IMG/VR virus record: IMGVR_UViG_3300033182_000991
Location: 1 to 64,000 of that record
Direction: 5' to 3' (one strand)
Length of the DNA stretch: 64,000 bases
From: a virus
Part shown: in pieces, positions 1-64,000 of the stretch
Layout of the letters: every line of letters begins with the position of its first letter
How positions within the stretch are numbered: the stretch's first letter is position 1
Position numbers and translations under genes: made by a program
Notes under the pieces: model-generated
Seen by the model: the letters and a program-made list of their open reading frames with translations, nothing else
Told to the model about the DNA's origin: nothing
The model's database searches: none

Positions 1-1
1 T

Positions 2-169
2 TATGCGATTGTTGATGAAGTTGAAAACCTCAACAATATTAAAAATGCGTTGGATAGTAAAAAATTCAAAGACCTTATGGAACTGTGTGCGGTTGGTCAG
101 TTGACGGTAAACCATAAAGTTGTTGCAAAGTTCAAAAAAGACTTTTGGAGAGAGTTTATCAATGAATAG
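2..169 (+). CDS. C-terminal fragment of an unidentified phage protein
   Basis: An open frame runs in from the left edge and ends with TAG at 167-169, giving the last 55 residues of a protein whose start lies outside the window. The tail is charged and ends in FWREFINE. The next gene starts inside its last codons (ATG at 162), the usual overlap of co-translated phage genes. Too little is present to assign a family. Confidence 0.6.
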   Translation, partial: YAIVDEVENLNNIKNALDSKKFKDLMELCAVGQLTVNHKVVAKFKKDFWREFINE

Positions 170-626
170 TTACATTGAACATAGTAGAAATAGAGAATAC
201 ATGTCAGGCGTTGAGCGTGACAAACTTCGAATAAAACAAACTGCCGAAGTTTTCACACCAACAGAACTGGTTCAAGAGATGTTAGATAAGCTTGAAGAAC
301 AAGACCCAACATTATTCTCAGACCCTAATAAGACCTTCTTAGACAACTCCTGTGGTGATGGACAGTTCTTATCTGAGGTTGTTATCCGAAAGATGGAGAA
401 GAGTGGTTGTTCATTAGAACAGGCATTAAGAACCACCTACGGTGTTGAACTGATGGAGGATAATGTTATTGAATGTAGAAAAAGATTAGCGGGACCAAAT
501 CCCACACCGGAAATATTACAAATTGTTGAATCCAATATTGTCTGTCACGACGCTTTAACCTATGACTATTCTTTTGAATCGGTTAAAAAAAAAGTAACGA
601 CTGACGGACAATATGAAATGTTCTAA
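162..626 (+). CDS. Small N6-adenine methylase-like protein (SAM-binding half only)
   Basis: The 154-residue protein carries the N-terminal signature of type I/Eco57I-like DNA adenine methylases: an AEVFTPTELVQEM segment (about residues 28-40) and a SAM-binding motif I, FLDNSCGDGQFL (about 59-70), then YGVELMEDNVIECRKRL. The catalytic NPPY motif is missing and the protein ends soon after motif III, so it is either a truncated methylase or a SAM-binding protein without base-methylating activity. I chose ATG 162 rather than the longer frame from 120 because it overlaps the upstream stop and removes a residue stretch with no family similarity. The next gene follows after 3 nt, so both are probably one transcript. 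Confidence 0.6.
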   Translation: MNSYIEHSRNREYMSGVERDKLRIKQTAEVFTPTELVQEMLDKLEEQDPTLFSDPNKTFLDNSCGDGQFLSEVVIRKMEKSGCSLEQALRTTYGVELMEDNVIECRKRLAGPNPTPEILQIVESNIVCHDALTYDYSFESVKKKVTTDGQYEMF

Positions 627-629
627 AAA

Positions 630-1169
630 ATGACAACAGAAGAACTTACTTACAAACAGCGTGGAACGGATAACTACTACCCACCATTAAACTACTACAC
701 AATGGAAGATGGAACGGCCATCGCTATCTATCAAGGATTCCGTGGAGAAAACCCTGACTTAGACTTCATTGTAAAATATAGAGAACCGGGTAAGAGGTTG
801 AGAACTCCATCTCACACTCACTGGATTGTAGACCTATTGGTCAAAGCAGAATACAACAAAGGGTTGGTAAGAGGTTTCGTTTACAACATGTTGGAGAAAT
901 ATGATGAAATGGACCCATTTCAGACTGTTGAGGAGAGAGATGGTTACCAGTTAGAAGTAAAGAACCAATTGGATTCTGTCTATGACGAGTTGAATGGTCA
1001 TGGTTACTATAACATGGATACATTGACTGCCTTTATTGAGTTGTTCACTCGTTGCGAGAAACAAACCACAGGTGCGTTCATGTTCAAGACATTGATGGAG
1101 TTGGTTAAAGATTACTGTGACGATAAAAAAGATTTCTACCAAGTTGTAGGATATTCCAAAAGAGTGTAA
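630..1169 (+). CDS. Hypothetical phage protein, 179 aa
   Basis: An intact frame lies between the methylase-like gene and the SET gene; its stop (TAA 1167-1169) shares the A of the next ATG. The product is soluble, rich in Tyr and acidic residues, with a HTHWIVDLLVKAEY segment near residue 54 and a helical C-terminal half. I recognise no family. The TAATG junction with the SET-domain gene suggests translational coupling. Confidence 0.7.
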   Translation: MTTEELTYKQRGTDNYYPPLNYYTMEDGTAIAIYQGFRGENPDLDFIVKYREPGKRLRTPSHTHWIVDLLVKAEYNKGLVRGFVYNMLEKYDEMDPFQTVEERDGYQLEVKNQLDSVYDELNGHGYYNMDTLTAFIELFTRCEKQTTGAFMFKTLMELVKDYCDDKKDFYQVVGYSKRV

Positions 1170-1558
1170 TGAAACTACGACCCCCATCTAAAATAGAGGT
1201 TAGGATGACTCCTGATAAGGGGTGGGGTGTTTTTGCCACGGAGTTTATTGGTGAAGGTGAGGTGATTGAAGAAACTCCTTTGGTTACCTTACCCATTGAT
1301 GTTGATAATCCCAATGAGGTGTTGGTGGACTATAGGTTCAACTGGCCGAGGGTGGAGAATCCTGATGAGTTGGTGTTGCCGATGGGTTATGGTTCAATGT
1401 ATAACCACAGTGAAGATTACAATGCGGTTTGGGAGGACCATCCTGAGTATAAGGCGTTTCAGTATGTTTCTATTAGGGACATCCAACCGGATGAAGAGAT
1501 TACTATATATTATGGTGATGATTTGTATTGGGAGTTTGGACGTAAAAGATTAACCTAA
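1169..1558 (+). CDS. SET-domain protein (lysine methyltransferase fold)
   Basis: A compact single-domain SET protein of 129 residues. Visible landmarks are GWGVFATEFIGEGEVIEE (about 17-34, the SAM-binding N-flank), the knot segment MYNHSEDYNAVW (about 76-87, with the conserved NHS), and PDEEITIYYGDD (about 107-118). SET proteins transfer a methyl group from SAM to a lysine side chain, classically in histones, ribosomal proteins or cytochrome c. In this phage the target is unknown; the lysine-rich fibres encoded later in the window are one possibility. No cysteine-rich pre- or post-SET region is present, which is usual for the small bacterial and viral forms. Confidence 0.85.
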   Translation: MKLRPPSKIEVRMTPDKGWGVFATEFIGEGEVIEETPLVTLPIDVDNPNEVLVDYRFNWPRVENPDELVLPMGYGSMYNHSEDYNAVWEDHPEYKAFQYVSIRDIQPDEEITIYYGDDLYWEFGRKRLT

Positions 1559-1563
1559 AAAGT

Positions 1564-1596
1564 TTTAGGATAATTCAAAAGAGTGTTGTATATTTG
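1564..1596 (+). promoter_or_regulatory. Bacteroidota-type promoter
   Basis: TATATTTG at 1589-1596 fits the Bacteroidota -7 element TAnnTTTG. A TTTA at 1564-1567, 21 nt upstream, is a near match to the -33 TTTG. It would start the T5orf172 gene at 1631 with a leader of about 30 nt. Confidence 0.6.
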
Positions 1597-1630
1597 TGGT
1601 GTTGAAATAATAACATAAACCACAAGATAC

Positions 1631-2383
1631 ATGGAAGGATACGTATATATCGCAAGAATCATTGACCACGGAGGTAAATTTGTAAATGGGTACCACAAGA
1701 TTGGTCTATCAAAACAATACAAAGTTAGAGAAACTCAGTTGAATTCAACGCACTTACCGTTTGATGTGTTGATGACTCGTGTATTTGAGACTGAGGACAT
1801 GAAACAATTGGAAGGTCTCCTCCATTTATGTTTTGAAGATTACCGTGTGGTTAAAGAATATGATTACCGTAGAAATATAACTACTGAGTGGTTTGATGTG
1901 GGTGACATTGACATTTTTAATGATAGGGTTGATAAGTTTGTTGATTTGATGTCAATTAATGAATTAAATTTATCAGATAGCGTAGATAATGATACTACTA
2001 TGACTCAGGATGAAAAAAATCAGACGAAAGAAAGAATCGGTAAGGCAAAAGCTTCAAAAATTGTATTGAATATTGATGGTATGGAGTATAAAGATGATAC
2101 ACAGAGAAACTTGATGTCAATCGCTTATAAATATATTTGTGATACTGTGGGACACCAAGAAGTTGCGGATTTTGACCGTTTGGTTAGTGTGGATATCAAT
2201 AATTTTCGTAAGTACCTTGACACGTATAATCCAAATAAACAATTGAGAGATTCGTCGGCAATCAAAGACTTAGAGGGTTCTTATTTATGGACTGTTGTAG
2301 ATGCTAAGACTAAGGTAAAGCATATTAAAAAATTATGTGAAAGATTTCAAATTGAAAATTTGAGTTTTGAAATTGTCGAATAA
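1631..2383 (+). CDS. T5orf172 / GIY-YIG-like nuclease-domain protein
   Basis: Residues 1-95 match the T5orf172 family of the GIY-YIG superfamily: GYVYIARI at the start, YHKIGLS (about 22-28) followed by an Arg and a leucine-rich stretch, then a helix containing LEGLLHLCFEDYRV and a closing EWFDV. In GIY-YIG enzymes these elements form the metal-dependent nuclease core. The last ~130 residues are lysine-rich and helical and probably bind nucleic acid or a partner. It stands alone between its own promoter and a terminator. Such proteins in phages are often free-standing nucleases; the substrate cannot be read from the sequence. Confidence 0.75.
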   Translation: MEGYVYIARIIDHGGKFVNGYHKIGLSKQYKVRETQLNSTHLPFDVLMTRVFETEDMKQLEGLLHLCFEDYRVVKEYDYRRNITTEWFDVGDIDIFNDRVDKFVDLMSINELNLSDSVDNDTTMTQDEKNQTKERIGKAKASKIVLNIDGMEYKDDTQRNLMSIAYKYICDTVGHQEVADFDRLVSVDINNFRKYLDTYNPNKQLRDSSAIKDLEGSYLWTVVDAKTKVKHIKKLCERFQIENLSFEIVE

Positions 2384-2385
2384 AA

Positions 2386-2408
2386 AAACCCACCGTAATG
2401 GTGGGTTT
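2386..2408. terminator. Bidirectional intrinsic terminator
   Basis: An 8-bp perfect stem (AAACCCAC 2386-2393 with GTGGGTTT 2401-2408) and 7-nt loop lies between two convergent genes. A-tract before and T-rich run after it let it work in both directions. Confidence 0.85.
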
Positions 2409-2429
2409 CTTATTTATATCATGGTTTGG

Positions 2430-3059
2430 TTAGAAGTCCATATTGTCGTAAGGTTCAATCAAACTTCTTTGTTTGAAACCTACACCACCAACGTATGATT
2501 CACCTGTTGGTAGTTTCTTAGCATAGTTCTCTAAAACTTTCATTGCTAACTTTCTATCGTATTCAACATCGTCCGTCTCAGGAATCATTCCGTCTATGTA
2601 GATAGAACCTCTGAATCTTCTCATTGGTCCGTCTGCTGACATGATGTCCGCAACGTCAGAATCGTCAAGGTCAAACATTGGGTCTTCAACAGGATACTTT
2701 CCTGGTTGTTCGTCCATATCTTCTTCCTCTTGTTCCATCATTGGTTCCATATCTTCAACATTGAAAAATGCCACGAATGGTTCACGGTCTTGGTCCATCT
2801 TCATAACGTATTCGTCAGATTCTCTTGATGGTTGAAGTAGTTCAGGGTTTTCACAGTGGAAGTCCACGTGAGCGGCGTAATCAGCCATTGTTACCACACC
2901 GTCACCATCAAGGTCAAAGTGTTGGTAAAGCTCTTCAGGAGAAATGATACCATCCTGATTTATATCAGCAGAATCCTCATTGATTTGGCCCAATTTTTGT
3001 TTTACAACCTTTTCAATCAATTCAGTCAATTGAGATTCTGTTAAAGAAATCTTTTTCAT
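2430..3059 (-). CDS. EF-hand calcium-binding protein with [I/L]xE N-terminal tag
   Basis: The 209-residue product begins MKKISLTESQLTELIEKVV and reaches GQINE at residue 28, after which two EF-hand loops follow: DINQDGIISPEE (about 32-43) and DLDGDGVVTMAD (about 50-61). Both have the Asp/Asn-x-Asp/Gln-Gly spacing of calcium loops. The rest is very acidic with no recognised domain. The opening belongs to a recurring N-terminal segment ending in [I/L]-x-E seen on several proteins here, read as a possible capsid-targeting peptide. A TATTTATC element lies 16 nt before the start, so late expression and a virion location are likely but not proven. Confidence 0.8.
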   Translation of the reverse strand: MKKISLTESQLTELIEKVVKQKLGQINEDSADINQDGIISPEELYQHFDLDGDGVVTMADYAAHVDFHCENPELLQPSRESDEYVMKMDQDREPFVAFFNVEDMEPMMEQEEEDMDEQPGKYPVEDPMFDLDDSDVADIMSADGPMRRFRGSIYIDGMIPETDDVEYDRKLAMKVLENYAKKLPTGESYVGGVGFKQRSLIEPYDNMDF

Positions 3060-3075
3060 ACTCTTTGTTTTTATA

Positions 3076-3083
3076 GATAAATA
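3076..3083 (-). promoter_or_regulatory. Putative late-promoter element TATTTATC
   Basis: On the minus strand TATTTATC lies 16 nt before the ATG of the EF-hand gene, matching the TATTTAT element found at the same distance before eight other genes in the window. Confidence 0.45.
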
Positions 3084-3110
3084 TACTTACCTTTGGAAAA
3101 AATAAACGAT

Positions 3111-3689
3111 ATGTCAATAGAAAACAGTAACGAAACATACTTATTATTCGTGTTTGGAGACTTCACGAGTGATTATAAGGTTAAACAGGTCGGTAAGTCG
3201 GTTATCCTTGCCACCACCGATGAAACTATTAAATACATTTATGGTGCCTACCATATGATTATAAAGATTAATACAGACATCCCCTTTGATGAGTTTAAGA
3301 AATTCATCTATGAATCTTTGAAAGAGGATAAGTATGAATATTTCCTAATGCCGATGTCAGAGAAGACATCAGCGAAACTACCGAAAGACTTGGCGGACAA
3401 TCTCTTTGACTTAGAGAAAGACAACGAGAATGTAAAAATTATGATGAACATGCCTGAGATGGAAGTCAAACAGGATGATGAAGAGTTGGACCGCATCATT
3501 GAATATTTCACCAAAGAATTAGATTTCACCTTTGATATGGAGGAAGATGAGGAAGTTGACCCTATGTTGGTTGACAATTCTTTACCTTCAATGGATGATA
3601 TTTTGGATAAGTTGGTGGAGAATGGACCAGATTCCTTAACTTTGGACGAGCGTAGACTACTTGACCGTTATGCAAATGAATATAAATAA
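3111..3689 (+). CDS. Hypothetical acidic protein with DUF6576-like tail
   Basis: The 192-residue product starts at ATG 3111 (MSIENSNETYL); a TTG 18 nt upstream is in frame but less likely. The N-terminal half is a mixed alpha/beta region, the middle is highly acidic. The last ~35 residues (SMDDILDKLVENGPDSLTLDERRLLDRYANEY) resemble the short helical tail found at the ends of Bacteroidota rhomboid proteases and other host proteins (DUF6576 type: DxILDKxxxxGxDSLTxxExxxL). Such a tail is a host-lineage marker and may mediate protein contacts. The gene overlaps the start region of the sigma factor gene, suggesting coupled translation. Function unknown. Confidence 0.7.
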   Translation: MSIENSNETYLLFVFGDFTSDYKVKQVGKSVILATTDETIKYIYGAYHMIIKINTDIPFDEFKKFIYESLKEDKYEYFLMPMSEKTSAKLPKDLADNLFDLEKDNENVKIMMNMPEMEVKQDDEELDRIIEYFTKELDFTFDMEEDEEVDPMLVDNSLPSMDDILDKLVENGPDSLTLDERRLLDRYANEYK

Positions 3690-4497
3690 TAATATAGAAA
3701 ACGAAAAATTTATGAGTTCACCATTGAACCAAGAGGAGATTCAAATGTATCTCTCTGACATTAGAAAGATTAAAGTGATGACCCCTGAACGTGAGAAGGA
3801 ACTATCGGACATGATTTGTTCTGACGATATCACTGAAGCTCAGCGTGATGCTATCCATCAGGAGTTGTTGCAAGGAAACCTACGTTTCGTTATTACGGTG
3901 GCGAAGCAATATCAGAATCAGGGTCTACCATTGGGTGACTTGATTGCTGAGGGGAACCTGGGTCTTATGAAAGCCATCAAAAACTTTGATTGGACGAAGA
4001 AGTTACGTTTCATTAGTTATGCGGTGTGGTGGATTAAACAATCTATCATCCAAAGTTTGAACGAGAACTCTCGTACCATCCGTCTACCTGTTAATGTTGT
4101 TCAGGAGATGCATCGTGCAAAGAAGGAAGCTCAGAAGACTAATAAGGAGTTGGACGAGAAGTTCACCACCCTTCCAAAGGTCATTGATTTGGATATGAAC
4201 ATCAATGAGGAAGGTGATACGTTGGTTGACTTGATTGAGAACACCAATGCTGTCCAACCTGATGAGGGTTTCAACACTGCGGACCTATTGAAGCAGAAGA
4301 TGATTGAGATTATGGATGTGTTGGATGAACGTGAGAAGTCAATCATTATGGATTATTTCGGAATGACTGGTGTCCCACGAACATTGGAAGATATCGGTAC
4401 CGATTTCAGTCTAACGAAGGAACGTGTCCGTCAAATCAAGGAGAAAGCACTCCGTAAACTACGTAATGAATCCTCAGATTTGTTTGATTACATGTAA
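3670..4497 (+). CDS. Phage-encoded sigma-70 family factor (RpoD/RpoS-like)
   Basis: A complete group 1/2-type sigma factor of about 275 residues. Region 1.2 is the stretch EEIQMYLSDIRKIKVMTPE; region 2 contains NLRFVITVAKQYQNQGLPLGDLIAEGNLGLMKA and the DNA-melting part FISYAVWWIKQSI; region 3 is RTIRLPVNVVQEMHRAKKE; region 4 holds the helix-turn-helix LEDIGTDFSLTKERVRQIKEKALRKLR. It would direct host RNA polymerase to phage promoters. Regions 2 and 4 look intact, so it can recognise both elements of a promoter, unlike the minimal T4 gp55. ATG 3670, 3676 and 3712 are all possible starts; the first two overlap the upstream gene. It is the natural candidate reader of the TATTTATA elements in this window. 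Confidence 0.92.
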   Translation: MQMNINNNIENEKFMSSPLNQEEIQMYLSDIRKIKVMTPEREKELSDMICSDDITEAQRDAIHQELLQGNLRFVITVAKQYQNQGLPLGDLIAEGNLGLMKAIKNFDWTKKLRFISYAVWWIKQSIIQSLNENSRTIRLPVNVVQEMHRAKKEAQKTNKELDEKFTTLPKVIDLDMNINEEGDTLVDLIENTNAVQPDEGFNTADLLKQKMIEIMDVLDEREKSIIMDYFGMTGVPRTLEDIGTDFSLTKERVRQIKEKALRKLRNESSDLFDYM

Positions 4498-4537
4498 TAA
4501 ACTATTTATAATAAGGTGGTATCGCCTAAATAGTTTA
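4498..4537 (+). promoter_or_regulatory. Perfect 11-bp inverted repeat ending just before a start codon
   Basis: TAAACTATTTA (4498-4508) and its exact complement TAAATAGTTTA (4527-4537) flank 18 nt. The right arm ends two bases before ATG 4540, so folding in mRNA would hide the ribosome-binding region. The left arm also contains TATTTATA (4503-4510). It could be a terminator for the sigma gene (no T-run follows), a translational control hairpin, or an operator. Confidence 0.55.
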
Positions 4538-4539
4538 TT

Positions 4540-5724
4540 ATGAAAGAGATTCAAAAAAGGATTTTTCCATTTATTATAGCGTTGTCAGCTCTATCTGTGA
4601 GTTTGTCAGCAGCATTCTACTCTGTAACGGGGCTCTCTAAGTTATTCGCGGGAGCCTCGTTTCAGGTTTTAATTATGGCATCTTCATTGGAGGTTGCTAA
4701 ATTGGTCATTGCATCCCTACTTTATCAGTACTGGGGTGAACTTAACAAAATTTTAAGAACCTATCTAAGTTTGGCTGCATTTGTCTTGGTGTTAATCACC
4801 TCTGCGGGTATCTATGGGTTCTTATCTGCTGCGTTCCAAGAGACTGCGGCATCTGCGGGTATTGTGGATAAGGAAGTTGAGTTGATTGACCTAAAGAAAG
4901 GACGTTTTGAGGAAAACCGTACATACTACCTATCTGAAAAAGAAGCGTTGGACCAAAGTATTTCTGACCTAAGAGCAGGTTTGGCAAACAACGTCATACA
5001 ATATAAAGATAAAGAAACAGGTCAGATTATTACGACCACATCATCATCAACAAGACGAGCGTTACAAGCAGAGTTGGAAGAAGCAGTTGAAAGTAGAAAC
5101 GAGATATCTCAGAAATTGGAGATTGTTACCGATTCTATCACATCATTAGAAATCAAACGATTGGATGTTCAAGCAAACTCAGAGGTTGCTGCGGAGTTGG
5201 GTCCATTGAAATATATCAGTGAACTTACCAACACACCTATGAGTAAGGTGGTAAACATCCTTATGTTGGTCATCATCTTTGTGTTTGACCCATTGGCAAT
5301 TTCATTGGTTATTGCTGCGAACTTTGCATTCAACCGTCTACGTAAAAAGGGTGACGAACCACAACCAAAGGTTAAAGAACCTGTCAATATGAATGATGAG
5401 TTCTCAGACTTATTAGATTTACAAGAGTCCAAGAAACAGAATTGGGCTGACGACTTACCTGAGGAAGTGTTGGATGAAATCTTAGCGGGAGAGATATTTG
5501 TGGTGGATAATGAAAAGGAACCTGAACCCATCAATCCTACTGATGAAGATATTGAAAAGCTCAAAGAACATTTAGAAAAGATTGAAAATTCTAAAAAAGA
5601 GGTTAGTATTGAAGAAACACCTGAGGAAACTCCCAAAGAGGAAGACTCAAAACCTCAGATAAAGACTTTGAGATACCAACCACGAAATGCAAACAGAAGT
5701 ACACGAATTGACAGGATTCAATAA
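4540..5724 (+). CDS. Membrane protein with central coiled coil
   Basis: The 394-residue product has three hydrophobic segments near the N-terminus (about 8-30, 40-62, 75-100), a charged coiled-coil region (about 105-225, many Glu/Lys/Arg and heptad-like Leu), a fourth membrane segment (about 240-268, ILMLVIIFVFDPLAISLVIAANFAF) and an acidic, proline-containing cytoplasmic tail. The topology puts the coiled coil on one side of the inner membrane. I do not recognise a family. It heads a run of overlapping genes that continues with an amidase, so a link to lysis or envelope remodelling is possible but only from position. Confidence 0.75.
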   Translation: MKEIQKRIFPFIIALSALSVSLSAAFYSVTGLSKLFAGASFQVLIMASSLEVAKLVIASLLYQYWGELNKILRTYLSLAAFVLVLITSAGIYGFLSAAFQETAASAGIVDKEVELIDLKKGRFEENRTYYLSEKEALDQSISDLRAGLANNVIQYKDKETGQIITTTSSSTRRALQAELEEAVESRNEISQKLEIVTDSITSLEIKRLDVQANSEVAAELGPLKYISELTNTPMSKVVNILMLVIIFVFDPLAISLVIAANFAFNRLRKKGDEPQPKVKEPVNMNDEFSDLLDLQESKKQNWADDLPEEVLDEILAGEIFVVDNEKEPEPINPTDEDIEKLKEHLEKIENSKKEVSIEETPEETPKEEDSKPQIKTLRYQPRNANRSTRIDRIQ

Positions 5725-6292
5725 TGTTGGACGCTGGAAAAACAAAAAACAAATCATATTGACCCACACCTCACGTGATGGTGCGGAGTATGTTACTTCA
5801 TTAAAAACACGACACAACGGCAAGTACATGAAAGTCCCTCACTATCTTATTAGAAAAGATGGTAGGGTCTTTCAATTGCTGGACCCTGAGATGTATTCAG
5901 ATTACCTGAAAGATTACAAAAATCAAAAACAAACAATCGTCATTACTTTGGAGAATTTGGGTTGGTTAAAGAAAAACCCATTAAACGCTTCTTACATTAA
6001 CTGGATTGGTAATATTTATAGTGAAGGAGTATACGAACGCAAGTGGAGGGGACACTTTTTTTGGGACCCTTATACTGACTCTCAGATGGACTCACTACAA
6101 CAATTGTGTGTTGATTTGTGTGAGAGGTTTGAAATTCCTAAGACCTGTATAGGTCATAATGTAAAGGTGGACAATGTTGAGTTCTACGAAGGTATAGTGA
6201 CAAGAAGTAATTATTCTTCCAATGCAACCGACTTGAGTCCAGCTTTTGACTATGAAGAGTTATTAAAAGTATTAGAGAATGAATCAGTATGA
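5687..6292 (+). CDS. N-acetylmuramoyl-L-alanine amidase-like (Amidase_2/PGRP fold)
   Basis: The 201-residue protein has the layout of Amidase_2 enzymes: a first zinc-ligand histidine in IILTHTSRDG (about residue 26), a substrate-strand segment PHYLIRKDGRVFQLLDP (about 50-66), ITLENLGWL (about 87-95), the second histidine in CIGHN (about 156-160) and a C-terminal SSNATDLSPAFDYEEL that stands where other members have KxDPGPxFxW. These enzymes cut the amide bond between muramic acid and the stem peptide. The third metal ligand is not certain. It overlaps the upstream membrane-protein gene by 38 nt. Likely part of the lysis or entry machinery; no signal peptide is seen, so export would need a holin or virion delivery. 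Confidence 0.75.
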   Translation: MQTEVHELTGFNNVGRWKNKKQIILTHTSRDGAEYVTSLKTRHNGKYMKVPHYLIRKDGRVFQLLDPEMYSDYLKDYKNQKQTIVITLENLGWLKKNPLNASYINWIGNIYSEGVYERKWRGHFFWDPYTDSQMDSLQQLCVDLCERFEIPKTCIGHNVKVDNVEFYEGIVTRSNYSSNATDLSPAFDYEELLKVLENESV

Positions 6293-6881
6293 TGAATTAA
6301 AATCTTTATTGGAAGCATCAAGAAAGATGTTAGGTAAAGGTAATTTGAACGAATCAAGAGACACATTAAAGAGAATGGGTCTTATTAATGAGCAAGAGGA
6401 TGTGGTAACTGACTTATCAGATGAGCCGGTAGATATTGACGTAGATAGTGAAGAAGAGATTGATATTGAAACTACACCTGATGAGGATAAGAGTCAATCT
6501 TATAGAGTGTCTGGTGGCATCATCACTTTACACGGTAAAAACAAACAACAAATAGAATTGTCTTCTGAAGAGAAAATTGCATTCCAAGAAACCATGGATG
6601 ATTTCGTAGACCAAGTATCTGACTTATCAGATTTCGGAACATTACACATGTATCCAAACAATGTAGAGTGGAGTGGTAAGGTTATTGACTTTGACTTGGA
6701 GTTCTTCTATTCAATCGGTGAAAACAATGGTGTATACATCAACGGTGATATGATTAAGTTGGATGAGTCTTTAGTGGAGTTAATCAATAAGTTAACTTCT
6801 TACTACCAACAGTTCAAATCTAAATGGGCTAAGGTATTGGTATCAAGAAAGAAAACTAAAAACGTAGATACTGAAGAGTAA
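6279..6881 (+). CDS. Hypothetical acidic protein with tag-like N-terminus
   Basis: This 200-residue product opens with MNQYDELKSLLEASRKM and reaches GLINEQEDVV at about residue 38, giving two [I/L]-x-E motifs like those at the ends of other N-terminal tags in this phage. A very acidic linker (about 40-70) precedes a folded region with beta-type pattern (about 75-185). No known domain recognised. It overlaps the amidase gene by 14 nt and shares its stop A with the next start, so it is part of the same operon. Confidence 0.65.
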   Translation: MNQYDELKSLLEASRKMLGKGNLNESRDTLKRMGLINEQEDVVTDLSDEPVDIDVDSEEEIDIETTPDEDKSQSYRVSGGIITLHGKNKQQIELSSEEKIAFQETMDDFVDQVSDLSDFGTLHMYPNNVEWSGKVIDFDLEFFYSIGENNGVYINGDMIKLDESLVELINKLTSYYQQFKSKWAKVLVSRKKTKNVDTEE

Positions 6882-7459
6882 TGAAAAAGTACGTCAGTTC
6901 AATACAGAATCTATTAATCCTTATATTGGTTGTGTTGGTATTATTCCAAAGTCAGTGTAGTAGGAAACCTGATGTTGAACCTGAAGTAATCGTAACCATT
7001 GAAACAAAGTGGGATACCGTTAATGTTGTTCAAACGGAATATGTTCCCAAATGGAGAACAAGAGTGGTGACCGAACGTGTTGAGGTACCCTCAGACATTG
7101 ATACGATGTCTATCTTAAGAGACTATTACGCTAAGTATTATTACACTGACACCCTAACTTTAGATACGTTAGGATTTTTGGTTTTGAATGATACTATCTC
7201 TCAGAATAGTGTTATGAGTAGAAGTTTCGTTTCTGACATTTCTATTCCGACGACAACAATTACAAAAGAGATATACCTTAAAAAGAGAGAGTTCTATTGG
7301 GGTATGGGTCTAAGTGGAGACAAATCACAACTCAACTATTTGGGTGGTGAATTTATGTATAAGAATAAACAAAGAAATATGTTCGGAGTGGGTATGGGTG
7401 TAAACCAAGATTTACAACCAGTGGTATCAGGAAGAATGTATTGGAAAATAGGAAAATAA
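6881..7459 (+). CDS. Single-pass membrane protein with periplasmic domain; possible spanin-like
   Basis: Residues 1-25 form an N-terminal membrane anchor (LLILILVVLVLFQSQC) with a Cys at its end that does not fit a good lipobox. A Thr/Val-rich beta-type region follows (about 30-75), then a Tyr-rich segment, and the last ~55 residues are glycine- and aromatic-rich with alternating hydrophobics (WGMGLSG, GGEFMYK, FGVGMGV, GRMYWKIGK), like strands of an outer-membrane barrel. A protein anchored in the inner membrane with an outer-membrane-seeking end, directly downstream of an amidase, would suit a spanin role. That is inference; no spanin family is recognised. Confidence 0.6.
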   Translation: MKKYVSSIQNLLILILVVLVLFQSQCSRKPDVEPEVIVTIETKWDTVNVVQTEYVPKWRTRVVTERVEVPSDIDTMSILRDYYAKYYYTDTLTLDTLGFLVLNDTISQNSVMSRSFVSDISIPTTTITKEIYLKKREFYWGMGLSGDKSQLNYLGGEFMYKNKQRNMFGVGMGVNQDLQPVVSGRMYWKIGK

Positions 7460-7707
7460 TGGCGTTATCAAATTCAGATAAGAAGGAGATTGAAGTGATG
7501 GTTAGAAAAGAAATTAAGAGTTTCTTAGATTCTAACACCTTAAAGCAGTTTGAGGACAAAATGATTCAAACCATTCAGAAGGAAATCCAAAGGGGTAAAC
7601 TTCAGGGTGATGTTAATGATATCGTTGTTAAGATAATGCGTGAATTCTATAAAATTATGTGGACTCGTAGAAGTTTCTGGGAACCAACACTTAAATCAGT
7701 GAAGTAA
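7459..7707 (+). CDS. Small charged helical protein, unknown
   Basis: Starting at ATG 7459, which shares its A with the upstream stop (TAATG), the gene gives 82 residues of helical, Lys/Glu-rich sequence (KKEIEVMVRKEIKSFL, FEDKMIQTIQKEIQRG) ending with KIMWTRRSFWEPTLKSVK. The downstream gene again begins in its stop codon. It may be a small structural or chaperone subunit encoded with the large protein that follows; no family recognised. Confidence 0.65.
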   Translation: MALSNSDKKEIEVMVRKEIKSFLDSNTLKQFEDKMIQTIQKEIQRGKLQGDVNDIVVKIMREFYKIMWTRRSFWEPTLKSVK

Positions 7708-9878
7708 TGAAATTAAACGAAGAACAACTTAAGGATATGATACAAACGAGTTTGCAAAAAGCATTCTCACAAAATTTATCATCGCTTGGTGGTAACGATG
7801 CTATTACTGATAATTTTGTTTCATTGAATAAAGCTAAAAATATGGCTGAAGAAGAGGTGGAAGAAGAAAAAGGTTATTCGCCATTTCTTAAGTCTGATGA
7901 AAACCCAAAAGGTGAAACTGAAGGGTTGACTATTGATGTATTGAATCAAATCCTTATGAAGATTGTTCAGGACGAAGAAGGTGGAGAGACTACTGAAGCG
8001 ACAGGTGCGGGTTCGGCTGGTGGTTATTCTGCACCATTGTTTGTTGAGCCAAAGAAGAATACCATGTTCCAACCAGGTACTGAAGGTAACTTAACTACGA
8101 AGCCTGAGGGTGGTCCTGTTAATGAAGCGGAACTTAGAGATTTTGAAAAGCAAGAATTGATTAGAAAGTTAATGAAAGCTGCGGGTGGACCATCACCGTC
8201 TAAGAGTATCAGAAGAATTCTTGATGACCTTGAAAGAAAACTACAAAAAGGTAAGGCAACTGGTGTTAAGTATGCTCACGGTGTTAGGGTTGATGAACAA
8301 GAGGATGAAACAACACCTGAAGATGTGGATACAAATGATAACCAGTTTGATTTCTTCAAAGGTGAGTATGAACCTGAAACAAAGACGTATGTTGGTTCTT
8401 ATTTGGTAGGTGAAGAGACTCCAAAACAATTGGAAGTTTATAACATCATCGAAAGACCTGATAAAGATGCTTACTTTATGTCGGGACATCAACCTTATTC
8501 AATATCATTAAGAAAGGTGATGTTACCTATTTCTCAGATTGAAGTATTGGGTGATGTGCCAGGTAAAGAAGGTTTCAAATTTATTAGAATGCCGTATTGG
8601 TTCTTTAAGAAAAATCAAAACGATTTAAGGATTAGTAGATTGGATGGTAAGAAGATGTTATACATCATGGGTTACGATAGAAAAGATGAGAATATGTTGA
8701 GGTTGTTTGACCCAATGTTTGAAAAGTATATCGAGTCTATTGTATATGATGAAGACGACCAAAAGAAATACGATATTGCTAAGGACAACTATAAGAGGTT
8801 TAAGATGACACCAATCAATGAAGATGAAATCAAAGGTGGTAAGGCCGATGGTATGGACATTGAAGATGTTGCTGAGATGCATGGTATGAGTGTTGATGAG
8901 ATGTATGATGAATTCTCAAAAGGTGTTCAACATGAAATGGAACATACTTCAGAACCGAGAGTGGCTTTTGAAATTGCTTTGGACCATTTATACGAAGACC
9001 CTGAATACTATACTAAGTTAGAACGTATGGAAATGGGTGGTGAAACAACTGAAGCAACCACATCAGCATCTGCAGGTGTTTACGACGCACCATTTGGAGG
9101 ACCTAAGAAAGACCCATTAAAGTTATCTAACCCTGATACTGTTGATAAGGAGTTAAGGTCTGTAAAAGACAAGAACTTCCCTAAGTTCGGTGGTAAAGGT
9201 GGTAAGTTTGTAAAGATTAAGAAGAAGTGTTCTAAGTTCCCTTACTGTAATCAGGGTGACATCAATGCATTACAAATCTTCGAGAGAGACATTGTTAAGG
9301 AGATGGTTACTAATACTGCTAAGAGAACAAATCTTGAGGAGTATGTTGTAAGAAACATCATCGCAAAGGAATTGGGTTATATTCAGGAACAAGAAGAAGA
9401 CCATGATGAAGAATTTGCAACAATTGAAATTTTGGGTAAAGATGACTTAGGTGATAAGACTGAGTGGATTGATATGATTCCTGATGAGAAGGCTAAGTTC
9501 TTAATCAAAGAATTGAAAGATAAGGAGTTCGAATTTGATTCCAATGGATTATCAGGTAAGGTAAAGATTCTTGATGTAGGTCCAAAGGGTAAGATTGGTG
9601 GATTCTTTGGTGTTGCCAGTGAATATGATTTTAGTGACAGTAAGTATGCTGAGGTATGGGTGGAATTGTCTGACTTGAAATACAAAGGTAAAGACGTTTC
9701 CGTTGAGTTCTATGATATGATATCTCGATACTTACCAACCGAAGATGAAGATTCATATAGAGGTGACCCTATCGAATATGCTATTTTAGGTGGTCTTGAA
9801 CATGTTAATAGAGTAATGAAAAGTTTGGGTCTATACCTTGGTGGTATGAGAATAAATCCATATGCGAGATTTAGATAA
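7707..9878 (+). CDS. Large modular virion-like protein with DUF5661 domain
   Basis: A 723-residue multi-part protein. The start MKLNEEQLKDMIQTSLQKAF resembles the helical openings of the tagged proteins. A low-complexity signature GGETTEAT..GSAGGYSAPLF..PKK (about 91-115) recurs as GGETTEAT..SASAGVYDAPFGGPKK (about 447-470), an internal repeat. Between them, at about 376-445, a DUF5661-like region reads ADGMDIEDVAEMHGMS, KGVQHEMEHT, IALDHLYEDPEYYTKL. A cysteine-bearing KKCSKFPYCNQGD lies near 508-520, followed by a helical part and a C-terminal beta-rich region. Probably a virion protein or head-packaged protein; I cannot assign a function. Confidence 0.7.
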   Translation: MKLNEEQLKDMIQTSLQKAFSQNLSSLGGNDAITDNFVSLNKAKNMAEEEVEEEKGYSPFLKSDENPKGETEGLTIDVLNQILMKIVQDEEGGETTEATGAGSAGGYSAPLFVEPKKNTMFQPGTEGNLTTKPEGGPVNEAELRDFEKQELIRKLMKAAGGPSPSKSIRRILDDLERKLQKGKATGVKYAHGVRVDEQEDETTPEDVDTNDNQFDFFKGEYEPETKTYVGSYLVGEETPKQLEVYNIIERPDKDAYFMSGHQPYSISLRKVMLPISQIEVLGDVPGKEGFKFIRMPYWFFKKNQNDLRISRLDGKKMLYIMGYDRKDENMLRLFDPMFEKYIESIVYDEDDQKKYDIAKDNYKRFKMTPINEDEIKGGKADGMDIEDVAEMHGMSVDEMYDEFSKGVQHEMEHTSEPRVAFEIALDHLYEDPEYYTKLERMEMGGETTEATTSASAGVYDAPFGGPKKDPLKLSNPDTVDKELRSVKDKNFPKFGGKGGKFVKIKKKCSKFPYCNQGDINALQIFERDIVKEMVTNTAKRTNLEEYVVRNIIAKELGYIQEQEEDHDEEFATIEILGKDDLGDKTEWIDMIPDEKAKFLIKELKDKEFEFDSNGLSGKVKILDVGPKGKIGGFFGVASEYDFSDSKYAEVWVELSDLKYKGKDVSVEFYDMISRYLPTEDEDSYRGDPIEYAILGGLEHVNRVMKSLGLYLGGMRINPYARFR

Positions 9879-9885
9879 TTACGTA

Positions 9886-9893
9886 TATTTATT
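9886..9893 (+). promoter_or_regulatory. Putative late-promoter element TATTTATT
   Basis: TATTTATT lies 15 nt before ATG 9909 in the short gap after the 723-aa gene. It matches the spacing of the shared element described for the late-type genes. Confidence 0.5.
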
Positions 9894-9908
9894 ATAAAAA
9901 GAAATATT

Positions 9909-10913
9909 ATGAATATTGAAGAAACTATAAATAAGATTGTCGACAGAGTCCTTAATGAGGAATTGTCGAAGAAAATTGACGACGCTGTTGAAACCATTTC
10001 AGAAGACATGGGTAAAATGCCAGAAGATAGAGACAAGTTTGACGGTCGTGATTCAGAAGTTGTGGGTGTTGATTCTAACATCGAGAAGCAACGTATGGAA
10101 GAAGAAATTGACGAAGAAGAAGTTGAAGAAGGTAATGCTTTCAGTGCCGCAAGAGCTAAGGCGATTGAGAACGGTGAGGACTCATTTGAAGTTGATGGAA
10201 AAACATATCCTGTAACGGATGAAGAAGATGAGGTTAAAAAAGAGTCAACAAAGAACGTTGTTACTTTATCTGAATCAGAAATGATTGAACTTATCCAAAG
10301 ATTAGTTATGGAACAGAAAGAAGCAAAAGGTCTTAAAGACACTGAGAAAACATTGAAAGATTCAAAGAAGGTTAACGACGAAGCGATGAAGGAAGTTAAC
10401 AAGAAAATGAAAGACTATGTTAAGGCAGGTTCTGAAGAAGCATACACTCCTGATGCTGAACACTTCCCACAAGGTAACGGTGAATTAGGTGAAACTGAAA
10501 AGATGGCTTATACACCATCAAAACAGGTTGAAGAATTTATTGAGTTCATTTCAAGAACTGCAGGTCAAGAAGATTTAGGTTATGACCAAATCAAACCTGA
10601 TGAGGATTGGTTAGAGATGAATATCATGGGTAGTTCAAAGACAGGTAACAGTCAGGAATATGCAAATGCAGTTCCAACTGATGTTAACAAAAAGATTAAC
10701 GTAAAGAGAAAGAAACAAGAGTTGAACAAGTTGAAGGATATGGCGTATAACAAAGCACCTCAACCTGTTTATGACTTTGCAGGTAATAAGACACATAATG
10801 ATAGTTTTGCGGGTTTACAAACTGCATCGATTGATGAGAAAAAAGGTGAAAAAATTAACGAAGACATTGACAGAATGAAATCGTTGTTGGGACACAAGTA
10901 CAAAACACAATAA
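9909..10913 (+). CDS. Acidic virion-like protein with N-terminal [I/L]xE tag
   Basis: The 334-residue product starts MNIEETINKIVDRVLNE, a short amphipathic helix ending in LNE, and is dominated by charged helical sequence. A segment NAFSAARAKAIENGEDSFEVDGKTYPVT (about 75-102) looks like a small folded motif. A second tag-like stretch, VVTLSESEMIELIQRLVMEQ, sits at about 118-137, and the C-terminus INEDIDRMKSLLGHKY is also helical. The composition recalls scaffold or core proteins of large phage heads. Behind a TATTTATT element and followed by a strong hairpin, so it forms its own transcription unit. Confidence 0.65.
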   Translation: MNIEETINKIVDRVLNEELSKKIDDAVETISEDMGKMPEDRDKFDGRDSEVVGVDSNIEKQRMEEEIDEEEVEEGNAFSAARAKAIENGEDSFEVDGKTYPVTDEEDEVKKESTKNVVTLSESEMIELIQRLVMEQKEAKGLKDTEKTLKDSKKVNDEAMKEVNKKMKDYVKAGSEEAYTPDAEHFPQGNGELGETEKMAYTPSKQVEEFIEFISRTAGQEDLGYDQIKPDEDWLEMNIMGSSKTGNSQEYANAVPTDVNKKINVKRKKQELNKLKDMAYNKAPQPVYDFAGNKTHNDSFAGLQTASIDEKKGEKINEDIDRMKSLLGHKYKTQ

Positions 10914-10932
10914 ACTTTAATATTTCTTTTAT

Positions 10933-10978
10933 AAAGGTCCATCTTATCTTTCAAGTATGAAAGAAGGGATGGACTTTT
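10933..10978 (+). terminator. Intrinsic terminator hairpin
   Basis: GTCCATC (10937-10943) pairs with GATGGAC (10968-10974), with an inner CTTTC/GAAAG stem, followed by a run of T. It ends the 334-aa gene. An in-frame ATG at 10957 sits in the loop side and is therefore a poor start for the next gene. Confidence 0.75.
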
Positions 10979-11001
10979 TTTTTAATTGGATTTCAAAACC
11001 T

Positions 11002-11439
11002 ATGAATAAATCAGATGTTGATTTATGGTTTCGCGCACATAATATTCAGAGAGAATATTCGGAACTATTTGAGGACTATTGTTTTTCATTGATATACTTA
11101 ATTCAGGACACTTATCTCGGTGACAGCCATGGTGAGAGTAGGGAAACTAAAATATCGTTGAATGACGAGGATAAAAAAGGTCATTTCCAATGGTGTTGGA
11201 ATACGGTCATATCTAACTTTGAGAAAGAGAATATAAAATTCTCATTCAAAAACGATGATTACGATTACTTTGAAAGTTTCTTATTTGAAGTGTATTACGA
11301 CCAACCAGATGTAGAAATAAGAGAATCTATCGCACCCTTCTTGACTCAGTTGTTTGATATGAACAGAACTTTTACAAAGTCAGATTTGGAGATGTATACA
11401 GATATGTATAAGGTGTTGGAAAGGTCACTCGTTAATTAA
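11002..11439 (+). CDS. Hypothetical protein, 145 aa
   Basis: I place the start at ATG 11002 (MNKSDVDLWFRAHN); the frame also opens at 10957, but that codon is inside a terminator stem-loop and adds only a Phe-rich stretch read from the T-run. The product is acidic and aromatic-rich (YSELFEDYCFSLIYLIQD, HFQWCWNTVI, DYDYFESFLFEVYYDQPD) and probably all-helical. No family recognised. Confidence 0.65.
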   Translation: MNKSDVDLWFRAHNIQREYSELFEDYCFSLIYLIQDTYLGDSHGESRETKISLNDEDKKGHFQWCWNTVISNFEKENIKFSFKNDDYDYFESFLFEVYYDQPDVEIRESIAPFLTQLFDMNRTFTKSDLEMYTDMYKVLERSLVN

Positions 11440-11515
11440 TTTTTCCTTTATGGCTTTACAATAAACCCAGAAAAATTACTTTTTGTGTAATAAATTTTAT
11501 TAAAACTAAATTGAA

Positions 11516-11689
11516 ATGGAAACATTAGAAAACATCAAATCATTGGTTGAGGCTTTATCAGTAGATACTACAAAGTTCTACGCAGGAAATAAGTCAGCAG
11601 GAACAAGAGCAAGAAAAACTGCACAGGAATTGAAGGCATTACTTCAAGATTTGAGAAGTGAAGTCCTTGAGCACAAAAAAACACTATAA
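11516..11689 (+). CDS. Hc1-like (histone H1-like) small protein
   Basis: A 57-residue frame too short for many gene callers: METLENIKSLVEALSVDTTK, then NKSAGTRARKTAQELKALLQDLR, ending EVLEHKKTL. The GNKSAGTRARKxxxELxxLLxxxR core is the signature of the small histone H1-like Hc1 proteins common in Bacteroidota, which bind DNA or are thought to compact it. The Lys/Ala-rich C-terminal tail of chlamydial Hc1 is absent. Its stop shares an A with the next ATG. A role in organising phage or host DNA is plausible but not shown. Confidence 0.75.
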   Translation: METLENIKSLVEALSVDTTKFYAGNKSAGTRARKTAQELKALLQDLRSEVLEHKKTL

Positions 11690-11886
11690 TGTATAACGAG
11701 ATAGTATCAAATATAACATTATTTATTTTTGTGTTCTCGGCTTTGGCGATGGTCAGATTGGGAGTGAACTTTGTTAGCTCATTACTTTCTGACCCTCCAA
11801 AACCTCTAAACTTAACAATACGTGAGATAATCGTTAGTGGGTTATTTTTAACGTATATTATTACATACATCATTACGTTACTATGA
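11689..11886 (+). CDS. Small two-helix membrane protein
   Basis: The 65-residue product has two hydrophobic stretches (about 8-30 and 45-65, the second rich in Ile/Thr/Tyr) separated by a short PPKPLNL loop. It begins in the stop codon of the Hc1-like gene and overlaps the next gene by 4 nt. Size and topology would allow a holin-like role, but nothing else supports it. Confidence 0.6.
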   Translation: MYNEIVSNITLFIFVFSALAMVRLGVNFVSSLLSDPPKPLNLTIREIIVSGLFLTYIITYIITLL

Positions 11887-12368
11887 TTTTTTCAACATTC
11901 ACAGAACAAACTAAAGGTTACTTAAAATCTATGAGGGTATTGAAAGACTATGTGTCTTTTGATATCTACATCAAATCTTCGTGGTCAATTCCAAAGAGAT
12001 TGGTAAAAGATATTGAAGTATTACCACAAGATTCATCAGAAAGACCAGACCAAAAATTATATGCGTTTGTGGTTAAGAATGAGTCGTCTCTTGTTGATGG
12101 TTTGGAAACTGCGGTAAAAGGAATCTTTGACTATAACTTGGAAAGAGAAGAAAAAGAAAAGTTATTCAAAGATAAGATTCAGGAGTTGAAGAGTATGTTT
12201 GAATCTAAGGATGTTAGCTCACTTAAGAGATTATACTTTGAGATTGATGAGAACACTACTTTGGATTTAGAAGAAAAATTAGAAGAAGATGGACAAACAG
12301 ACGGAGAATCTGATGACGTGGTTCAAGAGCGAGAAGCTGAAGGACAGTCAAGAGGAGAAGAAGTCTAA
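11883..12368 (+). CDS. Hypothetical protein, 161 aa
   Basis: Begins with a beta-type region (MIFSTFTEQTKGYLKSM, VSFDIYIKSSWSIPKRLV), has a helical middle, and ends in a highly acidic low-complexity tail (EEKLEEDGQTDGESDD). Overlaps its neighbours on both sides (4 nt upstream, 80 nt downstream). No family recognised; the acidic tail overlaps the start of the next gene in another frame, which may shape its composition. Confidence 0.65.
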   Translation: MIFSTFTEQTKGYLKSMRVLKDYVSFDIYIKSSWSIPKRLVKDIEVLPQDSSERPDQKLYAFVVKNESSLVDGLETAVKGIFDYNLEREEKEKLFKDKIQELKSMFESKDVSSLKRLYFEIDENTTLDLEEKLEEDGQTDGESDDVVQEREAEGQSRGEEV

Positions 12369-12486
12369 GATAGACTTCATCAAAGAAATTAAGAAGGTTG
12401 AGCCTGACCAAATCAAAAATACTCCAGTGGTGGAGAAAAAGTACACGCTATGGCAGAGACTGAAACAAACTTTAGGGATGAACTAA
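12289..12486 (+). CDS. Small basic protein overlapping both neighbours
   Basis: A 65-residue frame that overlaps the upstream gene by 80 nt and the downstream one by 37 nt. It is Lys-rich (SEKLKDSQEEKKSKIDFIKEIKKV) and ends WQRLKQTLGMN. The long overlaps lower certainty, but without it there would be an unexplained 80-nt gap in an otherwise packed operon. Confidence 0.5.
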   Translation: MDKQTENLMTWFKSEKLKDSQEEKKSKIDFIKEIKKVEPDQIKNTPVVEKKYTLWQRLKQTLGMN

Positions 12487-12677
12487 GAAAATTGGCTGAG
12501 GTTTCTGAAATCTTGGACAATTCAATATTCCATAAAGGTAAAGTTTCTGTGATAGTAGAATTGGAACCGGTTGAATATAATAATGTGGTGGGGTTACTAA
12601 GTCCTCGTGATTTGAAATCTAATCAAGTTATTATAGATATTTCGGGTATTGAGTTTACTCTCGTTTTGAGTAAGTAG
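12450..12677 (+). CDS. Hypothetical protein, 75 aa
   Basis: Starts MAETETNFRDELRKLAEVSE and continues with alternating hydrophobic residues ([28 protein letters not shown]), suggesting a small alpha-plus-beta fold. Its 3' end overlaps the convergent minus-strand gene by 23 nt. No family recognised. Confidence 0.6.
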   Translation: MAETETNFRDELRKLAEVSEILDNSIFHKGKVSVIVELEPVEYNNVVGLLSPRDLKSNQVIIDISGIEFTLVLSK

Positions 12678-13299
12678 TGTGTTGACGATAAAGTTTCTTT
12701 CTATCAAAACCGTTTCTTTCAAGCACATCGTATAACCACTTACGTTGGGTCGTAGATATGTCACGAACAAAGATGGCATCTTTACGACCCTTTTTTATGA
12801 AGTAGTTTTCCATGGTCTTAAGTGCTCGTTGAGCATCATCAATATTCTTTAATGAGAATAGTTTGAAGTCTTCTTCAATCTGTATGACAATTTTATTATT
12901 GAGGGTGGAGATACTTTTCATCTCTTTGATTGGGCAGTAGTCATAGATGAGTTTTTGCATATCAATCTTTGAATCAGTTTGCCAATCGTATATCTTTTCC
13001 TCCAACTGATACGGTTCAATATCTATAAAGGTATAATGACTATTCCCTTCAAGAAACACTTTTTCATTTCTACCAAATTCATCGGTATAGAACAGGGGTA
13101 GTTGAAAATCACGTTGTGTGGTTAGAAGACCCAACTCATGAACACAATACTCGGCGTTCTCATATTCCACAGGAAAAAGAACCTCATTTTCTTTGAGTAA
13201 TGTTTTGAATTTTTTACGAGCGTTACTTTCTGTTGCGTAACCTTTGATTATTCGTCTCTTTTTCTTATTCTTAAACAATACAATTATATAGTTGTCCAT
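12655..13299 (-). CDS. Hypothetical protein divergent from dnaJ, 214 aa
   Basis: The product is soluble and basic at the N-terminus ([20 protein letters not shown], with [10 protein letters not shown]), with an aromatic beta-rich middle and a C-terminal part [21 protein letters not shown]. The first ~60 residues look like a small strand-helix domain seen in phage proteins of unknown role. Its ATG (complement of 13297-13299) overlaps the dnaJ ATG on the other strand in the palindrome CATG, so its promoter must lie inside dnaJ. Confidence 0.7.
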
Positions 13300-14248
13300 G
13301 AAAGATTATTATAAGATTTTAGGTGTCTCACGTGATGCGTCAGCCGACGAAATCAAGAAAGCATATAGGAAATTAAGTAAACAATATCACCCAGATGTAA
13401 ACCCTGACGGTGGTGATAAGTTCAAAGAGATAGGTGAGGCATACGGTGTTTTGAGTGATGAGACGAAAAGACGGCAGTATGATAACCCAAATCCATTTGG
13501 TGGAGGGGGAGGTTCTATGGAGGACTTCTTCAATATGTTCAATCAACAGGCTCAACAACAACAGAGACGTAAACCAAAAGCACCTGATAAAATTCTTAAT
13601 GTAGATATTAATCCAATAGAATCTTATAATGGTGTCGAGCGTGAATTGAGTTATCAGGTAAGAACGAGTTGTGATGGTTGTAACGGTACTGGTGGGGACC
13701 GTGAGGTGTGTAACACATGTCAGGGTCACGGTAGAGTCAGACAAAGATTCGGTTCTGGTATGTTTGCTCAGGTGGTTGAATCTGACTGTCCTCAATGTAG
13801 GGGTGAAGGATATAATATAATTAATCCTTGTCATAGTTGTGGAGGACAGAGGATAAAAAACTCGTTCACCAACGTTAGGGTAAATATCCCAAAAAATGTT
13901 GATAGTGGTGATTTCTTAAGGCTGCAAGGTAAGGGTGACTATTACCCTAATAGAGGTATTGGTGATTTAATCTTAAAAGTTAATATGGTTAAGGGTGAGG
14001 GTTTTGAAAAAATCAACAATGACCTGGTTTATTCTCATAAAGTAAATGTAAAAGACTTTATGAGTATGGATTCGATTCAGGTACCACACCCTGATTCAAA
14101 AATTAATATCCCTTTACCTGAAGTTCTTGATACGGAAAAACCGTTAAGAGTTCGAGGAAAGGGATATAGTATTCAGGGTTCCACTGGTGACCTGTTCATT
14201 AAGTTGAGTGTAACTCGTGATGAGGTTTTAGAAGTAACTGGCGACTAA
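13298..14248 (+). CDS. dnaJ: DnaJ-type co-chaperone (type I, with zinc fingers)
   Basis: A full type I DnaJ of 316 residues. The J-domain starts at residue 2 ([25 protein letters not shown]) and contains the HPD tripeptide (YHPDVNP) that stimulates DnaK ATPase. A short Gly/Phe-rich linker with a Gln-rich patch follows (about 65-90). Four CxxCxG zinc motifs are intact: [24 protein letters not shown] and CHSCGG. The C-terminal substrate-binding domains are present but short (host proteins are about 370 aa). It probably recruits the host DnaK to fold phage proteins, perhaps the giant fibres. Chosen start ATG 13298; a TTG two codons upstream is unnecessary. Confidence 0.95.
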
Positions 14249-14368
14249 TTCGTAGAGTTTGATTGTACCATATACTGATGCTATTAAAATATAGATAGAT
14301 AAAACCAACATACCTTTTTGTATACCGTTTAGATTCTCTTTACACTGTGAACATTCTTTCTCTGCCAT
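14228..14368 (-). CDS. Tiny zinc-ribbon-like membrane protein, 46 aa
   Basis: Reads [20 protein letters not shown] then one membrane helix ([20 protein letters not shown]) and a short tail. The CxxC pair before the helix may bind metal. It overlaps the 3' end of dnaJ by 21 nt on the opposite strand and starts 16 nt from the next plus-strand gene. Too short for many gene finders, but the clean ATG, CxxC and well-formed helix support it. Confidence 0.6.
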
Positions 14369-14372
14369 AATA

Positions 14373-14380
14373 TATTTATT
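14373..14380 (+). promoter_or_regulatory. TATTTATT element close to a start codon
   Basis: TATTTATT ends 4 nt before ATG 14385. If it is a promoter, the transcript would be leaderless or nearly so; a similar close placement occurs before 62438 and before the minus-strand start at 59817. Confidence 0.35.
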
Positions 14381-14384
14381 TTAT

Positions 14385-14543
14385 ATGAAAGATATTATAA
14401 GAAATGTATTAAAGAAGTATATAGATGAGGAGCTCACTGAGAGAAAGATGAGTAAGTCATATTGTGAAAAAACCCTATGTAAGGATATGGGGTTCTCTCA
14501 GAAAGCTTCTTGTCGTCCTTATAAGAACTGTTACTCAAAATAA
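14385..14543 (+). CDS. Small cysteine-rich tagged protein, 52 aa
   Basis: Opens MKDIIRNVLKKYIDEELTER, an amphipathic helix with an LTE motif typical of the tag family, then carries SYCEKTLCKDMGFSQKASCR and ends YKNCYSK. The four cysteines look like a metal-binding or disulfide core. Its 3' end overlaps the convergent YwqK-like gene by 13 nt. Probably a small virion or head-packaged protein; function unknown. Confidence 0.6.
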   Translation: MKDIIRNVLKKYIDEELTERKMSKSYCEKTLCKDMGFSQKASCRPYKNCYSK

Positions 14544-14869
14544 CGTGTTTGAGCAGCACTAACTCTTTTGTTTTCTTCATAGACCACTTCATGAGTTATT
14601 TGTCCTTCTTTGTTATAGAATTTCCAACGTCCGTCTTTTTTACCCATATTAAAATGAGCAACGACTCTGACTTCACCACTACTAAAATAGGAAATCCATT
14701 CACCGTGGTGTTTCCCTGCTAATATAAACCCTTCTTCAATTTTTGTTCCGTCGTCTGATGTTTTAACATATTCAATGACGTTGTTGTTGTCCCAATCTGT
14801 GAGGGTAACATTTTGACCAAAAGATGATAAACCAAACAAGATGAATAGGGTAGTAAATAACTGTTTCAT
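14531..14869 (-). CDS. Secreted YwqK-like MORN-repeat protein
   Basis: Residues 1-19 are a signal peptide (MKQLFTTLFILFGLSSFGQ, cut before N). The mature part contains MORN-variant repeats as in YwqK-family proteins: GKHHGEWISYFSSGEV, KKDGRWKFYNKEGQI. Such proteins are common in Bacteroidota and sit in the periplasm or on the surface; YwqK was named as an antitoxin in Bacillus but the family is mostly uncharacterised. In a phage it was probably acquired from a host and could modify the surface of the infected cell. Confidence 0.8.
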   Translation of the reverse strand: MKQLFTTLFILFGLSSFGQNVTLTDWDNNNVIEYVKTSDDGTKIEEGFILAGKHHGEWISYFSSGEVRVVAHFNMGKKDGRWKFYNKEGQITHEVVYEENKRVSAAQTRYFE

Positions 14870-14932
14870 AATACTTTAATTTAATGGTTTATTTACAATA
14901 TCTTAACAATAAATAGTTTGTGAATCAACTAT

Positions 14933-14966
14933 AATCTAATGTTAAAGTAAAACTTAACATTGGATT
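14933..14966. repeat. 13-bp imperfect inverted repeat in a divergent promoter region
   Basis: AATCTAATGTTAA (14933-14945) and TTAACATTGGATT (14954-14966) pair with one G:T exception around an 8-nt loop. It lies between a minus-strand gene and the 14995 gene, just upstream of a TATTTATA. No T-run follows, so an operator or mRNA-end hairpin is as likely as a terminator. Confidence 0.5.
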
Positions 14967-14970
14967 GTTA

Positions 14971-14978
14971 TATTTATA
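14971..14978 (+). promoter_or_regulatory. Putative late-promoter element TATTTATA
   Basis: TATTTATA is 16 nt before ATG 14995, directly after the inverted repeat at 14933-14966. Confidence 0.5.
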
Positions 14979-14994
14979 AGTAAAAATATACACT

Positions 14995-15207
14995 ATGAAA
15001 AAAGTATTAGATTTTATCAAAATGGTTTTTGCGGTATGTAAAAACTGGATTGTATCAAACGGTGTTGAAGGAATTTTAGGTCTATTAGTAGGTTTAGTTC
15101 TTTGGGCTATGGGATACAAGATTTGGGCAGGTTTCTCGTTCGGTGTTTTTGCAACACGTAACTGGGACATCCTAAAGGCCTGGGTTATGTCAAAATTAGG
15201 AAAATAA
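14995..15207 (+). CDS. Small membrane protein, 70 aa (possible holin)
   Basis: A Lys-rich N-terminal amphipathic helix (MKKVLDFIKMVFAVCKNWIV) is followed by a glycine-rich hydrophobic hairpin (GILGLLVGLVLWAMGYKIWAGFSFGVF, about 27-53) and a charged tail ending MSKLGK. One or two membrane passes fit. It is a monocistronic unit with its own TATTTATA element and terminator, in line with a separately timed protein such as a holin, but the lysis enzymes lie elsewhere, so this stays a guess. Confidence 0.65.
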   Translation: MKKVLDFIKMVFAVCKNWIVSNGVEGILGLLVGLVLWAMGYKIWAGFSFGVFATRNWDILKAWVMSKLGK

Positions 15208-15211
15208 CCAA

Positions 15212-15237
15212 AAAGACCCCTCTCGGAGGGGTTTTTT
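15212..15237 (+). terminator. Intrinsic terminator
   Basis: ACCCCTC (15216-15222) pairs with GAGGGGT (15226-15232) around a 3-nt loop, followed by TTTTTT. Confidence 0.88.
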
Positions 15238-15247
15238 CATTTTAAGA

Positions 15248-15279
15248 TTTGCCTTTTCCGTTTTTATTTACTATATTTG
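15248..15279 (+). promoter_or_regulatory. Consensus Bacteroidota promoter
   Basis: TTTG (15248-15251), 20 nt, then TATATTTG (15272-15279): an exact TTTG-N20-TAnnTTTG match. It drives the adenine methylase gene at 15296. Confidence 0.85.
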
Positions 15280-15295
15280 TGGAAAAGGATTTTTT

Positions 15296-16195
15296 ATGCT
15301 ATCATATATCGGAGGAAAAAGTAGAATTGGAAAGTGGATTGTGGACTATTACCCACAAGATATGGAAACGTATGTGGAGACATTCGGTGGGATGTTTTGG
15401 TGTTTCTACAATATGGATATGCAGAATTTTCCAAACCTTAAACGTATTGTATATAACGACTTTAATCCATTAAACTATAATTTGTTTCAATGTATTCAGA
15501 ACCCAACTGAGTTATTGAAGGCTGTGGAAGCTATTGAGTGTCAACAGAAGGGTGAGTTCCCAACTCCTGCGATTTATCGTTTACAGTTTGAACAATTTCA
15601 GAGTGAAATCTTTGCTGATGGGTTTGAGGTGAACGGTCCTGACTATGAGGTGGCTGCGAAGTATGTGTATATCCTTACTCAGGTCTTCAGTGGTAGTAAA
15701 CCTGAATCGTCTAAGTTCATTGACCTTAAGGGTAAATACAAATCAAAATACTTGACCTTCCGTGATAAGTTGAAGAACGAGAAGTGGTTGAAGAAGTTCT
15801 TGGCTATTACTCACGTTGAGAACATGGACTTTGAGGAGGTTATTAAGAAGTATGACTCACCAACGACATATATCTATTTGGACCCACCATATTGGAAAAC
15901 TGAAAACTATTATTCTAACCATGACTTTGACCGTCACGACCATGAAAGACTTGCTAACGTATTATCAGAAGTTGAGTCTAAGTATTCTTTATCTTATTAT
16001 GATTTTGACCTTTTACACCAGTGGTTCCCAAAGGAGAGTCACGCTTGGGTCACTAAGGACTTCTCCAAGGCTGCGGGTGCAAGTAGTGGAAAGGCTCAAT
16101 CCAAAGGGACGGAACTCTTAATTATGAACTATGAAGTTGAGGGTTTGAGTTCATATAAGGAGGTAGAAAAGGGTCAAATGACTTTGGATATCTAA
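15296..16195 (+). CDS. D12-class DNA adenine N6-methyltransferase
   Basis: A 299-residue Dam-like enzyme. Motif X/I region MLSYIGGKSRIGKWIVDYYP is at the start (FxGGK type), ETFGGMFWCFYNM follows near residue 28 and VYNDFNPLNYNLF near 51; the catalytic DPPY is in YIYLDPPYWKT (about 194-204). Such enzymes methylate the adenine N6 in short palindromes such as GATC. The gene has its own strong promoter and no restriction enzyme beside it, so it most likely protects phage DNA from host restriction. Recognition sequence cannot be predicted. Confidence 0.9.
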   Translation: MLSYIGGKSRIGKWIVDYYPQDMETYVETFGGMFWCFYNMDMQNFPNLKRIVYNDFNPLNYNLFQCIQNPTELLKAVEAIECQQKGEFPTPAIYRLQFEQFQSEIFADGFEVNGPDYEVAAKYVYILTQVFSGSKPESSKFIDLKGKYKSKYLTFRDKLKNEKWLKKFLAITHVENMDFEEVIKKYDSPTTYIYLDPPYWKTENYYSNHDFDRHDHERLANVLSEVESKYSLSYYDFDLLHQWFPKESHAWVTKDFSKAAGASSGKAQSKGTELLIMNYEVEGLSSYKEVEKGQMTLDI

Positions 16196-16214
16196 AACCT
16201 TTTCTTTATCTTTG
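16183..16214 (+). promoter_or_regulatory. Consensus Bacteroidota promoter
   Basis: TTTG (16183-16186), 20 nt, TATCTTTG (16207-16214). The -33 element lies in the last codons of the methylase gene. A TATTTATA follows at 16250, so the next gene has two stacked promoter-like signals. Confidence 0.8.
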
Positions 16215-16249
16215 TGGTGTTGTAAGACCGAATCTTTTATTTATTTGTA

Positions 16250-16257
16250 TATTTATA
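16250..16257 (+). promoter_or_regulatory. Putative late-promoter element TATTTATA
   Basis: TATTTATA lies 15 nt before ATG 16273, about 40 nt downstream of a host-type promoter, suggesting early and late transcription of the same gene. Confidence 0.5.
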
Positions 16258-16272
16258 AGGAAAACAAACACT

Positions 16273-17625
16273 ATGGCAATTAAGTTTAGTAATTTAGTAA
16301 AGACAGTAATTCTTGAACAAGGTCGTTACGAACTTTTGTTGAAGACTTACACTGAGCCGAAAAAGAAAGGTGAAAAGACAAAACCTGCTCGCATGAGTAA
16401 GGAGGATTTCAACAAGATTATCTCTGCTGACCCTACAACTCGTAAGGACGGTGACGATATCAAAAAGGCTGGTAAGTATGTGAATTGGTTGTTGAAGCAA
16501 TTCCTACAGATTGAGCCTAATATTGAGGCTGACTACGGAACACCAGCATTCAAAGCTGAGAAGACTGAAAAGTTACGTTTGTTTTTTGAAGATTTATATA
16601 AGGTAACTCAGGACTTACAAAAGTTTGAGAGGTTCAAAGGTAAATTGGAGCGTGAGGACCGTGACATTAATAAGTTGAGTATTGATAGACTTAATGATTT
16701 GATGTTACCATATTCTTTGGAGAAGACCAAAGCAACCAAGGACGAAAAAGAAGAGGCAGCTAAAACTTACGACCACCCAGGTGGCGAAGTAATCTTCAGA
16801 GGTTCTAATTGGACTGTGGTAAGAATCAGTGATTCAAGTCAATTAGGTAAGGACGCGGCATGTTTTTACGGTGGTAATGACCAAAAACCTGGTAAGGGTG
16901 AGTCAGGATGGTGTACCTCTTCACCTGGTGGTTCAATGTTTAACCACTACATTAAGAGTGGTCCTTTATATGTTGTTCTTCCAAATGAGGCTGAAGAGTT
17001 TATGTCAGGTGGTCCTAAGGTTGGTCAAGTATCTGGCCTTCCTGCTAAGAGATACCAATTCCACTTCCCATCAAATCAGTTCATGGATGCCAATGACCGT
17101 TCAATTGATTTGATTAACTTCTTATTGGAAAACCCTGAATTGAAAGAGGTGTTCAAACCTGAGTTCGCAAAAGGTATGACATCATTGGACGGTAAGAAAG
17201 TAAACATTGATTACCCGAGAGACGCGGCTTCTAAATATATTGCGTTGTATGGTTTTGATGAGTTGTTCCAAAACTTACCAAACGACATTACATCGTTTGA
17301 CTTCACAAAGAGTACTGGTGGTTATGGATATAGAAGTCAAGATGTTAAAGACTTGGCGATGGATATCCCTGAGCAGTTGGGTAACTACAAAAACCTTATG
17401 GCCGTTCACTTTGAGGGTATTCTTAAATCACTTCCAAAGTCTTTGGGGAAATTGGAGAACCTACAGTTTTTATCAATTCCTAACAATCCTAACTTGAAGA
17501 CAATCCCTGAGGAGATTGCTCAGTTACCAAACTTGAAGGTAATCAACATTCAAGGAAACCCACAACTACAGCTTCCTGAGGCGGTAGAGAAGATGGCAGA
17601 AGAAGGGGTGTTTATCTCAAAATAA
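16273..17625 (+). CDS. Tagged leucine-rich-repeat protein with WCT domain
   Basis: The 450-residue protein has three parts. Residues 1-16 (MAIKFSNLVKTVILEQ) form the tag helix ending in ILE. A central domain (about 165-290) contains GSNWTVVRISD, ACFYGGND, GWCTSSPGGSMFNHYI and GPLYVVLPN; this C-x-Y-G...WCT...F..Y...G.LY.. pattern is shared with the protein at 51725. The C-terminal ~130 residues hold leucine-rich repeats: LAMDIPEQLGNYKNLMAVHF, LKSLPKSLGKLENLQFLSI, LKTIPEEIAQLPNLKVINI. LRRs are protein-binding surfaces. A packaged effector or virion protein is plausible. The function of the WCT domain is unknown to me. Confidence 0.75.
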   Translation: MAIKFSNLVKTVILEQGRYELLLKTYTEPKKKGEKTKPARMSKEDFNKIISADPTTRKDGDDIKKAGKYVNWLLKQFLQIEPNIEADYGTPAFKAEKTEKLRLFFEDLYKVTQDLQKFERFKGKLEREDRDINKLSIDRLNDLMLPYSLEKTKATKDEKEEAAKTYDHPGGEVIFRGSNWTVVRISDSSQLGKDAACFYGGNDQKPGKGESGWCTSSPGGSMFNHYIKSGPLYVVLPNEAEEFMSGGPKVGQVSGLPAKRYQFHFPSNQFMDANDRSIDLINFLLENPELKEVFKPEFAKGMTSLDGKKVNIDYPRDAASKYIALYGFDELFQNLPNDITSFDFTKSTGGYGYRSQDVKDLAMDIPEQLGNYKNLMAVHFEGILKSLPKSLGKLENLQFLSIPNNPNLKTIPEEIAQLPNLKVINIQGNPQLQLPEAVEKMAEEGVFISK

Positions 17626-17636
17626 TACTAAATAAG

Positions 17637-17662
17637 TCAGGACTTTTGTCCTGATTTTTTTT
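17637..17662 (+). terminator. Intrinsic terminator
   Basis: TCAGGAC (17637-17643) pairs with GTCCTGA (17648-17654) around TTTT, followed by a T-run that merges with the next promoter element. Confidence 0.85.
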
Positions 17663-17669
17663 ATATTTG
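17662..17669 (+). promoter_or_regulatory. -7 element TATATTTG
   Basis: TATATTTG immediately after the terminator T-run and 4 nt before ATG 17674. No TTTG lies at the proper -33 distance, so it is weak or gives a leaderless transcript. Confidence 0.4.
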
Positions 17670-17673
17670 AATT

Positions 17674-17958
17674 ATGAATGTAGATGTCCAAATATACGTG
17701 AGTAACTTTGTGAAATTTTTCACTGACAATCCTGAGGAGTTGCAGAAACTCATTGGTATTGCTGAGCCGAATAGTTTCTTTGATGAGGTGGAGAAGGCTG
17801 CCAATGAAAACTATGAAAAGGGTGAGGACATTGAACTCACACAAAAACAAATGATTAATATCATTCTCAAACTCAACCACATGCAACCTGAAGAAGAGGT
17901 CATCAATTTGGTTGAACCATATTTTGAAACTTCTTTCGGTAAAATATTTCTTAATTAA
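17674..17958 (+). CDS. Hypothetical protein, 94 aa
   Basis: Acidic helical protein (NFVKFFTDNPEELQKLIGIA, FFDEVEKAANENYEKGEDIE, TQKQMINIILKLNHM). Sits alone between a terminator and the PLOD-like gene, 37 nt upstream of it. No family recognised. Confidence 0.65.
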   Translation: MNVDVQIYVSNFVKFFTDNPEELQKLIGIAEPNSFFDEVEKAANENYEKGEDIELTQKQMINIILKLNHMQPEEEVINLVEPYFETSFGKIFLN

Positions 17959-17995
17959 AAACCTTTCTTATTTTTCTTGAAATAGTTTTTAATTT

Positions 17996-20074
17996 ATGGA
18001 AGTCGTTAAAGAACCGCTGAATTATTATCGTGATGGTGTGGACCGTTTTATTGTTGTTACGGTTGCCACGGAAGATAATGATGAACTTTCTCGTTTCAAA
18101 GAATCATGTAAAAGATATAATATCCCATATTTGATATTGGGATTGGGTGACGAATGGAAGAGTGGATATGCTGAAAACGGTGTATTGATTTCTCAGGGTG
18201 GTGCTCAGAAGATTTTGTATCTAAGGGACGAGATGAGAACATGGGATAACTTACAGGATACCATTGTAATGTTTACAGATTCTTATGACGTGGTATTCAA
18301 TGGTGGGCCAAAACAAATTATTGATACATTTAGAAATATGAAGTCACCGATAGTGTTTGGTGCTGAGAAGACATGTTGGCCTGATGAGGATATTAAGACT
18401 ATGTATCCTAATACTCCGAGTGAATATAAGTATTTGAACTCAGGTGGTTTCATTGGTTATGGTGACCATATCTTTGAGATGATTAACAAAGACATCTCAA
18501 TTGAAGAGGATGACCAAAGGTACTACACCAATTACTTTTTAAGTACTGGTGGCGAGATTCCTGATAAGTTAGATTACGATTCAATTAAACCAAACCCATA
18601 TGAACCACACGAAAACGGTTCACCATTCGGGTGGATGAGTGAGACTTATTTTGATGAACACATTTATAAATACATCACAGGTAAGTGGGGTGAACATGCT
18701 ACTATGTTGGACATCGGTGGTGGTGATGGTAAGTGGGCACATGTATTAGGTTCATATATAAGAGACATTGATTGTGTTGAGGTCTTTGAGCCGTATGTTG
18801 AGAGGTATAACCTCAAAGAGATGTATAGGAATGTGTATGTTCAGAATTTCTTGGACTTTGACTTTGAACACTACCATATCGTGGTTATGGGTGATGTCTT
18901 TGAACACGTCACTCAAGAACAGGCGTTTGAATGGTTAACGAAGGTTAGGGATAAAGTAGATGAAATTATTATCATTGTTCCTTTTGAGTATGTGCAGGAT
19001 TGGGACGGTGTGTATGAAAATGTATATGGACATCACCACCAACCCGATTTGACACCTACAAATATGTTGGAGAGATATCCGATGTTGGAACTGATGGCTT
19101 GGACAGAACAAAAAAGTGTCTCTGAGGAAGGAAGTGGATTCGGTTGGTACGGATGGAAAGGAATGAAGAATAGAGTTGCCAATAATATTAAATTGGATTA
19201 CAACCAACAGATATTTCAAACTCTCAACCTATCATTGGATGAGATGAGGTTGAACAACTTGGAAGGTAAGGTATATAATAACAAGAAAAAAGTAACACCT
19301 TTGGTTATTCATGCGAATGGACCTTCAGATGTTAAAAACTATTTGTCAGAAATTGAAGATGTGGTATTGGGTAAGAACCTCTTTAAGAAGAAGATTATTG
19401 AGGTGACCAATAGAACGGTATTGATTAACGTATTTGCGGATAGACCTGTGGATGACCTTAATCAAGTGTTTGACCAAATTAGGTATTTGGAGTTCCCAAA
19501 GAAAAATATCTTTATCAACATATTATACTCTGACGTGTCTCACGAATATAAGATTGAAAAGTTTATTGATGAGTTCTCATCCGAATACATTGGTATTGAT
19601 ATGATTTATGTTAGAGGTGATGAAGTGGTATTGAGAGACAGGGCGTTGGAGTTAAGTATGAACTCACACATGGACTATTCATTATTAATGGATTGTAATT
19701 ACATTTTCAGAAACAGAAAGTCCTTACAAAGACTTATTGGTGAAGATAAGTACATTATTACTCCGATGATTAATAGTGAAGGTACAGAGTGGGTAAACTT
19801 CTTCTTCAATGTGGATGAAAATGGAAGGTTTGTTCCTTCAGATGAACAACAAGCAATCAAAGATTATCAGATACAGGATACATTCAGTGTTGGTTATACT
19901 GCTGGTATGTGGTTAATCAGTAATGAGATTATTATGAGGATACAAAACTATTTCAGTAAAAATATTGAAAGATATGGAACTGATAATTACGATATTTGTT
20001 TTTCACACAATCTGAGGGAGAGGGGATTTTATTTATATCTCACCAACAAAAGTTATTATGGTGGTGTAATATAA
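17996..20074 (+). CDS. PLOD-like collagen-lysine glycosyltransferase with inserted methyltransferase
   Basis: The 692-residue protein follows the domain order of animal PLOD/LH enzymes but without their C-terminal hydroxylase. GT domain, residues ~15-183: FIVVTVATE, LGLGDEW (Trp54), GGAQK, FTDSYDVVF with Asp95 and Asp98 (the metal-binding DxxD of LH3), IVFGAE, NSGGFIGYG, DDQRYYTNYF. A class I SAM methyltransferase is inserted at ~184-396 (motif I LDIGGGDGKW 238-247; VVMGDVFEHV). The PLOD order then resumes: IKLDYNQQIFQTLNLSLDE, VIHANGP (His439, third metal ligand in LH3), and an accessory GT-A-like domain 430-692 with TVLINVFADRP, IITPMINSEG, NFFF and DICFSHNLRERGFYLYLTN. Expected reaction: sugar transfer from a UDP-sugar to hydroxylysine in Gly-X-Lys. 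Likely substrates are the collagen-like fibres at 28735-42840. Confidence 0.88.
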   Translation: MEVVKEPLNYYRDGVDRFIVVTVATEDNDELSRFKESCKRYNIPYLILGLGDEWKSGYAENGVLISQGGAQKILYLRDEMRTWDNLQDTIVMFTDSYDVVFNGGPKQIIDTFRNMKSPIVFGAEKTCWPDEDIKTMYPNTPSEYKYLNSGGFIGYGDHIFEMINKDISIEEDDQRYYTNYFLSTGGEIPDKLDYDSIKPNPYEPHENGSPFGWMSETYFDEHIYKYITGKWGEHATMLDIGGGDGKWAHVLGSYIRDIDCVEVFEPYVERYNLKEMYRNVYVQNFLDFDFEHYHIVVMGDVFEHVTQEQAFEWLTKVRDKVDEIIIIVPFEYVQDWDGVYENVYGHHHQPDLTPTNMLERYPMLELMAWTEQKSVSEEGSGFGWYGWKGMKNRVANNIKLDYNQQIFQTLNLSLDEMRLNNLEGKVYNNKKKVTPLVIHANGPSDVKNYLSEIEDVVLGKNLFKKKIIEVTNRTVLINVFADRPVDDLNQVFDQIRYLEFPKKNIFINILYSDVSHEYKIEKFIDEFSSEYIGIDMIYVRGDEVVLRDRALELSMNSHMDYSLLMDCNYIFRNRKSLQRLIGEDKYIITPMINSEGTEWVNFFFNVDENGRFVPSDEQQAIKDYQIQDTFSVGYTAGMWLISNEIIMRIQNYFSKNIERYGTDNYDICFSHNLRERGFYLYLTNKSYYGGVI

Positions 20075-20081
20075 TGTTAAT

Positions 20082-20110
20082 AAGAGGGAGTTGTCTCCCT
20101 CTTTTCTTTT
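20082..20110 (+). terminator. Intrinsic terminator
   Basis: AAGAGGGAG (20082-20090) pairs perfectly with CTCCCTCTT (20095-20103) around TTGT, followed by a T-rich run. Confidence 0.88.
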
Positions 20111-20139
20111 TATTATACTTTGGGTAAACAAAATTGTTT

Positions 20140-21822
20140 ATGGAGACTCATTTCAAATTTCAGGACCAAACTGCGTGGATGTGGACATTCAATAACGAAT
20201 GTTCCATTGACGATTCCCCTAATAATATTCAAGACGATTTTGGTTTTAGATATAATGGACCTTCAAGTAAGAAACCATTGTGGGTTAAGAAACAAAAGGT
20301 CATCCTAAAAAGTGATGAGGACATCAAAGAATACTATGGTGACCAAACCAAATCTGTGTTCATTGAACGTGCTACATTGGTTGTTGAAGAGAAAGAGAAT
20401 TCAATAGCAATAAAGTTATATAACTTTTCTAAGGGTCGCAAGGTGGGTACATCCTATTTCGGTGTCACCCAACAGTTGTCATATGTGACTTATAACAAAA
20501 AGTATAATAACTTTTATTCGGGTATTCGTGTTCGTGGTAAGAAGAAAGTTAAGGGTGGTTCTATCAAGGTTAATAAATGGAATGATATTACATCCATCCT
20601 TTCCCATATGGTTCAGGTTATCAATGAGATTTCATTGTCAGGAACAGATTCAATGTGGTTGGACACCAAACATGGTTGGCAACAACTAAGGTCTGCGGTC
20701 AACATCTTCAATGAGAAGTTAGGTGTTTCTCATAAGTTTGATGATATTCAGAAACTGGTTGATAGTTTGTTTTTGTTTTACTACAAAGAGAACGGATTCA
20801 AACTACCTGATGGTCCATTTAAGTTTATGAATGTTCCGTTAAGTAAGGCTAAATTGAAGAAAACGGATTCTGTGGTGGATGCCTTTATGAAAATTTATGG
20901 TTATAGAGGTAAAAAGGTTAGAGGTATATTGAACTCACCTGATGAAGTTGACTACTACACCTTAAACTACCTTTATAATATGTTGGGTGTAGACTTCTTC
21001 AATAAGTTGGACCTCACTTTCACTTTCAATACCGCACAGGCAACACGTAATATGGGTATGGGTATGAGTAGTTATTATGAAGACTGTGGGTTGAATAATA
21101 GTGAGAAGAGTGCGATTGTAGATTTATGTAACGACTATGTGAAAAAGACTCAAGGGACCTCAATCATCAGTGTTGAACACTCATTGGTATCATTACTTAG
21201 AGACCACCTAAGGTTCAAAAACAATCTCAGGGAATTTGATGTGGATGTTAAGTTCAAAGCCAGAAATAAAGAGGAATTCAATCGTGAACATGATGAATGG
21301 ACCAACACTTTGGACAGTTACAAACACGGTATCATTGAAAGGAATTACCCTGAGATGATGGTCAAAGAATTACAAGAGATTATTATGGGTCCACATATGG
21401 ATTACTATCCTGTGTTATTGAGGAATAGTGATGACTACAATGAAGAGAGTGGACATCAAAAGAACTGTGTAAGAACGTATATTGAAAGACCTGACTGCTT
21501 CATCATCTCTATTAGAGAAGGTAGTAGAAACGGTAAGGAGAGGGCTACCATTGAGTTCAGATATGATAAGGGTGGTCACCCTACCAATGTTCAAGCATTG
21601 GGACGATTCAATGAGTTACTAAATACCAACTGGAACTATGTGTTGGAGGAGATTCAAAACAGGGTAAAAAGGTTAAGTGAGTTGAGAGTTATTGAGGTTC
21701 CTAAGATGAAAAAGACGTTTCCAAATGGTAAAGAAGTCACCAGACAATCCTATTGGAATAAAAAAATGTTGGTGTGGGACAACACTGACGGAACAAAAGA
21801 TGATTTTTTTGATTTCTTTTAA
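20140..21822 (+). CDS. PcfJ-like protein
   Basis: The 560-residue product (start ATG 20140; a TTG two codons upstream is not needed) ends in a PcfJ-like domain: GHQKNCVRTYIERPDCFIIS, ISIREGSRNGKERATIEFRY and NVQALGRFNELLN match the PcfJ order C-V-x-x-Y, ISxR, TIE, QxxGxxN (about 455-525). The long N-terminal part has GYRGKKVRG and LNYLYNMLGVDFFN but no domain I can name. PcfJ proteins are found on conjugative plasmids and phages and are thought to act on nucleic acids; the mechanism is not established. It has its own transcription unit between terminators. Confidence 0.75.
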   Translation: METHFKFQDQTAWMWTFNNECSIDDSPNNIQDDFGFRYNGPSSKKPLWVKKQKVILKSDEDIKEYYGDQTKSVFIERATLVVEEKENSIAIKLYNFSKGRKVGTSYFGVTQQLSYVTYNKKYNNFYSGIRVRGKKKVKGGSIKVNKWNDITSILSHMVQVINEISLSGTDSMWLDTKHGWQQLRSAVNIFNEKLGVSHKFDDIQKLVDSLFLFYYKENGFKLPDGPFKFMNVPLSKAKLKKTDSVVDAFMKIYGYRGKKVRGILNSPDEVDYYTLNYLYNMLGVDFFNKLDLTFTFNTAQATRNMGMGMSSYYEDCGLNNSEKSAIVDLCNDYVKKTQGTSIISVEHSLVSLLRDHLRFKNNLREFDVDVKFKARNKEEFNREHDEWTNTLDSYKHGIIERNYPEMMVKELQEIIMGPHMDYYPVLLRNSDDYNEESGHQKNCVRTYIERPDCFIISIREGSRNGKERATIEFRYDKGGHPTNVQALGRFNELLNTNWNYVLEEIQNRVKRLSELRVIEVPKMKKTFPNGKEVTRQSYWNKKMLVWDNTDGTKDDFFDFF

Positions 21823-21828
21823 CAGATA

Positions 21829-21861
21829 CTTGTTTTTGTGAATTTATTTCGTATATATTTG
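21829..21861 (+). promoter_or_regulatory. Bacteroidota-type promoter
   Basis: TATATTTG at 21854-21861 with CTTG at 21829-21832, 21 nt upstream, as a weak -33. It precedes the small basic gene at 21905. Confidence 0.6.
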
Positions 21862-21904
21862 TAGAGTTAAAACAAGTCAAACATTTAATAATTAGAAAAC
21901 CGAA

Positions 21905-22039
21905 ATGGCAAAACTAAACTCAATGGGAAAATTGGAGACACCACGCAAGTCTCGTCCAGGTGTTCACTCAAAGAACAACACGTCTCGTAACAAAACATCA
22001 AAAAATTACAAAAAGAAATATCGTGGTCAAGGAAGGTAA
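21905..22039 (+). CDS. Small highly basic protein, 44 aa
   Basis: A 44-residue frame, mostly Lys, Arg, Ser, Asn: MAKLNSMGKLETPRKSRPGV, HSKNNTSRNKTSKNYKKKYR, GQGR. It has its own promoter and terminator, so it is expressed as a unit. The composition is that of an unstructured nucleic-acid-binding peptide, comparable with small ribosome-associated proteins of Bacteroidota, but I cannot assign it. Confidence 0.7.
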   Translation: MAKLNSMGKLETPRKSRPGVHSKNNTSRNKTSKNYKKKYRGQGR

Positions 22040-22107
22040 AACGATATATACCCAAACCGAAACCAATACCTCATGGAATAATGGGGCAATTAACCTGTAT
22101 ATCAAAG

Positions 22108-22133
22108 GCCGAAGGAACACTTCGGCTTTTTTT
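22108..22133 (+). terminator. Intrinsic terminator
   Basis: GCCGAAG (22108-22114) pairs with CTTCGGC (22120-22126) followed by TTTTTTT. It separates the small basic gene from the receptor gene. Confidence 0.9.
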
Positions 22134-22159
22134 ATAATAAATAAACAAAATAAATTAAC

Positions 22160-24688
22160 ATGAAAAAAGTAAATTTATTGGCCTTACTTGCTGGGGCATT
22201 ATTGACAGTAAACAGTGCCTTCGCTCAAGAGGCCCAAAATCTTGAAGCACTTGATTCCCTGTTCAACTCAGAAACATTGGACGAGGTCGTTGTAACGTCG
22301 GGAGTCATTGATATTGCTAAGGTAAGAGAAACACCAATTGCGGTATCTACGATTTCACCATCAGAAATCACATTGAAGACGGGTAACCAAGAGTTCCCTG
22401 AAATCATGAACAACACACCAGGTGTATACGCAACTAAACAAGGTGGTGGTTACGGTGACTCACGTTTGTCACTTCGTGGTTTTGACCAACGTAACACTTC
22501 TTTCCTTATTAACGGACAGCCCGTGAACGATATGGAGAATGGTTGGGTGTATTGGTCTAACTGGCAAGGTTTGACTGACGTGGCATCAGGTATTCAAATC
22601 CAAAGAGGTTTGGGAGCGTCACGTTTGGCGGTTCCATCTGTGGGTGGTACGGTATCTATCTTCACTAAAGCGGCTCAGAAGTCGGAAGGTGGTTCGGTAT
22701 CTCAGGTGGTAGGTAACAATGGTTACTTGAAAACAACTGTTAACTACAACACTGGTAAGAACGAGGATGGATGGGCAACATCATTCTTGTTGAGTAAATG
22801 GCAAGGTAACGGATATGTATACAACACTTCAGGTGAAGGTTGGACATACTTCGGTGCTGTTGGTTATGAACCAAAGGGTTCTGACCACAAATTGAACCTT
22901 TCTATCTTGGGTGCTGGTCAATGGCACCACCAAAGAGATGTATATGTTTCTATTCGTGACTATGAATACTTTGGTGAGGAAGGTATTGACCCTCGTTGGA
23001 ATTCTAACGGTGGTACCTTGAATGGTGAGGAGTTCTCTATGAGAAGAAACTTCTACAACAAACCATTGGCAACGTTCAACTGGGATTGGGACATCAATTC
23101 TACTTGGACGCTAAACACATCTTTCTACGGTTCGGCAGGTCGTGGTGGTGGTACTGGTCCTCGTGGTCGTAACTACTACAACGCAGAGACTGATATCTTA
23201 CCTTATCAGAAAGATTTGTATGAACACTACGTAGTAAACGGTCGTGGTTCTCGTAACGAGGATGGGTCAATTGACTTCGATGCGTTGGTTGCTTACAACC
23301 AAGCGAACACTGACGGTTACACAGGTGACTTACCATTCGGTGGTCAGTTGATTGGTTCTAACGGTTTCCGTGATTCAAATGTAAACAGAGCGGTTATCGT
23401 TCGTAGAGCATCTATGAACTCTCACGACTGGGTTGGTGCTATCTCTAACTTGGAAGGTGAGTTCGGTAATTGGACTACATCTATTGGTGTTGACCTTCGT
23501 AACTACAAAGGTTACCACTACCGTGTGTTGAATGACTTGATGGGTCTTGACGGTTACTATTCAACAGGTAACAAGAACTCAGCAGGACAAATCATCAACA
23601 CTACTGTAAATGCTTCTCCATTCAACAACACAGGTTTGAACGGTCCTAAGATTGACTACTTCAACACTGGTTTAGTAAGATGGGGTGGTTTGAACGGTAT
23701 GGTCGAATACAACGAAGATGGTAAATACAATGCTGTCATTCAAGCGGGTGTATCAAATCAGTCTTACCAAAGAGAAGACTTCTTTGACCAACCAGCACTT
23801 CCAACATCTGACGTTCACAGTCAGTTAGGTGGTTATGTTAAGGGTGGTGCAAACTACAATATGAACGAAAGTTCTAACATCTTCTTCAACGCAGGTTACA
23901 TCTCACGTCAACCTATGTTTGATGCGGTATTCCCTAACTACGCTAACTTGGTTAATGAAGAGTTACAGAATGAAGAAATCACTTCAGTTGAGATGGGTTA
24001 CGGTTATGTAACAAATGACTTGGTTGTTAATGTTAACGCTTACTCTACAAATTGGGGTAACCGTTTCATCACACGTTCTTTGTCTAACTCTCAAGGTGTT
24101 GACGGTTTCGCACAGTTCAAAGACATTGATGTTCGTCACAATGGTATTGAGGTTGAAGGTAAATATACAGTTAACAACAACTTGAAACTTAAAGGTATGA
24201 TGTCTGCAGGTGACTGGAGATATACTAAGGACTTTACTGCTACATTGTTTGACGAACAACAACAAGAGATTGGTACTGGTACATTGTATTTGAAAGATGC
24301 TAAGGTAGGTGATGCGGCTCAGTTCGTAACGAGCTTGGGTGCTGACTACAGAGTAGGTAAAGTGAACTTGGATGCAAACTACCGTTTTGTTGATGGTCTT
24401 TACGCTGACTACAACATCTTGGATGACGTGTTTACTGCTCCTGATAACGCAGGCGCATTGAAACTACCATCTTACGGATTGGTTGATATGGGTATGACTA
24501 CTCGTTTGGGTAAGATGACTCTTCGTTTGAATGTGAACAACTTGTTGAACACAACTTACATTGCAGAGTCTAATACTAACATCCACGCAACTGAGACTTC
24601 AGAGACTTGGAATGGTATTGATACTCGTAACTTCGTTTGGTTCGGTTTCGGTAGAACATGGAACGCAAGTTTGAAATACAACTTCTAA
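22160..24688 (+). CDS. TonB-dependent outer-membrane receptor
   Basis: A full-length receptor of 842 residues. Signal peptide 1-22 ends VNSAFA before QEAQ. A TonB-box-like LDEVVVTSG lies at 40-48. The plug domain follows with ETPIAVSTISPSEI, FPEIMNNTPGVYATKQGGGYGDSRLSLRGFDQRNTSFLINGQPV and GGTVSIFTK. The barrel has many alternating aromatic strands, with NVNNLLNTTYIAESN near the end, and the last residue is Phe (ASLKYNF), the usual signal for barrel assembly. In cells these receptors import siderophores, cobalamin or glycans using TonB energy. The gene is intact and rich in AAC, TTC, TAC and CGT codons, as in highly expressed genes. Ligand unknown; function during infection open (uptake, receptor decoy or superinfection block). 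Confidence 0.95.
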   Translation: MKKVNLLALLAGALLTVNSAFAQEAQNLEALDSLFNSETLDEVVVTSGVIDIAKVRETPIAVSTISPSEITLKTGNQEFPEIMNNTPGVYATKQGGGYGDSRLSLRGFDQRNTSFLINGQPVNDMENGWVYWSNWQGLTDVASGIQIQRGLGASRLAVPSVGGTVSIFTKAAQKSEGGSVSQVVGNNGYLKTTVNYNTGKNEDGWATSFLLSKWQGNGYVYNTSGEGWTYFGAVGYEPKGSDHKLNLSILGAGQWHHQRDVYVSIRDYEYFGEEGIDPRWNSNGGTLNGEEFSMRRNFYNKPLATFNWDWDINSTWTLNTSFYGSAGRGGGTGPRGRNYYNAETDILPYQKDLYEHYVVNGRGSRNEDGSIDFDALVAYNQANTDGYTGDLPFGGQLIGSNGFRDSNVNRAVIVRRASMNSHDWVGAISNLEGEFGNWTTSIGVDLRNYKGYHYRVLNDLMGLDGYYSTGNKNSAGQIINTTVNASPFNNTGLNGPKIDYFNTGLVRWGGLNGMVEYNEDGKYNAVIQAGVSNQSYQREDFFDQPALPTSDVHSQLGGYVKGGANYNMNESSNIFFNAGYISRQPMFDAVFPNYANLVNEELQNEEITSVEMGYGYVTNDLVVNVNAYSTNWGNRFITRSLSNSQGVDGFAQFKDIDVRHNGIEVEGKYTVNNNLKLKGMMSAGDWRYTKDFTATLFDEQQQEIGTGTLYLKDAKVGDAAQFVTSLGADYRVGKVNLDANYRFVDGLYADYNILDDVFTAPDNAGALKLPSYGLVDMGMTTRLGKMTLRLNVNNLLNTTYIAESNTNIHATETSETWNGIDTRNFVWFGFGRTWNASLKYNF

Positions 24689-24710
24689 TAAAAAAGTTGA
24701 AATATTTTAT

Positions 24711-24740
24711 GGAGGGAGTTTGACTCCCTCCTTTTTTTTG
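24711..24740 (+). terminator. Intrinsic terminator overlapping the next promoter
   Basis: GGAGGGAGT (24711-24719) pairs perfectly with ACTCCCTCC (24723-24731) around TTG, then T8. The loop region supplies the TTTG of the next promoter. Confidence 0.9.
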
Positions 24741-24750
24741 TCTAATTTTG
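24719..24750 (+). promoter_or_regulatory. Consensus Bacteroidota promoter
   Basis: TTTG (24719-24722), 20 nt, TAATTTTG (24743-24750). The -33 box is built into the terminator loop of the receptor gene. Confidence 0.75.
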
Positions 24751-24775
24751 TCATAAACATTAAATAAAATAAAAA

Positions 24776-24958
24776 ATGGCGAAACTAATTAGAGTTGAAA
24801 CGGATTACCGTTTCTACGCAGCAGAACTGAAAGATGAGCAATACGCTCTTTATCAAGAAGACGAAGACCAATTTTGGGATGAGTTTTGGGATTGGGACGT
24901 GGAATTTGAATTCACACGTGACAAAGATGGTGGAACCGATTATCATATCGAAGAATAA
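24776..24958 (+). CDS. Hypothetical acidic protein, 60 aa
   Basis: MAKLIRVETDYRFYAAELKD begins a small protein dominated by Asp, Glu and Trp (FWDEFWDWDVEFEF). First gene after a consensus promoter; the next gene begins 2 nt after its stop. No family recognised. Confidence 0.65.
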   Translation: MAKLIRVETDYRFYAAELKDEQYALYQEDEDQFWDEFWDWDVEFEFTRDKDGGTDYHIEE

Positions 24959-24959
24959 G

Positions 24960-25121
24960 ATGGATAAAGTAATTGCACAAAAAGTTAGTGACTACGCCCA
25001 AAAGAACTACAAGATGTTTGAGGGTAAAGAGTTAATCGTTAAAGAAGGTGAAAACGTTTTTTATGTTTCAGACCACAAAGACCGTTCGCCATTAATCTTA
25101 GGTAAATCAATTCTAAATTAA
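24960..25121 (+). CDS. Hypothetical protein, 53 aa
   Basis: Start at ATG 24960, one nt after the upstream stop: MDKVIAQKVSDYAQKNYKMF, GKELIVKEGENVFYVSDHKD, ending SPLILGKSILN. A small helix-then-strands pattern. Same operon as its neighbours; unknown role. Confidence 0.65.
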   Translation: MDKVIAQKVSDYAQKNYKMFEGKELIVKEGENVFYVSDHKDRSPLILGKSILN

Positions 25122-25129
25122 TAAATAAA

Positions 25130-25735
25130 ATGGCAAACTATCTAAAAAGTATGATTGAGGTCCACGGCAATGAAGAGGTTGTTAAGAAGGTGGACGAACT
25201 ATTAGAAGGAGTTCAATACAGTGATGTATCTTCTTTCGCTAAAGCGTTTTACGAAAATGTGGAAATGGGTGAAAATGGTGAAGGTGTGTTGAATACGTGG
25301 TCCGCAGAAAACTTAGGTTCAAAGTGGACTTACTTATATGACATCCAAGGTGATGGAGAATTCAGTGTAGAATCAGCATGGTACCCACCATTACGTTTCT
25401 TCGTTCACCTGTATAATATGTTGGTGGAGTTGGACCCTGAAGTATTCATTGAGGTTCGTTATGAAGATGAGTCTTACAAACCTGTAGGTGCAGTCGTAAT
25501 TAAGAAAGACAGTGACGGAGACCCTGTTATCTACCAAGATGAGGATGAAGAAATGGAATATCCTGATGAGGACGATTACTGGGACGACGATGAAGATGAC
25601 GTAGACTACGATGCGTTTGATGACGCTACGATGAACTTCATGGAAGAGCTCGCAGAACGTCAAGATGAGATGGTTGTGTTCTGTCACGACATGATTTCAG
25701 ACGGTGATGGGGAACCAATTAACGAAGTAGAATAA
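25130..25735 (+). CDS. Api92/YubB-like ferredoxin-fold protein
   Basis: The 201-residue product resembles the Api92-like/DUF1281 family of plasmid and phage proteins: AENLGSKWTYLYDIQGD, SVESAWYPPLRFFVHLYNML and VFIEVRYEDES..PVGAVVIK are the conserved tryptophan-rich ferredoxin-like core (about 60-125). A strongly acidic tail (DEDEEMEYPDEDDYWDDDED) follows. The family has no established biochemical role. Its gene is last in a three-gene operon before a terminator. Confidence 0.65.
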   Translation: MANYLKSMIEVHGNEEVVKKVDELLEGVQYSDVSSFAKAFYENVEMGENGEGVLNTWSAENLGSKWTYLYDIQGDGEFSVESAWYPPLRFFVHLYNMLVELDPEVFIEVRYEDESYKPVGAVVIKKDSDGDPVIYQDEDEEMEYPDEDDYWDDDEDDVDYDAFDDATMNFMEELAERQDEMVVFCHDMISDGDGEPINEVE

Positions 25736-25740
25736 AATTA

Positions 25741-25762
25741 AGGGGGGTCATCCCCCTTTTTT
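25741..25762 (+). terminator. Intrinsic terminator
   Basis: AGGGGG (25741-25746) pairs with CCCCCT (25752-25757) followed by T-rich sequence. Confidence 0.8.
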
Positions 25763-25816
25763 ATTGATATTTTGGGGTAAGACCCCCATAATTATAGGGT
25801 ATAAAACAATATTTCT

Positions 25817-26944
25817 ATGAAAATTAAATTAGAATACATCTGGTTGGACGGTTACTACCCTGAGCCAAACCTGAGAAGTAAAGTAAAGGTAGTGAATGCA
25901 CCGACGCACGAGGTGAATGGAAAGAAAGTTCACGGTGTGGGATTAAATGATTGTCCTATGTGGGGATTTGATGGTTCATCAACACGTCAGGCTGAGGGAC
26001 ATTTCTCTGATTGTCTTTTGAAACCAGTAAGGTTGTATCCAAACCCAATGAATAAGGGTATGTTGGATAGTTACTTGGTTTTGTGTGAGGTATTGAACCC
26101 TGATGGGACACCTCACGAGACTAACACTCGTCATTTGATTGGTGAGGAAGAAGAAGGGTTGTGGTTCGGTTTTGAACAGGAATACACAATCATGAAGGAC
26201 GGTAAGCCGTTAGGTTTCCCAACGAATGGATATCCTGAACCACAGGGTAAGTATTACTGTGGTGTGGGTAACGGACAGGTTCACGGTCGTGAGTTTGTGG
26301 AACAACATATGGAGAACTGTATTATGGCTGGTATTGATATTACTGGTACCAATGCTGAGGTGATGTTAGGTCAATGGGAATACCAAGTTTTCGGTAAAGG
26401 AAAGTTAAAGGCGTCTGATGACCTATGGGTTTCTCGTTATATGTTAAACCAAATGTCTGAGGACTATGGTTTCAAGATTGAATTCCACCCGAAACCTGTG
26501 ACTGGTGATTGGAACGGTTCTGGTCTACACTGTAACTTCTCTAATGTGAAGATGAGAGAAGAGGGTGGTAAGGAGTACTTTGATGCTATCTTCAAAACTT
26601 TTGAGGGTCGTCACTTGGAACACATTAAGTGTTACGGTTCATCTAACGAGATGAGGTTGACAGGTCTTCACGAGACTCAAAGTATTGATAAATTCAGTTG
26701 GGGTGTATCTGACAGAGGTGCGTCTATCCGTGTTCCTTTATCTACTTCTGAAGATTGGAAGGGATATGTGGAAGATAGAAGACCAGCATCCAACGCAGAC
26801 CCATACAGAATTACTTACATCATTGCTCAGTCTATTGGTCAAGCTGAAGAGTTGGAAAAAACTTTACACAATATGTATAGTGAAGTAGAGGTTAGTGAAG
26901 AAGTGAAAGACCTTTACGAGGAAACAGTAAATAATGGAAAGTAA
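25817..26944 (+). CDS. Glutamine synthetase, type II
   Basis: A complete 375-residue type II (eukaryote-like) glutamine synthetase. Visible signatures: WGFDGSSTRQAEGHFSDCLL (latch and substrate region, about 49-68), GFEQEYTIM with the metal-binding Glu (about 117-125), NAEVMLGQWEYQV (about 180-192), GDWNGSGLHCNFS (about 228-240), and HIKCYGSSNEMRLTGLHETQ plus WGVSDRGASIRVP near the C-terminus. It joins glutamate and ammonia with ATP. MLGQ replaces the usual MPGQ, otherwise catalytic positions look intact. Flavobacteria carry GSII, so a host origin is likely. During infection it could raise glutamine for nucleotide and amino-sugar synthesis, which the glycosylation enzymes here would need. Confidence 0.95.
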   Translation: MKIKLEYIWLDGYYPEPNLRSKVKVVNAPTHEVNGKKVHGVGLNDCPMWGFDGSSTRQAEGHFSDCLLKPVRLYPNPMNKGMLDSYLVLCEVLNPDGTPHETNTRHLIGEEEEGLWFGFEQEYTIMKDGKPLGFPTNGYPEPQGKYYCGVGNGQVHGREFVEQHMENCIMAGIDITGTNAEVMLGQWEYQVFGKGKLKASDDLWVSRYMLNQMSEDYGFKIEFHPKPVTGDWNGSGLHCNFSNVKMREEGGKEYFDAIFKTFEGRHLEHIKCYGSSNEMRLTGLHETQSIDKFSWGVSDRGASIRVPLSTSEDWKGYVEDRRPASNADPYRITYIIAQSIGQAEELEKTLHNMYSEVEVSEEVKDLYEETVNNGK

Positions 26945-27275
26945 ATTATCAGAAAAGATTATTGAATTAGTTGAAAAGAGAGTGGGTGAATACCCCTCTC
27001 TTATTCAATCTGGTTGGTACCCCAAAGATGTTGTTATGACCTTATTGAAAAAGGGTAATAAAGAGATTTGGGGGAATAGTATCGTTGATGATGAGATAGA
27101 TAGATACGAAGGAGTTATTGAGTTTAGTGAAGGTTTTTCGTATATTTACTATAAGAGGAATGAGGATGATACAACCTATTGGTTGGTGTGTCTAACCAGT
27201 GAAAAGGGTCGTGATGGTATCTTATTCTTTATTAACAGTATTAAAAAACAAAAAATTAAATTACCATGGTATTAA
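26934..27275 (+). CDS. Hypothetical protein, 113 aa
   Basis: Overlaps the glutamine synthetase gene by 11 nt and the thioredoxin gene by 10 nt, so it is in the same operon. Helical N-terminus (KLSEKIIELVEKRVGEYPSL), then a beta-type part (GFSYIYYKRNEDDTTYWLVC). No family recognised. Confidence 0.65.
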   Translation: MESKLSEKIIELVEKRVGEYPSLIQSGWYPKDVVMTLLKKGNKEIWGNSIVDDEIDRYEGVIEFSEGFSYIYYKRNEDDTTYWLVCLTSEKGRDGILFFINSIKKQKIKLPWY

Positions 27276-27583
27276 CTTCACAAGAGTTGAGAGAAAAAAT
27301 GAATAGCGGTGAGAAGTTCATCGTTGACATGTATGCTGATTGGTGTGGACCTTGCCGAGTGTTGGGACCTATCGTTGAAAGGTATGCAACAAAATTAAAA
27401 GAAGAAGGTTCTGAGGTAGGTGTCTACAAGTTTGACATTGAATCAGATAAAGAGTTGGCTGTTGAGATGGGTGTTCGTTCTATCCCAACGATTAAAGCGG
27501 TATCTAATGGTGAGGTTATCGCAACTAAGACGGGTATCTTGCAAGAGGCTCAACTTGATGAATTGAAACAAACTATCCTGTAA
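27266..27583 (+). CDS. trxA: Thioredoxin
   Basis: A classical thioredoxin of 105 residues: active site ADWCGPCRVLGP (Cys27 and Cys30 approximately), VYKFDIESDKELAVEMGVRSIPT with the cis-proline, and the conserved Gly after SIPTIKAVSNGEV. It reduces protein disulfides and could serve ribonucleotide reductase or, as in T7, a polymerase. The stop overlaps the glutaredoxin start (TAATG), giving a redox pair. Confidence 0.93.
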   Translation: MVLTSQELREKMNSGEKFIVDMYADWCGPCRVLGPIVERYATKLKEEGSEVGVYKFDIESDKELAVEMGVRSIPTIKAVSNGEVIATKTGILQEAQLDELKQTIL

Positions 27584-27861
27584 TGAAACAAGTTGTATTA
27601 TATTCTATGAAGGGTTGTCCTTTCTGTGACCAAATGAAAGACTTATTGAAGGAGTCTAAAATTTCATATATTGAAAGAGACATTGACGACCACGAAAGGG
27701 AATATGATAATTTCGTTCAAGCGACAGGTAATGAATTTATTCCAGCGTTTATGTTGATTGAACATAAAGGTGAGGAAGTGTTGGATGTAAAACTGATGGC
27801 CCCTGATAGGGATTTTGAGGACATCCATGAGGCATTAGAAAAAGTAAAACAATTCGTATAA
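27583..27861 (+). CDS. Glutaredoxin
   Basis: The 92-residue product has the glutaredoxin CPFC active site in YSMKGCPFCDQMKDLLKE, then ISYIERDIDDHE and a FIPAFMLIEHKGEE segment with the cis-proline. Dithiol type. It would recycle reductase disulfides with glutathione or a thioredoxin-type partner; translated right after thioredoxin. Confidence 0.9.
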   Translation: MKQVVLYSMKGCPFCDQMKDLLKESKISYIERDIDDHEREYDNFVQATGNEFIPAFMLIEHKGEEVLDVKLMAPDRDFEDIHEALEKVKQFV

Positions 27862-27863
27862 AA

Positions 27864-27890
27864 AAAGGGGACTTCGGTCCCCTTTCTTTT
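27864..27890. terminator. Bidirectional terminator with UUCG loop
   Basis: AAAGGGGAC (27864-27872) pairs with GTCCCCTTT (27877-27885) around TTCG, flanked by A-run and T-run, between two convergent genes. Confidence 0.9.
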
Positions 27891-28603
27891 TATATCATCA
27901 TAAAGTCTTTCATGTGGTCTAATCTGTGCCAAGGATAGTTCATTTCCTGATTGATGTAATCAATGAAGTCAAAGTTTTTCAAATCCATTTTATCAAATTC
28001 TTCTTGGAACTTTTCAGCAAAACAAGCGTCCACGACATTGTTTATAAAATCGATGCTGACGGTGGAATTACCTTTTATATATATGTTAATTTCCTGACTC
28101 TCACTGTTGATATCAATCGTAATCTCGTCATTGGTATAATTAGCACGATAAATATGATTGGCAATCTTTGCTGCCAAGAAGTAATAGTTTTTATAACTTA
28201 TTGATTGACCAAAGATATCTTGTGAGATTATTGGTTTTCTGAATACACCTGCAGTTGCGACAGTACGAGGGTCAGTAATTAGTGTATCATCATCTCGGTT
28301 AAATCTGTGGTAATGAAATCTTCTGTTTTGTGGTTTACTATTTTCACCATATCTTAAAAGGTCCACAATGTTAATCGGAATCCAATCCTCATCGTATATC
28401 TGAGATAGTTTTTCATTTATCACCGCTGAGGTGTCAAACACATTTGTTAATGTGGTGAATCCGTTCACCACAAAAAATCGGTCTACCCACGTCACCCAAA
28501 TTTTTGCTTCCAAATCGGGTTTTATTTCTTCTTGTTTCTGTATGATGATGGTTGCAATCATATCACAAATCTCATCACAGAACCTCAATTCTTTTTTATT
28601 CAT
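27890..28603 (-). CDS. Unknown protein, possible degenerate S-adenosylmethionine synthetase fold
   Basis: The 237-residue product follows the order of MetK segments weakly: RFCDEICDMIATIII (compare GHPDKICDQISDAIL), then KIWVTWVDRFFVVNGFTTLTN (compare the strand pair with GEI/TTK), then TDPRTVATAGVFRKPIISQDIFG (compare TGRKIIVDTYGG) and FLAAKIANHIYRANYTNDEI (compare AARYVAKNIVAAGLADRCE). The catalytic lysines and metal ligands of MetK are mostly not preserved, so it is probably inactive or retuned, if the relation is real. With at least six SAM-using enzymes in this window a SAM-linked role would make sense. Confidence 0.45.
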   Translation of the reverse strand: MNKKELRFCDEICDMIATIIIQKQEEIKPDLEAKIWVTWVDRFFVVNGFTTLTNVFDTSAVINEKLSQIYDEDWIPINIVDLLRYGENSKPQNRRFHYHRFNRDDDTLITDPRTVATAGVFRKPIISQDIFGQSISYKNYYFLAAKIANHIYRANYTNDEITIDINSESQEINIYIKGNSTVSIDFINNVVDACFAEKFQEEFDKMDLKNFDFIDYINQEMNYPWHRLDHMKDFMMI

Positions 28604-28734
28604 TAGTCTTTAACTTGTCTATGGTGAAATTATATTAAAAAGGAATGAAAGGTTAAAGACCAATGATGTATTTATTGTATAGAATTGAGTTGGATTATAT
28701 TTATTAAAATAAACCTTGTGACCTTTATTATTGA

Positions 28735-31700
28735 ATGGCTAAAAATCTAAGAATTGTACCGAACCCCACGGGTTCTACACCGTATATATTATTTGAAAAT
28801 ACTTCAGGTGGAAAGATACAGATGAACATCAAGGATGATGGTTCTATTGTATTCTCTGGTGCAACCAATGGTGATGACTTATTTAAGATGGATGCCAACG
28901 CTCAGAACATTAGAGTTGGTAAGGATGTTAACTTTGAAAATGATATCTATTTTGATAATAAGTTAACCATTTCTGATGATGGTCAATGGGTTGGTACTGA
29001 TGTTGGTGTAAAAGGTAACAAAGGTAGTTTAGGTCCCACTGGCGACCAAGGTGAGAAAGGTCTTAAAGGTTTAAGAGGTTCTCAAGGTGGTGGTGGTGAC
29101 CAAGGTCCTACAGGTGATGATTTCCAAGGTTCAACAGGTCCACAGGGACCACAAGGTCCCACAGGTGAAGACAACACGAAGGGTGATGTCGGTTTCAAAG
29201 GTATTAAAGGTTCCCAAACAAAAGGTCAAAAAGGTCCACAGGGTAGTTCTCCAAGAGGTTCACAAGGTTCGCAAGGGGCATCTCCTAAAGGTATTAAAGG
29301 TGGTCAAGGTCCTCAGGGAGCGATAGGTCCCCAAGGTGGGCAAGGTGTCTCTACGAGGGGTCCTGAAGGTTCATTGGGGGATTCTTTCCAAGGTTCTACA
29401 GGTCCTACAGGTGATTCATCACCAGGGGATGTGGGTGGACAAGGTTCGCAGGGAGCTCAGGGTCCTGGTGGTGATAAGGGTGTTAAGGGACCTGGTGGTT
29501 TGCAAGGGGACAAAGGTCCTACCGCACCTAAAGGTCCAAAAGGATTGAAAGGACCTACCGCACCTAAGGGTCCTAAAGGTTATAAAGGTACAAAAGGTTT
29601 GAAGGGTACTAAGGGTGCTCAGGGTAATTCACCAAGAGGTGCTCTTGGACCACAAGGTGTTTCTCCTATCGGACCACAGGGTACTCAAGGTACGTCACCG
29701 AGAGGTAATCAAGGTGTTATCGGAATTCAGCCAGGTCGTGGTGCACAAGGTGATGCAAATCCAGGACCAACAGGACCTACGGGTTCCACAAATCAGGGAC
29801 CTCAAGGTTCTACAGGTCCAACCAACCAAGGTCCACAAGGTCCTGTTGGTTCTCAGGGTCCTGCGGGTAATGCAGGTCCGAAAGGTCTTAAAGGTTATAA
29901 AGGTACTAAGGGTACCAAAGGTCATAAAGGTTATAAAGGTAATATCGGTGCGTCACCTGTAGGTCCAAGAGGTCCACAAGGTGCGTCGCCTCAAGGACCT
30001 CAGGGTGGTCAGGGACCGCAAGGAGCAGCCAACCCAGGTCCTGTAGGGCCAGGTGGTTCTGCATTTACAGGTAGTGGTGGTGACCAAGGTCCTGTGGGTC
30101 CTCAGGGTAATGACGGACCAAAAGGTCCTAAAGGTATTAAGGGTAATCTTGGTTCCAAAGGTCTTAAAGGTACCAAAGGTAATATTGGTAACTCACCAAG
30201 AGGTCCACAAGGCTCTCAAGGAGCATCACCGAGAGGTGGTACTGGTGCGATAGGTACACAAGGAGCTGCGAATCCTGGACCACAAGGTCCAACAGGTTCA
30301 TCTTTCACTGGTGATGGTGGTGACCAAGGACCAACAGGGCCAACAGGAAACGACGGACCTAAGGGTCTCAAAGGGTACAAAGGTGCTACTGGAGCCAAAG
30401 GATATAAGGGACACAAAGGTTATCGTGGAGCATCACCTCAAGGTCCTATTGGTCCACAAGGTGCATCTCCTCAGGGTGGACAAGGTGCAAGGGGTAATCA
30501 AGGTGCGGCCAATCCAGGTCCTAAAGGTCCTGTAGGTTCAACTAACCAAGGTTCAACAGGACCTCAAGGTTCGGGAGGACCAACGGGTTATGATGGACCT
30601 AAGGGTCCAAAAGGTTACAAGGGAACCAAAGGATTGAAAGGTCGTAAGGGTTTCAAGGGATATATAGGTGGTTCTCCTCAAGGACCAAGAGGTGGTACAG
30701 GGTCTTCACCACAAGGGGGTCAAGGTAATCAGGGTCCTCAGGGTGATGCGAATCCGGGGCCACAAGGACCAACAGGACCATCTTTCCAAGGTTCTACAGG
30801 TCTTCAAGGACCGACAGGTCCAACTGCAGGTGATGGTCCTAAGGGACCAAAAGGTATCAAAGGACCTAAGGGATTGAAAGGTCGTAAGGGTATCAAAGGT
30901 AATGTTGGTAATTCGCCAAGGGGACCTCAAGGTGCTCAAGGAGCATCTCCACGAGGACCACAAGGTAACAGAGGTGGTACAGGTGCTGCCAACCCAGGAC
31001 CAAAAGGACCTGTAGGTTCTTCATTCCAAGGTGCACAAGGAGCTCAGGGTTCCACAGGTCCTACTGGTAATGATGGACCAAAAGGTTATAAGGGATATAA
31101 AGGTGCTTTGGGTGCCAAAGGTTATAAAGGTCATAAGGGTTATCGTGGTTCTTCACCACAAGGTCCTATTGGTAACCAAGGGGGTTCTCCTCAAGGACCG
31201 AGAGGTGCGGGTGGTCCACAAGGTGCCGCTAATCCAGGTCCAAAGGGTCCTGTTGGTGATACAAATCAAGGTTCAACAGGTCCACAAGGTTCAACAGGAC
31301 CACAGGGTAATGACGGACCAAAGGGGCCAAAAGGTTACAAGGGAACCAAAGGTCATAAGGGATATAAAGGACCTAAAGGTTATGTTGGTTCATCACCAAG
31401 GGGTCCTCAGGGTCCACAGGGTGCATCTCCAAGAGGTAATACAGGTGATAATAATCCTGGTCCGACTGGTCCAACAGGTTCTTCGTTCCAAGGTTCAACG
31501 GGTCCTCAGGGTAATGATGGAACAAAAGGTCATAAGGGTTATGTAAGTGCTAAGGGGCACAAAGGTTATATAGGTACGTCGCCAAGAGGTCCTCAAGGGT
31601 CTCAAGGAGCGTCTCCAAGGGGACCGCAGGGTGCTGCCAACCAAGGTGGTACGGGTCCAACGGGTTCTGCCTTCCAAGGTGATAAAGGACCTACAGGTAA

Positions 31701-32898
31701 TGCGGGTGCAAAAGGTTACAAAGGTCTTAAAGGTAGAAAGGGCCATAAAGGTTACATCGGTACTTCACCATTAGGTCCACGAGGTTCTGCGGGTGACTCA
31801 CCAAGAGGTGGTACAGGAGCCAACAATCCGGGGCCTCAAGGACCGACAGGTTCATCATTCCAAGGTTCAACAGGACCACAGGGTAATGACGGACCAAAGG
31901 GGCCGAAAGGTTATAAGGGTGCTAAGGGTCACAAAGGTTATATTGGTTCTAAGGGTCCACAGGGTTCTTCACCAAAAGGACCTATAGGTCCAACAGGTGA
32001 ATCAGAACCAGGTCCAAAAGGTCTTAAGGGACCTAAGGGTTATAAAGGTAGTCCTGGTACAGATGCTAAGGGACGTAAAGGTGGTCCCGGTGCCAAAGGT
32101 ACGAAAGGTCTTAAAGGTTATAAGGGTGATGTAAATACTCAAGCGGGTTCAACGGGTTCAACAGGTCTATATCCAGGTCCGAAGGGACCTAAAGGTTATG
32201 CGGGTAAGATTGGACCATCGGGTACAGGTCCTAAGGGTCCGAGAGGTAACCAAGGGGGTGCGGGCTCAAAAGGTTTGAAAGGTTATAAGGGTAATAAGGG
32301 ACCTAAAGGGTTCAAAGGTCCTGCATCTTCATGTTATTCGGTAACAATGTTCGGTCCGGCTGGTGACGCAGGTGAAGCTTGTATACCTGAGGAATGGAAT
32401 GGTTATTCTGACTGTTCAACTCCGGCTGATGGTTGTAAGGTTTATCAGGTAAGTACCTGTACTTCATGTACATCTTTAACGGGTTTATTCTTAAGTGACG
32501 GTGCAGATGTATTTGAAGTAGGACCTAACAGTGACCCTTGTGAATTAGTTTTTGTTCAAGGTTGTGGTCGTTCGGATGTTAGATTGAAGAATAACATTGA
32601 GACTCTAACAAATATCACAGAGAGAATTCTTGAGATTGATGTGAAAGAATATGATTGGAATGAGAATTTACCTAACTATCAAGACTTAAAAGATAAAGAT
32701 AAGTTACACTCTATCGGTATTATTGCTCAGGAATTGTTACCAATCTTCCCTGAGTTAGTGTATAGAAGAAGTGATGGGTACTACAGTATCTACTACTATA
32801 AGTTGAATGCCATATTAATTGAGGCTGTTAAAGAACAGCAAAGAGAGATTGAGTCTATTGACCAAGACATTAAACTATTATCACAAAAATTGAGTTAA
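28735..32898 (+). CDS. Giant collagen-like fibre 1 with S74 chaperone domain
   Basis: The 1387-residue protein has an N-terminal anchor-like region (1-90: MAKNLRIVPNPTGSTPYILF, DDGSIVFSG, DDGQWVGTD), a collagen-like region of Gly-X-Y triplets (about 95-1200) and a C-terminal part with a cysteine-bearing knob (about 1200-1285, SSCYSVTMFG, GCKVYQVSTCTSCTS) and a peptidase S74 intramolecular chaperone (SDVRLKNNIETL with the Ser/Lys site, HSIGIIAQELLPIFPELV). S74 domains trimerise fibres and then cut themselves off. Lysine is concentrated at Y positions (GPKGPKGYKGTKGLKGRKG type), proline mostly at X. Regular G-x-S-P-R/Q and A-N-P interruptions punctuate it. A TATTTATT lies 29 nt upstream. Likely a tail or capsid-decorating fibre. 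Confidence 0.93.
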   Translation: MAKNLRIVPNPTGSTPYILFENTSGGKIQMNIKDDGSIVFSGATNGDDLFKMDANAQNIRVGKDVNFENDIYFDNKLTISDDGQWVGTDVGVKGNKGSLGPTGDQGEKGLKGLRGSQGGGGDQGPTGDDFQGSTGPQGPQGPTGEDNTKGDVGFKGIKGSQTKGQKGPQGSSPRGSQGSQGASPKGIKGGQGPQGAIGPQGGQGVSTRGPEGSLGDSFQGSTGPTGDSSPGDVGGQGSQGAQGPGGDKGVKGPGGLQGDKGPTAPKGPKGLKGPTAPKGPKGYKGTKGLKGTKGAQGNSPRGALGPQGVSPIGPQGTQGTSPRGNQGVIGIQPGRGAQGDANPGPTGPTGSTNQGPQGSTGPTNQGPQGPVGSQGPAGNAGPKGLKGYKGTKGTKGHKGYKGNIGASPVGPRGPQGASPQGPQGGQGPQGAANPGPVGPGGSAFTGSGGDQGPVGPQGNDGPKGPKGIKGNLGSKGLKGTKGNIGNSPRGPQGSQGASPRGGTGAIGTQGAANPGPQGPTGSSFTGDGGDQGPTGPTGNDGPKGLKGYKGATGAKGYKGHKGYRGASPQGPIGPQGASPQGGQGARGNQGAANPGPKGPVGSTNQGSTGPQGSGGPTGYDGPKGPKGYKGTKGLKGRKGFKGYIGGSPQGPRGGTGSSPQGGQGNQGPQGDANPGPQGPTGPSFQGSTGLQGPTGPTAGDGPKGPKGIKGPKGLKGRKGIKGNVGNSPRGPQGAQGASPRGPQGNRGGTGAANPGPKGPVGSSFQGAQGAQGSTGPTGNDGPKGYKGYKGALGAKGYKGHKGYRGSSPQGPIGNQGGSPQGPRGAGGPQGAANPGPKGPVGDTNQGSTGPQGSTGPQGNDGPKGPKGYKGTKGHKGYKGPKGYVGSSPRGPQGPQGASPRGNTGDNNPGPTGPTGSSFQGSTGPQGNDGTKGHKGYVSAKGHKGYIGTSPRGPQGSQGASPRGPQGAANQGGTGPTGSAFQGDKGPTGNAGAKGYKGLKGRKGHKGYIGTSPLGPRGSAGDSPRGGTGANNPGPQGPTGSSFQGSTGPQGNDGPKGPKGYKGAKGHKGYIGSKGPQGSSPKGPIGPTGESEPGPKGLKGPKGYKGSPGTDAKGRKGGPGAKGTKGLKGYKGDVNTQAGSTGSTGLYPGPKGPKGYAGKIGPSGTGPKGPRGNQGGAGSKGLKGYKGNKGPKGFKGPASSCYSVTMFGPAGDAGEACIPEEWNGYSDCSTPADGCKVYQVSTCTSCTSLTGLFLSDGADVFEVGPNSDPCELVFVQGCGRSDVRLKNNIETLTNITERILEIDVKEYDWNENLPNYQDLKDKDKLHSIGIIAQELLPIFPELVYRRSDGYYSIYYYKLNAILIEAVKEQQREIESIDQDIKLLSQKLS
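29875..31314 (+). repeat. Six exact 240-bp (80-aa) collagen modules in fibre 1
   Basis: K-rich block starts recur at 29875, 30115, 30355, 30595, 30835, 31075 and 31315, each exactly 240 nt apart. Each 80-aa module is eight triplets (mostly Gly-X-Lys), a pentad GxSP[RQV], two triplets, a second GxSP[RQ] pentad, three triplets, a GAANP pentad, two triplets, a GSSF[QT]-type pentad and five triplets: 20 triplets plus four pentads. Confidence 0.9.
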
Positions 32899-34844
32899 TG
32901 GCGCAGAATGTAATCATATATCCATCGGGTAGTACCAAGAATCCATACCCACACATTGAGTTTTCAGGTGTGAATGGATACTACTATTGGGAAATTAATG
33001 AGGATGGGGTGTTATACTCTTACCAACCTAACATTCCAACGAGTGGTCTGACTATGTATTTTGATGCTGCGGCATATGACTCATATTCAGGTGGTACGTT
33101 ATGGTGGGATTTGACGGGTGGTCGTTATCTAATTGGTGAAGGTGATGGTGTTCAATACGATGGTGTGATGACTGGTGCTACAAAATATAGAAACGTCAAT
33201 CAGTTGATACATACTGAAGCCTCTGCGATTAATGTTAATACAGTTAATGAGTGGTGGTTCTCAGATATTGCTAATGGGTTGGAAGATATTAACTTTAATA
33301 ATGATTATTATGACCAGCTGATTGCGGGAAATTATGATACTATATTTGTAAGACTTTATAAGTCTACTGAACCCGATACTTACTACCAAGTTTATAGTGG
33401 GAGTGGTGCGTCTTTAGTTGCTGGTGATGACCTTAAACTTAATATGGTTCGTATAGATGGTGTTAATAGTTGGGACGGTTCAGACATTTATAATACTCAA
33501 AGAGCAGGGTATCCTGGTTTGAATAACAAAGATTTAGATGGTGTGGTCACTGTTGAATTTATCCCATCAAGGAATGGTAGTGGACTAAGTGCTTCTACAA
33601 CAAATGCCAGTTTGGTTAATGCTCCTTACCACAATCCTATTAATGGTGGTGTATTCAGGTTTGATGCTACCAATGAATACGCAAGAGCCTTAGACCCAAA
33701 CATTCGTGGGGGAAGTATTTCTCGTACTATGATTGGATTCTTCAGTGCGGGTACATCTGAGAATGGATGTATTTTTGGTATTGGTGACCAACCTGAAAAT
33801 AACGGTGGTGCTAACTCATCATGGGAGTTATGGAATTATAATCAATCGTCAGGTGCGGGATTAAGAATCCATACTCAAAGTTTTAATTTTGGTACCAGTC
33901 CTGAATATAGATTGACTGACAATTTAGATAAGTGGTTGATGGCGGTTCTTAGTTATGATACTGATGCTAACGTTGCGTCACTAAAGATTTATGATGATGG
34001 TGTGGTAACCTCAGGTACGAGTAGTAATTCATCTATTGATACTATTACAAATAACTTCTCAGTTAATAAATCTGCATATGGTAGTGAAGGTGGTGGTATG
34101 ACAGGTAATTTTGCGTTAGCCTTATACTATGAAAGAGAAATTTTAGATAGTGAGATAGAACAAATTTATAGAGTATTCTCCCCAAGGTTTGGTGTGACTC
34201 CAGCTATTGTTAAGCCAGGACTTGAAATGTGGTTGGATGCCAAAAATACTAACAGTTATACTGGTGGTACTATATGGCATGACTTAACTGAAAACGGTAA
34301 TGATGGAACTATCAATGGTCCGACCCATACTGACTACTACTTAGACTTTGACGGTACTGACGATTACGTTTCTTTACCAGCACAGACTATGTACCGTTCA
34401 GGTGGTACGATATGTATGTTATTTAACAAAGATGCCGAGAACGGAGGATTGTTATGGGGTGCAAACTATGATAGACATTTATCAACACTATCAAATAATT
34501 TCTATGGTGAAACTGCATCAAACTGTAATAGTTTTAATTCACCAACTTACAGTGCAGGGACAGGTAATTGGGTTCAGTATACATTAGTTTTCACGGGGAA
34601 TAGTGCTTATCACTATATTGATGGTGTTTCCATTGGTGAGACTCCAAATTATGGTTCAATAAACTGTGGAAGTGCCACTACTCAATTAGAGGCTGACTTC
34701 CCATTTAGTAGAATTGGTAATTCAACACAATACGTTGGAAACTTTGATGGTAAGATTTCGGTGGTATTGAAATACGATAGACCATTAACTCAAACTGAAA
34801 TCACTAAAAACTACGATGCATTAAAGCAAAGATACAGTGATTAA
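32898..34844 (+). CDS. LamG/concanavalin-domain fibre or adhesin
   Basis: A 648-residue protein. Its first ~40 residues (MAQNVIIYPSGSTKNPYPHI, NEDGVLYS) resemble the N-terminal anchor region of collagen fibres 1 and 3. Two LamG-like beta-sandwich domains follow: LTMYFDAAAYDSYSGGTLWW with a distant partner near 200-420, and LEMWLDAKNTNSYTGGTIWH, YYLDFDGTDDYVSLPA, VQYTLVFTGNSAYHYIDG, ISVVLKYDRPLTQTEI near 440-645. Such domains bind carbohydrates. The gene begins in the last codon of fibre 1 (stop/start overlap), so it is part of the fibre operon. Probably a receptor-binding adhesin. Confidence 0.8.
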   Translation: MAQNVIIYPSGSTKNPYPHIEFSGVNGYYYWEINEDGVLYSYQPNIPTSGLTMYFDAAAYDSYSGGTLWWDLTGGRYLIGEGDGVQYDGVMTGATKYRNVNQLIHTEASAINVNTVNEWWFSDIANGLEDINFNNDYYDQLIAGNYDTIFVRLYKSTEPDTYYQVYSGSGASLVAGDDLKLNMVRIDGVNSWDGSDIYNTQRAGYPGLNNKDLDGVVTVEFIPSRNGSGLSASTTNASLVNAPYHNPINGGVFRFDATNEYARALDPNIRGGSISRTMIGFFSAGTSENGCIFGIGDQPENNGGANSSWELWNYNQSSGAGLRIHTQSFNFGTSPEYRLTDNLDKWLMAVLSYDTDANVASLKIYDDGVVTSGTSSNSSIDTITNNFSVNKSAYGSEGGGMTGNFALALYYEREILDSEIEQIYRVFSPRFGVTPAIVKPGLEMWLDAKNTNSYTGGTIWHDLTENGNDGTINGPTHTDYYLDFDGTDDYVSLPAQTMYRSGGTICMLFNKDAENGGLLWGANYDRHLSTLSNNFYGETASNCNSFNSPTYSAGTGNWVQYTLVFTGNSAYHYIDGVSIGETPNYGSINCGSATTQLEADFPFSRIGNSTQYVGNFDGKISVVLKYDRPLTQTEITKNYDALKQRYSD

Positions 34845-34846
34845 AC

Positions 34847-34854
34847 TATTTATT
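34847..34854 (+). promoter_or_regulatory. Putative late-promoter element TATTTATT
   Basis: TATTTATT is 14 nt before ATG 34869, in the only gap inside the fibre cluster. Confidence 0.45.
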
Positions 34855-34868
34855 AAAAGACTTGAATT

Positions 34869-35117
34869 ATGACAAATTATACTTACTTGATAATCAAAAC
34901 GAACGAGGTTGATAAGGTTGATTTCAGCCAAGTCAGAGAGACATCATCTGAAACTTTGAGACATAGTTTGGATGATACAAAGACATTTATTAAGTGGGAT
35001 AATGAAACGCCAACTTTTGTGAATAATTTTGAATGGACGGACGGTCCTTATAATCATACACAAATAATTAATATTTTATCTACGGATGAATGGGTTGATA
35101 CTAATGGGCCGAGTTAA
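34869..35117 (+). CDS. Small tail-region protein, 82 aa
   Basis: MTNYTYLIIKTNEVDKVDFS starts a small acidic protein with pattern FIKWDNETPTFVNNFEW and IINILSTDEWVDTNGPS. Its stop overlaps the start of fibre 2, so the two are translationally coupled. Position suggests a fibre accessory or assembly protein; no family recognised. Confidence 0.65.
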   Translation: MTNYTYLIIKTNEVDKVDFSQVRETSSETLRHSLDDTKTFIKWDNETPTFVNNFEWTDGPYNHTQIINILSTDEWVDTNGPS

Positions 35118-38100
35118 TGAAAGCAAGAATATTTCAAATATCTGATTCCGCAAATCCCCTAAAGATTTATGTAATCTCTAAGTTCAATGAAGGATTGGAT
35201 GTGAATTCCAATGCGGTTATTGATGCAAAAGGGCAATGGGTAGGTCCAATCACCAACCTTAAAGGTCTTAAGGGTGAGAAGGGTGATTTGGGTAACAAAG
35301 GTATTAAAGGAACTCAAGGTACCACTGGTGGAGGTGGTGACAAAGGTCTTAAAGGTAATAAGGGTCTTAAGTTCGGTAAGGGTCACAAAGGTTTAATTGG
35401 TGATAAGGGTATCAAAGGTCGTAAAGGTCTTGTTGCCGATAAAGGTCCAACAGGTACAACAGGTACAGGAACAAAAGGTACTCAGGGTCCTGTAGGTGAT
35501 TCAGTTCAAGGTTCTACAGGTCCTACGGGTTCAGCATTTATTGGTCCAACAGGTGGAGGAGGAGACCAAGGTCCACAAGGTGGTCAGGGTTCTACGGGTC
35601 CGACGGGTGCTGCTGGTGATAAAGGACCTAAAGGTGTTAAGGGAGCCAAAGGTAGTAAAGGTATTAAAGGACCAACTGCTGGTAAGGGTTTGAAAGGTGA
35701 TACAGGTTCAACAGGTGCTGGTGGTGATAAGGGATATAAAGGAGCTGCAGGTACAGGTCCTAAGGGTCAGAAAGGTCCTCAGGGTAATTCGCCAATTGGT
35801 GCTAAAGGTCCACAGGGAAGTTCTCCTCGTGGTAACTTTGGTGGTCAAGGAAATCAAGGTGGACAAGGTGGTGTTGGTGACAACAATCCAGGTCCAAAAG
35901 GACCAATAGGTTCAACTAATCAGGGTCCTATTGGTGACCAAGGACCTACATTCCAAGGGTCTACAGGTCTTCAAGGTTCAGGTGGTCCTGGTGGTGACAA
36001 AGGACCTCAGGGTAATGATGGTCCAAAAGGACCTAAAGGATATAAAGGTGGTGTTGGTGCCAAAGGTATTAAAGGTACTAAGGGTTCTACTGGTCCTAAG
36101 GGTCTTAAAGGTAGAAAAGGTAATATTGGTACATCACCAATCGGTCCTCAAGGTCCACAGGGTTCTTCACCATTAGGACCAAGAGGAGGTCAAGGTGCAC
36201 AAGGAGCTGCCAATCCAGGACCTCAAGGTCCAACGGGTTCTTCCTTCCAAGGTTCAGGTGGTGACCAAGGACCGACAGGTCCACAAGGAAACGATGGACC
36301 TAAGGGTATTAAAGGTACCAAAGGTACGAAGGGTCTCAAAGGACGTAAGGGTGTAAAAGGTTACATCGGTGGTTCACCACAAGGTCCTATCGGTCCTCAA
36401 GGAGCATCTCCACAAGGAGGTCAGGGTAATCAGGGACCTCAGGGTGATGCGAATCCAGGCCCAACAGGACCAACAGGTTCTTCATTTACAGGGGACGGTG
36501 GTGACCAAGGTCCAACTGGACCGACAGGGAACGATGGACCGAAGGGTCCAAAAGGTTACAAGGGAACCAAAGGATTAAAAGGACGTAAGGGTGTGAAGGG
36601 TTACATTGGTGCATCACCTCAAGGACCTATTGGTCCACAAGGTGCATCTCCACGTGGTCCACAAGGTGCAAGAGGTGGTACAGGAGCATCCAACCCAGGT
36701 CCTCAGGGTCCGACAGGTCCGTCATTTACAGGTAGTGGTGGTGACCAAGGTCCGGTAGGTCCACAAGGAAACGATGGTCCAAAAGGACCTAAGGGTATCA
36801 AAGGTGGTGCCGGAGCCAAAGGTTATAAAGGTCACAAAGGTTACAGAGGGACATCACCTCAAGGACCTCGTGGTGCAACAGGTGCGTCTCCCCAAGGTGC
36901 ACAGGGTGCAAGAGGTAATACAGGTTCTGCTAATCCTGGTCCAACAGGTCCAGGTGGTTCGGCTAACCCAGGTGCTCAGGGACCTGGTGGTGATAAAGGT
37001 CCGATAGGTAATGATGGGGCTAAGGGTTACAAAGGTACTAAAGGAGCCAAAGGTCATAAGGGATATAAAGGACCTAAAGGTTATGTTGGTAGTTCACCAC
37101 AAGGACCTATTGGTCCACAAGGTGCATCACCACAGGGTCCACAAGGTGGTCAAGGTCCTCAAGGGGCTAATAATCCAGGTCCAAAGGGACCTACAGGACC
37201 GGCGTATCAAGGTCCAATAGGGCCTGGTGGTTCAGGTGGTCCAACAGGTTATGACGGTCCAAAAGGACCTAAGGGTATAAAAGGACCAACTGGTCCTCAG
37301 GGTGATAAAGGTTTCAAAGGAAACATTGGTAATTCACCAAGAGGTCCATTCGGACCAACAGGTGCATCTCCACGAGGACCACAAGGTAACAGAGGTGGAA
37401 CAGGTGCTGGTAATCCTGGTCCTCAGGGTCCAGGTGGTTCTGCATTCCAAGGTAGTGGAGGTGCTCAAGGACCGACAGGACCACAAGGTAACGATGGACC
37501 AAAAGGTCCTAAAGGTTATAAAGGTGGTACTGGTGCCAAAGGATATAAAGGTCATAAGGGATATAGAGGTACTTCACCAACAGGTCCGAGAGGTGCACAA
37601 GGTGTATCCCCACGTGGTAATACAGGTGCACGTGGTGTTACAGGAGCTAATAATCCAGGACCAAAAGGTCCTGTTGGACCAGCATTCCAAGGAGATAAGG
37701 GTTACACTGCTCCTGATGGTGCAAAAGGTTACAAAGGACTCAAGGGTAGAAAAGGCCATAAAGGATATATTGGAGGTTCTCCATTAGGTCCACGTGGTTC
37801 GGCAGGTGCATCACCGAGAGGACCACAAGGTGCGGCTAATCCAGGACCAACAGGTCCAGGAGGTTCGGCCTTCCAAGGTGATAAGGGACCTACAGGTAAT
37901 GCAGGTGCTAAAGGTTACAAAGGACTCAAGGGTAGAAAAGGTCATAAAGGATATATTGGTACATCACCGAGAGGTCCACAAGGTAATCAAGGGGCATCTC
38001 CGAGAGGTAACCAAGGGTCAGCCAATCCAGGTCCGAAGGGACCTAAAGGGTATAGTAATCCTGGTTCAACAGGGCCTACAGGTTATGATGGTCCAAAGGG

Positions 38101-38905
38101 TCCTAAGGGTATTAAAGGGTCTAAGGGACACAAGGGATATATAGGTAATTCTCCTCAAGGTCCGAGAGGTGCCACAGGTGCTTCTCCACGAGGAGGTGGA
38201 GGTGATACAGGACCTGGTGGTTCTAATAATCCAGGACCAAAAGGTTATAAAGGTGCTGCGGGTTATGGTCCTATCGGATTACAAGGTAATAGAGGGGCGA
38301 CAGGTCCACAAGGTTCACCTGGATTAGAACCAGGTGAAGACGGTTCAACAGGTTCAACAGGTTTCCAAGGTCCAGCGAGTAACGCTAAGGGTCCTAAGGG
38401 TCCCAAAGGACCTAAAGGTTACATTGGTAATGCCCCTAAAGGTCCAAGAGGTCCTGCGGGTTCAACGGGTTCATCGGCGGTTGGTGCAAAGGGTCCTATT
38501 GGTTCAACGGGTGCTCAAGGTAACCAAGGTGGTAGAGGACCTCAAGGTGCTAAGGGTTATAGAGGTCCTCAGGGTCCATCATCGGATGAGAGATTAAAGA
38601 CAAACATCAAAGGATTGAAAGGTAACCTTTCTAAGTTGTTGTTATTGAAAGGTCTTTACTTTGATTGGAATGATGATGAGTTTACTACAAATTATCTGAA
38701 TGGTATTAAGGGTACCTCTATTGGTTTCGTTGCGCAGGAGGTTGAAGAAGTATTGCCTGATGTGGTTGAAAGAGACCCTCAAGGTGTGATGGGTGTGGAG
38801 TATGATATTATGTCAGTAATTGCCTTAGGTGCTCTCCAAGAACAACACACGAGAATACTTATGTTAAAGGATAGAATAAACAATTTGAAAGAGTTGGTTG
38901 ACTAA
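35117..38905 (+). CDS. Giant collagen-like fibre 2 with S74 chaperone domain
   Basis: The 1262-residue protein has a different N-terminal anchor (MKARIFQISDSANPLKIYVI) but the same DAKGQWVG linker, then Gly-X-Y repeats (about 48-1155) and a C-terminal S74 domain: SSDERLKTNIKGLKG at the self-cleavage site, LYFDWND, GTSIGFVAQEVEEVLPDVV and a terminal coiled coil. No cysteine knob lies before the S74 domain, unlike fibre 1. The Lys-in-Y pattern is the same. It overlaps both neighbouring genes by one base, typical of the co-translated fibre operon. Confidence 0.93.
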   Translation: MKARIFQISDSANPLKIYVISKFNEGLDVNSNAVIDAKGQWVGPITNLKGLKGEKGDLGNKGIKGTQGTTGGGGDKGLKGNKGLKFGKGHKGLIGDKGIKGRKGLVADKGPTGTTGTGTKGTQGPVGDSVQGSTGPTGSAFIGPTGGGGDQGPQGGQGSTGPTGAAGDKGPKGVKGAKGSKGIKGPTAGKGLKGDTGSTGAGGDKGYKGAAGTGPKGQKGPQGNSPIGAKGPQGSSPRGNFGGQGNQGGQGGVGDNNPGPKGPIGSTNQGPIGDQGPTFQGSTGLQGSGGPGGDKGPQGNDGPKGPKGYKGGVGAKGIKGTKGSTGPKGLKGRKGNIGTSPIGPQGPQGSSPLGPRGGQGAQGAANPGPQGPTGSSFQGSGGDQGPTGPQGNDGPKGIKGTKGTKGLKGRKGVKGYIGGSPQGPIGPQGASPQGGQGNQGPQGDANPGPTGPTGSSFTGDGGDQGPTGPTGNDGPKGPKGYKGTKGLKGRKGVKGYIGASPQGPIGPQGASPRGPQGARGGTGASNPGPQGPTGPSFTGSGGDQGPVGPQGNDGPKGPKGIKGGAGAKGYKGHKGYRGTSPQGPRGATGASPQGAQGARGNTGSANPGPTGPGGSANPGAQGPGGDKGPIGNDGAKGYKGTKGAKGHKGYKGPKGYVGSSPQGPIGPQGASPQGPQGGQGPQGANNPGPKGPTGPAYQGPIGPGGSGGPTGYDGPKGPKGIKGPTGPQGDKGFKGNIGNSPRGPFGPTGASPRGPQGNRGGTGAGNPGPQGPGGSAFQGSGGAQGPTGPQGNDGPKGPKGYKGGTGAKGYKGHKGYRGTSPTGPRGAQGVSPRGNTGARGVTGANNPGPKGPVGPAFQGDKGYTAPDGAKGYKGLKGRKGHKGYIGGSPLGPRGSAGASPRGPQGAANPGPTGPGGSAFQGDKGPTGNAGAKGYKGLKGRKGHKGYIGTSPRGPQGNQGASPRGNQGSANPGPKGPKGYSNPGSTGPTGYDGPKGPKGIKGSKGHKGYIGNSPQGPRGATGASPRGGGGDTGPGGSNNPGPKGYKGAAGYGPIGLQGNRGATGPQGSPGLEPGEDGSTGSTGFQGPASNAKGPKGPKGPKGYIGNAPKGPRGPAGSTGSSAVGAKGPIGSTGAQGNQGGRGPQGAKGYRGPQGPSSDERLKTNIKGLKGNLSKLLLLKGLYFDWNDDEFTTNYLNGIKGTSIGFVAQEVEEVLPDVVERDPQGVMGVEYDIMSVIALGALQEQHTRILMLKDRINNLKELVD
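36296..37495 (+). repeat. Five exact 240-bp (80-aa) collagen modules in fibre 2
   Basis: Module starts at 36296, 36536, 36776, 37016, 37256 and 37496, all 240 nt apart, with the same triplet/pentad layout as in fibre 1. The module before (36020) is 276 nt and the ones after are shorter. Confidence 0.88.
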
Positions 38906-41900
38906 TGGCAAAGAACATTAAAATAACACCGAAAAGTGGTATCATTGAATTCTCAGGTGCTACGAGTTCATCAATTGATTTGGGACACAATGAGAGTTCT
39001 GATGAGTTGAAGTTCTCAGGGTCATCATTAGACCCTGTTAGGTTAACGGTTAAAGGTGGTTATACATTCAACTCTGACTCTAAGGTATTGGTTGAAAATA
39101 GTGGTGAGGTTCTATCTAAAGGTCAAAAGAGAATTGATAAAGGTGGTGTATGGCAAGGACCGAGAGCTCAGGATAAGGGTATTAAAGGTTTCAAAGGTAC
39201 TAAAGGACCAAATGCTGTTACTGCTGAAACGGGTGATAAGGGTTACCGTGGTACTCAGGGTACTATTGGTGCCAATCAAGCCGTAGGTACAAGAGGTAAT
39301 CAAGGACCACAAGGAGGTATTGGTTCTCAAGGACAAAAAGGTATTAAAGGACCTGCGGGTGGTGTAGGTTCAACAGCCGACCCATCACCAGCGGGTGATA
39401 AAGGACCTACAGCACCAAAGGGACCTAAAGGTTATAAGGGTACAAAAGGTGCTAAAGGTGGTGCTGGTGACAAAGGTCAGAAAGGTAATATCGGTAATAA
39501 GGGTATTAAAGGTATTGTCGGTACATCTCCGAAAGGTTTTATTGGTCCACAAGGTTCTTCCCCACAAGGTGAGAAAGGACCTCAGGGAGACTCTCCTAAG
39601 GGTATTAAAGGTGTTAAAGGTACTAAGGGTGACCGTGGTGGTTCTGGTACTGGTGGTGATAATAACCCAGGTGCTCAAGGACCTGTCGGTGATTCAGTAC
39701 AAGGTTCAACAGGACCAACTGGTATCTCTGTTCAGGGACCTGCGGGTTCACAGGGTCCAACAGGGCCAGGTGGTGATAAGGGACCTATTGCTCCTGATGG
39801 TGCAAAAGGTTTCAAGGGTATCAAAGGAACTACAGGTGACAAAGGTATAAAAGGTATCAAAGGGGTTAAAGGTGACAAGGGTTACAAAGGACCTAAAGGT
39901 ATTAAAGGACACAAAGGTTTTATTGGTTTATCACCTCAAGGACCAAGAGGTGCCACAGGTGCATCACCTATCGGACCGCAAGGACCACAAGGAGCCTCAC
40001 CAATTGGACCACAGGGTGGTCAGGGTGGACAAGGTAATGCAACACCAGGTCCTGAAGGTGATTTAGGTTCAGCGTTCCAAGGTAGTGGAGGTGCACAAGG
40101 ACCGACAGGACCACAAGGTAATGACGGTCCAAAAGGACCGAAAGGTTATAAAGGGTCTGAAGGATTGAAAGGTCGTAAAGGTATTAAAGGTAATATCGGT
40201 AACTCACCTATTGGTCCACAAGGACCTCAAGGGGCATCCCCTCAAGGTGCTCAGGGTGCAAGAGGTAATACAGGTGCTGCTAATCCAGGTCCTCAGGGAC
40301 CAGGTGGCTCTGCTAATCCTGGTGCTCAAGGACCTGGTGGTGACAAAGGACCGACAGGTAACGATGGAGCAAAAGGTTACAAAGGTACTAAGGGAGCCAA
40401 AGGACACAAAGGTTATAAAGGTAACAAAGGTTTGAGAGGTAATTCTCCTGTGGGTCCACGTGGTGGTACAGGTGCATCACCTCAAGGTGCTCAAGGTAAC
40501 AGAGGTGGTACAGGTGCCCCTAATCCAGGTCCAAAAGGACCTATCGGTGATACAAATCAGGGTTCTACAGGTCCTCAGGGTTCTGGTGGTCCAACGGGTT
40601 ATGATGGACCAAAAGGACCTAAGGGTATCAAAGGTCCTAAAGGGTTGAAAGGACGTAAAGGGGTTAAAGGTTACATCGGAACATCTCCACAAGGACCTAT
40701 TGGTCCACAGGGTGCGTCACCAAGAGGACCACAAGGTGCGAGGGGTGGTCAAGGAGCTGCTAATCCTGGTCCAACGGGACCTACAGGTTCTTCATTTACA
40801 GGTAGTGGAGGTGACCAAGGGCCGGTCGGACCACAAGGTAATGACGGACCAAAGGGACCTAAGGGTTACAAAGGTGCTTTGGGTGCTAAAGGTCTTAAAG
40901 GTAGAAAAGGTAATATCGGTAATTCGCCAAGAGGTCCACAGGGACCACAAGGAGCATCACCACGTGGTAACACAGGTGCTCGTGGTGTGACGGGAGCCAA
41001 CAATCCAGGTCCTCAGGGTCCAGGAGGGTCTTCATTCCAAGGTAGTGGTGGTGCTCAAGGACCTACAGGTCCAGGTGCTGGTGACGGTGCAAAAGGTTAT
41101 AAAGGTATAAAGGGTTCTCTTGGTGCTAAAGGTTATAAAGGTCATAAGGGATATAGAGGAGCTTCTCCTCAGGGTCCTATTGGTCCACAAGGTTCATCAC
41201 CTAAAGGTTATAGAGGTCCACAAGGTGTTCAAGGAGCAACTAATCCAGGTCCTAAAGGTCCTGTGGGTTCAACGAATCAAGGCTCAACGGGTCCACAAGG
41301 TTCAGGTGGACCGACAGGATATGACGGTCCAAAAGGACCTAAGGGTATAAAAGGACCTAAAGGGTTGAAAGGACACAAAGGTTATAAGGGTAACATAGGT
41401 AACTCACCACAAGGACCTATCGGTCCACAAGGGGCGTCACCAAGAGGTAACCAAGGTGCGAGGGGTGGTCAAGGAGCTGCTAATCCTGGTCCTACAGGTC
41501 CTACAGGTTCTGCATTCCAAGGTTCAACAGGACCTCAAGGTCCTACTGGGCCAACTGCGGGCGATGGTGCAAAAGGTTACAAAGGTCTTAAAGGTATAAA
41601 AGGGCATAAAGGTTATACTGGTTCTTCACCACGAGGACCGCAAGGTGCTCAAGGGGCTTCCCCAAGAGGTAATACAGGTGCTGCCAATCCGGGTCCAAAA
41701 GGTCCTAAAGGATATAGTAATCCTGGTGATAAAGGACCTACAGGTAATGATGGTGCAAAAGGTTACAAAGGACTTAAGGGTAGAAAAGGACATAAAGGTT
41801 ACATCGGTAATTCTCCAAGAGGTCCTCAAGGGTCTCAAGGAGCGTCTCCAAGGGGACCGCAGGGTGCTGCCAACCAAGGTGGCACAGGTCCTACAGGTTC

Positions 41901-42840
41901 TGCATTCCAAGGGTCAACAGGTCCTCAAGGTAACGACGGAACAAAAGGTCATAAGGGATATGTAAATACTAAAGGTCATAAGGGTTATAGAGGGGGTTCA
42001 CCACAAGGACCTATCGGTCCACAAGGTGCATCCCCGAGAGGGGGACAAGGTTCTGCTAATCCAGGTCCTACAGGACCAGGTGGTTCGGCATTCCAAGGAG
42101 ATAAAGGTCCACAAGGTCCAAAAGGTCCGACAGCACCTGATGGACCACGAGGTCCAACTGGAGCTACTGGTTCACCAGGACCTGAAGGGCCAATAGGTTC
42201 AACAGGACCACAAGGTTCTGTTGGTTCTCCAGGTGCTAATGGAGTAAAAGGACCAAAAGGTCCTAAAGGTGCACAGGGTTCTGCCGGTACAGGTGGTTCC
42301 ATAGGTTCTAAAGGTCCACGTGGTCCACAGGGTGCTGCCAATCCTGGTGGTACGGGTGACAAAGGTCCAAAGGGTCCTAAGGGTTACACTGCAACTGCTG
42401 CACCTGGTCCAAAAGGTCCTAAAGGATATATTGGTAATACTGGTGGTACGGGACCAGTAGGTGGTAGAGGTCCGATTGGTTCAACAGGTTCGTCAGGTTC
42501 TTCAGATAGAAGATTGAAGAAAAACTTCCGTGAAATCAAAGATGCATTGGATAAAGTATTGAAGATGCGTGGTGTTCACTTTACATGGGTTGAAGAGAAT
42601 ACTGTTGATGGTTCATATGTACCCACAGGTCAACAAGACATTGGTGTAATTGCACAGGAAATTAAGGAACAATTCCCTGAATTGGTAAGAGAAGAGGATA
42701 GTGGTATCTTAACTGTACAATACGCATTGATGGTTTCAATTTTGACTGAGGCTATTCAACAACAAAACTCAATTTTAGATAAGAAAGAGATTGAGTTAGA
42801 ACGTTTAGAAGTACTTGCGAAATCTAAAGGATTGTTATAA
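38905..42840 (+). CDS. Giant collagen-like fibre 3 with S74 chaperone domain
   Basis: The 1311-residue protein starts MAKNIKITPKSGIIEFSGAT, like fibre 1 and the LamG protein, followed by a GGVWQG linker, Gly-X-Y repeats (about 92-1195), and an S74 domain: SSDRRLKKNFREIKD, VHFTWVEEN, DIGVIAQEIKEQFPELV and a coiled-coil end. A proline-richer stretch (GPTGATGSPGPEGPIGSTGP) lies near the C-terminal end of the collagen. Same Lys-in-Y bias. Last gene of the fibre operon; followed by the fucosyltransferase-like gene after 54 nt. Confidence 0.93.
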   Translation: MAKNIKITPKSGIIEFSGATSSSIDLGHNESSDELKFSGSSLDPVRLTVKGGYTFNSDSKVLVENSGEVLSKGQKRIDKGGVWQGPRAQDKGIKGFKGTKGPNAVTAETGDKGYRGTQGTIGANQAVGTRGNQGPQGGIGSQGQKGIKGPAGGVGSTADPSPAGDKGPTAPKGPKGYKGTKGAKGGAGDKGQKGNIGNKGIKGIVGTSPKGFIGPQGSSPQGEKGPQGDSPKGIKGVKGTKGDRGGSGTGGDNNPGAQGPVGDSVQGSTGPTGISVQGPAGSQGPTGPGGDKGPIAPDGAKGFKGIKGTTGDKGIKGIKGVKGDKGYKGPKGIKGHKGFIGLSPQGPRGATGASPIGPQGPQGASPIGPQGGQGGQGNATPGPEGDLGSAFQGSGGAQGPTGPQGNDGPKGPKGYKGSEGLKGRKGIKGNIGNSPIGPQGPQGASPQGAQGARGNTGAANPGPQGPGGSANPGAQGPGGDKGPTGNDGAKGYKGTKGAKGHKGYKGNKGLRGNSPVGPRGGTGASPQGAQGNRGGTGAPNPGPKGPIGDTNQGSTGPQGSGGPTGYDGPKGPKGIKGPKGLKGRKGVKGYIGTSPQGPIGPQGASPRGPQGARGGQGAANPGPTGPTGSSFTGSGGDQGPVGPQGNDGPKGPKGYKGALGAKGLKGRKGNIGNSPRGPQGPQGASPRGNTGARGVTGANNPGPQGPGGSSFQGSGGAQGPTGPGAGDGAKGYKGIKGSLGAKGYKGHKGYRGASPQGPIGPQGSSPKGYRGPQGVQGATNPGPKGPVGSTNQGSTGPQGSGGPTGYDGPKGPKGIKGPKGLKGHKGYKGNIGNSPQGPIGPQGASPRGNQGARGGQGAANPGPTGPTGSAFQGSTGPQGPTGPTAGDGAKGYKGLKGIKGHKGYTGSSPRGPQGAQGASPRGNTGAANPGPKGPKGYSNPGDKGPTGNDGAKGYKGLKGRKGHKGYIGNSPRGPQGSQGASPRGPQGAANQGGTGPTGSAFQGSTGPQGNDGTKGHKGYVNTKGHKGYRGGSPQGPIGPQGASPRGGQGSANPGPTGPGGSAFQGDKGPQGPKGPTAPDGPRGPTGATGSPGPEGPIGSTGPQGSVGSPGANGVKGPKGPKGAQGSAGTGGSIGSKGPRGPQGAANPGGTGDKGPKGPKGYTATAAPGPKGPKGYIGNTGGTGPVGGRGPIGSTGSSGSSDRRLKKNFREIKDALDKVLKMRGVHFTWVEENTVDGSYVPTGQQDIGVIAQEIKEQFPELVREEDSGILTVQYALMVSILTEAIQQQNSILDKKEIELERLEVLAKSKGLL
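40126..41565 (+). repeat. Six exact 240-bp (80-aa) collagen modules in fibre 3
   Basis: Module starts at 40126, 40366, 40606, 40846, 41086, 41326 and 41566, each 240 nt apart, with the shared layout. Confidence 0.88.
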
Positions 42841-42894
42841 AAATCTATTTTGTTTTTGGGTAATATGATTAACTTTTCTTAAAAAGAACGAGTT

Positions 42895-43944
42895 ATGTTT
42901 TACAATTACAAACCTTCCAAAGAAAGATATATTGTTTATAGAACCAACGACGGTGGTATTGGTGATAGATTGATAGGTGCAATGAATGCCTTCCTGATGG
43001 CGTTCGTTAACGATTATCATTTTAGAATCCAAGACAATACTAAAACACCAATGGTTGAAGTGTTCACAAGCAATCATAACTGGTGGAAAAGAGATTGGTT
43101 TGAGACTCCCATGAAACGAGGTAGGTTAAATCTACTATCTTCTTATGATGACTTAGTACAGTATATTACAGAAGGTACCATTGAAGATTACTACCCAAAC
43201 GCGGAGTGTTTGTATTTTTACTCCAACCAAAACTTAGTACCATACTTTTTCAAAAATCCTGAATATAAATTGAAACTTGATAAGATTGGGATTACTCAAG
43301 AGAATGTATACTCTGAAATGTTCAATTACCTGTTCACCTTGGAGGACGAATATAAAAAGAACTACAACTACCTTAAGAGTAAGTTGTTCTTAGATGTTAA
43401 GTATGTAATTGGTGTACATCTTAGAACCAATTGGAATTGGGGTGATGTACCACAAATAAGTAGAAACACCGTTCAAAAGTTTATCACAGCAATCAATCAG
43501 AATTACTTACCCAATGCAAGAGTATTGGTATCATCAGATTCACAGATGGGTTATGACATGTTGAAGGAAGGTATCAAAGGTATGGATGTTGTAAGAATTT
43601 CAGGTGATGCCGTTCACATTTCAAAAGATGATAATACTAAGTTAAATGACTTATTGAAAACGGTATTTGAAATCTATCTTTTGTCTGAATCTGATTTGTT
43701 GATTGGTTCTTATTGGTCAAACTTTACACGATTGTCAGTGATGAAAAGTCCAAAGAAATCAGTGATGGTAGAAATGGAAGTGGAACCGTATGATACTGCA
43801 AATGAATCCACAAAGTATTGGGTGGAGCAAATGGGTCATTCGTTAAGTGATGTGTATACAGACATTAAAAAAGCTTTTAGATTCCCACTAACAATAAAGG
43901 GTCACACAAAGTGCGACCCCGAAGTATTGTTTACTATTAAGTAA
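42895..43944 (+). CDS. Fucosyltransferase-like glycosyltransferase (NodZ/O-FucT superfamily pattern)
   Basis: A 349-residue protein with an N-terminal YRTNDGGIGDRLIGAMNAFLMA (about 15-36), the nucleotide-binding style seen in GDP-fucose transferases, and the later motifs YVIGVHLRTNWNWGD (about 163-177, with the conserved His-x-Arg), ARVLVSSDSQMGYDML (about 202-217) and LLSESDLLIGSYWSNFTRLS. This matches the order of the NodZ/POFUT superfamily. It would add fucose, or a related GDP-sugar, to a glycan. It lies right after fibre 3 and converges with the GT17 gene (8-nt overlap). Confidence 0.7.
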   Translation: MFYNYKPSKERYIVYRTNDGGIGDRLIGAMNAFLMAFVNDYHFRIQDNTKTPMVEVFTSNHNWWKRDWFETPMKRGRLNLLSSYDDLVQYITEGTIEDYYPNAECLYFYSNQNLVPYFFKNPEYKLKLDKIGITQENVYSEMFNYLFTLEDEYKKNYNYLKSKLFLDVKYVIGVHLRTNWNWGDVPQISRNTVQKFITAINQNYLPNARVLVSSDSQMGYDMLKEGIKGMDVVRISGDAVHISKDDNTKLNDLLKTVFEIYLLSESDLLIGSYWSNFTRLSVMKSPKKSVMVEMEVEPYDTANESTKYWVEQMGHSLSDVYTDIKKAFRFPLTIKGHTKCDPEVLFTIK

Positions 43945-45592
43945 TTAAATCAAAAAGATAGTTTGAATTGTATTGGGGGTTAATCTTTTCCTCCAACATA
44001 ATTCTATTCATCGGGTAGTAATTCCAATCGTGTGATTTTGATAATTCTTCATCAAAAAGATTTAACTCAGAAGAGATAAGTCCTTCCACATAACTCACAT
44101 CTTCATTGTAGTAATGAGAATCTAATCTTCTCATCAACTCCAAAGATTGTTCAGGTGTACCAAAGAATTCTAATTTCCATCCTCTAAATGTTTTTAAGAA
44201 GTGGTCCACCCAGTGGCTACGGTCTCTGAAATACTGAGCACCAAACTCTTTCAATCTATTAAAGGTACACATCTGAGTTCCTGAGATTTCGTAGTTATTA
44301 TTCTCAAGGTCAAAATTCCAAACGAAGTGTCTCATACGTAGAGTTAAGAATTCATATTCAATATAATCATAATGGAATATATTAGATTCAATAAGACGTG
44401 AGTCCATCACTTCGTCAGTGTTTGAAATGAATATGTAATCAGTATCTTTCACATTGAGGTATTCCAACAATGGTGTAATACTATTTCTATGGTGTGATTG
44501 ACGATGGTAATATGGGTCATCATCCAATATTTCTTCAGGTTCATCAACCACGGTGTATATAATCTTATCGTCGTAGTCTTTGAATCTCCATAACTCATTC
44601 TTAAGTGTAGGTTCTTGAGGTTCACCATCGTAGGTGTATGAGGTTTCAAGGATAATGAAGTAATCCATCTCTTCATTTAACTCCTTTAATCTCATCTCTA
44701 ATACATCCAATTCACCATTGTATATGATACAGTCATATCTTTTGGGATAGTCCTCCACATCAAAGAACATAAGTTGTTCAGGGTTGGGTGGAAGATAGTC
44801 ACCCTCTACTTTGATTAACCTTTCAGTGGTACCTTTAGGTGTTTCAGGTGGTAAACCTTCTTTGATAAGGTGAGCAATATTCCTCTTAGAAGAGAAGAAG
44901 TTAGATGCGGTTTCACTGTGAGCGAAAGAGAACATCTTATCTTGAATAAACTTAGGACTACCAAACCATGATAGGTGCCAACCACAGTAGGTACGAACAA
45001 ACTCATCACTATCATCATCCCAACGAATATTCCTTAGGTGTTGGATGATATCGTTATCCTCGTCCAACTGTTTCTTTGTAATGATACTGGTACCACCCCA
45101 AATGTAATTCTTCTCCCAATTGGTATTCCATATAAACCATCTCTGTTCACAGATGACTGGTTTGATGTCCACCAATGGTTCAATCTTATACATCAAATCT
45201 AAGTCAGGTAGTTCATCAACATCAGAAACGAAGATGATGTCTTCAGGTGAAAGATTAAGTTTGTCAATACCTCTGCTGATTGCTCTACGTTGGTGGTGTT
45301 CCCTTACCCAGTTCATATTCTGAATCTCAGGGATTGCCACCAGCTCATTGATTTGTTCTTGAGTGAGGTTCTCAGGGAAGTCAGTGACGATGATGTGAGT
45401 AATCTTATCCAAATACTTTTGGTACCTCTTCTTATGTATGGTGAAGTATAATGGTTTCTCTGCACCAGTATGTGTTTTATTAGACTCTACTAATATGAAG
45501 TGGTCCACTTTGTCGTATAGTGTTTCTAATCTATACTCCAACACATCAAATTCATTGTAAAAGATAAACGAATCTACTAATTTTCTACTCAT
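43937..45592 (-). CDS. Double-domain GT17-like glycosyltransferase
   Basis: The 551-residue protein is a tandem duplication. The first half has DSFIFYNEFDVLEYRLETLY, DHFILVESNKTHTG and IIFVSDVDELPD; the second has YDCIIYNGELDVLEMRLKEL, DYFIILETSYTYDG and YIFISNTDEVMDSR. These match family GT17 (beta-1,4-N-acetylglucosaminyltransferase type), with DxDE as the metal-binding motif. In the second half this is NTDE, so that copy may have altered metal binding. Its start overlaps the stop of the carbamoyltransferase gene (ATGA), so the two are co-translated. Likely a glycan-extending enzyme. Confidence 0.82.
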   Translation of the reverse strand: MSRKLVDSFIFYNEFDVLEYRLETLYDKVDHFILVESNKTHTGAEKPLYFTIHKKRYQKYLDKITHIIVTDFPENLTQEQINELVAIPEIQNMNWVREHHQRRAISRGIDKLNLSPEDIIFVSDVDELPDLDLMYKIEPLVDIKPVICEQRWFIWNTNWEKNYIWGGTSIITKKQLDEDNDIIQHLRNIRWDDDSDEFVRTYCGWHLSWFGSPKFIQDKMFSFAHSETASNFFSSKRNIAHLIKEGLPPETPKGTTERLIKVEGDYLPPNPEQLMFFDVEDYPKRYDCIIYNGELDVLEMRLKELNEEMDYFIILETSYTYDGEPQEPTLKNELWRFKDYDDKIIYTVVDEPEEILDDDPYYHRQSHHRNSITPLLEYLNVKDTDYIFISNTDEVMDSRLIESNIFHYDYIEYEFLTLRMRHFVWNFDLENNNYEISGTQMCTFNRLKEFGAQYFRDRSHWVDHFLKTFRGWKLEFFGTPEQSLELMRRLDSHYYNEDVSYVEGLISSELNLFDEELSKSHDWNYYPMNRIMLEEKINPQYNSNYLFDLIT

Positions 45593-47388
45593 TTGATTAA
45601 CATTTTATTATTGATAACAACGGCGTCTATATCTGAATTATTGAAAAGTTCTATGGCTTCCTCAGGGGTTTCCACAATCGGTTGTCCATTCACATTAAGC
45701 GAAGTGTTCAATACGATTGGGACTCCTGTGTGTGTACCCAACTTCTCAATCAAACTATAGAGTTTGTCATTTATTTCTTTGGTTAGTGTTTGTACTCTCG
45801 CTGTACCATCAACATGGGTTACTGCGGGTATTTCCCACGGCTTCTTAACAGGACAAGTGTATAACATATAAGGTGAATCTACATCTATGTCAAACCATTC
45901 ACTCACTCTTTCTTTTAATACGATAGGTGCAAACGGTCTAAACCATTCTCTATGTTTCACCCTCGCGTTTAATATCTCTTTCATCTTCGGGTCCGTTGGG
46001 TTAGCTAAGAACGAACGGTGACCTAAGGCACGTGGACCGAACTCACTCCTCCCTTGAAACCAAGCGACTATCTTAGAATCGGCTAACATCTGAGCGATGA
46101 CATCTTCATCGTAGTCAATACCCGCCTCAATGTCTTCATAGTCATTACCTGTAAAACATACATCACTAATCTCAAACCTCTGACGTGGAATGTCCTCCAA
46201 ATTGTATGAACAGTAAAGTGCTGCACCGACAGATAATCCATCATCACCAGTGGCTGGATATAAGTGAAGGTCATCAAACCTCATAGTGTTCAATAACTTA
46301 TAGTTGGAGGTACAGTTCAACATAGTCCCACCAACAATACATAAGTTACCTTCGTTCATCCCATCAGTCAATGTGTAGAGTTGGTCAACATATTTTTGTA
46401 TGGTCTTCTCTAACACAAACTGAATAGATGCAGAATGATTGAACCTCTCTTCCAAAGTCATCTCCTCGTGTTTGTCTAATATTTTGGTTGGGTAAAGGAA
46501 ACTATCCATCCTTTCAATGGCTTCATTACGTTCCTCTTCAATCCAAATTCTGAGTTCTCTCCAAGGTCTTTCGGTTATGTAAGATGATGCCCAACAATTA
46601 AAGGTTACATTATCAGTATGATTGGTCATCATATGTTGTGGTTCAGAAAGTAGTTCCCAATTGTTCTTAATCTTTTCTGATACCTTTCCATATGATGAGG
46701 CTCCCATAGTCGTACCTGCTTTGAATATACCAGGTCCGAAGTCTAACATCTCAGTCATTACGGTATATAGATTTCCAATAGTTGTGTTGGGTGAACCTAT
46801 ATAAGTAATCTGATTACCATCACCTAAAAAATAGGCTGAAGACCTTTCCCCACTGATACCTGAGGCATCCAAAGAAAGGATTGCAGACCTCTCTAAGTTG
46901 TTAGTATAATATACAGACGCTGCGTGTGCTGTATGGTGGTTAATAATATTACCACCTTTAAGGACCTTACCACCTAAAAGAACATTACAACTGATGAAGT
47001 TACGTTGGTTGTAGTCCGCTAAAGGAACATAGAAATGATTGTGTTCAAATATCTCATAACCATATTCAGGATGAAGATTATTACCGTCATTGACAATACT
47101 TCTGAAGGTTGGGTGTAAAGTACCAAAAGGATATTCGTAAAGGTCTTCCTCTCTGAAGAACAATCTCACAAATGTATCGGTGTAATCTATATTACCAATG
47201 GCGACGTAATCAATATCATCAATGGTCAACCCATGAGGTTTCAAAATATAGTCAATGACTTCCCAACTAAGATATTTATCTTTCTTTATACGTGATATTC
47301 TCTCTGTGGAAACAGAAGATATTAACTGACCGTCAATCACCAAACATGCGGATGAATCGTGACCACTTGTAAGACCGAGTATTTTCAT
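45589..47388 (-). CDS. NodU/CmcH-family carbamoyltransferase
   Basis: A full-length (599 aa) O-carbamoyltransferase. N-terminal YrdC/Kae1-like fold: LGLTSGHDSSACLVIDGQLI, a metal-binding HHTAHAASVYYT (about 153-164), SLDASGISGERSSAYFLGDG, GTMLNCTSNYKL and GDDGLSVGAAL; C-terminal domain WFQGRSEFGPRALGHRSFL and VPIVLNTSLNVNGQPIVETP. NodU and TobZ move the carbamoyl group of carbamoyl phosphate to a sugar hydroxyl through carbamoyl-AMP. In a phage with many glycosyltransferases it would decorate a glycan. First gene of a two-gene minus-strand operon, divergent from the 47453 oxygenase. Confidence 0.92.
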   Translation of the reverse strand: MKILGLTSGHDSSACLVIDGQLISSVSTERISRIKKDKYLSWEVIDYILKPHGLTIDDIDYVAIGNIDYTDTFVRLFFREEDLYEYPFGTLHPTFRSIVNDGNNLHPEYGYEIFEHNHFYVPLADYNQRNFISCNVLLGGKVLKGGNIINHHTAHAASVYYTNNLERSAILSLDASGISGERSSAYFLGDGNQITYIGSPNTTIGNLYTVMTEMLDFGPGIFKAGTTMGASSYGKVSEKIKNNWELLSEPQHMMTNHTDNVTFNCWASSYITERPWRELRIWIEEERNEAIERMDSFLYPTKILDKHEEMTLEERFNHSASIQFVLEKTIQKYVDQLYTLTDGMNEGNLCIVGGTMLNCTSNYKLLNTMRFDDLHLYPATGDDGLSVGAALYCSYNLEDIPRQRFEISDVCFTGNDYEDIEAGIDYDEDVIAQMLADSKIVAWFQGRSEFGPRALGHRSFLANPTDPKMKEILNARVKHREWFRPFAPIVLKERVSEWFDIDVDSPYMLYTCPVKKPWEIPAVTHVDGTARVQTLTKEINDKLYSLIEKLGTHTGVPIVLNTSLNVNGQPIVETPEEAIELFNNSDIDAVVINNKMLIK

Positions 47389-47452
47389 TAAAAATCTACT
47401 TTATTTTTAAGTAATGATAAGTTATACTTTATGAAAATTAAACAACTTATTT

Positions 47453-48061
47453 ATGTATTATTCAGACCCATTTATTGACGACCACAAAAGTGAAGAGGTT
47501 CACTATTACACATACTATTCATTTGAAAACGTATTCAACGATGAAGATATTGAATACATAAAACAATGGGGTGCACACTTCCCTTCTTCGGACGGTGAAG
47601 TAGGTGGTGAAGACACACTCGGTATCAATGAAGATATTCGTATTAGTAAGGTAAGTTGGATTCAACTTGAAGAAGGTACTCAATGGATTTTTGATAGACT
47701 GGCTCAGTGTGCTATTACTGCGAACAAAGAGATGGGTTGGGACTTTGACCTTTCAGGATTCGGTGATGAGATTCAATACACAGAATACTTTGGTGAGAAC
47801 AATGGTCACTACTCTTGGCACGGTGATATCGGTCCAAACGTACCACATAGAAAGTTGTCTATTGTTGTTCAACTTACAGACCCTGAAGAATATGAAGGTG
47901 GTGAGTTAGAATTAAGTGCTGGTAGTTTCTTAGTTGATGCACCTAACAAAAAAGGTTCAGTCATCGTATTCCCATCATTTGTTCTACACAGAGTATTACC
48001 ACTTACCTCAGGTGAGAGAAGGTCATTGGTAAGTTGGATTTCTGGTCCAAGATTCAAGTAA
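47453..48061 (+). CDS. 2OG/Fe(II) oxygenase, prolyl/lysyl-hydroxylase-like (PKHD type)
   Basis: The 202-residue protein has the double-stranded beta-helix of 2-oxoglutarate oxygenases: first iron ligands His123 and Asp125 in HYSWHGDIG, VQLTDPEEYEGGELEL, and the distal His179 in VFPSFVLHRVLPL with the 2OG-binding Arg189/190 in GERRSLVSWISGP. This is the prolyl 4-hydroxylase/PKHD pattern. Such enzymes hydroxylate Pro or Lys. Near giant collagen-like fibres and with a PLOD-like transferase that lacks its hydroxylase domain, this is the best candidate to hydroxylate fibre lysines. The next gene starts 1 nt after its stop. Confidence 0.88.
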   Translation: MYYSDPFIDDHKSEEVHYYTYYSFENVFNDEDIEYIKQWGAHFPSSDGEVGGEDTLGINEDIRISKVSWIQLEEGTQWIFDRLAQCAITANKEMGWDFDLSGFGDEIQYTEYFGENNGHYSWHGDIGPNVPHRKLSIVVQLTDPEEYEGGELELSAGSFLVDAPNKKGSVIVFPSFVLHRVLPLTSGERRSLVSWISGPRFK

Positions 48062-48062
48062 C

Positions 48063-48494
48063 ATGTTGGTAAGGTATACAGGAGGAAGTTACACTGACTT
48101 ATTCAAAGAACATGAGAAATTTATTCTATTAGTGTTCATTGATTTACAGTTGGTATTTAATCCTGGATGGAACCTATCATTATCTCCATCCTTTGGTACC
48201 ACACCAGAGCAATCTAATCACAATGTAGAGATAATGAAAAACTTCCCTGACGTGGTGTACGTTGAAACCATGCACAGTGAGGCTTACGATATGATTAATA
48301 ACTTTGGTTTTGATTATGACAATGAAATAATGGACTTACACAACGGTCATTACAAACCAATGATTGTAGGTGTAAAGAAAGGGAGAGTAGTTAGTCACTC
48401 CATCGGAAGATGTTATTGTGTTGAAACATATGTGGATATCATCCACAGTCTATATCCTGAATTATTTGAACCAACCAGTGTAAGTGAGTCTTAA
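48063..48494 (+). CDS. Thioredoxin-fold-like protein without CxxC
   Basis: A 143-residue protein coupled to the upstream oxygenase. FILLVFIDLQLVF, VEIMKNFPDVVYVETMHSEA and HYKPMIVGVKKGRVVSHSIG follow the strand order of a thioredoxin fold with the usual cis-proline region (KPM), but no CxxC pair occurs at the active-site position. A redox-inactive fold acting as partner or chaperone to the oxygenase is possible. Its 3' end overlaps the convergent gene by 33 nt. Confidence 0.5.
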   Translation: MLVRYTGGSYTDLFKEHEKFILLVFIDLQLVFNPGWNLSLSPSFGTTPEQSNHNVEIMKNFPDVVYVETMHSEAYDMINNFGFDYDNEIMDLHNGHYKPMIVGVKKGRVVSHSIGRCYCVETYVDIIHSLYPELFEPTSVSES

Positions 48495-49184
48495 CTGTTC
48501 CACACCTGGATTTACGTGAGATACGTAATGCCACTTCCCAACACCTTTAGGTAAATCAAACAATGTCAAAGTGTTGAACTGAGGTACTTCTACTCTTTCA
48601 ACATCCATAGTATCGTGATTCATAAAGTGTAGATTACCACCGTATTGAGGTAACCAATCTTTGGTGAGTTGGTATACAAATCCTGTTGTTCCATTTGGTG
48701 AGTCTACGTGAGGGGAAAGGAAATCGCCAGGTAGATATACGGCAGCAAATACTTCATCAGTTGTAGTGACTGTTGAGTCAATCACTTCATTGATAAATGA
48801 AATAGACTCCTCACCCAACAACCATTGCCTGAGTTCACATTCAAAACAACTACAGGTAGATTGATGGTCGTCAACGGTTCTGTGGAAACAATAGGAGAAG
48901 TCTCCATTACCAAATGCTTTTGTTGCAATTGAATAGTTTTTTCTAATCTCGTCTTCATGTTCAGGTGAGAATATAACTGAGTCGAACCCATCACCTCCGT
49001 TTGATTTTGGATGAGTAGAAACTCTCCACCAATCCCTTGGCATTTCTTCGGTTAAGTAATGGTGTATACGTTCGGCGTATTCATCCTTTAAGAAGTCTTC
49101 AATGACTACTACTCTTTTAGTGATGTACTCCTCTCTGATTGACTGAATATCTAAATCAGGGTTGATGATATCTTTCAAGGTCAT
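48462..49184 (-). CDS. 2OG/Fe(II) oxygenase (Tpa1/P4H-like)
   Basis: The 240-residue protein starts VVVIEDFLKDEYAERIHHYL, the usual N-terminal helix region of prolyl 4-hydroxylase-like proteins. Iron ligands appear as His159 and Asp161 in LSPHVDSPNG; then VYQLTKDWLPQYGGNLHFM, and a distal His223 with Arg232 in HVNPGVEQLRLTYTGWF. A cysteine cluster CSCFEC lies at about 111-116. It probably hydroxylates a phage or host protein; the fibres are candidates. Start 2 nt after the stop of the neighbouring oxygenase gene, same operon. Confidence 0.82.
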   Translation of the reverse strand: MTLKDIINPDLDIQSIREEYITKRVVVIEDFLKDEYAERIHHYLTEEMPRDWWRVSTHPKSNGGDGFDSVIFSPEHEDEIRKNYSIATKAFGNGDFSYCFHRTVDDHQSTCSCFECELRQWLLGEESISFINEVIDSTVTTTDEVFAAVYLPGDFLSPHVDSPNGTTGFVYQLTKDWLPQYGGNLHFMNHDTMDVERVEVPQFNTLTLFDLPKGVGKWHYVSHVNPGVEQLRLTYTGWFK

Positions 49185-49186
49185 AA

Positions 49187-49765
49187 TTAATATTCTGTGT
49201 TGAAGAAAAATACTTGAAATAGTCTTCCATCATTTATATCTCTACCGAAGTAATCTAATGAGATATGGAAATTGTCGGCTCTATACATAACCATTCGATT
49301 AAATAGATTTCCAAACTTATCTACCTGTTCCCATTTGGTAATGTCTTTTGCCGTTTCCATTGGTGAGTTAGGGTCGAACTCATCGTCCTTATGTTCCTCA
49401 TAATTCCAACTCATCAGTCCTGTGTGTTTGTGACGATAAATTCCTGTTCCTGCGGTTACAGGTGCGTCGGGTGTTAGATATAGTACTGCTGCCCAATCAG
49501 TATAAGAGTCTGAGTGAATCCATGAACGGTCTTGGGCGGTCGTATACTGGAATGAACCTGTATATTCACCACCCCAAAAGGTTACCTCACCTGCGATGGG
49601 TCTTAAAATATCTGCTAAACCTTCTTTAATATCTTCATTAAGGTGTGGTTTGGTTCTGAAACCTGGAAAGTTGCCAGTCACGTCAAACTCTTGCTGAAGA
49701 GCAAAGTCTCGTACCTCGTAAGGGTTGCTGTAAAAATCATCAATGATTAATGAATTGACTCTCAT
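49187..49765 (-). CDS. 2OG/Fe(II) oxygenase-like (DUF6445 type)
   Basis: A 192-residue protein: LIIDDFYSNPYEVRDFALQQ at the start is typical of DUF6445-like oxygenases, then His84 and Asp86 in SWIHSDSYTDWAAVLYLTPD, GTGIYRHKHTG, and His167/Arg181 in MVMYRADNFHISLDYFG and DGRLFQVFFFN. Ligand spacing fits the 2OG oxygenase barrel. It leads the two-oxygenase minus-strand operon. Substrate unknown; a sugar or peptide hydroxyl group are both possible. Confidence 0.75.
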   Translation of the reverse strand: MRVNSLIIDDFYSNPYEVRDFALQQEFDVTGNFPGFRTKPHLNEDIKEGLADILRPIAGEVTFWGGEYTGSFQYTTAQDRSWIHSDSYTDWAAVLYLTPDAPVTAGTGIYRHKHTGLMSWNYEEHKDDEFDPNSPMETAKDITKWEQVDKFGNLFNRMVMYRADNFHISLDYFGRDINDGRLFQVFFFNTEY

Positions 49766-49816
49766 AGTATCTTTTTTGTTAAAGATAAATCAAAAGGATA
49801 TAAAGAAAATATGATT

Positions 49817-50791
49817 TTATAGATAATCTTTGAAGTTGTCATTGATGAATTCTCTTACTCTTCCATCATCTGCCCATTCAGGCCAACTAACACGAATGGA
49901 TTCACCTTCTTCAACTAAGAAATATTCTAATAGACTTTCAAGACTTCCGTAATATTCAAAGTCATTATCACTTTGGTAACCACCCCAATTTAAAACTTTT
50001 TTAACTACTCTTGGTAGTAATTTTGTTACATCAACTTGTGTATAGGTATCATCAACTTCAATTGGTTGATTGGTGCCGGCTTTGTAAGTCTTTCTTTTAT
50101 AAGGGACTTCACGCATGAAGAAGTGTTCCTCAAATAAATTTCTTAGTCCATTCATCACATCGTCATACAACTCATCATAGTAAGCTGATTCCTCAGCATT
50201 TATATGAATAGTTTCTAATTCTTGTAAAACTTCAGGAGCATTTTCTTTGATAAATGATGATAGTTCATCGTCATCCATATTATCAATAAGGTCAAAGGTT
50301 GCAATGTCTTTAACATCATTCACTTCCACTTCTTTACCTTCAACTTCTTGGTAAACGGATTGCTTCAAATAATTAACATTATCGGGAGTAAGCTCTCCAA
50401 TGAAATAGGTAAGGTCATAAATCTGTGAATCTATATCTAAGAAAGGTGTATCATCTTGTAGAATTAACTTAGCTAAACCTTGTGAGTTGTCTCTATCATC
50501 TCTGAAGAATTTTGACAAATCCTCACGGTCAATCCTCATCCAATATTTATTACCATCCATAGTAACATCGTCAAGGTAACCAAGGAGAAATTCAACAACA
50601 AACTTAGGGTCATCCTCGTAGTGAGCGTTCATCACCTCAGTTAAATAACCTTCTTCAATGAGGTGGTCTAACATTTCACCTAACAGATTTTTGGATTTTA
50701 AGAATTTAATAAAAGCATCGGAATCTCCATTGAAATATTTACCGATGAAATCCCCGAGGTCGTTATCTTCTAAGAATTGGATTAAGTCCAT
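49817..50791 (-). CDS. Hypothetical acidic protein, 324 aa
   Basis: Strongly acidic, mostly helical (MDLIQFLEDNDLGDFIGKYF, ELSSFIKENAPEVLQELETI), with a more beta-type stretch PYKRKTYKAGTNQPIEVDDTY and a C-terminal WPEWADDGRVREFINDNF. A TATTTATA element sits 14 nt before its start, so it is probably a late gene and maybe a virion protein. No family recognised. Confidence 0.65.
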   Translation of the reverse strand: MDLIQFLEDNDLGDFIGKYFNGDSDAFIKFLKSKNLLGEMLDHLIEEGYLTEVMNAHYEDDPKFVVEFLLGYLDDVTMDGNKYWMRIDREDLSKFFRDDRDNSQGLAKLILQDDTPFLDIDSQIYDLTYFIGELTPDNVNYLKQSVYQEVEGKEVEVNDVKDIATFDLIDNMDDDELSSFIKENAPEVLQELETIHINAEESAYYDELYDDVMNGLRNLFEEHFFMREVPYKRKTYKAGTNQPIEVDDTYTQVDVTKLLPRVVKKVLNWGGYQSDNDFEYYGSLESLLEYFLVEEGESIRVSWPEWADDGRVREFINDNFKDYL

Positions 50792-50805
50792 TGTTATTGT
50801 TTTAT

Positions 50806-50813
50806 TATAAATA
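50806..50813 (-). promoter_or_regulatory. Putative late-promoter element TATTTATA
   Basis: On the minus strand TATTTATA is 14 nt before the ATG of the 324-aa gene. It overlaps the terminator region of the upstream small gene. Confidence 0.5.
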
Positions 50814-50817
50814 CAAA

Positions 50818-50844
50818 AAAAGGGAGAAATAATTCCTCCCTTTT
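50818..50844 (-). terminator. Intrinsic terminator
   Basis: AAAAGGGAG (50818-50826) pairs with CTCCCTTTT (50836-50844) around a 9-nt loop. Read on the minus strand it ends in a T-run (plus-strand A-run at 50814-50821) after the 41-aa gene. Confidence 0.8.
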
Positions 50845-50868
50845 ATTCTGTTTAATTTTTTCTTTCTA

Positions 50869-50994
50869 TTACTTCTTTTCGTAATACTTTTCAACAGTCT
50901 TTTTAATGGCGTTTTGAACCTGAGTCTGTGTTGAGGCAGCTTGAGTTTGAGTTTGTTTTGCTGCTTGTGCTTTTTGTTTACATCCGCATCCCAT
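50869..50994 (-). CDS. Tiny Cys/Gln-rich protein, 41 aa
   Basis: Reads MGCGCKQKAQAAKQTQTQAA, STQTQVQNAIKKTVEKYYEK, K. A Cys-Gly-Cys near the start precedes a Gln/Ala/Thr-rich helix. Short MGCGC-type proteins recur in large marine phages; their role is unknown. It has a terminator right after it. Confidence 0.65.
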   Translation of the reverse strand: MGCGCKQKAQAAKQTQTQAASTQTQVQNAIKKTVEKYYEKK

Positions 50995-51036
50995 AGTTTT
51001 ATTTTTTTAAGGTGAAAAAGTTTATTTACTAATAAA

Positions 51037-51044
51037 TATATTTG
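51037..51044 (+). promoter_or_regulatory. -7 element TATATTTG
   Basis: TATATTTG 20 nt before ATG 51064; no good TTTG at the -33 distance. Probable weak host-type promoter for the sulfotransferase gene. Confidence 0.45.
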
Positions 51045-51063
51045 GTTTTAATTATCTGTAAAG

Positions 51064-51699
51064 ATGAACGCAAGTAAAAAATGTAATTTAATATACTGGG
51101 GGACTGCGGGATGTGGTTCTCGTAGTATCGGTAGTTTCATTCAAAGAGTTGGATGTGACGATTTTAAGAACACCGTGTACGACCAACTCATTGCAGTGGA
51201 ATGTTCCCATACTCATAACGTAGGAATACCTGAAGGTTATGAAGATTGTGATATCGTTGCCGTGGTTAGAAACCCATATTCATTATTTGTGAGTAGGTGG
51301 TTTGACGAGTCCAATGACTTTGAATACGAAGAAGTAAGAAATGGATTCAAAGATTTTGTGTATAATAATCCGTTGTGGGATTACTTTGGACAAGGTGATT
51401 TCTTTTTCCTACATCAATGGAAAGAGATTGGTAGGTTTCCCAACCATATTATAAGGATGGAACATATGGAAGAAGACTTAAATAAGGTCAAAGTCCTTAG
51501 AGATATGGAAAAGTTTGATGAAAGTATCGAAACATATGTCACGCAAAATATATTCAAGAACGGTTCTAAGAACGACAGTTACATCGGTGAACATCAGGAT
51601 TATAAGATTTATTGGACAGAAGATATTGCAGACTTCTTTTATGAGAAGATGGAGGAATATTTCACCACCTTCAATTATGATAGAGATTCTTGGAAGTAA
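51064..51699 (+). CDS. Sulfotransferase-like protein
   Basis: The 211-residue protein has a 5' PAPS-binding loop pattern IYWGTAGCGSRSIGSFI (about 9-25) and a 3'-phosphate motif IVAVVRNPYSLFVSRW (about 64-79), as in the sulfotransferase family. Shorter than most (about 280 aa). It would move sulfate from PAPS to a hydroxyl or amine. Together with the glycosyl- and carbamoyltransferases it fits glycan decoration, which is inference. The next gene follows behind its own TATTTATA. Confidence 0.8.
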   Translation: MNASKKCNLIYWGTAGCGSRSIGSFIQRVGCDDFKNTVYDQLIAVECSHTHNVGIPEGYEDCDIVAVVRNPYSLFVSRWFDESNDFEYEEVRNGFKDFVYNNPLWDYFGQGDFFFLHQWKEIGRFPNHIIRMEHMEEDLNKVKVLRDMEKFDESIETYVTQNIFKNGSKNDSYIGEHQDYKIYWTEDIADFFYEKMEEYFTTFNYDRDSWK

Positions 51700-51702
51700 G
51701 AG

Positions 51703-51710
51703 TATTTATA
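51703..51710 (+). promoter_or_regulatory. Putative late-promoter element TATTTATA
   Basis: TATTTATA lies 14 nt before ATG 51725, just after the sulfotransferase stop. Confidence 0.5.
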
Positions 51711-51724
51711 GTAAACGATAATGT

Positions 51725-53320
51725 ATGAGTCTTAGTCAGATATTACTTGAGGGGAGAAAAGATGATTTCTTAAATAAGTTTAGGGATAAGTTTACTGGTG
51801 AAGAGTTGAAAGATATCTTCATGTTGTCTCGTGATTTGGCATCCAACCATAAGTTCTTAATGTTCTTAGGTAAGGTGTTGGAAACAGGTAAGGTAGATAT
51901 CAATAAGACCAGAGACCTTATTCAGAACTTCGTGAAATACCAAAAGGTATTACCAACGAAAGACATTTACTTATTTGATAGTCTTCAATCTATTCAAGAT
52001 GAGATTGACCAACACGAAAACAAAGTCAGAAGGCAGGTTAAGGAGTTGGAAGGTGCCGACCAAGTATATGAAGACGACAGGTTCGTTATTGTAACACCAA
52101 AGAATCACAAAACAAGTTGTTATTATGGTGCTGGTACCAAATGGTGTACTGCGTCTATGGATGGTTCTTCACACTTTGACCGTTACAATCAAGACGGTAA
52201 GTTGTTCTACATCATTGATAAGAAAGCCAAATCTCAGGACCGTTTTTACAAAGTTGCATTACTAAACAAATATGATGGTAACCAAACATTCTATGATGCT
52301 CCTGATAAAGCCTTCAATGAAGGTTGGATTTTAGGTTCAGAACAATGGAACAAAATGAATGGTGCTATTCAAGACTACATTCAAAGTAAATTCAAAAGAG
52401 AGATTGATATTTTCAAAGATAAGGAAGCGGCACGTCTTGAGATGGAAAGAATCCGTAGAGAACAACAGGCTGAGAGAACAAGACAAAAACTACAAACTCA
52501 AAGAGAACGTAAAGAAAATGACGAATGGAATCTCAATAACAATCCTGATGAAATGGGTATTCATGCTAATGCCGTATTCAACATACTTGATGATTTGGGT
52601 GTTGAAGTGGGTGAAGGTGAAAGTGTTTATAACTTAGTACCAGCGGACCACGGTCATATGGGTCTAACAACTTTTGAATGGTTGGGTGAAGACGAGCAAG
52701 GAAGAGAGATTGCGGTAGGTGATTGGGACCAAGTGTGGGAAGCGGCAAAAGATTACTACCAAAACGTTTGGGATGAAATGGGTATTGAAGGTTGGAATAG
52801 AGACTTCATTGAATCACACTTAGATACTGATAAGGTTGAGGATTACTTTGAAGAGATATATGAGTCAATGATTGATGACGACCCACAGTCTTATTTTGAC
52901 GAAGATGAATTACCTTTATCTGAAGAACAACAACAAAAGGTTGAGAAACTTAGAGAAGAGATTGAAGAGTTGAATGATATTGTCAATTACTCTGAAGATG
53001 AAGATGAGATTGGTTTTGCCGAAGAAAGAATCCAAGAGATTGAATCAGAGATAGAAGACGAAGAAAACAATCCTGAAGGTGAACCTACAGTAGGTCAGAT
53101 AGAGGACAAAGTTCAAGATATGTTGTATGATGTAAAACAGAACCCTCTTGACTACTTGAATGACTATGGATTTGACATTGGTGGTTTTGTTGATGTTGAC
53201 GAGCTCATTGAAGATTCCCTTAATTACGACGGTGTTGGACCTGCATTATCATCTTATGATGGTGAGGTATATGAATCACTTATAAATGGTGAGTGGTATC
53301 ACGTAGTTATTGTTGAATAA
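51725..53320 (+). CDS. Tagged virion-like protein with GTKWCT domain
   Basis: The 531-residue protein opens MSLSQILLEGRKDDF, the shortest version of the [I/L]xE tag. A domain at about 120-190 reads FVIVTPKNHKTSCYYGAGTK, WCTASMDGSSHFDRYNQDGK, LFYIIDKKAKSQ, a pattern common in large phage genomes and shared with the protein at 16273; it also recalls the PcfJ core. A long charged coiled coil (about 225-265) and an acidic C-terminal half follow. Likely packaged in or attached to the head; activity unknown. Confidence 0.72.
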   Translation: MSLSQILLEGRKDDFLNKFRDKFTGEELKDIFMLSRDLASNHKFLMFLGKVLETGKVDINKTRDLIQNFVKYQKVLPTKDIYLFDSLQSIQDEIDQHENKVRRQVKELEGADQVYEDDRFVIVTPKNHKTSCYYGAGTKWCTASMDGSSHFDRYNQDGKLFYIIDKKAKSQDRFYKVALLNKYDGNQTFYDAPDKAFNEGWILGSEQWNKMNGAIQDYIQSKFKREIDIFKDKEAARLEMERIRREQQAERTRQKLQTQRERKENDEWNLNNNPDEMGIHANAVFNILDDLGVEVGEGESVYNLVPADHGHMGLTTFEWLGEDEQGREIAVGDWDQVWEAAKDYYQNVWDEMGIEGWNRDFIESHLDTDKVEDYFEEIYESMIDDDPQSYFDEDELPLSEEQQQKVEKLREEIEELNDIVNYSEDEDEIGFAEERIQEIESEIEDEENNPEGEPTVGQIEDKVQDMLYDVKQNPLDYLNDYGFDIGGFVDVDELIEDSLNYDGVGPALSSYDGEVYESLINGEWYHVVIVE

Positions 53321-53356
53321 TTCTTCCAATAACTTATATTACTAAAAACTTTACGG

Positions 53357-54100
53357 ATGCAATTAGACTGGATTATTCAAGACCCAATAGATTTCGAGCA
53401 CAAACAATATTTGATTCTCGATTATATAAAGAAGACTGGTGAGAAGTTGGAGAGATTTGAACTCTACCCTGCTTTTCAGGAATTGTCTTTGTTATATAGT
53501 AGTGCTCAGAGAGTTTTGGACCACGGTCAATTCATTACGTTTAAGAGAGAACCTGAGGAAATAGATGATGAAATATTATTTATTGATTTGATATATAATA
53601 CCATTAGATTCAAAGATTCTGAGGAGGGTAACGAAATATTAAAGATTGCGGAATTTGCCACTAAGTCATTCAAGGAATTGTTTATGGTTGCAAAATCTTT
53701 ATGGTCGATTATAAATGACAGTGTTAGTTTAGAAATCACAAACGACTTAAATAGAGCTAAGGGTGGTTGGGGTTACTTTTATTTTGACTATAATGGTGAG
53801 TTATATGTATATGAATATCATATAAAACTTTTGAATCCAAAGGCCCGTGAAAATAAATGTTATATCACAAACATCTATAGAGGTAAAGAGAAAGATATTG
53901 ATGAAATTATCACAGAAAAGGGGTATTTTGGTATTAATGGTGAAAAACCGAATGAACATTTTGGTTTGGAATTTCCGATTTTTAAGATTACATTTGACCA
54001 AACCTTTCCATTGGAAGGGTGTTTACTTTCTTTGAGTAAGAGGAAAGTAATGAATTACATATTTCAATCGATTAAAATAAAAGACCTTAAAATAAATTAA
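53357..54100 (+). CDS. Hypothetical protein, 247 aa
   Basis: Starts MQLDWIIQDPIDFEHKQYLI. Helical N-terminal half (LDYIKKTGEKLERFELYPAF, ILKIAEFATKSFKELFMVAK) and a beta-rich C-terminal half (GGWGYFYFDYNGELYVYEYH, LSLSKRKVMNYIFQSIKIKD). A next small gene starts 1 nt after its stop. No family recognised. Confidence 0.7.
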   Translation: MQLDWIIQDPIDFEHKQYLILDYIKKTGEKLERFELYPAFQELSLLYSSAQRVLDHGQFITFKREPEEIDDEILFIDLIYNTIRFKDSEEGNEILKIAEFATKSFKELFMVAKSLWSIINDSVSLEITNDLNRAKGGWGYFYFDYNGELYVYEYHIKLLNPKARENKCYITNIYRGKEKDIDEIITEKGYFGINGEKPNEHFGLEFPIFKITFDQTFPLEGCLLSLSKRKVMNYIFQSIKIKDLKIN

Positions 54101-54101
54101 G

Positions 54102-54221
54102 ATGGATATTACAACAAAAATTGACACAGAGTACCTTTACCAATTAGTAAAAGAGACACCAAACGATTTAGAGTTAGGTGGAAAAATCAGAGCCTACATT
54201 TATGAAGTCGAAGAAGCCTGA
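54102..54221 (+). CDS. Tiny protein, 39 aa
   Basis: MDITTKIDTEYLYQLVKETP, NDLELGGKIRAYIYEVEEA. Starts one nt after the previous stop and overlaps the next gene by 20 nt, a typical packed junction. Could be missed by a length cut-off. Confidence 0.55.
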   Translation: MDITTKIDTEYLYQLVKETPNDLELGGKIRAYIYEVEEA

Positions 54222-54609
54222 TAATGTTGTATGGGACGATAAACTTCAAAAGTATAACGCTTCTTTATTACCTTACTCCACTAATGTTAGTGGGCCAGTC
54301 ATCAAGTTAGATGATGTAGGTGCATTCAAAGAAAGGGGTGTTAACAGAGTTCAAAAGACCTTCAGTGCGAAATATAAAGAATTGGTTGATGAATACAATC
54401 ACCTCATCAGTGAAGTAGAACTGAATGAGATGATTTATAATTCAAATTATTCTTTTGAACCTGTTATTGGTGAAATTTATCATTTGTATATTAGAAATAA
54501 TGGAAAATATTTCTTATCTTTGATATCTCCACGAGAGTGGAATATGGAATACATAACATCAGTAAGACTTAATTCAGAACATAAATGGGTTTCAACAAAA
54601 GATTTCTAA
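54202..54609 (+). CDS. DUF2452 protein
   Basis: The 135-residue product (start ATG 54202) fits DUF2452: DNVVWDDKLQKYNASLLPYS, VIKLDDVGAFKERGV, a helical LVDEYNHLISEVELNEMIYN and FEPVIGEIYHLYIRNNGKYF, LSLISPREWN. The domain is found in phages and some bacteria and animals, with no known activity. Overlaps neighbours on both sides. Confidence 0.75.
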   Translation: MKSKKPDNVVWDDKLQKYNASLLPYSTNVSGPVIKLDDVGAFKERGVNRVQKTFSAKYKELVDEYNHLISEVELNEMIYNSNYSFEPVIGEIYHLYIRNNGKYFLSLISPREWNMEYITSVRLNSEHKWVSTKDF

Positions 54610-54770
54610 ACAAAGAGGTAATCCTTAGGACCGAAGAAAAATTCTTGGACGATTTATTCAGTGCAGATGCTTTCATCATGGACGAATGGTCAGAAAAGTT
54701 TATGAAGCTTCACGAAGATGGATTAGATAAACTTCAAATTATTGGAATGTTAGATGATGGAGAAAATTAA
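54585..54770 (+). CDS. Small helical protein, 61 aa
   Basis: MGFNKRFLNKEVILRTEEKF, LDDLFSADAFIMDEWSEKFM, KLHEDGLDKLQIIGMLDDGE, N. Overlaps the DUF2452 gene by 25 nt and the GT11 gene by 17 nt. No family recognised, but the overlaps argue for a real coupled gene. Confidence 0.6.
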   Translation: MGFNKRFLNKEVILRTEEKFLDDLFSADAFIMDEWSEKFMKLHEDGLDKLQIIGMLDDGEN

Positions 54771-55740
54771 TTTTTCCGACTCTTCATTATACCACCCAAA
54801 AGGTATATTGAGGAAACCTATCAACATTGAAATCACTGACGATGTAATCTCAGTGGTTTTAGCTGGTGGTTTGGGTAACATGATGTTCCAAATATCCACC
54901 ATCTTATCTTACGCCAAAGATAATAATCTACGACCTCTTATTGGTTATTGGACCACACACCAATCAGAAAGTTCCCGATGGTCAAAGAGGTTGAATCGTT
55001 ATGCGAGGAATCATCACTTTGAACCGTGGGGTGGACACATCTTACAAGACAGACCAGTTTCGTTGGGTGAGGTATACCCAAAGTTACCGTGGTTTAACGA
55101 TAGACCAAACGCATTTGAGTGGTGGTTCAATCAAGACTTTGCGTATGAATTAGATACTGGTAAGTCTGGGTTGTTTGTGGATATTGGTAAGGATTTGACT
55201 CCACCATTTTTAGTTCAGGGTTACTTCTTCAACTACAGATTTTGGCACCACAACAGAGACTATATCTTGGATATGTTTACATTGGATGAGGAACTAAGGG
55301 ATTGGATGTACTACCACTATGGTAACCTTTTCCAAGAAAAGACAATCTCAGTACACTTACGATTAGGTAATGATACAGACTTTATGCCTGTTGAGAAGGT
55401 TCCAATGAAATGGGTGATAGATAAAATTGAGTCATTAGTTGAAGGTAAAGATGACAATGTATTAATTTTTTCAGATAATTTACCTGCTGCAAAAAAAATG
55501 TTGTATCTTAACTGTGATGTTCGTCGTTCACAATTACATTTCATTGAGGATGACCCTTACATTTGTATGGAGTTGATGTCACGATGTGAAAAACACATAT
55601 TATCCAATTCAACCTTATCTTTTTGGGGTGCATATATGGATAGAAATGAAAACAATCCCGAGACTTATATACACGAGTCTTTCTTCAAGGAACACCCAAT
55701 TGAGATGATTCCTTATGACAACTGGAAAATAGAAGAATAA
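54754..55740 (+). CDS. GT11-like alpha-1,2-fucosyltransferase
   Basis: The 328-residue protein has the GT11 hallmark GGLGNMMFQISTILSYA (about 36-52), then LVQGYFFNYRFWHHNRDYIL, ISVHLRLGNDTDF (about 198-210, HxRxGD-type with Asn-Asp here), VLIFSDNLPAAKKML and SNSTLSFWGAYMD (about 290-302). GT11 enzymes transfer fucose from GDP-fucose to galactose in alpha-1,2 linkage. The MMFQ in place of NQMFQ is a small variation. Two adjacent ATGs (54754, 54757) are possible starts. It adds to the glycan-building set of this phage. Confidence 0.88.
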   Translation: MMEKINFSDSSLYHPKGILRKPINIEITDDVISVVLAGGLGNMMFQISTILSYAKDNNLRPLIGYWTTHQSESSRWSKRLNRYARNHHFEPWGGHILQDRPVSLGEVYPKLPWFNDRPNAFEWWFNQDFAYELDTGKSGLFVDIGKDLTPPFLVQGYFFNYRFWHHNRDYILDMFTLDEELRDWMYYHYGNLFQEKTISVHLRLGNDTDFMPVEKVPMKWVIDKIESLVEGKDDNVLIFSDNLPAAKKMLYLNCDVRRSQLHFIEDDPYICMELMSRCEKHILSNSTLSFWGAYMDRNENNPETYIHESFFKEHPIEMIPYDNWKIEE

Positions 55741-55757
55741 TTATAAATAAAAGAACC

Positions 55758-55952
55758 ATGAGAAAACCAAAATCCGATTTTGAACTTTTAGCTCCAAAGA
55801 TGAGACAACCGATTCACATTACTTATCTCGCTAAATACATCCTTAAAAAGACTATTGAAGAAACGCAAGAAGTGATTAACAGAGGTGTTGATATGGGAAT
55901 ATTTGAGGAAGTAAAATTTAATGGTTACTTCAAACTAAAAAACCAAGATTAA
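55758..55952 (+). CDS. Small hypothetical protein, 64 aa
   Basis: MRKPKSDFELLAPKMRQPIH with a helical middle (TYLAKYILKKTIEETQEVIN) and strand-like end. Two nt from the next gene. The pattern could be a small winged-helix-like fold; no assignment. Confidence 0.6.
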   Translation: MRKPKSDFELLAPKMRQPIHITYLAKYILKKTIEETQEVINRGVDMGIFEEVKFNGYFKLKNQD

Positions 55953-55953
55953 G

Positions 55954-56175
55954 ATGAGTAAAGAGTTGGTTAACCATCCCGACCATTACGGTGGGGAAGA
56001 GAATCCGTATGAGGTGGTGAAGATTGCTGAGGCGACAGGGATTGATAAAGATGCCTACCTATTCAATGTACTGAAATATATTGTCAGAAGTGGAAAGAAA
56101 GATGACAATCCACCTTTACAAGATTTGAAAAAAGCGTTATGGTATTTGGAACGCAGAATTAAAACAATGGAATAA
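55954..56175 (+). CDS. DUF3310 protein
   Basis: A 73-residue DUF3310 protein: NHPDHYGGEENPYEVVKIAE, FNVLKYIVRSGKKDD, DLKKALWYLERRI. This is the conserved HPxHYG...NVLKYxxRxGxK...DLxKAxWYL pattern, also part of T7 gp1.7 nucleotide kinase. Its stop shares an A with the next start. Confidence 0.9.
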   Translation: MSKELVNHPDHYGGEENPYEVVKIAEATGIDKDAYLFNVLKYIVRSGKKDDNPPLQDLKKALWYLERRIKTME

Positions 56176-56351
56176 TGGCGATATTGATTAACTATCTATT
56201 CATCGGAGTATTGGTGGCATTTCTTTTGGAGATGTTGGTCGGTAAAGTTGCTGGTGAAAGATTCACATTCGGTGAAAGACTATTTGTAATCACACTATGG
56301 CCGATTTCCCTTATGGTGTTCCTAACAGGATTTTTTAACGAAGGAGAATGA
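56175..56351 (+). CDS. Small two-helix membrane protein, 58 aa
   Basis: MAILINYLFIGVLVAFLLEM forms one membrane helix, a short charged loop VGKVAGERFTFGERL follows, then FVITLWPISLMVFLTGFF forms a second. Begins in the DUF3310 stop (TAATG) and overlaps the methyltransferase start (ATGA). Holin-like topology, but function unknown. Confidence 0.65.
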   Translation: MAILINYLFIGVLVAFLLEMLVGKVAGERFTFGERLFVITLWPISLMVFLTGFFNEGE

Positions 56352-57232
56352 AAGAAATAAAAGAATTAATAGGAGACATTCACTGTTCGGATACAGTGAA
56401 GTTTATGAATGAAATGCCTGAGAAGTCGATTGACTTGATTGTCACATCACCACCTTATGGGGTTGGGATTGACTATGACTGTTGGGACGATGATAAATAC
56501 TTTTCTGAGTATATGGAGTTTACTCGTGAATGGTTAAGTGCTGCGTACCGCGTGTTGAAAGACGATGGTCGTATTGCGGTAAACATTCCATATGAGATTA
56601 ACCGTCAGAAGAAAGGTGGTCGTATCTATTTCTCTGCGGAGATTTGGATGGTAATGAAACATCTGGGTTTCGGGTTCTTTGGTCTTGTGGATTTGGAAGA
56701 GAGTTCACCACACAGAAGTAAGACAACTGCTTGGGGTAGTTGGATGAGTCCATCCGCACCATACATCTACAATCCGAAAGAGTGTGTCATCTTAGCGTAT
56801 AAGAATCTTCCAAAGAAAAAAACAAAGGGAACACCTCAATGGGAAGGTGAATACCAAATGGTTCCAAACGAGAAGATTGAGGGTGAGTTCAGAAAGAAGT
56901 TGGTTTATGATGAGAAAGATAAGAAAGACTTTATGTCTTTGGTCTTCGGTCAGTGGAACTACTTTGCGGATACTCAACAGAAGACTAAGGCGACCTTCTC
57001 TTTGGACATTCCATACAGAGCGATTAAGATTATGTCTTACAAAGAAGATTTAGTATTTGACCCATTCAACGGTTCAGGAACAACATGTTTAGCTGCTGAG
57101 ATGTTGGGACGACCATGGTTGGGATGTGATATATCAAAGGACTATTGTGACGTTGCCAAAGAAAGACTCCAAGAGTATAAACTGGAACAGCAGCAGTTAG
57201 AAATTGTATTAGATGAGCATTCAAAACATTAA
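56348..57232 (+). CDS. Beta-class DNA methyltransferase (N4-cytosine or N6-adenine)
   Basis: The 294-residue enzyme has the catalytic TSPPYG (about 33-38, in IDLIVTSPPYGVGIDYD) before the SAM-binding FDPFNGSGTT (about 237-246), the order of the beta class. SPPY is typical of N4-cytosine enzymes but also of some N6-adenine ones. A central SKTTAWGSWMSPSAPYIYNP and the target-recognition region lie between. No restriction partner is seen. With the D12 enzyme, this phage may modify two different motifs. Confidence 0.92.
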   Translation: MKEIKELIGDIHCSDTVKFMNEMPEKSIDLIVTSPPYGVGIDYDCWDDDKYFSEYMEFTREWLSAAYRVLKDDGRIAVNIPYEINRQKKGGRIYFSAEIWMVMKHLGFGFFGLVDLEESSPHRSKTTAWGSWMSPSAPYIYNPKECVILAYKNLPKKKTKGTPQWEGEYQMVPNEKIEGEFRKKLVYDEKDKKDFMSLVFGQWNYFADTQQKTKATFSLDIPYRAIKIMSYKEDLVFDPFNGSGTTCLAAEMLGRPWLGCDISKDYCDVAKERLQEYKLEQQQLEIVLDEHSKH

Positions 57233-57383
57233 AGTGATTGATGGTGATACTTTGATAATCACCACAACAGACAACGAGGTAAGGTGGTACGATAAGAACA
57301 AACTCAGTGGACCACAGAGAGCGTGGTTTGATAACATCTTAGCTTGTAGTGTATCATTAGTAGACGAAACCCCTTCAAGATAA
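57213..57383 (+). CDS. Small hypothetical protein, 56 aa
   Basis: MSIQNIKVIDGDTLIITTTD, NEVRWYDKNKLSGPQRAWFD, NILACSVSLVDETPSR. Overlaps the methyltransferase by 20 nt; its last codons form part of the following terminator. Small beta-type protein of unknown role. Confidence 0.6.
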   Translation: MSIQNIKVIDGDTLIITTTDNEVRWYDKNKLSGPQRAWFDNILACSVSLVDETPSR

Positions 57384-57394
57384 GGGGTTTTTTC
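57367..57394 (+). terminator. Intrinsic terminator
   Basis: AAACCCCTT (57367-57375) pairs perfectly with AAGGGGTTT (57382-57390) around 6 nt, then a T-run. The left arm is inside the coding end of the small gene. Confidence 0.88.
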
Positions 57395-57404
57395 TTGTTA
57401 AGGA

Positions 57405-57412
57405 TATTTATA
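57405..57412 (+). promoter_or_regulatory. Putative late-promoter element TATTTATA
   Basis: TATTTATA, 15 nt before ATG 57428 of the lysozyme gene, right after a terminator, so this gene starts its own transcript. Confidence 0.55.
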
Positions 57413-57427
57413 GTAAAGATTTTGTTG

Positions 57428-58042
57428 ATGAGAAGATATAGAATGACTGAGTCAGAAAAGAAAAGGATATTAACTTTACATGAGACTGCCACAAAAAATG
57501 TATATTTGAGTGAACAGAGTAGTGAAGTTGACTTTGGGTATGGACATGAAGGTAAACCTGCTGGTCAAGAAGTGTTTGACCACATTAGGAGTTTTGAAAA
57601 GTTTGTTCCTTATGTTTATGATGACGCGGTTTTCCCATCAAAGCCTTATGACCCTAACTCAGGTAGTCCCAAGGGAACACTAACTATTGGTTATGGTACT
57701 ACTAACCCTGACATTATCCAAAAATATCTTAATAAAATGACTCAGGAAGAGGCAATGAGGCTTTCAGCTGAGGATATAAAAGACGCTGCGAAGACCGTTA
57801 AGGACTGGCAAAGTAAAGACCCTGAAAATCGAAAACTAACCAAGGGTATGTATATTGCTCTGATTGATATGGCGTATAATAGAGGTCGTACTAACTTCAT
57901 GCAGAGTGGGGTATTAAAACAAATCACAAAAGGAAATTATAAACAAGCCGCACAGGAAATATTAAATGGTAAAGGTATTTGGGGTCACCCAGAGAGATTG
58001 AAAAAAGACTATGAGATGTTCTGTAGAGACGGAGGTTGTTAA
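57428..58042 (+). CDS. GH24-type lysozyme with N-terminal [I/L]xE tag
   Basis: The 204-residue product starts MRRYRMTESEKKRILTLHET, reaches VYLSEQSSE at about residue 28-36, then has a T4-lysozyme-like domain: IRSFEKFVPYVYDDA with the catalytic Glu, GTLTIGYGTT with the Thr, MYIALIDMAYNRGRTNF (compare ALxxMVFNxG). These enzymes cut the MurNAc-GlcNAc bond. The tag ending in LSE, and the TATTTATA 15 nt upstream, point to a virion-carried lysozyme rather than a plain endolysin. ATG 57443 is an alternative start inside the tag. Confidence 0.85.
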   Translation: MRRYRMTESEKKRILTLHETATKNVYLSEQSSEVDFGYGHEGKPAGQEVFDHIRSFEKFVPYVYDDAVFPSKPYDPNSGSPKGTLTIGYGTTNPDIIQKYLNKMTQEEAMRLSAEDIKDAAKTVKDWQSKDPENRKLTKGMYIALIDMAYNRGRTNFMQSGVLKQITKGNYKQAAQEILNGKGIWGHPERLKKDYEMFCRDGGC

Positions 58043-58053
58043 ATTATAGACAG

Positions 58054-59469
58054 ATGAAAACATTATTAAAAGAAACGGGTTTACGTAACATTGGTGAGTT
58101 AGCCAAAAGATATCCAAAGGCAAAGATTTACTTCCACCAAGATTTGGATGGGGTAACAACAGCTTTGGCGATGAAGAATTATTTGGAAGACAATGGTATC
58201 AAAGTGGTTGATGCTGAGATTATCCAATACGGTGATAAAGAGTTTGCGGTTAAGAAACAAGATGCCACGGGTGATACGATGCCAGTCTTAGTTGACTTTG
58301 CTCACGGTAAACCAATGTTCGTTATCCACACTGACCACCACGATAGTCAAAGTGGTGTTGAAGGTGATACCGCCACATCATTTAGACCTTCACGTTCAAA
58401 TGTTGCAACAATCTCAGATGTGATGTCACCAAAGGACATCTTTCCTGCTGACGATATTACTTTAATTTCAACTGTGGATTCTGCAGACTTTGCTAAGTAT
58501 GGATTGAAACCAAAAGATATTATGAACTTCATCTTTAGATTAGATAAAGATAAGTCGCTACAAAAGAATAAAATGGCTTTAGGTTTGGCCGCAAACAAAT
58601 TGATGTTGGCGTATAAGAACAAACCTGGTTTTATGGAGGAGTTGGTGATGACATCAAAACCATCATTGTTGAACATCTTCCAAAACATTAGAAGAATTGC
58701 TGACAGAGAAAACTATGCGTCTCCATTGATGATGGCTGCGAATCAAGAAGACTACATTGAGCAGAGAAATCAAGACCCGAACCTTAATTATAAAGATGGT
58801 ATCATTTACCAATACGGTGGAGGTAAGATGTTCAAACCAGGTTCATACGACAGATACACACCATTTGAATTACATCCTGACGCTGACTTCTTAATTACGG
58901 TTTGGCCGATGGGATTGGTTCAGGCATCATGTAACCCATTCAAAAAAGAAAGAGAGTTAAAAGGTGTGAACTTAGGTGAGATTGCTCAAGAAGTGTTGAG
59001 TAAGTGGGAACCTAAATTAAGAGAGAAGATTATTCCTTTATCAACCATCAAATGGATTTCTGAGAGTAGTAAACAATTTGGTGAGGATTCTGTAGGTTTC
59101 ACAAACGCAGATTTGGAAGCGTTCTACGGTAAGAAGATTAGAGGAATGGAAGGTGGTGACCAGTATATGGAAAACCTAAAACAAATTATGGATAAGAACT
59201 TCTCTGAGTTAAGTGAAGATGAAATGAAAGTGTTGGACAACTTGGGTGTTCCTGCTTGGGAGATGATTCAAGCAAACTCAGGTGGTCACAAATGTATTAC
59301 AAATATTTCAGCTCTTAACTACTTTGGTAGAAGTAACAGACCTCCTCAAGGTGGATACAAATATAACAGAGGTGGTGGAGATGCACCATACGTTAAGTTC
59401 GCTAAGATGATAGGACAGGAGTTCTATAGAATATTAAGGGAAAAGATTGACGGAAGTAAATCAGAATAA
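58054..59469 (+). CDS. DHH-family phosphoesterase-like protein
   Basis: The 471-residue protein (ATG 58054, MKTLLKETGLRN) carries IYFHQDLDGVTTALAMKNYL (DxDG motif, about 24-43), VLVDFAHG and FVIHTDHHDSQ (DHH motif, about 90-97), then VDSADFAKY and a C-terminal GGHKCITNISALNYFG that resembles the GGHxxA of the DHHA1 domain. DHH enzymes include RecJ, NrnA and cyclic-dinucleotide phosphodiesterases. The phage could use it to degrade short oligonucleotides or cyclic-dinucleotide immune signals. The opening LLKE fits the tag pattern loosely. Confidence 0.82.
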   Translation: MKTLLKETGLRNIGELAKRYPKAKIYFHQDLDGVTTALAMKNYLEDNGIKVVDAEIIQYGDKEFAVKKQDATGDTMPVLVDFAHGKPMFVIHTDHHDSQSGVEGDTATSFRPSRSNVATISDVMSPKDIFPADDITLISTVDSADFAKYGLKPKDIMNFIFRLDKDKSLQKNKMALGLAANKLMLAYKNKPGFMEELVMTSKPSLLNIFQNIRRIADRENYASPLMMAANQEDYIEQRNQDPNLNYKDGIIYQYGGGKMFKPGSYDRYTPFELHPDADFLITVWPMGLVQASCNPFKKERELKGVNLGEIAQEVLSKWEPKLREKIIPLSTIKWISESSKQFGEDSVGFTNADLEAFYGKKIRGMEGGDQYMENLKQIMDKNFSELSEDEMKVLDNLGVPAWEMIQANSGGHKCITNISALNYFGRSNRPPQGGYKYNRGGGDAPYVKFAKMIGQEFYRILREKIDGSKSE

Positions 59470-59817
59470 TGAGAAGGAGACTTTGTCTCCTTTTTTTATG
59501 CCGAGTTGTTTTGTCATACCTGCTGGTAGTTCCAATACTTTATCACCATAACCAGTATAAGATTCACATTCCAACTCATCTTTACAGATAGGACAATTTT
59601 CGTGGATGGTATCTACTTCGTCGTTATTGATAAAAATAATATCCAAAGGAACAATACAATCAAACATCCAAAACGATTGTTCACCTTTGGTTGGCATCAA
59701 GAAATACATACCTTGAAACTCATCATTAAAACGCTGTCCTTGCATTCCTTTGGTGATGGCTTCTTTGGTAACACAAAGTTTAACTTTGATATCTGTATTT
59801 CCTATTGAAACTTTCAT
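59461..59817 (-). CDS. DUF192 protein
   Basis: The 118-residue product (start complement of 59815-59817, MKVSIGNTDIKVKLCVTKEA) matches DUF192: KGMQGQRF, GMYFLMPTKGEQSFWMFDCI, PLDIIFINND and VLELPAGMTKQLGIKKGDKV. This small beta-barrel family is widespread in marine bacteria and phages with no known function. The frame extends to 59976, but similarity begins at 59817. Converges with the DHH gene, overlapping by 9 nt. Confidence 0.85.
   Translation of the reverse strand: MKVSIGNTDIKVKLCVTKEAITKGMQGQRFNDEFQGMYFLMPTKGEQSFWMFDCIVPLDIIFINNDEVDTIHENCPICKDELECESYTGYGDKVLELPAGMTKQLGIKKGDKVSFSLF
59474..59497. terminator. Intrinsic terminator inside the DUF192 coding end
   Basis: AAGGAGAC (59474-59481) pairs with GTCTCCTT (59485-59492) around TTT, followed by T5. 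It ends the DHH transcript while lying within the last codons of the opposite gene. Confidence 0.8.
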
Positions 59818-59822
59818 ATACT

Positions 59823-59830
59823 TATAAATA
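59823..59830 (-). promoter_or_regulatory. TATTTATA element close to a start codon
   Basis: Minus-strand TATTTATA ends 5 nt before the DUF192 start, in the 29-nt divergent gap to the Nudix gene. Confidence 0.35.
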
Positions 59831-59846
59831 TCTAAACAATCATAAT

Positions 59847-60254
59847 ATGAATAAATACGGAGGAGTAATTGTAAGGTGTAACAATAAGGTATTGTTATGT
59901 AAAAGAAATGCTGAAGGCTCATTACCTGGTCATTGGTCGTGTCCGGCTGGTAGTGTTGAAGAAGGTGAAGAACCATTGAAAGGTGCGATGAGAGAGTTTT
60001 TTGAAGAAACTAACATCAAACTATTGAAAACGCCACAGTTTTGTGGTATAATTAAGAGAACCAATAGAGACGGTAGTGAGATTAAAGGTGAAATGTATTG
60101 TTACCTTTATGATTGTGAAGAAGAAGTATATCCTGATTTAGATAAAGCTAAGGACGGTGATGAACATACAGAATGTGGTTACTTCGGAAAAGACGAGTTA
60201 CCTTCTCCAATGACGGAACAATTTAATAAATTACTAAATATAATCTTAAAATGA
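59847..60254 (+). CDS. Nudix hydrolase
   Basis: The 135-residue protein (start ATG 59847, MNKYGGVIVRCNNKVLLCKR) has the complete Nudix box GSVEEGEEPLKGAMREFFEE, T, I (about 36-58, Gx5Ex7REUxEExGU). SLPGHWSCPAGS precedes it. Nudix enzymes split nucleoside diphosphates linked to another group; specificity cannot be read here. Overlaps the next gene by 4 nt. Confidence 0.92.
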   Translation: MNKYGGVIVRCNNKVLLCKRNAEGSLPGHWSCPAGSVEEGEEPLKGAMREFFEETNIKLLKTPQFCGIIKRTNRDGSEIKGEMYCYLYDCEEEVYPDLDKAKDGDEHTECGYFGKDELPSPMTEQFNKLLNIILK

Positions 60255-60466
60255 GTTTAATGTATCAAGCCCTCGTAGCAAAATACGAAGCAGACCTTTT
60301 AGAAGCAAAGGCAACCTTAGAAGTTTACCTAAACAATTCAGTTGGTATTGGTGAACACCCTCAACACTTGGAAGAAATGGACAAGATGGTCGGGAGAATG
60401 GAATCTGCAAGTGGAAAATTAAAAGCGCTTAAATCTAATTTCAATGAAAAGGGTATGGCAATCTAA
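60251..60466 (+). CDS. Hypothetical helical protein, 71 aa
   Basis: MSLMYQALVAKYEADLLEAK starts a protein of two helices joined by GIGEHPQHLEEMD. The pattern suggests a helical hairpin or coiled coil. Overlaps Nudix (ATGA) and the next small gene (23 nt). Role unknown. Confidence 0.7.
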   Translation: MSLMYQALVAKYEADLLEAKATLEVYLNNSVGIGEHPQHLEEMDKMVGRMESASGKLKALKSNFNEKGMAI

Positions 60467-60566
60467 CGAGCCACTAAGGAAACATTCAGGGTATTTCAAA
60501 CTATCTTATAACCCAATGGGTTACATCATAAAGGAAATGACCAAAAAAATTAAGAAAACTGCTTGA
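60444..60566 (+). CDS. Tiny basic protein, 40 aa
   Basis: MKRVWQSNEPLRKHSGYFKL, SYNPMGYIIKEMTKKIKKTA. Overlaps the upstream gene by 23 nt and ends inside the following terminator. Short and basic; coding status likely but not certain. Confidence 0.5.
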   Translation: MKRVWQSNEPLRKHSGYFKLSYNPMGYIIKEMTKKIKKTA

Positions 60567-60582
60567 CCGAGCAGTTTTTTTT
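60555..60582 (+). terminator. Intrinsic terminator
   Basis: AAAACTGCT (60555-60563) pairs with AGCAGTTTT (60570-60578) around 6 nt and runs into a T-tract. Ends the Nudix operon. Confidence 0.88.
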
Positions 60583-60665
60583 ATTATCTTCATATAACTT
60601 TTGACAGATAAGGGAATATTTATACTTTACCCTACTGATTTAATCAGAAAAATTTGTTAAAATAA

Positions 60666-60697
60666 TTTGACACTTCCAAAAATATGTTTTAGATTTG
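60666..60697 (+). promoter_or_regulatory. Consensus Bacteroidota promoter of the large RNA
   Basis: TTTG (60666-60669), 20 nt, TAGATTTG (60690-60697), an exact consensus match. No coding gene starts within the next 900 nt, so it must serve the non-coding transcript. Confidence 0.85.
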
Positions 60698-60703
60698 TCA
60701 AAG

Positions 60704-61583
60704 TTCTTTGAAATATTGGTCATGTTTATGGACCGACTTTTGTATTATCTCTTCGGAGATTATCCTTTCCAAAGGAGTTGGACATAGACAGACACGGCGG
60801 TTTAGCGTCGTTAGATAACCCCTGTGAGGGGACTAAAGGGATTGAAGCGGGATTAGTACACCGTGGATATTCGCAGTCGTGAGGCTGACAACTAAACAAA
60901 GTGGCTACGGCTGATTCCCCGAGGGCAACTGCTGGGGGGAAGAGGTTACTCTGAGTCCGTGGAATATCAGAGTTGAGATGGTGACATCAACAGGAAAAGC
61001 TACAGGTGACGGTTCGACACACTCTGCAAGGTGTCGTAGGGCTGGGTACCAGTCTGATGGGTTTCCGAGACGTTAAAGTCTACGAAGTCCTGACTGACCG
61101 TAAGTTTGCAGACTTACAGAGAGGTGTGAAGCATTCTGTTCTCCAAAGGAACGGACCTTCTCCCGAAGCACATCTTTCCTTCTTCCACAATGCTAATTTA
61201 ATTAATCAATTAAATACGAGCAAGAGTCTTCGGGCGTTGACAACGAAAGGTGTCTAAAACTCCGAGTGTAAACTAACGGAGTCATTGATAGACCGCAAGT
61301 CTTTCAATGTCAATTACAAAAGACCTGTTGGGACGGCCATCCCTTCATGAACTCGCAAGGTTCAACAGAGTTAAGTAGTAGTTGAGTAGTTGTTAACGAA
61401 TACGAGTGGTTAACGTAAGTAACCGACACTGACTTGATACGATAGGCAACTATTGTGGACAATGTGAGCAACCGACTATTAGGGTACACTCACGAAAGAC
61501 AGGTCACATAAACGTGTAGTCTCAGCGTTCTATACCTCATATACCTTCCTTGACCTCGGTGCTAACCCACCGAGGTTTTTTTT
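60704..61583 (+). ncRNA. Large structured non-coding RNA, ~880 nt
   Basis: A self-contained unit from a consensus promoter to a strong terminator without a credible gene. Local helices: UUCG-capped ATCTC/GAGAT (60747-60760); CAGTC-GTGA-GGCTG (60874-60887); TTCCCC/GGGGAA (60915-60920, 60936-60941); ACTCTGA/TCAGAGT (60948-60954, 60967-60973); GTAAGT/ACTTAC (61100-61105, 61112-61117); ATTTAATT/AATTAAAT (61196-61215); ACTCCG/CGGAGT (61259-61264, 61277-61282); CATTGA/TCAATG enclosing AGAC/GTCT (61283-61309). Base composition is more even than in the flanking AT-rich genes. Size, phage setting and ornate folding recall the GOLLD and ROOL classes; I cannot tell whether it belongs to either. Too long and without the landmarks for tmRNA or RNase P. 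The stretch 60583-60665 before the promoter holds nothing I recognise. Confidence 0.8.
61553..61583 (+). terminator. Intrinsic terminator of the large RNA
   Basis: ACCTCGGTG (61553-61561) pairs perfectly with CACCGAGGT (61568-61576) around 6 nt, followed by T8. Confidence 0.92.
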
Positions 61584-61592
61584 ATGCTCTTA

Positions 61593-61624
61593 GTTGTTTG
61601 ATAAGAAAATATTTCTTATCTTTG
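61593..61624 (+). promoter_or_regulatory. Bacteroidota-type promoter
   Basis: TATCTTTG (61617-61624) with GTTG 20 nt upstream (61593-61596) and a TTTG 16 nt upstream (61597-61600). Precedes the gene at 61633 with a very short leader. Confidence 0.6.
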
Positions 61625-61632
61625 TATAACAA

Positions 61633-61920
61633 ATGAAGACAACTATGGTATTAGAAAGAAACATCAAAATCATCCACCCACAATTCGGAGAACTATTGAA
61701 CGACTTCTACAATGACGAGGTTCAGTTTAAGTTGTTCCTTCAGATGGTTCACTCTTGTGTGGAGTTGAAGCAGGACCTATCGTTCTTCAACGGTCGTGAT
61801 TTCTACGTTCATGTTCCTTACGAACTTCTTCGTCAATCCATCATCTTGGGTAATACTAAACCTCAGGAGGAATTGACTTTGGGTCAGTATGCTGTCCGTA
61901 AATCTAAGATGGAGGAGTAA
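61633..61920 (+). CDS. Hypothetical protein, 95 aa
   Basis: MKTTMVLERNIKIIHPQFGE, LLNDFYNDEVQFKLFLQMVH, then FYVHVPYELLRQSIIL and a charged tail. Leads a three-gene operon of small unknown proteins. Mixed alpha/beta pattern; no family recognised. Confidence 0.65.
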   Translation: MKTTMVLERNIKIIHPQFGELLNDFYNDEVQFKLFLQMVHSCVELKQDLSFFNGRDFYVHVPYELLRQSIILGNTKPQEELTLGQYAVRKSKMEE

Positions 61921-61923
61921 GTT

Positions 61924-62085
61924 ATGGAGAAGTCGGTCATTGAACAAGCTATAGATATCTTTGAGGTCCACTCAAATGTATACCGTGATAAAAAAAATGA
62001 ATCACCTGAAATGGAGTTTTATTATAGAGGCAAAGCGGAAGCTTACGAACAGGCTATTCAGGTTCTAAAATCGTTATCTTCATAA
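61924..62085 (+). CDS. Small hypothetical protein, 53 aa
   Basis: MEKSVIEQAIDIFEVHSNVY, RDKKNESPEMEFYYRGKAEA, YEQAIQVLKSLSS: helical, with a YYRGKAEAYEQAI segment that resembles a TPR-type helix pair. Starts 3 nt after the previous stop. Confidence 0.6.
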   Translation: MEKSVIEQAIDIFEVHSNVYRDKKNESPEMEFYYRGKAEAYEQAIQVLKSLSS

Positions 62086-62088
62086 GTT

Positions 62089-62283
62089 ATGTATAAGGTC
62101 GGTGGTAGTGTTGTGATTCCTGAGACAAAGGAAATCAAGGAAATTAAAGAGATTGAGAGGTTCGAAGATGACGTTGTTATTTACACTACCGATGGAATGG
62201 CTTATGGTATTAGGGAATGTAGAACAGTGGATGACGCATTCAATGAAGAAATAGAAAAACTATTAGGTAAATGGAAAGTCTAA
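62089..62283 (+). CDS. Small hypothetical protein, 64 aa
   Basis: MYKVGGSVVIPETKEIKEIK, EIERFEDDVVIYTTDGMAYG, IRECRTVDDAFNEEIEKLLG. Beta-type N-terminal half (a short barrel-like pattern) and a helical end. Last gene of the small operon. Confidence 0.6.
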   Translation: MYKVGGSVVIPETKEIKEIKEIERFEDDVVIYTTDGMAYGIRECRTVDDAFNEEIEKLLGKWKV

Positions 62284-62331
62284 AATTACAATGGTAAACT
62301 TGATTTAATAGTTGAATAGGTTTATCATTTA

Positions 62332-62418
62332 TTTCCCGAAAGGGTGGTGGAGTAGCCGACCTCACGTATAGCCGTGTCGGCCCCAAAGGTGGAGAGTTTT
62401 TTTCTCCACCTTTTTTAT
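62332..62418 (+). ncRNA. Structured leader or attenuator-like RNA
   Basis: CCC-GAAA-GGG (62335-62344), GCCGA/TCGGC with inner CACG/CGTG (62355-62380), then a terminator hairpin AAAGGTGGAG/CTCCACCTTT with a T-tract. GGTGGAG occurs twice (62346-62352 and 62388-62394) and either copy can pair with CTCCACC (62404-62410), so two exclusive folds are possible upstream of the M23 gene. May also just be the terminator of the small operon. Confidence 0.5.
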
Positions 62419-62437
62419 TTCCATGATATTTATGAGT

Positions 62438-63049
62438 ATGAATTTTATAAAAATACTTTCTGACGTTATTAGTGAACAGCCAAGACCGAGACAAGGTGCG
62501 TCACCAATCGGTGGGGGTGTTACGTCAAGTGGTGGTGCCGGTGTAAACGCAGGTGCAAACGCTGCCCAATCAAATAGTTCATCAAGTGGTTGGTCAAGAG
62601 TTTCTTCACATAGTTGGAAAAGTGGTAGTAAAATAGATTCACCATTGAAAAATCCTGGCAAATGTAAAAACTACGGTCAGTACAGAGGTTCAGGGCGTGG
62701 GTATCATAATGCTTGTGATATTTCAGTAAATGTTGGAACTGCAGTATTTGCACCTCATGATGGTACTTTCACTGAAGTGGATAACAGTGTATGTGGTAAT
62801 GGTATTATTATCAAAGGTCAAGATGAAAATGGTAAGGAATTACATTCAGGATTCTGTCACCTTAGAGGTCGTGAAGTGCCTTCTGACGGTAAGGTAAAAA
62901 AAGGTGACCTAATTGGGTTTACTGGTGGTGGTTATGTACATGGTTCACAAACAGAAAAAGAGCCAGGTGCGGGTAGAAGTTCAGGACCTCACTTACATTG
63001 GACTTTCAAAGTAGGGGGACAACCAACAAATCCGTATACCTATAATTAA
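62438..63049 (+). CDS. M23 peptidase (lysostaphin-like) with N-terminal tag
   Basis: The 203-residue product begins MNFIKILSDVISEQ, a tag ending in ISE, followed by a Gly/Ser/Asn-rich linker (about 18-55). The M23 domain has YHNACDISVNVGTAVFAPHD (His and Asp zinc ligands in HNACD), then a variable loop, and GRSSGPHLHWTFKVGG with the HLH ligand. M23 enzymes cut peptide cross-bridges in peptidoglycan. With the tag, it may ride in the virion to open the wall at entry. ATG 62423 is in frame but would overlap the TATTTATG element, so I use 62438. Confidence 0.85.
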   Translation: MNFIKILSDVISEQPRPRQGASPIGGGVTSSGGAGVNAGANAAQSNSSSSGWSRVSSHSWKSGSKIDSPLKNPGKCKNYGQYRGSGRGYHNACDISVNVGTAVFAPHDGTFTEVDNSVCGNGIIIKGQDENGKELHSGFCHLRGREVPSDGKVKKGDLIGFTGGGYVHGSQTEKEPGAGRSSGPHLHWTFKVGGQPTNPYTYN

Positions 63050-63068
63050 TTTTATTGGAAACATAATA

Positions 63069-63076
63069 TATTTATA
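63069..63076 (+). promoter_or_regulatory. Putative late-promoter element TATTTATA
   Basis: TATTTATA lies 16 nt before ATG 63093. Confidence 0.5.
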
Positions 63077-63092
63077 AATAAAGATAAAAAGT

Positions 63093-63392
63093 ATGGCAAA
63101 CATTATTCTAACAGAAGCACAATTGGAGAGGTTGAAGGCTTCCTTGACTGAAGGAAAATATGATGGGTCGTACATGGCGAAACAACAACTCTTTACCATC
63201 GCCACCTTAGCATATAAGATGTGGGAGATGATGGAAGATGGTGAACAATTGGAAGATTGGATGGAGAGTAAGTTGGCTCAAGCAGAACAAGGCGTAGTTG
63301 CCGTAGTGAAAGCGTACATGTATGATGAGGTCGAGGAAGAATTAACAGGTATGAGTAAATTAGACTATTCCGATTTAGTCATCGGAAAATAG
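63093..63392 (+). CDS. Tagged hypothetical protein, 99 aa
   Basis: MANIILTEAQLERLKASLTE then GKYDGSYMAKQQ: the clearest complete tag, a short amphipathic helix with two [I/L]TE motifs and cleavage-like LTE-G. The rest is helical and acidic (MWEMMEDGEQLEDWMESKLA). Small, late-type and tagged, so a head-packaged or capsid-associated protein is likely. Unknown family. Confidence 0.68.
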   Translation: MANIILTEAQLERLKASLTEGKYDGSYMAKQQLFTIATLAYKMWEMMEDGEQLEDWMESKLAQAEQGVVAVVKAYMYDEVEEELTGMSKLDYSDLVIGK

Positions 63393-63415
63393 GTGAAAAA
63401 ATAATTGATTATTAA

Positions 63416-63450
63416 GACCCCTTTGTTATAATAGACGAAGGGGTTTTTTA
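63416..63450 (+). terminator. Intrinsic terminator
   Basis: ACCCCTT (63417-63423) pairs with AAGGGGT (63438-63444) with a 14-nt loop, followed by TTTTTT. Confidence 0.8.
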
Positions 63451-63484
63451 ATGCCCGATTAACAATAACAATAACAAAAATATT

Positions 63485-63694
63485 ATGCAAAACTATCTAA
63501 AGTTTAACACAAAAAAACACAAATTGTCTGTCATCTATGAAGATGGTACAGTCGGAGTTTCTGACCTTGAGAATGTGACAACAATCAGAGAAGGTGAAGG
63601 TTTCTATGAGGTTCTTCAAAGACAAGAGAATGGTAAGAACGCACCAATCTACAGATTTCCAATCCATAACACAGTGATTAGATATTTCCACTAA
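63485..63694 (+). CDS. Hypothetical protein, 69 aa
   Basis: [60 protein letters not shown]. Beta-rich small protein. Its stop shares the A of the thyA start, so the two are co-translated. Confidence 0.65.
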
Positions 63695-64000
63695 TGAACC
63701 AATTAGATATTGACTATCAGGATTTATTAAAAGACATCATGACTAATGGTGTTGAGAAGCGTGACCGAACAGGTACTGGTACGGTTTCGGTCTTTGGTCG
63801 TCAGATAAGACACGATATGAGTAAAGGGTTTCCATTGTTGACTACTAAGAAGATGGCGATTAAGACCATGATGACGGAATTAAAGTGGTTCCTCAAAGGA
63901 GATACCAACATCAAGTATTTGGTGGAGAACGGGTGTAACATTTGGAATGGTGATGCATATAAGAGATATAAGGAAGATAAGGGAACCTTGGCTATGGGTC
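63694..64000 (+). CDS. thyA: Thymidylate synthase, N-terminal part (runs off the window)
   Basis: The first ~102 residues of Thy[41 protein letters not shown] (folate/phosphate-binding Arg), [32 protein letters not shown]. It makes dTMP from dUMP with methylene-tetrahydrofolate. The catalytic Cys lies beyond the right edge. Common in large phages for nucleotide supply. Confidence 0.95.

What the first reader, a model, noticed from the sequence alone, without database searches (positions are those of the whole stretch)
28735..49765. Candidate phage collagen system: fibres, split lysyl hydroxylase and glycan decorators
Three collagen-like fibres with lysine mainly in the Y position (X-Lys-Gly, the lysyl hydroxylase site) occur in one genome with a PLOD-like transferase that lacks its hydroxylase, three separate 2OG/Fe(II) oxygenases (47453, 48462, 49187), fucosyltransferase-like and GT17-like enzymes, a carbamoyltransferase, a sulfotransferase and a nested methyltransferase. 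Together these could hydroxylate fibre lysines, add a first sugar, then extend and cap it. Each family call is from sequence; the joint pathway is inference.
Basis: inference. Interest (0 to 1): 0.95.

Follow-up and report, generated by a model that had tools for sequence, protein, structure and literature searches.

The report
Phage collagen fibres with modifying enzymes
This virus of bacteria carries three giant collagen-like fibre genes together with an enzyme closely related to the one that puts sugars on animal collagen, and many other marine phages carry relatives of these enzymes right beside their own collagen fibres, so collagen modification of the animal type probably exists in bacteriophages, although in this particular phage the enzyme for the lysine hydroxylation step has not been found.

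Summary
In other phages (391 IMG/VR stretches; Synechococcus and Roseobacter isolates) GT_PLOD sits in a GT25-GT_PLOD-LH fusion. With >5 kb upstream held, 66/72 such loci carry a Lys-in-Y collagen; in matched cyanophage loci 5/5 with the fusion against 1/30 without. Homologues of oxygenases 47453 and 49187 lie directly upstream of the fusion in many phages. So a phage collagen-modification system is supported. Details are not: ox47453 looks like a prolyl hydroxylase (fold; tracks Pro in X), not the missing lysyl hydroxylase; no LH domain is in the 113 kb record, probably a fragment; Lys-in-Y alone is not diagnostic (49/50 records with Lys-rich phage collagens lack GT_PLOD); fucosyl-, carbamoyl- and sulfotransferase genes are unlinked to collagen outside close kin, though GT17 recurs with the oxygenases. 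No held paper describes collagen lysine modification in phages. All chemistry is inferred.

The parts
17996..20074 (+). LH3/PLOD-type glycosyltransferase (692 aa): GT domain residues 16-196 plus 397-470, methyltransferase nested at about 197-396, accessory domain to 690, no lysyl-hydroxylase domain
   Evidence: GT_PLOD E 9.5e-64; LH3 6fxk E 8.6e-51 in two segments either side of the insert, mimivirus R699 9dyt E 4.7e-33, COLGALT1 at 545-689; catalytic residues W54 K72 D95 Y97 D98 W128 N148 D172 D173 Q174 H439 kept; tree with LH3; dN/dS 0.04
28735..32898 (+). collagen-like fibre 1, S74 chaperone at the C-terminus
32898..34844 (+). LamG-domain protein between the fibres
   Evidence: Laminin_G_3 E 8.7e-12; kept in the relative, 82% identity
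35117..38905 (+). collagen-like fibre 2, S74 chaperone
38905..42840 (+). collagen-like fibre 3, S74 chaperone
42895..43944 (+). putative glycosyltransferase (weak GT37-like), membership in the system unproven
   Evidence: XG_FTase E 0.007, below cut-off; kept in the 42 kb relative, dN/dS 0.11; 0 of 80 fusion loci
43937..45592 (-). tandem GT17-family glycosyltransferase; recurring neighbour of ox47453
   Evidence: PF04724 E 1e-41; adjacent to ox47453 in L499, L502, L503, L547; 0 of 80 fusion loci
45589..47388 (-). NolO/NodU-type carbamoyltransferase, membership unproven
   Evidence: PF16861 E 5e-69; phrog_1601 E 3e-119; only one close relative found by scan
47453..48061 (+). 2OG/Fe(II) oxygenase, prolyl-hydroxylase-like (ox47453)
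   Evidence: invariant H123 D125 H179 R189 in 15 homologues; AF2 model pLDDT 82.7, best PDB match P. putida P4H 4iw3 E 1.6e-11; homologues directly upstream of the GT25-GT_PLOD-LH fusion in 35 of 80 loci; presence tracks Pro in X of the collagen
48063..48494 (+). small ORF co-conserved next to ox47453
   Evidence: homologues next to ox47453 in L499, L500, L502; no family match
48462..49184 (-). 2OG/Fe(II) oxygenase (ox48462), substrate unknown
   Evidence: PF13661 E 8e-12; homologues only in near kin L498, L499, L500
49187..49765 (-). DUF6445 protein, probable 2OG oxygenase (ox49187)
   Evidence: invariant H84 D86 H167 R181 in 12 homologues; homologues (E down to 1e-61) directly upstream of the fusion in 14 of 80 loci
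51064..51699 (+). sulfotransferase-like ORF, membership unproven
   Evidence: below cut-off; kept in L498 and L499
54754..55740 (+). GT11-type fucosyltransferase, membership unproven
   Evidence: PF01531 E 5e-9; kept in L498, dN/dS 0.03

Best explanation
The window holds a phage collagen-maturation system. Three trimeric, S74-chaperoned collagen fibres are modified during assembly. Dedicated 2OG/Fe(II) oxygenases hydroxylate the chains: ox47453 most likely acts on Pro in the X position, and a still unassigned oxygenase acts on Lys in X-Lys-Gly. The LH3/R699-like enzyme at 17996 then transfers a hexose from a UDP-sugar to the hydroxylysine or to a first sugar on it; its nested methyltransferase and the neighbouring GT17 may extend or cap the glycan. 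Shown by computation: the fibres, the LH3-like GT with intact catalytic residues, the missing LH domain, conserved linkage of this enzyme class and of two oxygenases to collagen fibres across phages, and co-variation of ox47453 with Pro in X. Inferred: every catalytic step, the lysine hydroxylation above all, the sugar identities, and any effect on virions.
For: LH3 match across GT and accessory domains (E 8.6e-51) with R699 catalytic residues kept. Tree groups the window GT with human LH3 and mimivirus R699, not with bacterial homologues. In other phages the same GT is fused to GT25 (COLGALT1 E 1e-19) and an LH domain (mimivirus L230 LH E 1e-8) beside Lys-in-Y collagen: 66/72 loci with >5 kb upstream, 32/37 after dereplication, matched control 5/5 against 1/30, p 2e-5. 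ox47453 and ox49187 homologues lie directly upstream of that fusion. ox47453 is present in 12 of 12 divergent fusion loci with Pro in X >= 10% and in 2 of 12 with less, p 7e-5; independent pairs on the tree go 5-6 for, 0 against. Its model matches prolyl hydroxylases. Cluster kept with dN/dS 0.03-0.22 in a relative about 80% identical. Only 6 of 262 fibre lysines are followed by Asp/Glu (KG[DE]), so the usual salt-bridge role does not explain them.
Against: No LH domain in the record, yet Lys in Y is 41% of triplets. Lys-rich phage collagens exist without GT_PLOD (49/50 records), so Lys-in-Y needs no such enzyme. R699's K222/E54 pair is not conserved. The GT lies 8.7 kb from the fibres, not in the oxygenase cluster. 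The GT17-ox47453-ox49187 module occurs in records of 36-85 kb in which no collagen was found (L502, L503, L504, L547), so it may have other substrates. GT_PLOD homologues in Bacteroidota occur without collagen.
Confidence: 0.62

Rival explanations
1. The fibres are ordinary Lys-in-Y phage collagens stabilised by sequence alone; the LH3-like GT, GT17, carbamoyl-, fucosyl- and sulfotransferases modify host surface glycans or another virion protein.
For: Phage collagens without GT_PLOD are often Lys-in-Y rich. Prophage collagens prefer Lys/Arg in Y without known hydroxylase (PMC3368898). Bacteroidota hold GT_PLOD-like enzymes without collagen. The carbamoyl, sulfo and fucosyl genes are not linked to collagen outside close kin.
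Against: The window GT groups with LH3/R699 and not with the bacterial homologues; GT_PLOD in phages is almost always beside collagen; Lys-rich collagens without GT_PLOD usually pair Lys with Asp/Glu (54%), these hardly do (2%).
Confidence: 0.2
2. One reading: the three oxygenases are a split lysyl hydroxylase that works with the LH-less PLOD protein.
For: Profile comparison shows ox47453 distantly related to the phage LH domain (HH probability 97); an LH-less GT25-GT_PLOD next to several oxygenases is also seen in L450.
Against: ox47453 homologues coexist with a complete LH domain in dozens of fusion phages, track Pro rather than Lys and ox47453 matches prolyl hydroxylases. ox48462 and ox49187 show no LH similarity. 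In L450, where LH is absent, Lys in Y is only 6%.
Confidence: 0.12
3. A variant of the best explanation: a fusion-type or LH3-type lysyl hydroxylase exists but lies in the part of the genome that is not in the record.
For: The record is 112.9 kb, classed linear, with no detectable terminase, so it is probably incomplete.
Against: No direct evidence of a second gene; the 42 kb relative keeps the same LH-less GT, but it is also a fragment.
Confidence: 0.3

Closest known systems
Human LH3/PLOD3 (multifunctional procollagen lysine hydroxylase and glycosyltransferase)
   Same: GT and accessory domains in the same order, E 8.6e-51, catalytic residues kept
   Different: no LH domain; a methyltransferase is inserted in the GT domain; found in a phage
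Mimivirus R699 collagen galactosylhydroxylysyl glucosyltransferase (PMC9546862, PMC11838735)
   Same: LH-less PLOD-type GT with accessory domain in a virus with collagens; catalytic set shared
   Different: R699 lacks the methyltransferase insert; its E54/K222 pair is not kept here; host is an amoeba
Mimivirus L230 lysyl hydroxylase/glucosyltransferase acting on collagen L71 (Luther 2011, as cited in PMC9546862)
   Same: viral collagen modified by a viral LH plus GT; the phage fusion LH domain matches the L230 LH structure 6ax6, E 1e-8
   Different: the window phage has no L230-like LH domain
Phage GT25-GT_PLOD-LH fusion (PHROG phrog_61, annotated only as '2OG-Fe(II) oxygenase'; e.g. Synechococcus phage S-CAM9 gp218, Roseobacter phage CRP-6 gp58)
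   Same: GT_PLOD beside Lys-in-Y collagen fibre and, in many phages, ox47453/ox49187 homologues
   Different: the fusion has GT25 and LH domains that the window protein lacks; the window GT is nearer LH3
Prophage collagen-like tail proteins of E. coli O157:H7 (EPcl, PMC3368898)
   Same: collagen-like phage fibre, Lys/Arg preferred in Y
   Different: no linked modifying enzymes reported there; acidic residues preferred in X, which are rare here
Viral P4HA auxiliary gene of Baltic Sea viruses (PMC9301287)
   Same: prolyl-hydroxylase-like gene in viruses, role there called cryptic
   Different: here tied to collagen fibres with Pro in X

Membership tests
PLOD/LH3 family | GT_PLOD domain | tested here: met
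   E 9.5e-64
PLOD/LH3 family | catalytic residues of the GT site (R699 W48, K62, D83, Y85, D86, W118, N138, D162, D163, Q164, H216) | tested here: met
   all kept as W54 K72 D95 Y97 D98 W128 N148 D172 D173 Q174 H439; the K222/E54 pair is not
PLOD/LH3 family | accessory domain after GT | tested here: met
   397-690 aligns to LH3 186-491
PLOD/LH3 family | C-terminal LH 2OG domain (needed to be a lysyl hydroxylase) | tested here: not met
   absent from the protein and from the record at profile level
Collagen GGT (R699 type) | glucosyl transfer to galactosylhydroxylysine | not testable with these tools
   needs enzyme assay
Collagen-like fibre proteins | long G-X-Y repeats with trimerisation or chaperone domain | tested here: met
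   Pfam Collagen and Peptidase_S74, 730 triplets
Collagen-like fibre proteins | folds as triple helix | not testable with these tools
   needs CD or structure
Prolyl 4-hydroxylase (ox47453) | 2OG/Fe(II) HxD...H...R site | tested here: met
   invariant in 15 homologues
Prolyl 4-hydroxylase (ox47453) | P4H-like fold | tested here: met
   best PDB matches P. putida P4H, then PiuC-type, PHD2 and algal P4H
Prolyl 4-hydroxylase (ox47453) | hydroxylates proline | not testable with these tools
   only co-variation with Pro in X; Pro in Y, the animal collagen P4H site, is nearly absent
Lysyl hydroxylase (ox47453, ox48462, ox49187) | scores with the LH-domain profile | tested here: not met
   12, -1 and 0 bits against 64 for human LH3

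The most novel reading that the evidence does not exclude
Bacteriophages possess a full collagen-lysine maturation pathway of the animal type: one polypeptide (GT25-GT_PLOD-LH, PHROG 61) that hydroxylates Lys in Y, galactosylates and glucosylates it, helped by a fibre-dedicated prolyl hydroxylase for Pro in X. The window phage carries an LH3-like split version with an in-built methyltransferase. Viral 'P4HA' auxiliary genes would then be fibre-maturation genes, not metabolic genes.
Probability: 0.5. Interest if true: 0.87.

Novelty: new variant of a known kind. Interest (0 to 1): 0.8.

Why it matters
Collagen lysine hydroxylation and glycosylation are thought of as animal traits, with mimivirus as the viral exception. 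A widespread phage pathway would extend them to bacteriophages, give bacterially expressed enzymes for making modified collagen, offer an answer to what viral prolyl hydroxylases do (called cryptic in PMC9301287), and suggest that many marine phage fibres are post-translationally decorated, which would bear on fibre stability and adsorption. It is directly testable in cultured Synechococcus and Roseobacter phages (S-CAM9, S-PRM1, CRP-6).

Tried and rejected
(1) Lys-in-Y as proof of lysyl hydroxylation: rejected; GT_PLOD was found on 1 of 50 records with Lys-rich and 0 of 49 with Lys-poor phage collagens. (2) ox47453 as the missing lysyl hydroxylase: rejected as first choice. (3) phrog_61 matches of the free oxygenases as proof of LH identity: rejected, because the C-terminal part of that profile also takes in gp219- and gp220-type oxygenases. 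(4) Structure of ox49187: model failed (pLDDT 37). (6) Single-protein scans with the window PLOD and the window carbamoyltransferase found only one relative contig each time, the same one. (7) ox49187 against fibre composition: too few cases to say. (8) Bacterial genome scan for GT_PLOD: 16 distant homologues, no linked collagen beyond one 8-triplet match.

Full report
What is there. The window is bases 1-64000 of a 112,919-base IMG/VR virus record with no terminase match, so probably a fragment. Three ORFs at 28735, 35117 and 38905 encode collagen-like fibres with a C-terminal S74 endosialidase chaperone. Their collagenous regions of about 1,110 residues hold 303 Lys in Y and 1 in X over 730 triplets, about 90 Pro in X and 1-2 in Y per chain, and a net charge near +100 per chain. 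Only 6 of 262 scored lysines are followed by Asp or Glu in the KG[DE] register, against 54% in Lys-rich phage collagens from a pattern scan.

The PLOD-like protein. It is at 17996-20074, outside the given coordinates. GT_PLOD scores E 9.5e-64. Human LH3 aligns in two segments, 16-185 and 397-690, covering GT and accessory domains; the 200 residues between them are a class I methyltransferase (Methyltransf_23, below the curated cut-off); nothing corresponds to the LH domain. The residues that bind Mn, UDP and sugar in mimivirus R699 (PMC11838735) are kept, except the K222/E54 pair. A tree puts the window domain with LH3 (96/80) and R699, away from Bacteroidota homologues and from most phage homologues.

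Other phages. Nine Synechococcus phage records, Roseobacter phage CRP-6 and a marine virus hold GT_PLOD. There it is the middle of a three-domain protein: GT25 (COLGALT1 E 1e-19), GT_PLOD (R699 E 4e-32), LH (mimivirus L230 LH domain E 1e-8). PHROG 61, annotated just '2OG-Fe(II) oxygenase', is this protein (E 3e-294). IMG/VR holds hundreds (391 stretches). All 80 retrieved have all three domains.

Link to collagen. The fibre next to S-CAM9 gp218, in S-8S55 and next to CRP-6 gp58 has G-X-Y repeats with Lys only in Y. Where more than 5 kb upstream is held, 66 of 72 fusion loci have a collagen ORF, 32 of 37 after dereplication; in the latter Lys is 0 in X and 1253 in Y. Two of the exceptions have collagen elsewhere on their record. 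In cyanophage loci of at least 10 kb anchored on an unrelated helicase gene, collagen is present in 5/5 with the fusion and 1/30 without (p 2e-5).

Reverse test. Lys-rich phage collagens from a pattern scan carry GT_PLOD on 1 of 50 records, Lys-poor ones on 0 of 49. Lys in Y is therefore a general habit of phage collagens and does not by itself point to hydroxylation. Prophage collagens of E. coli show the same habit (PMC3368898).

The oxygenases. Homologues of ox47453 lie directly upstream (0-575 bp) of the fusion in 35 of 80 loci, those of ox49187 in 14 of 80. ox48462, the 42895 ORF, GT17, GT11, carbamoyl- and sulfotransferase have none there. ox47453 presence follows Pro in the X position: at 65% dereplication 12 of 14 loci with it have Pro in X >= 10%, against 0 of 10 without it (p 7e-5). 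On the fusion tree the independent pairs go 5-6 the same way and none the other (sign test p 0.03-0.06). Its AF2 model (pLDDT 82.7) matches prolyl hydroxylases best. It is thus a better candidate for a prolyl than for a lysyl hydroxylase; exceptions are L068, L409, L040 and L450. Pro in X, not Y, is what is available, so the site would differ from animal collagen P4H.

Where is the lysyl hydroxylase? A profile of the phage LH domains scores human LH3 at 64 bits but no oxygenase of this record above 14 bits. It is either one of the seven or so oxygenases (not recognisable by homology), in the missing part of the genome, or absent.

The neighbours. A 42 kb relative (L005 and L498) keeps the whole cluster, fibres, GT and oxygenases, with dN/dS 0.03-0.22. 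L499 keeps collagen, GT17, ox47453, ox48462, ox49187 and the sulfotransferase-like ORF but has no carbamoyltransferase or 42895 homologue there; L502, L503 and L547 keep GT17 with ox47453, and ox49187 is on those loci, but no collagen was found on their records. GT17 therefore belongs to the oxygenase module; the others are unproven. Independently of the fusion, 46 of 80 loci with ox47453 homologues carry a G-X-Y ORF.

Literature. No held paper combines phages with collagen lysine modification. A Baltic virome paper calls the role of viral prolyl 4-hydroxylase cryptic (PMC9301287). Mimivirus L230 and R699 are the viral precedents. The library lacks most subscription journals and all bioRxiv preprints, so novelty is provisional.

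Verdict. Observation largely right with one gene misplaced; general interpretation supported by comparative evidence; the split-lysyl-hydroxylase and multi-step decoration parts not supported or untested. All chemistry remains inference.

Noticed in passing
window 22160-24688 (+): A TonB-dependent receptor gene (Plug E 3e-12, 842 aa with signal-peptide-like start) in the virus record, 93.5% identical in the relative L005; unusual cargo for a phage.
   Followed up: partly
window 25817-26944 (+): Glutamine synthetase-like gene (Gln-synt_N and _C), conserved in L005.
   Followed up: partly
L006 7401-9242 and about 390 IMG/VR stretches: PHROG 61, labelled '2OG-Fe(II) oxygenase', is a GT25-GT_PLOD-LH fusion and seems under-annotated in many cyanophage genomes.
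   Followed up: yes
L044 2-4225, L047 2-1672: Fusion-linked collagens with almost no proline and Lys in 77-83% of Y positions; their stability without proline is unexplained.
   Followed up: no
L450 1579-8443: A run of 2OG-oxygenase-like ORFs near an LH-less GT25-GT_PLOD gene, a Gly-rich/collagen-like ORF and a carbamoyltransferase.
   Followed up: partly
L003 1134-1724, 6611-7219, 10193-10792; L004 3446-4006: Four further 2OG-oxygenase-like ORFs in the rest of the same virus record.
   Followed up: partly
L498 14552-18205: The relative has one fibre with the N-terminus of window fibre 2 and the C-terminus of window fibre 3, as if fibres recombine within the repeats.
   Followed up: no
L482-L497: GT_PLOD homologues in Bacteroidota and Acetobacteraceae without collagen nearby; function unknown.
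   Followed up: no
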